The notes: generated by a model from the sequence alone, not told the origin. A stretch of 20,034 bases of DNA from a virus (IMGVR_UViG_3300031787_001060:1-20034); one strand, 5' to 3'. Counted from the stretch's first letter, positions 1 through 20,034 are shown. Numbers and translations: made by a program.

Positions 1-49
1 TTTCATCCTTTAATAAAATTGTCGTTGTTAAAGGTTTCGCGGCTTTTCT

Positions 50-727
50 TTAACTGCCGCTTGGCCGGATGCGAATAAAGCACCGCGCCAGCTTGCGCGG
101 GCGAGTCTTCAAATAAACGCCATCGCCCTCCCTGCTTCCCGCGCCATTCGTGTTCCCTTCGATGGCCTCGAACTTGTCGCCGAGGGATCGTTTAACGATA
201 CCGATGTGCGAAAAGTCGTAGCACACCAGATCCCCCGCCTTCGGCTCGGCGGTATCGGGCAGGACCGTGCAAGTCGCGGGGCGGTCCTTTGCCCACTTCA
301 TAAAGCCATACGCCAGCGCGGTCTTCGGACGCCATTTGGCGGGCGTGGTTGCGCGCAGGCCGAGCCACTTCACGTTCGCGGGATCGTCAAGCCACTGCTG
401 AAGCGTCCACGCGCAGAACGCCGCGCACCAAGGCCACGCACCGGGATCAAGGTTGGTCGCCGCTTGATATTTGCGGACATCCTTGCCGACGTTATTTCGC
501 GTCTCCTTTTTGCCGAGTTCCCTTTCCGCGATTGTCGCCAGCAGCGCGATGCGGTTTGCGCTTTTCCGCTTCGCGGTGGATGCGGGTATGGGCGGCGGCG
601 AGGACTTCGGCAAGGTCACCGATGGAGAGCTTGTTGACGAGGGCAAATGCGATTGCTCGCCGATCTGCCGCAGGCCATCCAGAAATTGCGCGAATGAGTT
701 CGTTAACCATGTAAGTGCCGCTTTCAT
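50..727 (-). CDS. CHAP-type endolysin (N-terminus uncertain)
   Basis: Up to 225 residues from ATG 727. The catalytic part is residues 58-220: ANRIALLATIAERELGKKE, then VRKYQAATNLDPGAWPWCAAFCAW with Cys101 as nucleophile, GDLVCYDFSHIGIVKR with His174, and AIEGNTN with Glu190/Asn192 as the third position. This is an NlpC/P60-like CHAP peptidase that cuts peptide cross-links in peptidoglycan. The first 55 residues are Ser/Pro-rich, with no conserved look and no signal peptide, and overlap another ORF; GTG or TTG near residues 37-39 could be alternative starts. No cell-wall-binding domain is seen. It closes the lysis module, and the likely holin is at 1135-1308. Confidence 0.85.
   Translation of the reverse strand: MKAALTWLTNSFAQFLDGLRQIGEQSHLPSSTSSPSVTLPKSSPPPIPASTAKRKSANRIALLATIAERELGKKETRNNVGKDVRKYQAATNLDPGAWPWCAAFCAWTLQQWLDDPANVKWLGLRATTPAKWRPKTALAYGFMKWAKDRPATCTVLPDTAEPKAGDLVCYDFSHIGIVKRSLGDKFEAIEGNTNGAGSREGDGVYLKTRPRKLARCFIRIRPSGS
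492..710 (-). CDS. Overlapping small ORF in the endolysin N-terminal region
   Basis: A 72-residue ORF in the -1 frame relative to the endolysin, starting at ATG 710, 17 nt after the stop at 728. Its first 50 residues (MVNELIRAISGWPAADRRAI, then ALVNKLSIGDLAEVLAAAH and RIHREAEKR) look like a folded helical protein. Third codon positions there are rich in C, as in the neighbouring real genes. The endolysin frame over the same bases gives a low-complexity Ser/Pro/Thr stretch. Either this is a separate gene before an endolysin that begins later at an unusual codon, or it is an out-of-frame overlap. The tail (GDNRGKGTRQKGDAK) runs under the endolysin domain and is probably unstructured. Confidence 0.5.
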   Translation of the reverse strand: MVNELIRAISGWPAADRRAIAFALVNKLSIGDLAEVLAAAHTRIHREAEKRKPHRAAGDNRGKGTRQKGDAK

Positions 728-913
728 TTAGAAATCCGCGCTGCCCCGTATGCCGATGTATGAGATGCCGCGCTTCGTGAACTTCACGATTGGCTGAACG
801 GACGAGAGCAGACGCACGACGAAGGGCCGCGTGTCAGACCGCTTCGGCTTTGTGAAGATGGCGCGTAGTGCCTCGCCGTTGATCGTCACCGGATAGCGCG
901 GCTCGCGCTTCAT
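728..913 (-). CDS. Small hypothetical protein in lysis cassette
   Basis: A 61-residue basic protein starting at ATG 913, overlapping the previous stop (ATGA), and ending directly before the next ATG (TAA ATG). Sequence: MKREPRYPVTINGEALRAIFTKP, SDTRPFVVRLLSSVQPIVKFT, then SYIGIRGSADF. It looks beta-rich, with no membrane segment. Tight spacing on both sides supports a real gene. Function unknown. Confidence 0.55.
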   Translation of the reverse strand: MKREPRYPVTINGEALRAIFTKPKRSDTRPFVVRLLSSVQPIVKFTKRGISYIGIRGSADF

Positions 914-1131
914 TCGGGCAGGACGATGCGGTCAGCGTCGATGGCAGCTTCCTTCTCCGCGCTGCCCCACGGACGCCAGAAAAGCACATACCAAATCTGC
1001 TTATCGAAGTCCGCGCCCCCACTCAGTTGCCAGCCCGACTTTGCTAACGGCACCCCGCCGTTCTTAAGGTCGAGCGGCATCGTGGCACACGAAGCGCAAA
1101 ATAACGCCATGAGCGCGGCGATGAGGCGCAT
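910..1131 (-). CDS. Small lipoprotein-like protein
   Basis: A 73-residue protein with an N-terminal signal MRLIAALMALFCASC followed by ATMPLDLKNGG. Cys15 could be lipidated, but the lipobox is imperfect (C-A-S-C, with Cys where Leu is usual). The mature part (GVPLAKSGWQLSGGADFDKQIWYVLFWRPWGSAEKEAAIDADRIVLPE) is Trp-rich. In the lysis cassette such a protein could be an outer-membrane spanin-like factor or an envelope protein; there is no clear Rz partner, so this is uncertain. Start ATG 1131 has GGAG 9 nt upstream; the stop overlaps the next ATG (ATGA). Confidence 0.6.
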   Translation of the reverse strand: MRLIAALMALFCASCATMPLDLKNGGVPLAKSGWQLSGGADFDKQIWYVLFWRPWGSAEKEAAIDADRIVLPE

Positions 1132-1134
1132 GGC

Positions 1135-1308
1135 CTACTTCTCCTTGCGGAACACTTCGTAAAGGCCGACAGCGGCAATCACCGTGGCGGCAATGGCGCT
1201 CCATTGGTCGGGGTCGAGCTTCCAGCCTGCGGCGGCAGCGAGAGCGGCCAGCCCAGCCCAAGTGCTTTTTTCCTTCAGTTTGCCCAGCGCGGTTTGAACG
1301 AGGTTCAT
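1135..1308 (-). CDS. Holin-like small membrane protein
   Basis: A 57-residue protein, ATG 1308 to TAG 1135. It has an amphipathic start (MNLVQTALGKLKEKSTW), a hydrophobic segment GLAALAAAAGW (19-29), a short loop LDPDQ, and a second segment WSAIAATVIAAVGLYEVF (36-53) with a basic tail RKEK. Two membrane segments, small size and position four genes before the endolysin suggest a class II-type holin. Its stop TAG lies 3 nt before the next start, and its last codons (AAG GAG AAG) supply the GGAG SD of the next gene. Upstream are TTGACA (13 nt) and a 10-codon leader ORF that overlaps it as ATGA. Confidence 0.65.
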   Translation of the reverse strand: MNLVQTALGKLKEKSTWAGLAALAAAAGWKLDPDQWSAIAATVIAAVGLYEVFRKEK

Positions 1309-1430
1309 GCCTCGGACGGGGTGTCAAAGCCTGCCATGAATGAAAAACGCCCCACGATTTCTTTCTAAAATGCGAGAGCCGCCCGTTGCCGAGCGGCCCT
1401 GCGTCCCATAGCCGAAGCGCAGGGAGGGAA
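1309..1430 (-). other. Intergenic region between tail and lysis genes
   Basis: About 120 nt with two GC hairpins: CCCTGCG (1397-1403) pairing with CGCAGGG (1418-1424), and GCCGC (1378-1382) pairing with GCGGC (1393-1397). On the minus strand the second is followed by TCTCGCATTTT, so it could be a weak terminator, with a later TTTTT run at about 1343-1347. A 10-codon ORF (MAGFDTPSEA) starts at 1337 and ends in an ATGA overlap with the 1308 gene. TTGACA is at 1322-1327. No promoter is clear. Confidence 0.4.
1322..1327 (-). promoter_or_regulatory. TTGACA element, holin-like gene
   Basis: TTTGACACC on the minus strand, 13 nt before ATG 1308, inside the 10-codon leader ORF. Confidence 0.5.
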
Positions 1431-1715
1431 TTAAGATTGCAACCCCGTCACAGCCTCCGCGCTCGCGGCCTCGTAGTCAGCCTGCGTGATTTCGGTGGCC
1501 GCATTACTGCCAAGGAGTGAGGCAATAGCACTTTGAAATGGCTCCATGTCGCAGTGAGTCGAGCGAATGGCGATCAACACGTTGCCATTACCATCCTTTG
1601 CCGCTGTCTCTAGCGGCTCGATGCTTGTCTCGCCTACGGGAAACGGCCACGCCGCATCCATAGCAAGGCGGGTTTGCTCGTAAGCGGTTGGCTCAACTGT
1701 AAAATATCGGTTCAT
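1431..1715 (-). CDS. Small hypothetical protein after LamG gene
   Basis: A 94-residue protein. The ATG at 1715 overlaps the upstream stop (ATGA), so the longer reading from 1769 is not used. It begins MNRYFTVEPTAYEQTRLAMDAAWPFP, continues with PLETAAKDGNGNVLIAIRSTHCDMEPF and ends in a helix ADYEAASAEAVTGLQS. It is acidic and soluble. A small gene coupled to a receptor-binding gene is often its assembly chaperone, but nothing here proves that. No family recognised. Confidence 0.6.
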   Translation of the reverse strand: MNRYFTVEPTAYEQTRLAMDAAWPFPVGETSIEPLETAAKDGNGNVLIAIRSTHCDMEPFQSAIASLLGSNAATEITQADYEAASAEAVTGLQS

Positions 1716-2641
1716 GTCGATACGTTGCGGTAGGGGTGAGTGGACGGAAGACTCGCAGACAATCCCCACTTGTGCGCGAGGTAGCCTTCGATGGCTTGGC
1801 GTTGCGACGCGGCCAGCGCCTTCTGGTAAAAAATCACCTCACAGATTTTGCCGTCGAAGCAATAGGTATCGGCGTTCCACTGGCGGCCTATTTGCAGATA
1901 TTGGCGCATTGCGGCGTTGTTTGTTTGGCTAATTGCAGATGTTGCTTCGCTCCCGCCATTCAAGCGAATACGCACCGAGCCGCCACTGTGTTCAAAACCA
2001 AACACGGCAAGACTTCCTGCCGTGTATGATTGAGTGGCTGTGGCGTAAGCAGAAAGAAAAGAATAAATGCCAACCGTGTTATTACTCCGCAAATATCCGC
2101 CTAAATATCCAGCTCCGTCTCCATAAAGTGCCTCATTGACGTAAGCATTGGCGCTGTTGGTTGAAACCGTGTCTGCGTAAGCCACAACAAATGCGCTGTA
2201 GGTAGTGTCGTTAATATACGCCCCCAAAGTTCCTGACGATGGCCCTGTGGTGCTATTCCCGTATGGATCAAACAGCTTGTCGTTGTCCCCGTCGAAATCC
2301 AGCGCATCCTTGCTGTTGAACTGCGAGGCGAGGCGAAGCGGTCTGTTGTTGGCAGTGCCCTGCACAAAATGCCGCCCGTTGCCGCTTTTGTCTTCCCACC
2401 GCGACACGGCTCCATTCGCTGCGACAAGCGATCCGCCCGTCACCGCATCGTAAAGCGTCGAACTGTCTGAAGCATCAAGCCACAGAGCTAAAAAAGGGAA
2501 TTTAAGGGGAGAGACGGCGTTCCATTGATTGTCGCGCTGGTAGATTTCCGCCGAGCGCAGCGACCACACGCCGTTGGCCGCGCCGAAGTTTTCGGCTTCG
2601 TCGCGCTTGCCAAGCGTTGAACCGTTCCAGCGAAGCGACAT
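1712..2641 (-). CDS. LamG/concanavalin-like tail protein, receptor-binding candidate
   Basis: A 309-residue protein. Residues 1-45 (SLRWNGSTLGKRDEAENFG; GVWSLRSAEIYQRDNQW) resemble short N-terminal virion-attachment segments. From residue 50 it follows the LamG/Laminin_G_3 pattern: LALWLDASDSSTLYD, VSRWEDKSGNGRHFVQG, LDFDGDNDKLF, then a jelly-roll with AVFGFEHSGGSVRIRLNGG. It ends with ICEVIFYQKALAASQRQ and EGYLAHKWGLSASLPSTHPYR, a C-terminal motif I associate with bacterial LamG proteins of Verrucomicrobiota/Planctomycetota. It probably binds host surface carbohydrate. Start at ATG 2641 shares one base with the upstream stop; its stop overlaps the next start (ATGA). Confidence 0.75.
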   Translation of the reverse strand: MSLRWNGSTLGKRDEAENFGAANGVWSLRSAEIYQRDNQWNAVSPLKFPFLALWLDASDSSTLYDAVTGGSLVAANGAVSRWEDKSGNGRHFVQGTANNRPLRLASQFNSKDALDFDGDNDKLFDPYGNSTTGPSSGTLGAYINDTTYSAFVVAYADTVSTNSANAYVNEALYGDGAGYLGGYLRSNNTVGIYSFLSAYATATQSYTAGSLAVFGFEHSGGSVRIRLNGGSEATSAISQTNNAAMRQYLQIGRQWNADTYCFDGKICEVIFYQKALAASQRQAIEGYLAHKWGLSASLPSTHPYRNVST

Positions 2642-3018
2642 TAGCTGATCTCCTCGTAGCTCACGACCACTTCCAGATCGCTCGCCGTTCCTGCCGTGGC
2701 TCCCAGCGAAGAATCCTCGCGCAGATAGAGCGGGGCGTCCTTGCTCACAACGACCACTGTGGCGTCCGCTGGAACGCTGACGGTGGAGGCAATGCGGAAA
2801 GCGGTGCCGCCGATATCGTCTTGCGTGTAATAGGACACGGTCACATCACAGGCGTTGGTGCCGTCTACGTTGGCGACATAGACCGAGTTGACCTTCATCA
2901 ACTTGCCGCTGCTTGCGGCGTTGTTGAGTATCGCCGTGGCGTTGGTGGTCGAGAGGGCTGTGCCCGCCGTGTAGCCCGTGATGTTTTTCGTGGCGTCATT
3001 GATGTTTGGAGTTGCCAT
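2641..3018 (-). CDS. Small phage virion protein
   Basis: A 125-residue protein with the layout of a small structural protein often seen after fibre genes in environmental phages: MATPNINDATKNITGYTAGTAL, then TNATAILNNAASSGKLMKVNSVYVANVDGT, IASTVSVPADATVVVVSKDAPLYLREDSSL, and DLEVVVSYEEIS. It is probably a beta-sandwich decorating the tail tip or capsid; the exact place in the virion is unknown. Before the ATG at 3018 is AGAAAGACAAAATT, a weak RBS only, 20 nt after the fibre stop. Its stop shares one base with the next start (TAATG). Confidence 0.75.
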   Translation of the reverse strand: MATPNINDATKNITGYTAGTALSTTNATAILNNAASSGKLMKVNSVYVANVDGTNACDVTVSYYTQDDIGGTAFRIASTVSVPADATVVVVSKDAPLYLREDSSLGATAGTASDLEVVVSYEEIS

Positions 3019-3038
3019 AATTTTGTCTTTCTAAAAGT

Positions 3039-5114
3039 TCAGTTGAGGACGAAGCCGACTGCGATTGCTTGGTTGATGGATGCGCCGCCACTCGCCGCCG
3101 CAAAGCTCGGAGCCGACGATGCACCGTTGGAAGTCAGCACCGTGTTGGCCGCGCCAAGGGCAAGCTCGGTCACTTGGCCGCTGCCGTTGCTGTAGAAGAC
3201 CGACCAGTTGCCAGCGGTGTGGTCGCTGGTTCCTGTCATTGCGTGGCTGCGAGTGTGGAAGCGCGAATCGTCGCCAGCCGCAACCGTGTTGGCTCCCGTG
3301 CCGACTGTGACCGAAATCGCTGGCGTGGTTCCGCCCGAAGAAACAATGGGCGCGGTTCCTGTGACGCTGGTGACGCCGCTGGCTGCGGGGTCGGCAAACT
3401 CGACGCCGCTCAAGTCCGACTTGGTGCGGAGAACCTGCCCTGCCGTGCCGAGGGCCAGCGTTGTGACTGCTCCTGCTGTGGTGGTGACGAGCGGGAGGCC
3501 AGAGGTGGAGCCGACTTTTCCGTCGTTCGTTAGGTTGCCGTGGGCGTGGGAGGCTGGGGCCGTGGTAGTCAGCGCGAGGGTGCCAGAGGCGTCTGGCAGA
3601 TCGTAGGTGCGGTTGGCGGTGAGCTTGCCCTGTGCGTCAAAGGTGGCCTTTACTTCGTTCTCGTTGTCTTGAATGGCGACATTGCCGTTGACTTGGAACT
3701 TCGCTCCCCAAGAAGAGACGCCATCGACTACCGCAGGAACTCCGTATCCAGTTTCACCGACAAGAACATCGCCATTGTCGCCAAATGAAATAGTGTTTGA
3801 GGCTAGGCTTTGAGAATAAACATTGAGGCAGCCACTTAGTCCATAAAGCCCTTTGTCGAGAGTTCTGTCAGCGGCGTCACTTCTGTCGGCCACGCCTAAA
3901 AATGCACTGTTCCCTGCAAAAATTACTTCTCCGCTGGGCGAGGTGATAAAGGGAAACGATGCAGAGCTTTCTGAGTAAATGCCAAAACCAGTATTGCCAG
4001 CCGCCGTGGTCGGCACTCCAGATTTTAGAGTATAGGTTTCTTCGGAAACTGGATCGGTGACGCTGATCTCTCTGAAGGAAAGCGGGTCGCTGCCCGCCGC
4101 AACCCCGCCCGAAAGCGTAATTTCTTCAAGGTTGTCGGGAACCTGCGCCCCATCGCCCGAAACAACCTCTGCGGTGTTTGAGGTGTTGGCTGCGTTCCAT
4201 GCGGCGAGAACGGTGTCTATATCATCCACACCGTCGAAGGCGAGTGTGATGCTGTTGCCTGCGGTGCCTACGTTGATGGCGCGGATGAAGACGTTTGTAG
4301 ACATCCCTGCCACTTGGTCGTTGAAACTGGCTTTAATGCCCGTCGCATGGCTTGCCGCATGAGCCAGTGTTGAACTTGGCGTCCTTGCGTTAGTCAAACG
4401 AGTGTCGTTGCCGAGAACGACTTCAGTCGATGAAGCGTTGCCTGTTTTCGGAGTGCGCGTAGAAACGGAGTCCTGCGCGGCGTTGCGCTGGTAATTCGAC
4501 AAAAGCGCCTGATCAACAACAGGCGTGTCGCCACTGCCCTGTGGGCCAAGCACCCAACTCGTTGCCTGCCACGGATAGGTCGTGTCGCCCGCGCTGATAT
4601 AATACTTCTGCGATTGCGACAAATTGCCAAGCACCCACTCTTCTTCGCCGTCATCCCAATACAGTGCATAGCCCTGTGCGGATTTGTAAATCGCCTTGCC
4701 GTTGTCGCTACCGTCGCGGAAATAAATGCCGTTTGGCTCGCCTCCGCTTAAAGTTGTGTCTGAGACATCCACGGCATCGCAATAGATGGCGGTCGGCTGG
4801 TGACCGTGGTTTGCGTTGGCCGCGTCGATTGAGGCAGGTGTGATTGTGACTGCGCCTGTTTGCCCGTTCACGCTGGTGACGGCACCCGACTCGTTGGCCC
4901 ATGCAGGCAACCCCTGTGCCGACACTTTCAAGACTTGGCCCGTTGTGCCAATCGGCAACCGCTCGCCCGTGGCCGCGCCCCGGTAAAGCGTGTCGCCTTG
5001 AGTGGTGAGCGTTTCCAGCCCCGTCCCAGCCGCGCCTGCCGGGCCTTGGGGGCCGGGAGTGCCGACTTCGATGACCTCTTGCGAGGTTGTTTCGATAACA
5101 ATTTCGTCGGCCAT
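3039..5114 (-). CDS. Tail fibre protein
   Basis: A 691-residue fibre. The N-terminus carries a short collagen-like Gly-Pro run (GTPGPQGPAGAAGTG, residues 18-32), which is common before trimeric fibre shafts. It also has SVNGQTGAVTI and three copies of a G-x-x-x-x-V-L repeat with similar surroundings (GTTGQVLKVSAQGLPAW; GTAGQVLRTKSDLSGVEFAD; GAANTVLTSNGASSAPSFA), the standard head-repeat of phage fibres. Near residue 470 it contains a segment GNVAIQDNENEVKATFDAQGKLTANRTYDLPDASG-like that reads as a beta-shaft. No C-terminal autoproteolytic chaperone is visible; the end is short (ASINQAIAVGFVLN). Host adsorption is the expected role. Start ATG 5114 lies 1 nt after the adaptor stop. Confidence 0.8.
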   Translation of the reverse strand: MADEIVIETTSQEVIEVGTPGPQGPAGAAGTGLETLTTQGDTLYRGAATGERLPIGTTGQVLKVSAQGLPAWANESGAVTSVNGQTGAVTITPASIDAANANHGHQPTAIYCDAVDVSDTTLSGGEPNGIYFRDGSDNGKAIYKSAQGYALYWDDGEEEWVLGNLSQSQKYYISAGDTTYPWQATSWVLGPQGSGDTPVVDQALLSNYQRNAAQDSVSTRTPKTGNASSTEVVLGNDTRLTNARTPSSTLAHAASHATGIKASFNDQVAGMSTNVFIRAINVGTAGNSITLAFDGVDDIDTVLAAWNAANTSNTAEVVSGDGAQVPDNLEEITLSGGVAAGSDPLSFREISVTDPVSEETYTLKSGVPTTAAGNTGFGIYSESSASFPFITSPSGEVIFAGNSAFLGVADRSDAADRTLDKGLYGLSGCLNVYSQSLASNTISFGDNGDVLVGETGYGVPAVVDGVSSWGAKFQVNGNVAIQDNENEVKATFDAQGKLTANRTYDLPDASGTLALTTTAPASHAHGNLTNDGKVGSTSGLPLVTTTAGAVTTLALGTAGQVLRTKSDLSGVEFADPAASGVTSVTGTAPIVSSGGTTPAISVTVGTGANTVAAGDDSRFHTRSHAMTGTSDHTAGNWSVFYSNGSGQVTELALGAANTVLTSNGASSAPSFAAASGGASINQAIAVGFVLN

Positions 5115-5115
5115 G

Positions 5116-5472
5116 TTAGCGGGTGACGTTGGCGCTGACGGTCACGATGCCCTGCAACAGGCGCGTGACGATGCCGCCTGCGGAGACGAGTTCTAAATCA
5201 TACACATAGCGGCCCGCAGTAATCGCTGCGGTGTCTGTCGCGCTAATGGACAGCGTGATCGTGCCAGCCGTGCCGCCGAGGGTGATGCGGGTGTTTTCCG
5301 TGGTGAGCGAAAGCGTGGTCGTTGCGCTGGCTGCGGTGGGGCGAATCTGGGCGCGTGCGGTGAATCCGGTCAAATTGACGTTGGCACCGTCCGCCTTGTA
5401 GCGGATGACCCGCGAAAATGTCGCCCCCTGCGGAATGCACAGGTCAAGCTCGTTGCAGCAATCGCAACTCAT
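5116..5472 (-). CDS. BppU-like N-terminal baseplate/fibre adaptor
   Basis: A 118-residue protein. The ATG at 5472 overlaps the upstream stop (ATGA) and has GGAGG 11 nt upstream; a GTG at 5490 would add six residues and is less likely. After a cysteine-containing start (MSCDCCNELDLCIPQGATF) it follows the pattern of the small baseplate adaptor common in siphophages: FSRVIRYKADGANVNLTGF, ARAQIRPTAAS, then VYDLELVSAGGIVTRLLQG and VTVSANVTR at the end. Such proteins sit between baseplate and receptor-binding fibre, and the fibre gene follows after 1 nt. The cysteines could bind metal or be disulphides. Confidence 0.65.
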   Translation of the reverse strand: MSCDCCNELDLCIPQGATFSRVIRYKADGANVNLTGFTARAQIRPTAASATTTLSLTTENTRITLGGTAGTITLSISATDTAAITAGRYVYDLELVSAGGIVTRLLQGIVTVSANVTR

Positions 5473-5654
5473 TTGAAGCGATCCCTCCACGCCTTGCGGA
5501 CGGTCAAAACGCCCGCGATGAGGCCGAGGCCAAGCACGCCCAAGCGCATGGCCGTTTCAAGGTGCGGCAAGAGGCTAACCACCACGGAGCCGAGGCTTGT
5601 GGTCACGCCGATGAGTGGCCGCGAAAAGAAGTCGATTGGGTCGTGGATGCTCAT
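5469..5654 (-). CDS. Small membrane protein, holin-like
   Basis: A 61-residue protein; the ATG at 5654 overlaps the preceding stop (ATGA), which selects this start over longer upstream options. It contains MSIHDPIDFFSRPLIGVTTSLGSVVVSLLPHLE and then a strong hydrophobic segment MRLGVLGLGLIAGVLTV ending in a basic tail RKAWRDRFK. One certain and one possible membrane segment with a basic C-terminus is holin-like, but the gene lies among fibre genes and apart from the endolysin. It could also be a membrane anchor. Its stop overlaps the next ATG (ATGA). Confidence 0.6.
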   Translation of the reverse strand: MSIHDPIDFFSRPLIGVTTSLGSVVVSLLPHLETAMRLGVLGLGLIAGVLTVRKAWRDRFK

Positions 5655-6490
5655 TGGTAAAGCGGCAGGCGGTAGTTGTTGGTGCCTACCCAAACGCGCA
5701 TCCAAACGGCGGGCGTGTTGGTGTTGGTGGGCGCGGTATTGGTGAGGCCAGCGCCAAAGCCGAGGTCTCGGTGCATCGTGAGCGCCCCGGTGTTGGTGTC
5801 GCGCAGGGTCATGACGCGGTTGCTCTGGTTGATCGTCCAAATGTCGGCTTCGATAGCCGCATTTGTGTTAGTGATGCTGTTGGAGCGAGAGCGGTCAGAC
5901 GGTCCGATCATCATCAAAGCGTTGTAGCCAAAGACGCTAAAGACCGCTAAACCCTCGCCGCCGTTGTTGGTGCGAACTACTCGGAATCCGAACTGAGCCG
6001 ATTGATTGTTCGCCTCGGCGCGGCCTACGCGAAACAGCGTTTCGTTAGAGACGGTCGTGTTGTTCGACGCGATGAGGTTAGCAAGGCCGAGAAACGGTTC
6101 GTTGTTGGTGCGGTAAACGAACAGGAGGCCGTTGGTTGCTGTAGTGTTGTTAATCGTGATGTCGCCGTTGTTACTTAGTCCCGCGAAGGTAACGACGTTG
6201 GATGCTCCAAGGCCGAGGTTGGCGCGGACACTTTCCGGTTCAGTGAAATCCCATTCGCCGTAAAGCGTATAAGTTTCCAGTTCGATTCGGTCAGACCCTG
6301 CCCACCGCATCATGCCACCGTCAGTGACTTGAACATCCCCGCCTGCAAACTGGATTGCGTTGCTGAACGTCAGCGTGTTTGTTCCGGTGATAAACTGGCC
6401 GTTTGTGTTGTAGGACAGGGTCTTGACTGTCTGCGCTTGCGCTATCGCGGCAAAAATTAGGGCGGCGAGGATGGTGGAGAGATAACGCAT
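5651..6490 (-). CDS. Tail-region protein with N-terminal Sec signal peptide
   Basis: A 279-residue protein starting at ATG 6490 (MRYLSTILAALIFAAIAQAQ), 5 nt after the previous stop; a longer reading from 6547 would run inside the upstream gene and is rejected. Residues 1-19 are a clear signal peptide with a predicted cut after AQA19. The mature part is very rich in Asn and Thr (TNGQFITGTNTLTF; ITINNTTATNGLLF; TNTNAAIEADIW) and beta-predicted, as in fibre or spike stems. It ends AVWMRVWVGTNNYRLPLYQ. A signal peptide is unusual for a virion protein, so it may be exported to the host envelope instead. Its stop overlaps the next start (ATGA). Confidence 0.65.
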   Translation of the reverse strand: MRYLSTILAALIFAAIAQAQTVKTLSYNTNGQFITGTNTLTFSNAIQFAGGDVQVTDGGMMRWAGSDRIELETYTLYGEWDFTEPESVRANLGLGASNVVTFAGLSNNGDITINNTTATNGLLFVYRTNNEPFLGLANLIASNNTTVSNETLFRVGRAEANNQSAQFGFRVVRTNNGGEGLAVFSVFGYNALMMIGPSDRSRSNSITNTNAAIEADIWTINQSNRVMTLRDTNTGALTMHRDLGFGAGLTNTAPTNTNTPAVWMRVWVGTNNYRLPLYQ

Positions 6491-6495
6491 GGCGG

Positions 6496-7569
6496 TTATT
6501 GTTTCGTTGCGGTCAAAACGCCGTTGGTGTCGATGGTCACGGTCCAAAGATCGTCGGCACTGTCCTTGAGCGTAAAGCTCGAGCCGCCCGCGATGGTCGG
6601 CGTGGAGCCGGAGCTAATGATGTCGTTGCCGAGGACGGCGGTTCCTTGGAAAGTCTGGCGGAGCGTTCCGTTTGTGATCTGCGCCTCGATGGTAACTTCG
6701 GTCGTCCCAGCGTTTGCCAGATTGGCGATTTCCACCGTATTGAGGTTCAGTTGCCCAGTGAGTCCAGGCGCACCGGACAGCGTGCTGGCCGTAATGGCGA
6801 CTGTTGGCATGTCGGCACCTGCGTAGCTGCCGCCATAAGTCAGATAGTAATCGGTCGGCGATCCTTGCGCGGTGATGTTTTGCGTCGAAGCGCCTGCCGC
6901 AGTGGCTAAAGCTACAGCAATATCGGCTGGCTCACTGCCTGCCTCCAGCGGTGCCGTTGTGTAAGCCGGGACTACGGCAGTCCCTCCGCCCGAGGCTACG
7001 GACACGGTCATGGCCGCGCCGCCCGCTGTTGTGGCAATGCGGAATTGATCGCGGGTGCGGTCGCGGACAAAATAGACGCTGCCGTTGGAAAAGCCGCTGG
7101 GGGTGGAGAATCCGGTGAGTGTGACTGACTGTCCGTCGAGCAGGGCGTGATAGGCCGCTGTGAAGATGCTCGAGCTGACGGAGGAAACTGTGACGTTGCG
7201 TGTCGGCAAAACGAGCGAATAATAGCCGCTGACGGGTTCGTTTGAAATTTGGACGCGCTGTATCTCGGTGGTTCCGCTGCCGCCCGTGATGGAAACGGAC
7301 GGCGTGATGGTCACAGCCGTGGACAACGCCGAGAAGCTCGTCAACGTAGCTGCTGGCGTCCCCGCCCCCACAGCAAATGTGGCCGTGATGCCAGAGTAGG
7401 TTAAAAAGCGATAAGGCCGCGCAAAGTCCCCGGTAGGCTCCACAAAATAGAGATTGATGCTCTCAATGTCGTCCTCAAACACCGTCAAGGCGCTCGCGGG
7501 AAGGGTCGAATCCGGCGAGGCGACAAACGACCGGGAAACTGTGTCGATATAGAGCTTACGGGCCTGCAT
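6496..7569 (-). CDS. Phage tail structural protein, beta-rich
   Basis: A 357-residue protein with the opening MQARKLYIDTVSRSFV, followed by SALTVFEDDIESINLYFVEPTGD and a long Thr/Ser/Gly/Ala-rich beta region. A segment around residues 130-200 (AAYHALLDGQSVTLTGFSTPSG then VYFVRDRTRDQFRIATTAGG) is the kind of small repeat domain found in tail and baseplate proteins of marine and soil phages. It ends SSFTLKDSADDLWTVTIDTNGVLTATKQ. Position among the tail-tip genes supports a virion role, perhaps a baseplate adaptor. ATG 7569 has a hairpin against it and TTGACA 16 nt upstream. The next gene starts 5 nt after its stop. Confidence 0.65.
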   Translation of the reverse strand: MQARKLYIDTVSRSFVASPDSTLPASALTVFEDDIESINLYFVEPTGDFARPYRFLTYSGITATFAVGAGTPAATLTSFSALSTAVTITPSVSITGGSGTTEIQRVQISNEPVSGYYSLVLPTRNVTVSSVSSSIFTAAYHALLDGQSVTLTGFSTPSGFSNGSVYFVRDRTRDQFRIATTAGGAAMTVSVASGGGTAVVPAYTTAPLEAGSEPADIAVALATAAGASTQNITAQGSPTDYYLTYGGSYAGADMPTVAITASTLSGAPGLTGQLNLNTVEIANLANAGTTEVTIEAQITNGTLRQTFQGTAVLGNDIISSGSTPTIAGGSSFTLKDSADDLWTVTIDTNGVLTATKQ

Positions 7570-7585
7570 CCTTGCCGATGCAAGG
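7570..7585 (-). other. Hairpin touching the start codon of the 7569 gene
   Basis: On the minus strand CCTTGC-ATCG-GCAAGG forms a perfect 6-bp stem that ends at the base immediately before the ATG at 7569. The AAGG inside it is too close to the ATG to serve as an SD. It also sits directly downstream of the TTGACA element at 7586-7591. It could limit or position initiation. Confidence 0.4.
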
Positions 7586-7591
7586 TGTCAA
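7586..7591 (-). promoter_or_regulatory. TTGACA element, gene at 7569
   Basis: TTTGACACC on the minus strand, 16 nt before ATG 7569, with a perfect hairpin filling the gap between element and start. Confidence 0.5.
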
Positions 7592-7602
7592 AGGGGCGGG
7601 CG

Positions 7603-7821
7603 TTAGGCTTGGTCGGCGCGGTCGCAGCACCCGGACAGGCGCGGGCGGTTGGTCGGGTGGCTTTGTTCAAGGCGCGCGAAAAGCGCGGCGGCGAATTCGG
7701 GCGTATTTTCGCCAGCCGCACAGCACTTTCGGCAGGTGCCCGTGGAAGGACGCCCGCCGTAAAGCGCCAAGGCGCAGCGGTTGGTGTCTTTATCTATGGC
7801 CGTGGCGTGAGAGCAGTTCAC
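7603..7821 (-). CDS. Small cysteine-rich protein (GTG start)
   Basis: A 72-residue protein starting at GTG 7821, which overlaps the preceding stop as GTGA, implying coupling. Its sequence has the look of small phage cysteine-motif proteins: NCSHATAIDKDTNRCALALYGGRPSTGTCRKCC, followed by a helical part ending LSGCCDRADQA. The YGGRPS-x-G-(T/V)-C-x-x-C type motif is one I have seen repeatedly in short phage proteins; that recognition is from memory. With the upstream gene's cysteine cluster it may form a metal-binding pair. Other frames here are longer but lack such a pattern. Confidence 0.6.
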   Translation of the reverse strand: MNCSHATAIDKDTNRCALALYGGRPSTGTCRKCCAAGENTPEFAAALFARLEQSHPTNRPRLSGCCDRADQA

Positions 7822-8507
7822 GAAATGGTGATGTTTTCGATGTCTACAAAATTGGAGGTGTAAGCACCTGTGGGCGTGTCGCTTGCTCGATAAGCATACA
7901 AAACGTCAAATGAACCGCTTGATAATTCCCATCGGCAGTTTTGAGCGTTGAAAAACAGCGCAAATCCGTCATCGAAATATTGAACGCCCTGATCCTTTGA
8001 TCCGAGCCAGCCGCATTGGCCAATGGCACCCGCAAAAAGAATTTCGTCAGAAACAATGCCGATAAGTCCCTCGTTGCCGGACGTGTTAACGTAAGAAAGT
8101 GTGGCCGTGATTTCTACAACAGTTGGCGGGTCTGGCAGCGGGTCAATAATCCAATCGAAGGCCAGCGCATAGGATGTGGCCAAAGCCGCAGCAACATTGG
8201 CCGTTCCGCCTCCGGTCGCCAAGCCAAGGCAGTCCCGCTCGGTTCGGACGCCGTTGCGATACACGGCCCACACTCCACTTTCCAAAATTACGCCGTTCTC
8301 GGTGTCGCCGAAACTGGTTCCCGATCCCGACAGGGTGTCCCCGTAAAACTCCACGGCCTCGGGGCCGACTCCGCAGGAAGCAGGATAGACGCAGCATTGC
8401 TGGCCGCTCTCGCAACAGGAACAACTGACCCGGCGATCCTCCCCCACCAGTTTGGTCACCACCTTGCGGTTGCCCTCTTGGTCAACGACCGTTACGATGG
8501 TGGGCAT
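7818..8507 (-). CDS. Cysteine-cluster tail protein of unknown function
   Basis: A 229-residue protein opening with two strands (MPTIVTVVDQEGNRKVVTKLV), then a dense cysteine cluster at about residues 29-45 (SCSCCESGQQCCVYPASCG), followed by a beta-rich region (GVWAVYRNGVRTERDCLGL; VVEITATLSYVNTSG; ALFFNAQNCRWELSSG). The cluster suggests metal binding or disulphides in the virion; tail tips are known to hold metal centres in some siphophages. It has one of the few good SDs here (GAGGAAT, about 8 nt before the ATG). Its stop overlaps a GTG start of the next gene (GTGA). No family recognised. Confidence 0.65.
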   Translation of the reverse strand: MPTIVTVVDQEGNRKVVTKLVGEDRRVSCSCCESGQQCCVYPASCGVGPEAVEFYGDTLSGSGTSFGDTENGVILESGVWAVYRNGVRTERDCLGLATGGGTANVAAALATSYALAFDWIIDPLPDPPTVVEITATLSYVNTSGNEGLIGIVSDEILFAGAIGQCGWLGSKDQGVQYFDDGFALFFNAQNCRWELSSGSFDVLYAYRASDTPTGAYTSNFVDIENITIS

Positions 8508-8510
8508 TGA

Positions 8511-8798
8511 TTATTCCTCGCAGTCCTGCGTAGCGATCCACTGAATAGCCCCGTCAATCGCGCCAAGCACATGCGTTCCGGTGCTCGGCGGCTCGGGCAG
8601 GATGCGCGTAATGCGGGTGCCGTCCTTGGTATATTCCAGATCGTAAAGTCTCGGCTCCTCGTTGCTTTCCAGCAACGTGGTCATCTTGAAGTTTTCATCA
8701 AGGTGAATGGCCTTGATGACGAGCGGATAATCCAGCTTGCCCGGTGCAGGCTTGTTTTTCTTCAGCCGTTCAAATTCGTGAAGTTCGGGCAGGGCCAT
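8511..8798 (-). CDS. Small hypothetical tail protein
   Basis: A 95-residue protein encoded between two tail genes, 1 nt after the preceding stop (TAA A ATG). It opens MALPELHEFERLKKNKP and then contains a plausible beta sheet: YPLVIKAIHLDENFKMTTLLES, PRLYDLEYTKDGTRITRIL. It ends acidic, with an Asp-Cys-Glu-Glu tail. The stop is 3 nt before the next start and its last codons (GAG GAA) provide the GAGGAAT SD of the next gene, so the two are linked in translation. Function unknown; tail-tip assembly is likely from context. Confidence 0.6.
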   Translation of the reverse strand: MALPELHEFERLKKNKPAPGKLDYPLVIKAIHLDENFKMTTLLESNEEPRLYDLEYTKDGTRITRILPEPPSTGTHVLGAIDGAIQWIATQDCEE

Positions 8799-8799
8799 T

Positions 8800-9531
8800 T
8801 TAGAAGAAAAGCTCGCGGTTCACAATTTTGACCGAAGGCGTCACGTATTCGTATTTGTCCGAACTCGCCGCTGGCAAATAGACGCCCGCGCGTTTGGCGC
8901 TTCGCCTTGTGTCGGAGTAAACGCGAATATACTTGCGGGTGAACACTTGCGACAAATCGTCGAGGATTGATCCGCCAAAGGCAAAATTTGCCCTTGTCGG
9001 CGTATAGAAATCCCTGACATCCAGCGTGGGCAACTTGGCTGATGAAGATTCTCCGATTTGCACAAATTCAAAAGTGTGTTTGATAAAATCGCCGCGCACA
9101 TTGAGCATCGTCCCGTCCAGAATTGGCAGCCCTTCAGAAGATGGAATCAAGCTTTCAAGCACATTGTCGAAGGCGCTCACAAAGACTTCCGGCTCGCGTG
9201 TCGTTGTTAAAAAATAACCACGAAAGCCCGCCCGCTTCAGCCCGCTCACATACTCAGCATTGACGGTGACCAGCCCGTTGGCGCGGCTGATGGAGCGTTG
9301 GGTCATGTAAAGGTTGTTGGTCAGCATTTCCGCGCGGTTGACCACGGTCGGCCAGATCGGCGGCGGCGCATCGACGAAGAACATGCGGTCGATCTGATAT
9401 TGCTTGCTGGCGGGCAGGGCGTATTCGATTTGGACGTTTACCAAGCCGTTGACCTGTTCCTGCGCGGTTTGCCCGGACAGCACGATTCCGCGTGTATTCC
9501 ATTCGGATGATCCTATGACGGTGGCGGGCAT
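8800..9531 (-). CDS. Putative distal tail / minor tail protein
   Basis: A 243-residue protein starting 3 nt after the tape measure stop (TAA ACC ATG). In siphophages the gene after the tape measure usually encodes the distal tail protein or a tail-tip hub component. It is beta-rich with the opening MPATVIGSSEWNTRGIVLSG, a repeated two-strand theme (LVNVQIEYALPASKQYQID and LVTVNAEYVSGLKRAGFRG), then EFVQIGESSSAKLP and a C-terminal VTPSVKIVNRELFF. The internal NGLV-V-V/A-EY resemblance may be an ancient duplication. No diagnostic motif allows a firm family call. Confidence 0.5.
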   Translation of the reverse strand: MPATVIGSSEWNTRGIVLSGQTAQEQVNGLVNVQIEYALPASKQYQIDRMFFVDAPPPIWPTVVNRAEMLTNNLYMTQRSISRANGLVTVNAEYVSGLKRAGFRGYFLTTTREPEVFVSAFDNVLESLIPSSEGLPILDGTMLNVRGDFIKHTFEFVQIGESSSAKLPTLDVRDFYTPTRANFAFGGSILDDLSQVFTRKYIRVYSDTRRSAKRAGVYLPAASSDKYEYVTPSVKIVNRELFF

Positions 9532-9534
9532 GGT

Positions 9535-11556
9535 TTAGGCAATGGCGCTTTGCGGCAGTTTCTTGTTCAGTTCCTCGAGGATGCCTTTGATCGACTCGAC
9601 CACGCCTTGAAGCGGGTTGTCCCCGCCTCCACCGCCTCCGCGCGGAGCGTTCTTTTGGCGCATGGCTTCCTCCTCGGCGGCTCGCTCTTCGGGGGTTTTG
9701 GCTTGGGTCTTTGGGTTGATTCCGTATTTTTCGGCAAGTCGTTTTTCTTCTTCGGCAATGCGACGATCTATTCGTCCGCGCAACCTTTCCGCCGCACCAA
9801 ACATGCCCCGCTCCTCAAACCGATCCGCCCTGTCTGCTGCGCCTCGGTTTTTGTTTTCCATGCGCGCCAGGTCTGCTCGGATTCCGGCGGCTGTTTTGTC
9901 TACGCTGAAACGCTCTTTGTTGCGCTCAATGGCCAGCCCCGTTTTGCTTAACTTTTGGGATTCCGGCTCAAAACTCACGGACCTTTCACCGCGCTCTCGC
10001 AGGGCGCGACCGAAATCGGTTGATGGGTCGAATGGCCTTGCTTCGCGCACGCCTCCTCCTCGAGGAGCGTTTTTTGCGCGAGCCTCGGCTTCCTCTCTAG
10101 AAATACGCTCGGAATCGGTTTCTTTTGCCTGCTCAACGCGCTCTTGTGAAACTTTTGGATCGACAGTTTCAGACGCCTGCCCGGCGGCGGCCACATTGGC
10201 TGCCAACTGAGCCGACAAAGTTTCCGCTTCGGCAAGGCGGTCGCGCATGTCGATCAGGGGATTCGCAGCGTTGGCGGCGTAGGAATCGGCAAATTGCTTG
10301 GGCATCTCAGCCATAATGCCGCCCCACTCGCTTTTGAGATTTTCGGCCTCATAGTGCATGATGTTGCTGATGTCTGTAATGGCTTGCTCGGCTTCTTTCT
10401 GTGCGCCCCGAACGGCTTCAGCCGCCGCCCCCATAAAAGGAATGTTTTCCAGCACCCCGGCAATGGATTCGAAAATCCCCGAGGCAAGTTTGGCGCCCAA
10501 CATATCAAACGATCCGCGAATGAATGCCATTGTCGTTGAGTTTGGCGCAAACAAAGACTGAAGGGCTTGGCCCATTGTTTGCATCGCGGCCATTCCTGCG
10601 GCAACAATCTCGTTGATGGCATTAAGCGCGGTGTTTTTCGCGGCCATGAACATCAGCGAAAGCCCCTCTGCAAAATTGCCCGAAGTGATTGCCTTGATGG
10701 CGATTTCAATCTGGGCCAGCGCGTCTTTTAATTTGAAAGTTTCCGCGATCCAGTTAACCGTGGCGGCGGCGTATTCGGAAAGCTTGGCCCCAAACCCGGC
10801 CGCGTCGATGTTGGCCAGCCGGGTGCTGAGATCAACCAATGCTGGCGCTACCTGCTCAAGTAGTCCTGCGGCAAACTCTTTGCCCTTTTCGCCGATGGCG
10901 GCGAAGTTGTCGCCGATTGTGTCGAAGGACGCCGTGACGCGGTCCATGACTTGCGGCGTGCTGCCGAGTTGTTTGCGCGCAATATCCAGTTCCACGCCCA
11001 TGGCGCGGAGCAGTGGCAGGAGTTCGCCGCCACTGCGGCCGAGCAGCTGCATGGCAATGGCGCTGCGGTCGGAGTCGTTGCCGACGCCTTGCAATGCGCG
11101 GGCCACGGCTTGAAGTTGCTCGGTCGGGGTCAGGTCTTTGAGGCGCTCAAGATTTAACCCCAATTTGCCAAAGGCTTCGGATTGCTCTTTGCCGCCCTCG
11201 CCCGCCTCAACGATGGCGCGCTGAAGGCGGTTGATGGTCGGGCCAACGGCCTCGGCACCTGCGCCAGCGTTTTCAAAGGCTCGTTGCAAGATGGCGAGGT
11301 TGCCCGCCGTCTCGCCCGTGCGGGCGGAAAGGTCATTAAGCTGGCCGCCCATAGCGATGGCGGCATTAAAAGATTGGGCCGCCGCCCGGATGCCGATGAA
11401 GGCTGCGCCAATTCCCACTACGGCGGCAGCAATCTTCCCAAAGTGGCGACTGATGCCAGCACTGGCAGAAGCGGCCATGCTTTGCAGTGCCTTTGCCCCG
11501 CTATCAAAGCCAGCGGTGTTGAGCGAGGCGTTAAACCTGATTGCTTCCCCTGCCAT
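9535..11556 (-). CDS. Tail tape measure protein
   Basis: The 673-residue tape measure sets tail length and is ejected with the DNA. The N-terminus (AIRFNASLNTAGFDSGAKAL) is a common tape-measure opening, followed by a hydrophobic segment at residues 41-60 (KIAAAVVGIGAAFIGIRAAA). Next comes the characteristic block LNDLSARTGETAGNLAILQRAFENAG, then QAVARALQGVGNDSDRSAIAMQLLGRSGGELLPLL, both typical of siphophage tape measures. The middle is Ala-rich and helical. From about residue 480 the protein is charged and low in hydrophobics, with two copies of KNAPRGGG at about 495 and 635. By the usual 0.15 nm per residue, the tail would be about 100 nm (inference). Start ATG 11556 lies 18 nt after the upstream stop, with TTGACA 16 nt away. 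Confidence 0.92.
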   Translation of the reverse strand: MAGEAIRFNASLNTAGFDSGAKALQSMAASASAGISRHFGKIAAAVVGIGAAFIGIRAAAQSFNAAIAMGGQLNDLSARTGETAGNLAILQRAFENAGAGAEAVGPTINRLQRAIVEAGEGGKEQSEAFGKLGLNLERLKDLTPTEQLQAVARALQGVGNDSDRSAIAMQLLGRSGGELLPLLRAMGVELDIARKQLGSTPQVMDRVTASFDTIGDNFAAIGEKGKEFAAGLLEQVAPALVDLSTRLANIDAAGFGAKLSEYAAATVNWIAETFKLKDALAQIEIAIKAITSGNFAEGLSLMFMAAKNTALNAINEIVAAGMAAMQTMGQALQSLFAPNSTTMAFIRGSFDMLGAKLASGIFESIAGVLENIPFMGAAAEAVRGAQKEAEQAITDISNIMHYEAENLKSEWGGIMAEMPKQFADSYAANAANPLIDMRDRLAEAETLSAQLAANVAAAGQASETVDPKVSQERVEQAKETDSERISREEAEARAKNAPRGGGVREARPFDPSTDFGRALRERGERSVSFEPESQKLSKTGLAIERNKERFSVDKTAAGIRADLARMENKNRGAADRADRFEERGMFGAAERLRGRIDRRIAEEEKRLAEKYGINPKTQAKTPEERAAEEEAMRQKNAPRGGGGGGDNPLQGVVESIKGILEELNKKLPQSAIA

Positions 11557-11572
11557 TTGTTTGGCTTGAGGG

Positions 11573-11578
11573 TGTCAA
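11573..11578 (-). promoter_or_regulatory. TTGACA element, tape measure gene
   Basis: CTTGACACC on the minus strand, 16 nt before ATG 11556. The upstream gene's TGA stop is inside it. Confidence 0.5.
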
Positions 11579-12333
11579 GAGGTAGAGGCCATGCCGGGAT
11601 AGCGGTCGATGGTTTTTTTAATTTTGCCGCTTGCGGCGAGTTTTACGGCCCGGCTGAAATAGTTGGCGCGAGCGTTAAGCGCCTTGCGGAATGCGGTGCC
11701 CGCCTGCGCCCAACGGTTGAGGTATCCGAGGTTGTTGACGAAGCCGACCTCGTATTTGTTGCCGCTGCCACGGCTGGTTAGCTCGATCAATTCGCGCATT
11801 TCGCCCTTTTTGTGGTGCGCCGAGCTTCGCAGGTATGCTGGCGCTTTGACCGGAATGCCCAGCCCTTCGCCGATTTTGACGAACATGGAGGCGGCCAGCC
11901 CGCGCGCTTTTAGCTTCTGCGGCAGGCGCTTGGCGCGTTGCTCCTGTATCTGCCGCCACAGCCATGCCGGGTAGGCTTTGGGTTGGTTGCTGCGGCTGAA
12001 GTAATAAACGAGCTTGCCGTTTTTGGCCTGTGAACGACGTTGCGCTGCGCGCTGCTGTGCGCGCTGTATTTCGGCGGCTGAGTATTGCTTGCCCGTGCGC
12101 GTTTCGGGGCCAGAGTAATTGAAGTCGTAGCGCGCACCGGGTTGCTTTTCGTGGTTGGCGGTAATGCTTTTCACCGTGGCTTTTTTCGTGCCGCGCACGG
12201 CGCTGGCCAGCACGGCGCTTAGTTCGGCCTTCATCACCGTCTCGAAGTCTTTGCCGCTTATTTTCCGCAACTCCGTAAGGGCGGAATGGAAGCGCCTAGC
12301 AGCTTTTTCGTCGGGCGTGACCTTGACTTGCAC
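11575..12333 (-). CDS. Basic minor tail protein of unknown function
   Basis: A 252-residue, strongly basic protein lying between the tail chaperone and the tape measure. It starts at GTG 12333 (VQVKVTPDEKAARRFHSAL), 1 nt after the chaperone fusion stop, so it is probably translated by coupling. Visible regions are an N-terminal helix, a Gln/Arg-rich segment (EIQRAQQRAAQRRSQAKNG), a Trp-containing segment (AYPAWLWRQIQEQRAKRLPQK) and a C-terminal ARANYFSRAVKLAASGKIKK. I do not recognise a family. Lambda-like phages rarely have a gene at this place, so it may be a minor tail or tape-measure-associated protein. Confidence 0.6.
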   Translation of the reverse strand: MQVKVTPDEKAARRFHSALTELRKISGKDFETVMKAELSAVLASAVRGTKKATVKSITANHEKQPGARYDFNYSGPETRTGKQYSAAEIQRAQQRAAQRRSQAKNGKLVYYFSRSNQPKAYPAWLWRQIQEQRAKRLPQKLKARGLAASMFVKIGEGLGIPVKAPAYLRSSAHHKKGEMRELIELTSRGSGNKYEVGFVNNLGYLNRWAQAGTAFRKALNARANYFSRAVKLAASGKIKKTIDRYPGMASTS

Positions 12334-12334
12334 A

Positions 12335-12960
12335 CTAAAGGCCGCCTGTCAGCGCATCCTCAAGCAGTGCGTCAATGTCTTTGGCTCCGCGTGTGCCGCT
12401 ATCGACCCACCTTGGATGTTGACCGCCGATGATGTCGTCCCACAAAAGCATCTGATTGAGCGCGGCCAGCGGCAAATGCCAGATAGCCTGCTCAATGCTA
12501 ATGCCGTATTTGGCCACGCGGGCGGCAAGGCAGAGTTGCCACGCCGGGCGGGCCTTTAGGCTTTTGGGGCGTCAGTTCCCTGAGAATCTGCCGCAGTGGA
12601 CTGCGTGATCGTGGCGGCAACCCGCTCCATCTGGCTGGTAATCCAAGGGGTAAAGGCGAACATATCGGCTGGCGCGCGAGCGTCCATCCACTCGTAAATG
12701 TCGGCCTTGAGGTCATCAATGGTCGCAATACGACGTCGGATGTCGATGATCGGCATGGAGTGGAGGTAGACGAAAGAATAAACAGCGAAAGCGTAGTCGC
12801 CGTCAGGTTCCCCCGTCACAAAACTGTTTTTCAGCCGGGTCAGCAGGCTCCATGTCGCTGCGGTAACTGGCCGAAGCGTGATGCCGTTGATTTGTTCGTC
12901 GCCAGCAAGGGCAGATACCTCAAGCAGCGTTTCTCTTTTTTCGGGATCTATATCGTGCAT
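12335..12960 (-). CDS. Tail assembly chaperone, -1 frameshift form (gpGT-like)
   Basis: The long form is made by a -1 ribosomal frameshift at CCCAAAA (plus-strand 12562-12568). In the zero frame this reads GCC CCA AAA GCC TAA, which matches the X XXY YYZ rule exactly. After slipping, translation continues as AGC CTA AAG ... (SLKARPAWQLCLAARV) and runs without a stop into AKYGISIEQAIWHLPLAALNQMLLWDD, ending at 12335. This gives about 208 residues, of which 75 come from the second frame. The second part has no independent good start: GTG 12517 is in frame but lacks an RBS. In lambda the T part recruits the tube protein while the G part binds the tape measure. The next gene's GTG begins 1 nt after its stop. 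Confidence 0.82.
12556..12960 (-). CDS. Tail assembly chaperone, short form (gpG-like)
   Basis: The 134-residue zero-frame product of the tail assembly chaperone locus. It begins MHDIDPEKRETLLEVSALAGDEQINGITLRPVTAATWSLL and continues with helices around YAFAVYSFVYLHSMPI and IYEWMDARAPADMFAF, ending TDAPKA. Its position just upstream of the tape measure (one gene between), its length and the frameshift at its 3' end fit lambda gpG-type chaperones, which coat the tape measure before tube polymerisation. The stop TAA is one codon after the slippery site. ATG 12960 has TTGACA 16 nt upstream and no SD. Confidence 0.8.
   Translation of the reverse strand: MHDIDPEKRETLLEVSALAGDEQINGITLRPVTAATWSLLTRLKNSFVTGEPDGDYAFAVYSFVYLHSMPIIDIRRRIATIDDLKADIYEWMDARAPADMFAFTPWITSQMERVAATITQSTAADSQGTDAPKA
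12562..12568 (-). other. -1 frameshift slippery heptamer CCCAAAA
   Basis: The minus strand reads C CCA AAA in the zero frame, followed by GCC TAA. Both tRNAs can re-pair after a one-base backward slip (CCA to CCC, AAA to AAA). The new frame is open to 12335. GC-rich sequence downstream could form a stimulatory structure, which I did not resolve. Confidence 0.8.
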
Positions 12961-12975
12961 ATCGCCCGATCGCCG

Positions 12976-13014
12976 CTGTCAAAGCAAACAGGGCGGCCCG
13001 TGAGGACCGCCCTG
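12976..13014 (-). terminator. Terminator-like hairpin before tail assembly chaperone
   Basis: An 8-bp stem (12989-12996 CAGGGCGG with 13007-13014 CCGCCCTG) encloses a 10-nt loop that can pair further (CC with GG). On the minus strand it is followed by TTTGCTTTG. It sits 30 nt past the stop at 13044 and just before the chaperone gene. The U-rich tail is interrupted, so termination may be partial. The TTGACA element at 12977-12982 lies within the tail. Confidence 0.6.
12977..12982 (-). promoter_or_regulatory. TTGACA element, tail assembly chaperone gene
   Basis: TTTGACAGC on the minus strand, 16 nt before ATG 12960, in the U-rich tail of the preceding hairpin. No SD follows it. Confidence 0.5.
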
Positions 13015-13043
13015 CCGAGCGACACACATAGTCCAAGCCAAAG

Positions 13044-13445
13044 TTACATGATAAGCTGGGCCAAATCCCGCTTGGTCGTGGCGTCGAGATGCTTGTCGGC
13101 CAGCATGACCCCGCCCTGCGGGAGGTTTACCAAAACAAGCTGGCGGGTCTTCTTGAAGATTACGTCAAGGAAAAGCTCGCGGTTGAACAGCGAGGCCCGC
13201 GCGCCGGGAAGGTCGGGAAGCTGGTCGCGCAGAGCTTCACAAGCGTCTTGGCCCTCGATGACGGCTTGCACGATGGCGGCTGTGCTAACGCCGTTGGCCC
13301 CTTCGCAGCGAAACCAGTAGTGAACCGTCTCCTTGCCCTTGTGGATGACGCGCGAAATCGGGTCTTGCTGCCGAAGCTCCACGCCAACGGTGGCGAGGCA
13401 CGAAGCGACCTTGGTGTCGGTGGTAGCGAAGTATGGTTCCTGCAT
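13044..13445 (-). CDS. DUF5659-like hypothetical protein in tail module
   Basis: A 133-residue protein. The first 48 residues (YFATTDTKVASCLATVGVELRQ... then HKGKETVHYWFRCEG) resemble the small DUF5659-type domain, in which a T(S/T)D-x-x-A-x-x-L start is followed by a second strand pair ending in W/F-x-F. This match is from memory and tentative. The rest is helical with a basic stretch FLDVIFKKTRQLVLVNLP and ends KRDLAQLIM. It lies between the possible tail tube and the tail assembly chaperone, and is flanked by hairpins on both sides (13462-13475 and 12989-13014), so it may be expressed as its own unit. Role in the virion is unknown. Confidence 0.55.
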   Translation of the reverse strand: MQEPYFATTDTKVASCLATVGVELRQQDPISRVIHKGKETVHYWFRCEGANGVSTAAIVQAVIEGQDACEALRDQLPDLPGARASLFNRELFLDVIFKKTRQLVLVNLPQGGVMLADKHLDATTKRDLAQLIM

Positions 13446-13461
13446 AATCTCTAATCTCTAA

Positions 13462-13475
13462 GCGCCCGAAGGCGC
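13462..13475 (-). other. UUCG tetraloop hairpin before gene at 13445
   Basis: On the minus strand GCGCC-TTCG-GGCGC forms a 5-bp stem with a stable C(UUCG)G loop. It lies between the stop at 13482 and the ATG at 13445. It is followed by TTAGAGATTAGAGATT and then the ATG, which includes a tandem AGAGATT. There is no long T-tract, so this is more likely an RNA-stability or translation element than a terminator. Confidence 0.4.
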
Positions 13476-13481
13476 GGGGCG

Positions 13482-13832
13482 TTACAGACTGTCGTGCTGG
13501 GTGGCCTGCACAGTCACCTCTTGGAAGTTCGACGGGGCTTTGTTGACCGTGACGGAATCAACGTAGAACGTGCCGGTGATGCCGCCGAGTTGAGTAAGCG
13601 CATTGGCAAGCGTGATCGACGCGCCGATGGTGGGCAGGGTGCCTTTGATGAAGCCCGTCATGCTGGCGACATTTTTCTTGTTCCAGAAAACCTTTGCGGC
13701 CATCGCGCCGTCTTCTTTTAGGACGGGGATAACGTCCGAGTCGGCGGTCTGCGAAAAACTCGTGAAAACGGCAACGGTCTCCGAGGAGCCGCCGAAGGTC
13801 AGATTGGTGATTCCAACAATGGTCGCGGGCAT
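13482..13832 (-). CDS. Putative tail tube (major tail) protein
   Basis: A 116-residue protein upstream of the tail assembly chaperone and tape measure, where the tail tube protein is normally encoded. It is beta-rich and polar: MPATIVGITNLTFGG, then DSDVIPVLKEDGAMAAKVFWN, TGFIKGTLPTIGASITL, and TFYVDSVTVNKAPSNFQEVTVQATQ. The alternation of strands and the terminal VTVQATQ strand fit a small tube or joining beta-sandwich, but it is shorter than most tube proteins. The opening MPATIVG is similar to MPATVIG at the start of the gene ending at 8800, possibly a shared assembly surface or chance. ATG 13832 has TTGACA 16 nt upstream and no SD. Confidence 0.45.
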   Translation of the reverse strand: MPATIVGITNLTFGGSSETVAVFTSFSQTADSDVIPVLKEDGAMAAKVFWNKKNVASMTGFIKGTLPTIGASITLANALTQLGGITGTFYVDSVTVNKAPSNFQEVTVQATQHDSL

Positions 13833-13848
13833 AGTATCTATGCCGCGT

Positions 13849-13854
13849 TGTCAA
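13849..13854 (-). promoter_or_regulatory. TTGACA element, putative tail tube gene
   Basis: GTTGACAAC on the minus strand, 16 nt before ATG 13832 and 1 nt after the upstream stop codon. No SD follows it. Confidence 0.5.
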
Positions 13855-13855
13855 C

Positions 13856-14080
13856 CTAAGCGCGGCGATAGATGCCCGTCTTGGCCTCGCCCGTGATCTG
13901 GTAGGACTCGTAGATAAAGCCCTTGAGCGCGGCAACAACCTCGGCGTCTTCCAAGGCGGCGGGCCAGTTCGGGACACGGGCGAAGTCGCCGTCGCGGATA
14001 ACTTTAGGCAGCGGGGTAGGCTTCGTTGAGCCAGCATCGGAAGTTGATGCTGCGGCGGAAGCTGCGGTTTTCGTTTTCAT
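13856..14080 (-). CDS. Small hypothetical protein, overlaps upstream gene
   Basis: A 74-residue ORF beginning MKTKTAASAAASTSDAGST, a low-complexity Ala/Ser/Thr stretch, then a more protein-like part PLPKVIRDGDFARVPNWPAALEDAEVVAALKGFIYE. The first 26 codons lie inside the 3' end of the preceding gene in another frame. There is no in-frame ATG, GTG or TTG later that would remove the overlap, and no SD before the ATG. The part outside the overlap fills an otherwise empty gap between two tail genes, which supports a real gene. A start at a rare codon near PLPKVI cannot be excluded. Function unknown. Confidence 0.5.
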   Translation of the reverse strand: MKTKTAASAAASTSDAGSTKPTPLPKVIRDGDFARVPNWPAALEDAEVVAALKGFIYESYQITGEAKTGIYRRA

Positions 14081-14492
14081 AGCTTACAGGGTCAAATTCG
14101 ATGCCCCACACCTTGACCAGATCCGAGGCGTTGAGGGCGGTAAGAAAGCTCGGCCCGTCCACGGTGGCCGAAAGGTCATGCCAAAGTTCTTTGAAGCCCG
14201 CCGCGCCCTCGTCATCGTCTTCGCTGTCGGGCAGGCGGCGTTCGTTGCGTTCCTCGTCGGGGGTTTCATCGGCGGCTGTGGTCAACGTAACAGCCACGCG
14301 CGCGTTCCATGTCTGCATCCCCAAGACCACCTCATCCAACTTCTCGGCGCGGACGGTGATGGATGGCAAAATGTCCTCGTCGGACTCGTCGGCGCTACTG
14401 ATGCGGCAGGCGGCGAGGTTGCTGTCGGCTTCCAGTGCGGTAATGACGGCGCGTTCCAAAGATTCCTCAAGGCTGTAAGCGGGGGCGGTCAT
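14004..14492 (-). CDS. Putative tail terminator/neck protein
   Basis: A 162-residue acidic protein. The opening (SLEESLERAVITALEAD) is a helix typical of tail-terminator/completion proteins (gpU- or gp10-like), followed by strands IRISS-like/PSITVRAE and WNARVAVTLTT, then an acidic linker (DSEDDDEGAAG), and a final WGIEFDPVSYENENRSFRRSINFRCWL segment. These features and the position after a connector protein suggest it closes the tail tube at the neck. Start is ATGA-coupled to the upstream gene. Its last 77 nt are overlapped out of frame by the next ORF. No motif proves the assignment. Confidence 0.45.
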   Translation of the reverse strand: MTAPAYSLEESLERAVITALEADSNLAACRISSADESDEDILPSITVRAEKLDEVVLGMQTWNARVAVTLTTAADETPDEERNERRLPDSEDDDEGAAGFKELWHDLSATVDGPSFLTALNASDLVKVWGIEFDPVSYENENRSFRRSINFRCWLNEAYPAA

Positions 14493-14794
14493 TTCGTTTC
14501 TGGCGACTGAAGGGTTAGGTCGATCGAGGCGACATCGGTGTCTATGCCTACGATGCGGTAGCGCCGCCCGGCGTATTTCACGATTCCGCCCATGCGGAAG
14601 TCAGGCGCACCCTCCTTCAAGACGGTGGCGGTCAGTCCGCGCGATGGTTCAAAGCCGCCCTCGCCAAGCTGGTTGGCATAAGTCTCCTCGCCCACCACGG
14701 CCCTGTAACAGCGTTCGCGGTATTCGATTTCGTCGGCGATGGTGGCAACGGATTCCTCGCACCCGGCGGTGTAAGCTTGGGCAAACTGACTCAT
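14489..14794 (-). CDS. Head-tail joining-like protein
   Basis: A 101-residue protein in the slot normally held by small connector proteins, after the capsid region and before the tail genes. The C-terminal half (APDFRMGGIVKYAGRRYRIVGID followed by IDLTLQS) is a compact beta-rich segment like the small beta-barrel head-tail joining/adaptor proteins (gpFII-type). It has ATGA overlaps at both ends: its start with the glycosyltransferase stop and its stop with the next start. CTGACA lies 13 nt upstream of the ATG, one base off the recurrent TTGACA element. The function is by position and general look, not by a diagnostic motif. Confidence 0.5.
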   Translation of the reverse strand: MSQFAQAYTAGCEESVATIADEIEYRERCYRAVVGEETYANQLGEGGFEPSRGLTATVLKEGAPDFRMGGIVKYAGRRYRIVGIDTDVASIDLTLQSPETK

Positions 14795-16575
14795 GCGCTG
14801 GGGGCGGTGTCAGCGGCTGTAATGGGGCCAGGATTGCGGCGGCGAAAGACTTCGTTGCCGAATTTGTAGGCATCGTCCGAGTTTTCCATTTTGTAGGTGT
14901 CGTCGGTCGGGATGGCCGGATTCCAGAACGGATGCTCATGCTTGAAGGCAATGTCGCTTGGGACAAAGAACGGGAAACGGCGGGCGCGCAGGCTGAATTC
15001 GGTGTCCGAGAAAACGCCGTGGTATTCTTGGCAAAGGATATTCTGCTTGCCGTAGCCGAGGCGCGCAAAGGTCGGGCGCGTCATGCAAAACGTGACCATA
15101 AGCTCGTCGTTGCGGTAGCCGTCTTTGATTTGCAGGATGGCGGGCTTGTTGGCGTCCACATGGGGCGCGAGTGCCTCGATGATCTGCTTGTCCCAATGCA
15201 GACCGGGGAACACGTCATCCTGGGCGGTGATGATGATGCGGCCGGTGGCGGCGTTGGTGGCGGCGTTGTAGTTCTGCACGGCGGTGCCGCCGACTTGCTC
15301 GAGGTGGCCGGCAGGCGAGAGCGCATGGCGGAAACGGGAGAGCAGGCCGACGGATTCCTCGTCATCGGCCGAGAAACCGAAGATGTATTCGATGGCCTCC
15401 GGGTTGGCGGCGGCATCGAGCCAGCGTTTGCGGGTCTGTGCGGCTTGTTGGGCGCGGGCGCGGGTCGGGTGGCATACGCTGATTGAATATTTGTGCGCGG
15501 CAATGCGGGCGGTTTCGATTTTGTCGGCCTTTTCGATCTGGCCGGCCATGCGGAGCCATTGCGTCCAGAGGGTCTCCCCTGCCCAGCCATAGAGGCCGTC
15601 GCGGTGGGTCCATGGTTTATCAACGGGGCGCGGCAGGGCCATCATGCTGCGGAGGTAGGCTTCGGCCGCGACCATGTCGCCGAGGTCGAGGTGCATGGCG
15701 CCGAGTAGGGCCAACGCCTCGCGGCGGTTGGGCTGGGTGCGGTAGGCCGAATGCAGCGCGGTGAGCATGGCTTTGTATTCGGCGGAGTCGGTCTCGAGGA
15801 TAGGCGGGCGGGCCAGCTCGCAGATGTTGAGGCAGAGTTCGTAGCGTTCGGTCGGGGCCAGCTCGGGGTGCGCCAGGCATTCTTTGGCCAGTGCCATGGC
15901 CTCGTTCTTTCGGCCGTGGCCCATGTATTCGCCGTGCAAGTGATAAGTCTCAGCTAGGCTGCGCTCGGCGGCCGGGATGCTTTCGAGGATGGTGACGTTG
16001 CGGTTGGCGCCCTGCTTTGGCTCATCGTCGGGGAGATGGACCACGACCGGCGCATCGCAGCGGGCGATCTTGGCGTCGGCGTCGAGTTGGAAGTTCTCGT
16101 GGATGCGATTAACCCACTTGCCCTTGTCGCGGCGGACGAGGCGCTCGCGGATGTTGTGGGCGATGCCTCGGCCGGCCACGTCGTGGTAAAGGGCGAAGGC
16201 GTCGAAGTCGGCGCCGAACTTGGTGAGCAGCTCGTGGAGAGCCTGGGCGAAGTCGGGGCCGGGCGTATCGTCGGCATCGACCCAGAGCGCCCAGGGCTTG
16301 GTGGCCAAGTCGAAGGAGGCTTGCCGGGCGGCGCCGAAGTCATCGACGTGGGGCCAATCGTTCTTGGGGTCGTTAACGTAGACGCCCATTTTGGCACCGT
16401 GTTTCTGGCAGACGCGGGCGACCTCAAGGTCGGGCGGCGTGTTGCCGTGGGCGTGGACGACGCACAGTTCGCTGACGACGGGGTCGAATTGAGTAAGGCA
16501 GCGATCCAAGCGCAGGGGTTCGTTGCCGACGATGACGCAAAGCGCGATTTGCTCGCGCGGGCTTGGGTTCTCCAT
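14791..16575 (-). CDS. Two-domain glycosyltransferase (GT2/GT-A fold) with TPR-like middle
   Basis: This 594-residue protein begins with a GT2 domain (residues 9-185): LCVIVGNEPLRLDRCL is the nucleotide-binding start, WVDADD (98-103) holds the metal/sugar-nucleotide DXD motif, and NRIHE (157-160) resembles the late motif of WaaE-like GT2 enzymes. Residues 205-310 form Ala/Leu-rich helical pairs like TPR repeats (EAMALAKECLAHPELAPTERY; REALALLGAMHLDLGD). A second GT-A-like domain starts at about 362 (SISVCHPTRARA...), with QDD at 452-454 and SDTEF at 523-527. It sits in the head cassette between capsid and connector, and its stop overlaps the next start (ATGA), so it is part of the late operon. 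It probably glycosylates a virion or host-surface component in the cytoplasm; the target is unknown. The ATG at 16575 has TTGACA 17 nt upstream. Family call is secure, function is inference. Confidence 0.85.
   Translation of the reverse strand: MENPSPREQIALCVIVGNEPLRLDRCLTQFDPVVSELCVVHAHGNTPPDLEVARVCQKHGAKMGVYVNDPKNDWPHVDDFGAARQASFDLATKPWALWVDADDTPGPDFAQALHELLTKFGADFDAFALYHDVAGRGIAHNIRERLVRRDKGKWVNRIHENFQLDADAKIARCDAPVVVHLPDDEPKQGANRNVTILESIPAAERSLAETYHLHGEYMGHGRKNEAMALAKECLAHPELAPTERYELCLNICELARPPILETDSAEYKAMLTALHSAYRTQPNRREALALLGAMHLDLGDMVAAEAYLRSMMALPRPVDKPWTHRDGLYGWAGETLWTQWLRMAGQIEKADKIETARIAAHKYSISVCHPTRARAQQAAQTRKRWLDAAANPEAIEYIFGFSADDEESVGLLSRFRHALSPAGHLEQVGGTAVQNYNAATNAATGRIIITAQDDVFPGLHWDKQIIEALAPHVDANKPAILQIKDGYRNDELMVTFCMTRPTFARLGYGKQNILCQEYHGVFSDTEFSLRARRFPFFVPSDIAFKHEHPFWNPAIPTDDTYKMENSDDAYKFGNEVFRRRNPGPITAADTAPSA
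14808..14813 (-). promoter_or_regulatory. CTGACA variant element, head-tail joining gene
   Basis: CTGACACC on the minus strand, 13 nt before ATG 14794. One base differs from the other elements. It lies in the end of the glycosyltransferase gene. Confidence 0.35.
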
Positions 16576-16592
16576 CTCGGGCGGAGCGCCTT

Positions 16593-16598
16593 TGTCAA
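16593..16598 (-). promoter_or_regulatory. TTGACA element, glycosyltransferase gene
   Basis: TTGACA on the minus strand, 17 nt before ATG 16575, directly after the T-tract of the capsid terminator. No SD is seen. Confidence 0.5.
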
Positions 16599-16599
16599 C

Positions 16600-16631
16600 A
16601 AACGAAAACCCCGGGCGGATGCCCGGGGCTT
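16600..16631 (-). terminator. Rho-independent terminator after capsid gene
   Basis: A perfect 8-bp GC stem (16609-16616 CCCCGGGC pairing with 16621-16628 GCCCGGGG) closes a 4-nt loop. On the minus strand it is followed by TTTTCGTTTG. It lies 29 nt past the capsid stop and before the glycosyltransferase start. Attenuation here would lower expression of everything downstream relative to capsid. The T-tract runs into the TTGACA element at 16593-16598. Confidence 0.8.
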
Positions 16632-16656
16632 CGTGTTGCGGTTGTGAGTGGAGAAA

Positions 16657-17553
16657 CTACGCTCCGAGAGCCAGCTTCGCGGCACCCGTGATCGCGCGGG
16701 ACGCGCCGAACACGCACTCGAAGGAAACGTAGTGTTTGCCGGTCGAGGGGTTGTAGTGGCGGCGGTAGCCGAGGGTCAGGCCGCTCTGCGGATCGTTGAC
16801 CACGGTGGCGGCCAAATATTCGCTGGGAGCCTGCGGCTCGAGGGCGCGGACAGCGATGGCGGCGGCGTTCGGGTGAACGGCCATGGCAGCCAGGCTGATG
16901 CTGTTGGTCGGGAGAATCAGACTTTCGTATGCATTCATCCCCAAAATGCGGGGCACGCGGCCTTCGGCGATCACGTCGCGGGAACCAAAGGCGCTGGCAT
17001 CCAACAGGCCCGACTGCGACAGAAGGCTGTCGTAGAGGTTGGTGTTGAGGATGAGCGCGCGGCCCGTGACGGGCACCTTCTCGTCGGACAGCGCCTTGCG
17101 GAGCGCCCTCGCGTTCGTGATGGTGAACGCGGAGAGGTTGGTCAGCGTGGCGCTGAACTGCGCGGCGCTGCCGGCCGTGGTGACGAACAGGTTGTAGAAC
17201 GAGGTCAGCACCGACTGCGCGAGAGCCTTGCCCTGCTGGGTGGCGAACTTGGTGATCTCGGCAACCGAAGACTTGGAGTATTCGGTGTCGGACAGCGAAA
17301 CCGTCACGATGCGATGGGTATCGACGTTGATCGTGACCTTGTTCATCGTGCCGCCGTCTGCCTCGTAGGAGTCAGCGAAGGTGGTCGCGGTGAGGTTGGC
17401 GATGAGCGGGACTTCGACCGATGCGCCACGACGCACGACTTCGTTGGAATACGAGGTCGTGAAGATGGACAACGGCTCCAGATCCGCAGTGAAAGACTCG
17501 AGCGCCGCTTGGGCGATGAGCTTGTCGTTGAGGGCTGAGTTGATGGTAGCCAT
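16657..17553 (-). CDS. Major capsid protein (HK97-fold)
   Basis: A 298-residue protein placed directly after the protease/scaffold gene, the canonical position for the major head protein. The N-terminus (MATINSALNDKLIAQAALES, then LEPLSIFTTSYS) resembles the short N-arm of capsid proteins without a long cleaved delta domain. Middle blocks such as KVTINVDTHRIVTVSLSDTEY, and the C-terminal LGYRRHYNPSTGKHYVSFECV block, fit an HK97-fold coat. It would assemble the icosahedral shell around the scaffold. The ATG at 17553 lies 12 nt after the protease stop, with no SD; upstream is only CTAACACCTAACTTTT. A strong hairpin terminator follows the gene, so capsid may be made in excess of downstream products. 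The exact capsid family is not assigned; a structure prediction should show the A- and P-domains and E-loop. Confidence 0.85.
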   Translation of the reverse strand: MATINSALNDKLIAQAALESFTADLEPLSIFTTSYSNEVVRRGASVEVPLIANLTATTFADSYEADGGTMNKVTINVDTHRIVTVSLSDTEYSKSSVAEITKFATQQGKALAQSVLTSFYNLFVTTAGSAAQFSATLTNLSAFTITNARALRKALSDEKVPVTGRALILNTNLYDSLLSQSGLLDASAFGSRDVIAEGRVPRILGMNAYESLILPTNSISLAAMAVHPNAAAIAVRALEPQAPSEYLAATVVNDPQSGLTLGYRRHYNPSTGKHYVSFECVFGASRAITGAAKLALGA

Positions 17554-17565
17554 AAAAGTTAGGTG

Positions 17566-17940
17566 TTAGAGGACGTAGGTGGAAAAGATTTCGCGTTTGT
17601 GCGCGCGGTAAAACTCGGTGGCGGCAGCACCCTCGAGGGCGGCAAACTTTTGCGCGGCGGTCAGTTCCGGCTCGGGAGCGACGACAGCCACGGAGTCAAT
17701 GCCAACAGAAGCGACGATTGCCGCAGCCTGCTCACCAGCACTTTTGGACGCGGCGAGCAGTTCGTTGATTTGCTCGTCCTTGCTGGCGCTCTCGGCGGTG
17801 AGGCGTTCGACTTCGGCCTTGAGGGTTTCGATTTCCTTGGCCGTCACTTCGTCGGCTTGCGCGCGGACGGTGTCGGCTTCGACTTTGGCGTTGAGTTCGG
17901 CCTGGAGGGCGTCAACCTTCGCTTGAAGTTCGGCGTTCAT
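17566..17940 (-). CDS. Candidate nested scaffold protein (internal start in protease gene)
   Basis: An in-frame ATG at 17940 (Met243 of the protease fusion) would yield a 124-residue protein made almost entirely of the coiled-coil scaffold region, starting MNAELQAKVDALQ. It is preceded by both a GAGG SD-like run (CCGAGGATAAT before ATG) and the TTGACA element at 17958-17963, 17 nt from the ATG. This is one of the best-supported initiation contexts in the window. In lambda-type phages the scaffold is produced this way from within the protease gene, so the arrangement has precedent. A longer form starting at ATG 18057 (Met204, MARKSANLPK) is an alternative; it has TTGACA 14 nt upstream but no SD, and its ACTTTATGGCC context resembles the capsid start. 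Whether one, both or neither is used cannot be told from sequence. Confidence 0.5.
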   Translation of the reverse strand: MNAELQAKVDALQAELNAKVEADTVRAQADEVTAKEIETLKAEVERLTAESASKDEQINELLAASKSAGEQAAAIVASVGIDSVAVVAPEPELTAAQKFAALEGAAATEFYRAHKREIFSTYVL

Positions 17941-18666
17941 ATTATCCTCGGAGGAGATGTCAACGGCGTCGTCGGTGACGGGCGCTTCGACCGTCGGCTC
18001 CACGACTGCGGGAGCGGCCTCTTCGGCTTTCGGTAGGTTGGCGGATTTGCGGGCCATAAAGTTGGAAAACTTGTCAAAGCGCGCGCGGGCGGCTTCGGGC
18101 GTGACGGAGGCGGCGGCTTCGATGCCGTCTTCGATTTCGTCGGCAAAGCCCATGGCCACGGCCTCGGTAGCATCAAGCCACGTTTCGTCGTCCATCATGC
18201 TGGCGATGGTTGATGCCTCCATCCCGGTCTTGCGCGAATAGGCGTTGACCAAAGTGTTTTTGAGTTTGTCGAGAACGTCGGCCTCTTTGCGGAGATCGTC
18301 GGCGTCACCGACGCTCAGGCTCCACGGGTTATGGATCATCAGCATGGCGTTCTCTGCCATGACGACTTCCTCGCCGGCCATGGCAATGACGGACGCCATC
18401 GACGCCGCAAGTCCATCAACATGAACGGTTAAGCCGCCTTTGTGTCGTCGCAGGGAATTGTAAATGGCCGCGCCTTCAATGACCGAGCCACCAACGGAAT
18501 TGATGCGGAGGTCAATGTGCTGGCCTTTGTATTTTTTAACCTCGGCCAGAAAGTCTTTGGCGGTAACTCCTCCGAAGCCAATCTCGTCGTAGATAGAAAT
18601 CTCAACGCTGCCGGGGGCTTCGCTGTTTGCGGGCGATTGAATTGCATACCAGCGGTTCGCGCTCAT
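17566..18666 (-). CDS. ClpP-like prohead protease fused to scaffold domain
   Basis: Head maturation serine protease of the ClpP/crotonase fold (S14/S49-like, comparable with lambda gpC) with a C-terminal scaffold. Residues 20-180 are the protease: INSVGGSVIEGAAIYN (about 55-70) is the ClpP glycine-rich turn, the nucleophile is Ser89 in GLAASMAS, the base is His112 in MIHNP, and the acid is probably Asp159/160 in DDETWLD before the ATEAVAMGFAD motif. Residues 205-240 are an acidic Pro/Ala linker. Residues 243-305 are heptad-like and Glu/Lys/Ala-rich, as expected for a coiled-coil scaffold. The final segment FYRAHKREIFSTYVL may contact capsid. The start overlaps the portal stop (ATGA) and has TTGACA 14 nt upstream. 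In-frame internal ATGs at 18057 and 17940 may make scaffold alone, as Nu3 does within lambda C. All catalytic residues look intact. Confidence 0.92.
   Translation of the reverse strand: MSANRWYAIQSPANSEAPGSVEISIYDEIGFGGVTAKDFLAEVKKYKGQHIDLRINSVGGSVIEGAAIYNSLRRHKGGLTVHVDGLAASMASVIAMAGEEVVMAENAMLMIHNPWSLSVGDADDLRKEADVLDKLKNTLVNAYSRKTGMEASTIASMMDDETWLDATEAVAMGFADEIEDGIEAAASVTPEAARARFDKFSNFMARKSANLPKAEEAAPAVVEPTVEAPVTDDAVDISSEDNMNAELQAKVDALQAELNAKVEADTVRAQADEVTAKEIETLKAEVERLTAESASKDEQINELLAASKSAGEQAAAIVASVGIDSVAVVAPEPELTAAQKFAALEGAAATEFYRAHKREIFSTYVL
17958..17963 (-). promoter_or_regulatory. TTGACA element before internal ATG 17940
   Basis: TTGACA on the minus strand, 17 nt before Met243 (ATG 17940). 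Here a GAGG SD-like run also lies between the element and the ATG, making this the strongest internal start candidate. Confidence 0.5.
18072..18077 (-). promoter_or_regulatory. TTGACA element before internal ATG 18057
   Basis: TTTGACAAG on the minus strand, 14 nt before Met204 of the protease gene (ATG 18057). It lies inside coding sequence in the same frame as the downstream ATG, which may mark an internal scaffold start. Confidence 0.4.
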
Positions 18667-20034
18667 TGCTGCGGTGGCGGTGTCAATGGCTCGCCGGGGG
18701 TGACTGGTGCGGGGTTCGGATTGAAAGTGGCGATGGAGTCGGGGCTAATGCCGAACTCGGCGGAAAGATCGGCAAGGAACTTGGCCTCGACGGCGCGCTG
18801 GCGGAGTTGGTCTTTCCACTCGAAGCCGCGCTCGGAGTAATCCTCCGAGTAGGTGCGGAGGCCGGCGCGAACGTCGTTGAGGTTCGCGGCGGCTTCGCGG
18901 CCGTAGTCCACCGATGCGGCGGCCGGGCGTTGCCACTCGACGCGCCACCAGTTTTCGTTCTGCGGGATGAGGCCGCGCTGCATGCCAATGGTGATGACGT
19001 GCGCCCAGACGCGGGAGCAGAGGCGGTCGATCAGCAATGCCTGGCGCTGCTCAAAGGTGCGTTGGGCGCGGACCAAGACGGCGCGCAGGGCGGCGCCGCC
19101 GGCCTCGGCCGGGCGTGCGGCGAACTCCCAAGGCACGCCGAGGTTCAAGCAGACTTCGCGCAGAAGGATGTCGCAGAACTCGCGGAAGTTTTGCGACGGG
19201 CGGTTCGATGTCCACGAGATGAGGTCTTCGCCCATGGAGAGGCGCGGGATGGCACCGCCGGCATTGCCGAGGCTTTCGACGGTGATCTCGTTGGTGCCTT
19301 CGCTATTGATCGAGGTGCTCGACTCGCCGAAGAAGTCAGCGCCCTGCGGGTTGGACGATTTGATGGCGAGCGCGATGTAGGAGGAAATTTTGATGGCCAT
19401 CTTCTCGAAGCTGACGGCGTCGGACACGTCGCGCAGGTGATTGATGGACGGCGCGAGTGGTGTGACAAAGCGCAGCTCGTCGCCCTGGCTGGCCTCGCCA
19501 ACGTGAATCATTTGCGCGGCCGGGATGTCCTCAAAGCGAGCCGAGGTGTCGATGCCGTCGCCGATCAGATGGCGGTAGAAGATGGGGCGCATCTGGGCGT
19601 TGACCACCACGCCGTCGATGACGTTCTGGCCACTTTCGCGGGCGGTGGGATTGGAGGGTTCGTAGATCGAGGAGCGGGCATCGCCGATGCGGTGGGCAAG
19701 GATAAGTTGCAGGGCGGGATAGCCGGTGGACTGCACGGCGGGGCGGAAGAAGACCTCGCCGTCGCGGTCGATGGCGACGGAGGCCAGGCGCTGCATCTCG
19801 CGCCAGGTGTAGCGGCCTTGCAGGTCGGCCACGCGGGACCACTGCTCGAAGAAGGCTTCGGCGGCGGCGTCCCAACGCTCGTCACCGCTGCGGGCTTGCG
19901 GACGGATGCCGGAGCCGACGGCGTAGCGGGCTTTCTCAGTGATGAGGCCGCGCAGGAAAGGCGCGTTGTTGTAAAGCCAGCGGGACAATTTCATCAGGCG
20001 CTCGCGGTCGGCGCCGCTCACGTCGATGTGGCTA
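18663..20034 (-). CDS. Phage portal protein, lambda (gpB-like) family, 5' end outside window
   Basis: The portal forms the dodecameric ring at the capsid vertex through which DNA is packaged and to which the neck attaches. The visible 450-odd residues have the lambda-type pattern: an N-terminal segment RWLYNNAPFLRGLI followed by ARYAVGSGIRPQ, then an ID(R)DGEVFF block, a LILAHRIGD stretch, and the conserved later block CDILLREVCLNLGVPWEF. A GTG lies at 20021, but the frame stays open upstream to the window edge (S-H-I-D before it), so the true start is probably outside; lambda gpB is about 530 residues. The gene ends in an ATGA overlap with the protease gene, indicating translational coupling. 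The C-terminus is Pro/Gln-rich and probably disordered. Portal-protease-capsid order supports the call. Terminase would be expected just upstream, off the window. Confidence 0.9.
   Translation of the reverse strand, partial: SHIDVSGADRERLMKLSRWLYNNAPFLRGLITEKARYAVGSGIRPQARSGDERWDAAAEAFFEQWSRVADLQGRYTWREMQRLASVAIDRDGEVFFRPAVQSTGYPALQLILAHRIGDARSSIYEPSNPTARESGQNVIDGVVVNAQMRPIFYRHLIGDGIDTSARFEDIPAAQMIHVGEASQGDELRFVTPLAPSINHLRDVSDAVSFEKMAIKISSYIALAIKSSNPQGADFFGESSTSINSEGTNEITVESLGNAGGAIPRLSMGEDLISWTSNRPSQNFREFCDILLREVCLNLGVPWEFAARPAEAGGAALRAVLVRAQRTFEQRQALLIDRLCSRVWAHVITIGMQRGLIPQNENWWRVEWQRPAAASVDYGREAAANLNDVRAGLRTYSEDYSERGFEWKDQLRQRAVEAKFLADLSAEFGISPDSIATFNPNPAPVTPGEPLTPPPQQ
18681..18686 (-). 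promoter_or_regulatory. TTGACA start-associated element, protease gene
   Basis: TTGACACC on the minus strand, 14 nt before ATG 18666, located inside the 3' end of the portal gene. There is no SD between the element and the start. Confidence 0.5.

Follow-up and report, generated by a model that had tools for sequence, protein, structure and literature searches.

A phage-specific TTGACA element ahead of late-gene start codons in a phage group linked to Verrucomicrobiota

Late genes and TTGACA sites of the window

The window analysed here, an entire IMG/VR virus record (20,034 bp), carries its late genes on the minus strand in the order portal (PF05136), ClpP-type head protease (PF00574), capsid, glycosyltransferase-like protein (PF00535), further late genes and tape measure. 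The protease gene (17566-18666) matches head maturation proteases (PF00574, 1.7e-35; phrog_133, 1.3e-79). Directly after the capsid gene in the late operon lies a gene for a 594-aa protein (14791-16575) with a family 2 glycosyltransferase match, which is kept in relatives. A search of the window for Rfam families found none.

The closest named phage is Verrucomicrobia phage P8625 (27.5% identity for the portal, 30% for the capsid) and, judging from the relatives, the family probably infects Verrucomicrobiota. A capsid search of genome contigs found no genome with a close copy of the window's prophage. G004, a full-length relative of the window, encodes a tyrosine integrase, so that the phage group is probably temperate. 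Near the end of the same record, a frame resembling a translated tRNA (34640-34807, coding orientation) is common to prophage regions, which points to a tRNA gene as the integration site; no intact tRNA was detected by ARAGORN.

Examination of the window confirmed nine exact TTGACA hexamers on the minus strand and the absence of any from the plus strand. All nine lie 13-17 nt upstream of an ATG, seven at gene starts and two at in-frame internal ATGs (18057 and 17940) of the protease gene (Table 1). At the measured background of 6.6% per site, nine of nine has a chance of 2.4e-11, and the preliminary description was right in calling the placement far from random. The number of hexamers is ordinary, dinucleotide shuffles giving 7.7 on both strands; it is their strand and position that are unusual. 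The tenth site of that description, a CTGACA, is present as well, and an eleventh that it lacked, the CTGACA before GTG 12333, is kept in the orthologs listed.

Table 1. Positions of the TTGACA and CTGACA sites and of the nested scaffold-like ORF in the window
Feature	Position	Strand	Conservation or support
TTGACA, 14 nt before ATG 18666 (protease gene 17566-18666)	18681..18686	-	27/28 distinct ortholog leaders
TTGACA inside protease ORF, 14 nt before in-frame ATG 18057	18072..18077	-	24/26 distinct orthologs
TTGACA inside protease ORF, 17 nt before in-frame ATG 17940 (probable scaffold start)	17958..17963	-	27/27 orthologs
Nested in-frame scaffold-like ORF, 124 aa, at 3' end of protease gene, start behind element	17566..17940	-	
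TTGACA, 17 nt before ATG 16575 (594-aa glycosyltransferase-like protein)	16593..16598	-	18/19 distinct orthologs
CTGACA variant, 13 nt before ATG 14794	14808..14813	-	sequence; CTGACA enriched before ATG in family
TTGACA, 16 nt before ATG 13832	13849..13854	-	18/18 distinct orthologs
TTGACA, 16 nt before ATG 12960	12977..12982	-	17/18 distinct orthologs
CTGACA variant, 13 nt before GTG 12333	12347..12352	-	same hexamer and place in listed orthologs
TTGACA, 16 nt before ATG 11556 (tape measure)	11573..11578	-	13/13 distinct orthologs
TTGACA, 16 nt before ATG 7569	7586..7591	-	13/13 distinct orthologs, spacer varies among them
TTGACA, 13 nt before ATG 1308 (57 aa)	1322..1327	-	related spacer-13 sites in other loci

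The preliminary description had proposed a non-Shine-Dalgarno (SD) initiation signal, or an RNA-processing or protein-binding site, used at starts uncoupled from an upstream stop. An RNA element linked to translation is favoured by the results below; the restriction to uncoupled starts does not hold as a strict rule. The protease start at 18666 overlaps the portal stop (ATGA) and still has the element, its conserved TTGACA falling in the last codons of the portal ORF. Conversely, the starts at 17553 (capsid), 13445 and 3018 are uncoupled and lack it.

Other sequences were noticed in the leaders. At the start at 13445, which has no TTGACA, AGAGATTAGAGATT adjoins the ATG (13446-13459) and is kept in several close relatives. 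Additionally, TTTTAGAAAGA occurs twice in intergenic leaders (about 1356-1366 and 3024-3034). Inverted repeats that read as GC-rich and terminator-like (16605-16629 and 12991-13012) lie directly upstream of the TTGACA sites at 16593 and 12977, and the first of them is largely kept in relatives.

Conservation of the element and constraint on its sequence

A capsid related to that of the window was found in 44 IMG/VR loci, whose TTGACA copies lie nearly all on the coding strand, 13-18 nt before an ATG. The ten longer relatives carry 10-12 TTGACA start sites per record, against 0 or 1 for a backward-pattern control. The start association claimed for the window extends to its relatives: in the window and eight of them together, 97 of 110 coding-strand copies stand 13-17 nt before an ATG (log10 p -98), and several of the 13 exceptions have a GTG at 13 nt. 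An unbiased hexamer scan of the window and eight long relatives (301 kb) ranked TTGACA first, followed by its own overlaps and CTGACA, and revealed nothing comparable on the reverse strand. CTGACA is itself enriched in the family, 21 of 50 copies being found before an ATG. At orthologous starts, which were called crudely in the relatives, the hexamer stays while the remainder of the leader diverges; the core is sharp, with flanking positions at or below about 0.4 bit.

The same arrangement occurs in two further IMG/VR clades, where 334 of 367 and 80 of 101 coding-strand TTGACA copies are at ATG or GTG starts. Moreover, the capsid profile matches 23 of 388 Verrucomicrobiota genomes, in the prophage regions of which TTGACA is the top hexamer at 13-18 nt, with a strong coding-strand bias in several. 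Read individually, these prophage sites precede the starts of long ORFs, many of them GTG. Clade preferences are apparent, one clade favouring GTTGAC followed by A or G and another TTTTGACA, and a TTGACG variant is also used in one clade. The distinct TTGACA start sites across clades and prophages total 533. In a RecA tree the motif-positive hosts group with both Opitutales and Verrucomicrobiales; the prophage regions of the closely related hosts G126 and G155 are without the element. Control phages, P8625 included, have no comparable combination of strand bias and start association, and the AT-rich SNW-1 has chance matches.

Several features of these and other phages were recorded alongside. 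The pooled prophage regions L204-L215 are strongly enriched in GAAAGGA, which is SD-like, 6-11 nt before ATG, and TTGACA is nearly absent from the high-GC prophage regions L208 and L211-L213. In P8625 (L046), TTGACA occurs 36 nt upstream of an ATG at 5412-5448, 10736-10772 and 15558-15594, with a hairpin-like repeated GTATCC...GGATAC in between; these may be promoters of leaderless starts or the element at a wider spacing.

Away from starts, TTGACA is avoided inside phage genes, with 3 copies observed against 41.6 expected from codon shuffling. TGTCAA, which reads TTGACA on the complementary strand, is also depleted (12 against 30.9), so part of the avoidance may be general. In hosts there was little depletion inside genes and none that was clear, in a count that used longer ORFs and treated gene-end sites differently, and whose phage figure of 10 is not comparable with the 3 given above.

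The two sites within the protease ORF allow nucleotide and protein constraint to be separated. The codons at 17958..17963 read GTT GAC Axx in 27 of 27 orthologs, GTT making up 18% of Val codons elsewhere, and those at 18072..18077 read TTT GAC Axx in all 24 orthologs that fit the frame. Fixed codons beside a variable third residue mean that conservation is stricter for the nucleotides than for the protein. Nested in-frame starts behind the element were also found in the c371 clade and in prophages. In phages of the lambda C/Nu3 type, the 3' part of the protease gene also encodes an in-frame scaffold with its own start. The predicted nested ORF of the window has this layout, being in frame, at the protease 3' end and with its own start.

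Host chromosomes, Shine-Dalgarno content and start-region structure

In 800 kb of host chromosome from five prophage-bearing genomes, only 2 of 654 gene starts have TTGACA at the right distance (21 and 22 nt), and the distance from TTGACA to the next ATG has no clear peak. In the 3.75-Mb chromosome of G172, 67 matches at the right spacing compare with 65 at a wrong spacing, and the same-strand TTGACA sites of its prophage are clustered within about 28 kb. A scan of 34 genomes was uninformative, its backward-pattern control having no correction for TTGACA frequency. Like its position and conservation, the phage-specificity of the element is well established by computation, host gene starts being without it; a host-wide translation signal was rejected on the chromosome tests in the five genomes and G172.

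SD-like sequences are found at 3% of marked starts, against 16% of unmarked starts and 9% of randomly chosen places, in a comparison of 60 marked and 271 other starts that relies on crude gene calls. The complementarity to host 16S rRNA that the preliminary description suggested looking for was not found. Verrucomicrobiota 16S rRNA ends in GGATCACCTCCTTTCT, which has no pairing with TTGACA, and TGTCAA/TGTCAG is missing from most of the Verrucomicrobiota 16S sequences examined (some loci being partial genes), the few that carry it having it at unconserved places. With no conserved complement, pairing with 16S rRNA was rejected as the mechanism.

RNA folding was computed from -16 to +18, a range that excludes the hexamer. 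Marked starts fold more strongly than dinucleotide shuffles in three clades (z -1.05, -0.71 and -0.65), as against z of about 0 at other starts. By ortholog group, 49 of 76 are negative (mean z -0.69, p 7e-5). Taken by itself, neither the part upstream nor the part downstream has extra structure, which appears only in the range spanning the start codon; this codon tends to be slightly more open than the sequence on either side of it. RNAalifold mostly returned no consensus structure for the ortholog groups; there is accordingly no single conserved shape, and no covariation is claimed. Being modest and not universal, start-region structure is supporting and not decisive. A special exposure of the hexamer was considered and rejected (unpaired probability 0.52, against 0.51 with shuffled flanks), as was a hairpin in the spacer alone, which was not significant.

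A start element for late mRNAs: alternatives and known systems

The position of the hexamer relative to starts, the depletion of SD sequences there, the nested scaffold starts, the conserved codons and the avoidance elsewhere in genes together argue for an RNA element linked to translation. We consider, with a probability of roughly 60%, that TTGACA, and less often CTGACA, is a phage-specific start element of late mRNAs through which a trans-acting factor promotes SD-independent initiation. The position, conservation, codon constraint, strand bias, in-gene avoidance, SD depletion, host absence and start structure are computed properties of the sequences; we infer from them an effect on translation, activation as its direction and the existence of a factor. 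The best reading, in which the element promotes or gates SD-independent translation of late genes, would work as follows. Lying at about -24 to -14, the element would be at or just outside the 5' edge of the initiating 30S subunit and would mark starts that are without an SD sequence. Most probably a trans-acting factor, either phage-encoded or mobilised in lytic growth, would recognise UUGACA and help the 30S subunit to load at the neighbouring start region, or help to open that region, which is folded more often than at other starts. The late structural genes, among them the scaffold inside the protease gene, would in this way gain an SD-independent initiation of their own.

Some observations count against this explanation. 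The capsid gene, the one most obviously in high demand, does not have the element, and a BLAST and PHROGs search found no candidate factor common to the motif-bearing clades, whose only genes in common at BLAST level are those for terminase, portal, capsid and some of the tail. A tentative extension, which we consider somewhat doubtful, is that late-gene translation in temperate phages throughout Verrucomicrobiota is licensed by a dedicated phage-linked reader of UUGACA, with host mRNAs left untouched.

A factor binding at the same place could also act in the opposite direction, as a phage protein that binds UUGACA together with the folded start region and keeps ribosomes off many late mRNAs. 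Such a repressor operator would agree with a site near the start codon of many genes, with the extra start structure and with the low SD content. The known sites of T4 RegA, however, overlap or abut the AUG and are A+U rich and unstructured (PMC3014915), the hexamer here being 13-18 nt away, and a replacement initiation signal accounts better for the depletion of SD sequences at exactly the marked starts than an additional repressor site would; repression therefore appears unlikely. Cleavage of the late polycistronic mRNA at UUGACA by a sequence-specific endonuclease, leaving 5' ends with short leaders, would in turn fit a sequence-specific, sense-strand element that is avoided inside genes and stands near starts. 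We regard it as improbable, since two conserved copies lie inside the protease ORF and another in the last portal codons, where cutting would destroy messages, and since cleavage need not hold a distance of 13-18 nt to the AUG. Slightly less probable still is a signal read by the host, in which a Verrucomicrobiota ribosome component, rRNA or RNA-binding protein recognises UUGACA and is exploited by phages. The element does occur in phages from two host orders, and these phages have little in common beyond head, packaging and a few tail genes; some Verrucomicrobiota are also SD-poor. Host starts nevertheless do not use TTGACA and host genes do not clearly avoid it, 16S rRNA has no conserved complement, and closely related hosts carry prophages both with and without the element.

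The hexamer is identical to the sigma-70 -35 box, and a DNA-level role, as the -35 of internal promoters or as a binding site for a late activator carrying a sigma-4-like HTH, was also weighed. In relatives, the late operon begins with a gene for a weakly sigma-like HTH protein (phrog_351, E 0.0018), and P8625 has TTGACA at a promoter-like distance, about 36 nt, before some ATGs. Matches to a -10 box at 15-19 nt spacing amount to 4% in the window family against 4% in the control, 1% against 4% in the c371 clade and 23% against 6% in the c229 clade. The promoter reading was rejected on the missing -10 box in two of three clades; a promoter for the same gene, excluded in the preliminary description, finds no support in these two, and the case is less clear in c229, which has some excess. 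Unlike a -35 box, TTGACA keeps its distance to the start codon, occurs within ORFs and also precedes nested in-frame starts, and RNA initiated from it would begin inside the gene. A transcriptional element is hence the least probable of the alternatives and highly unlikely. In G004 (coding orientation, 9555-10136; L163), the probable start of a sigma-like HTH gene is itself preceded by TTGACA, which is a lead only.

Some Verrucomicrobiota, which keep an intact anti-SD, are among the bacteria in which SD pairing is scarce (PMC10783764), and how ribosomes locate starts in such bacteria is an open question. The present virus group seems to have adopted a six-letter start mark of its own, used at no fewer than ten genes per genome, retained despite wide divergence and avoided elsewhere. 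If the element drives initiation, it would be a phage-selective translation switch, and mutation of six bases would offer a direct handle on SD-independent initiation. In practice, it provides a rule for annotating start codons, including those of nested scaffold genes, in these little-studied phages.

The open-access literature searched contains no description of such an element. Like the SD sequence, it is short and held at a constrained distance upstream of start codons; SD spacing is roughly 4-10 nt, as opposed to 13-18 nt for TTGACA, and the sequence is also wrong. The nearest precedent is the start-associated sequences (SAS/ESAS) of Cluster K mycobacteriophages, whose function is undetermined and about half of whose genes also have an inverted repeat (PMC3203893). 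Both are short conserved phage sequences in one orientation immediately upstream of many starts. SAS is 13 nt long (GGGATAGGAGCCC), with an AGGAG core that pairs with 16S rRNA at the ribosome-binding position (PMC3203893), whereas the TTGACA core has 6 nt, lies at about -24 to -14 between little-conserved flanks, has neither an SD nor a conserved complement in 16S rRNA, and belongs to phages of another phylum. The Com protein of phage Mu, an RNA-binding protein that activates translation of the mom mRNA (PMC6483171), embodies a similar idea of a factor acting on a folded start region, and marked starts are indeed more structured than other starts, modestly so (49/76 ortholog groups). Com acts on the mom mRNA, whereas here one hexamer is common to at least ten late genes per genome. 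RegA of phage T4 likewise offers the likeness of one phage protein controlling initiation on many mRNAs, about 30, near the start codon; it represses, at sites that overlap or abut the AUG, are unstructured and have no clear shared sequence (PMC3014915), in contrast to the sharply conserved hexamer described here.
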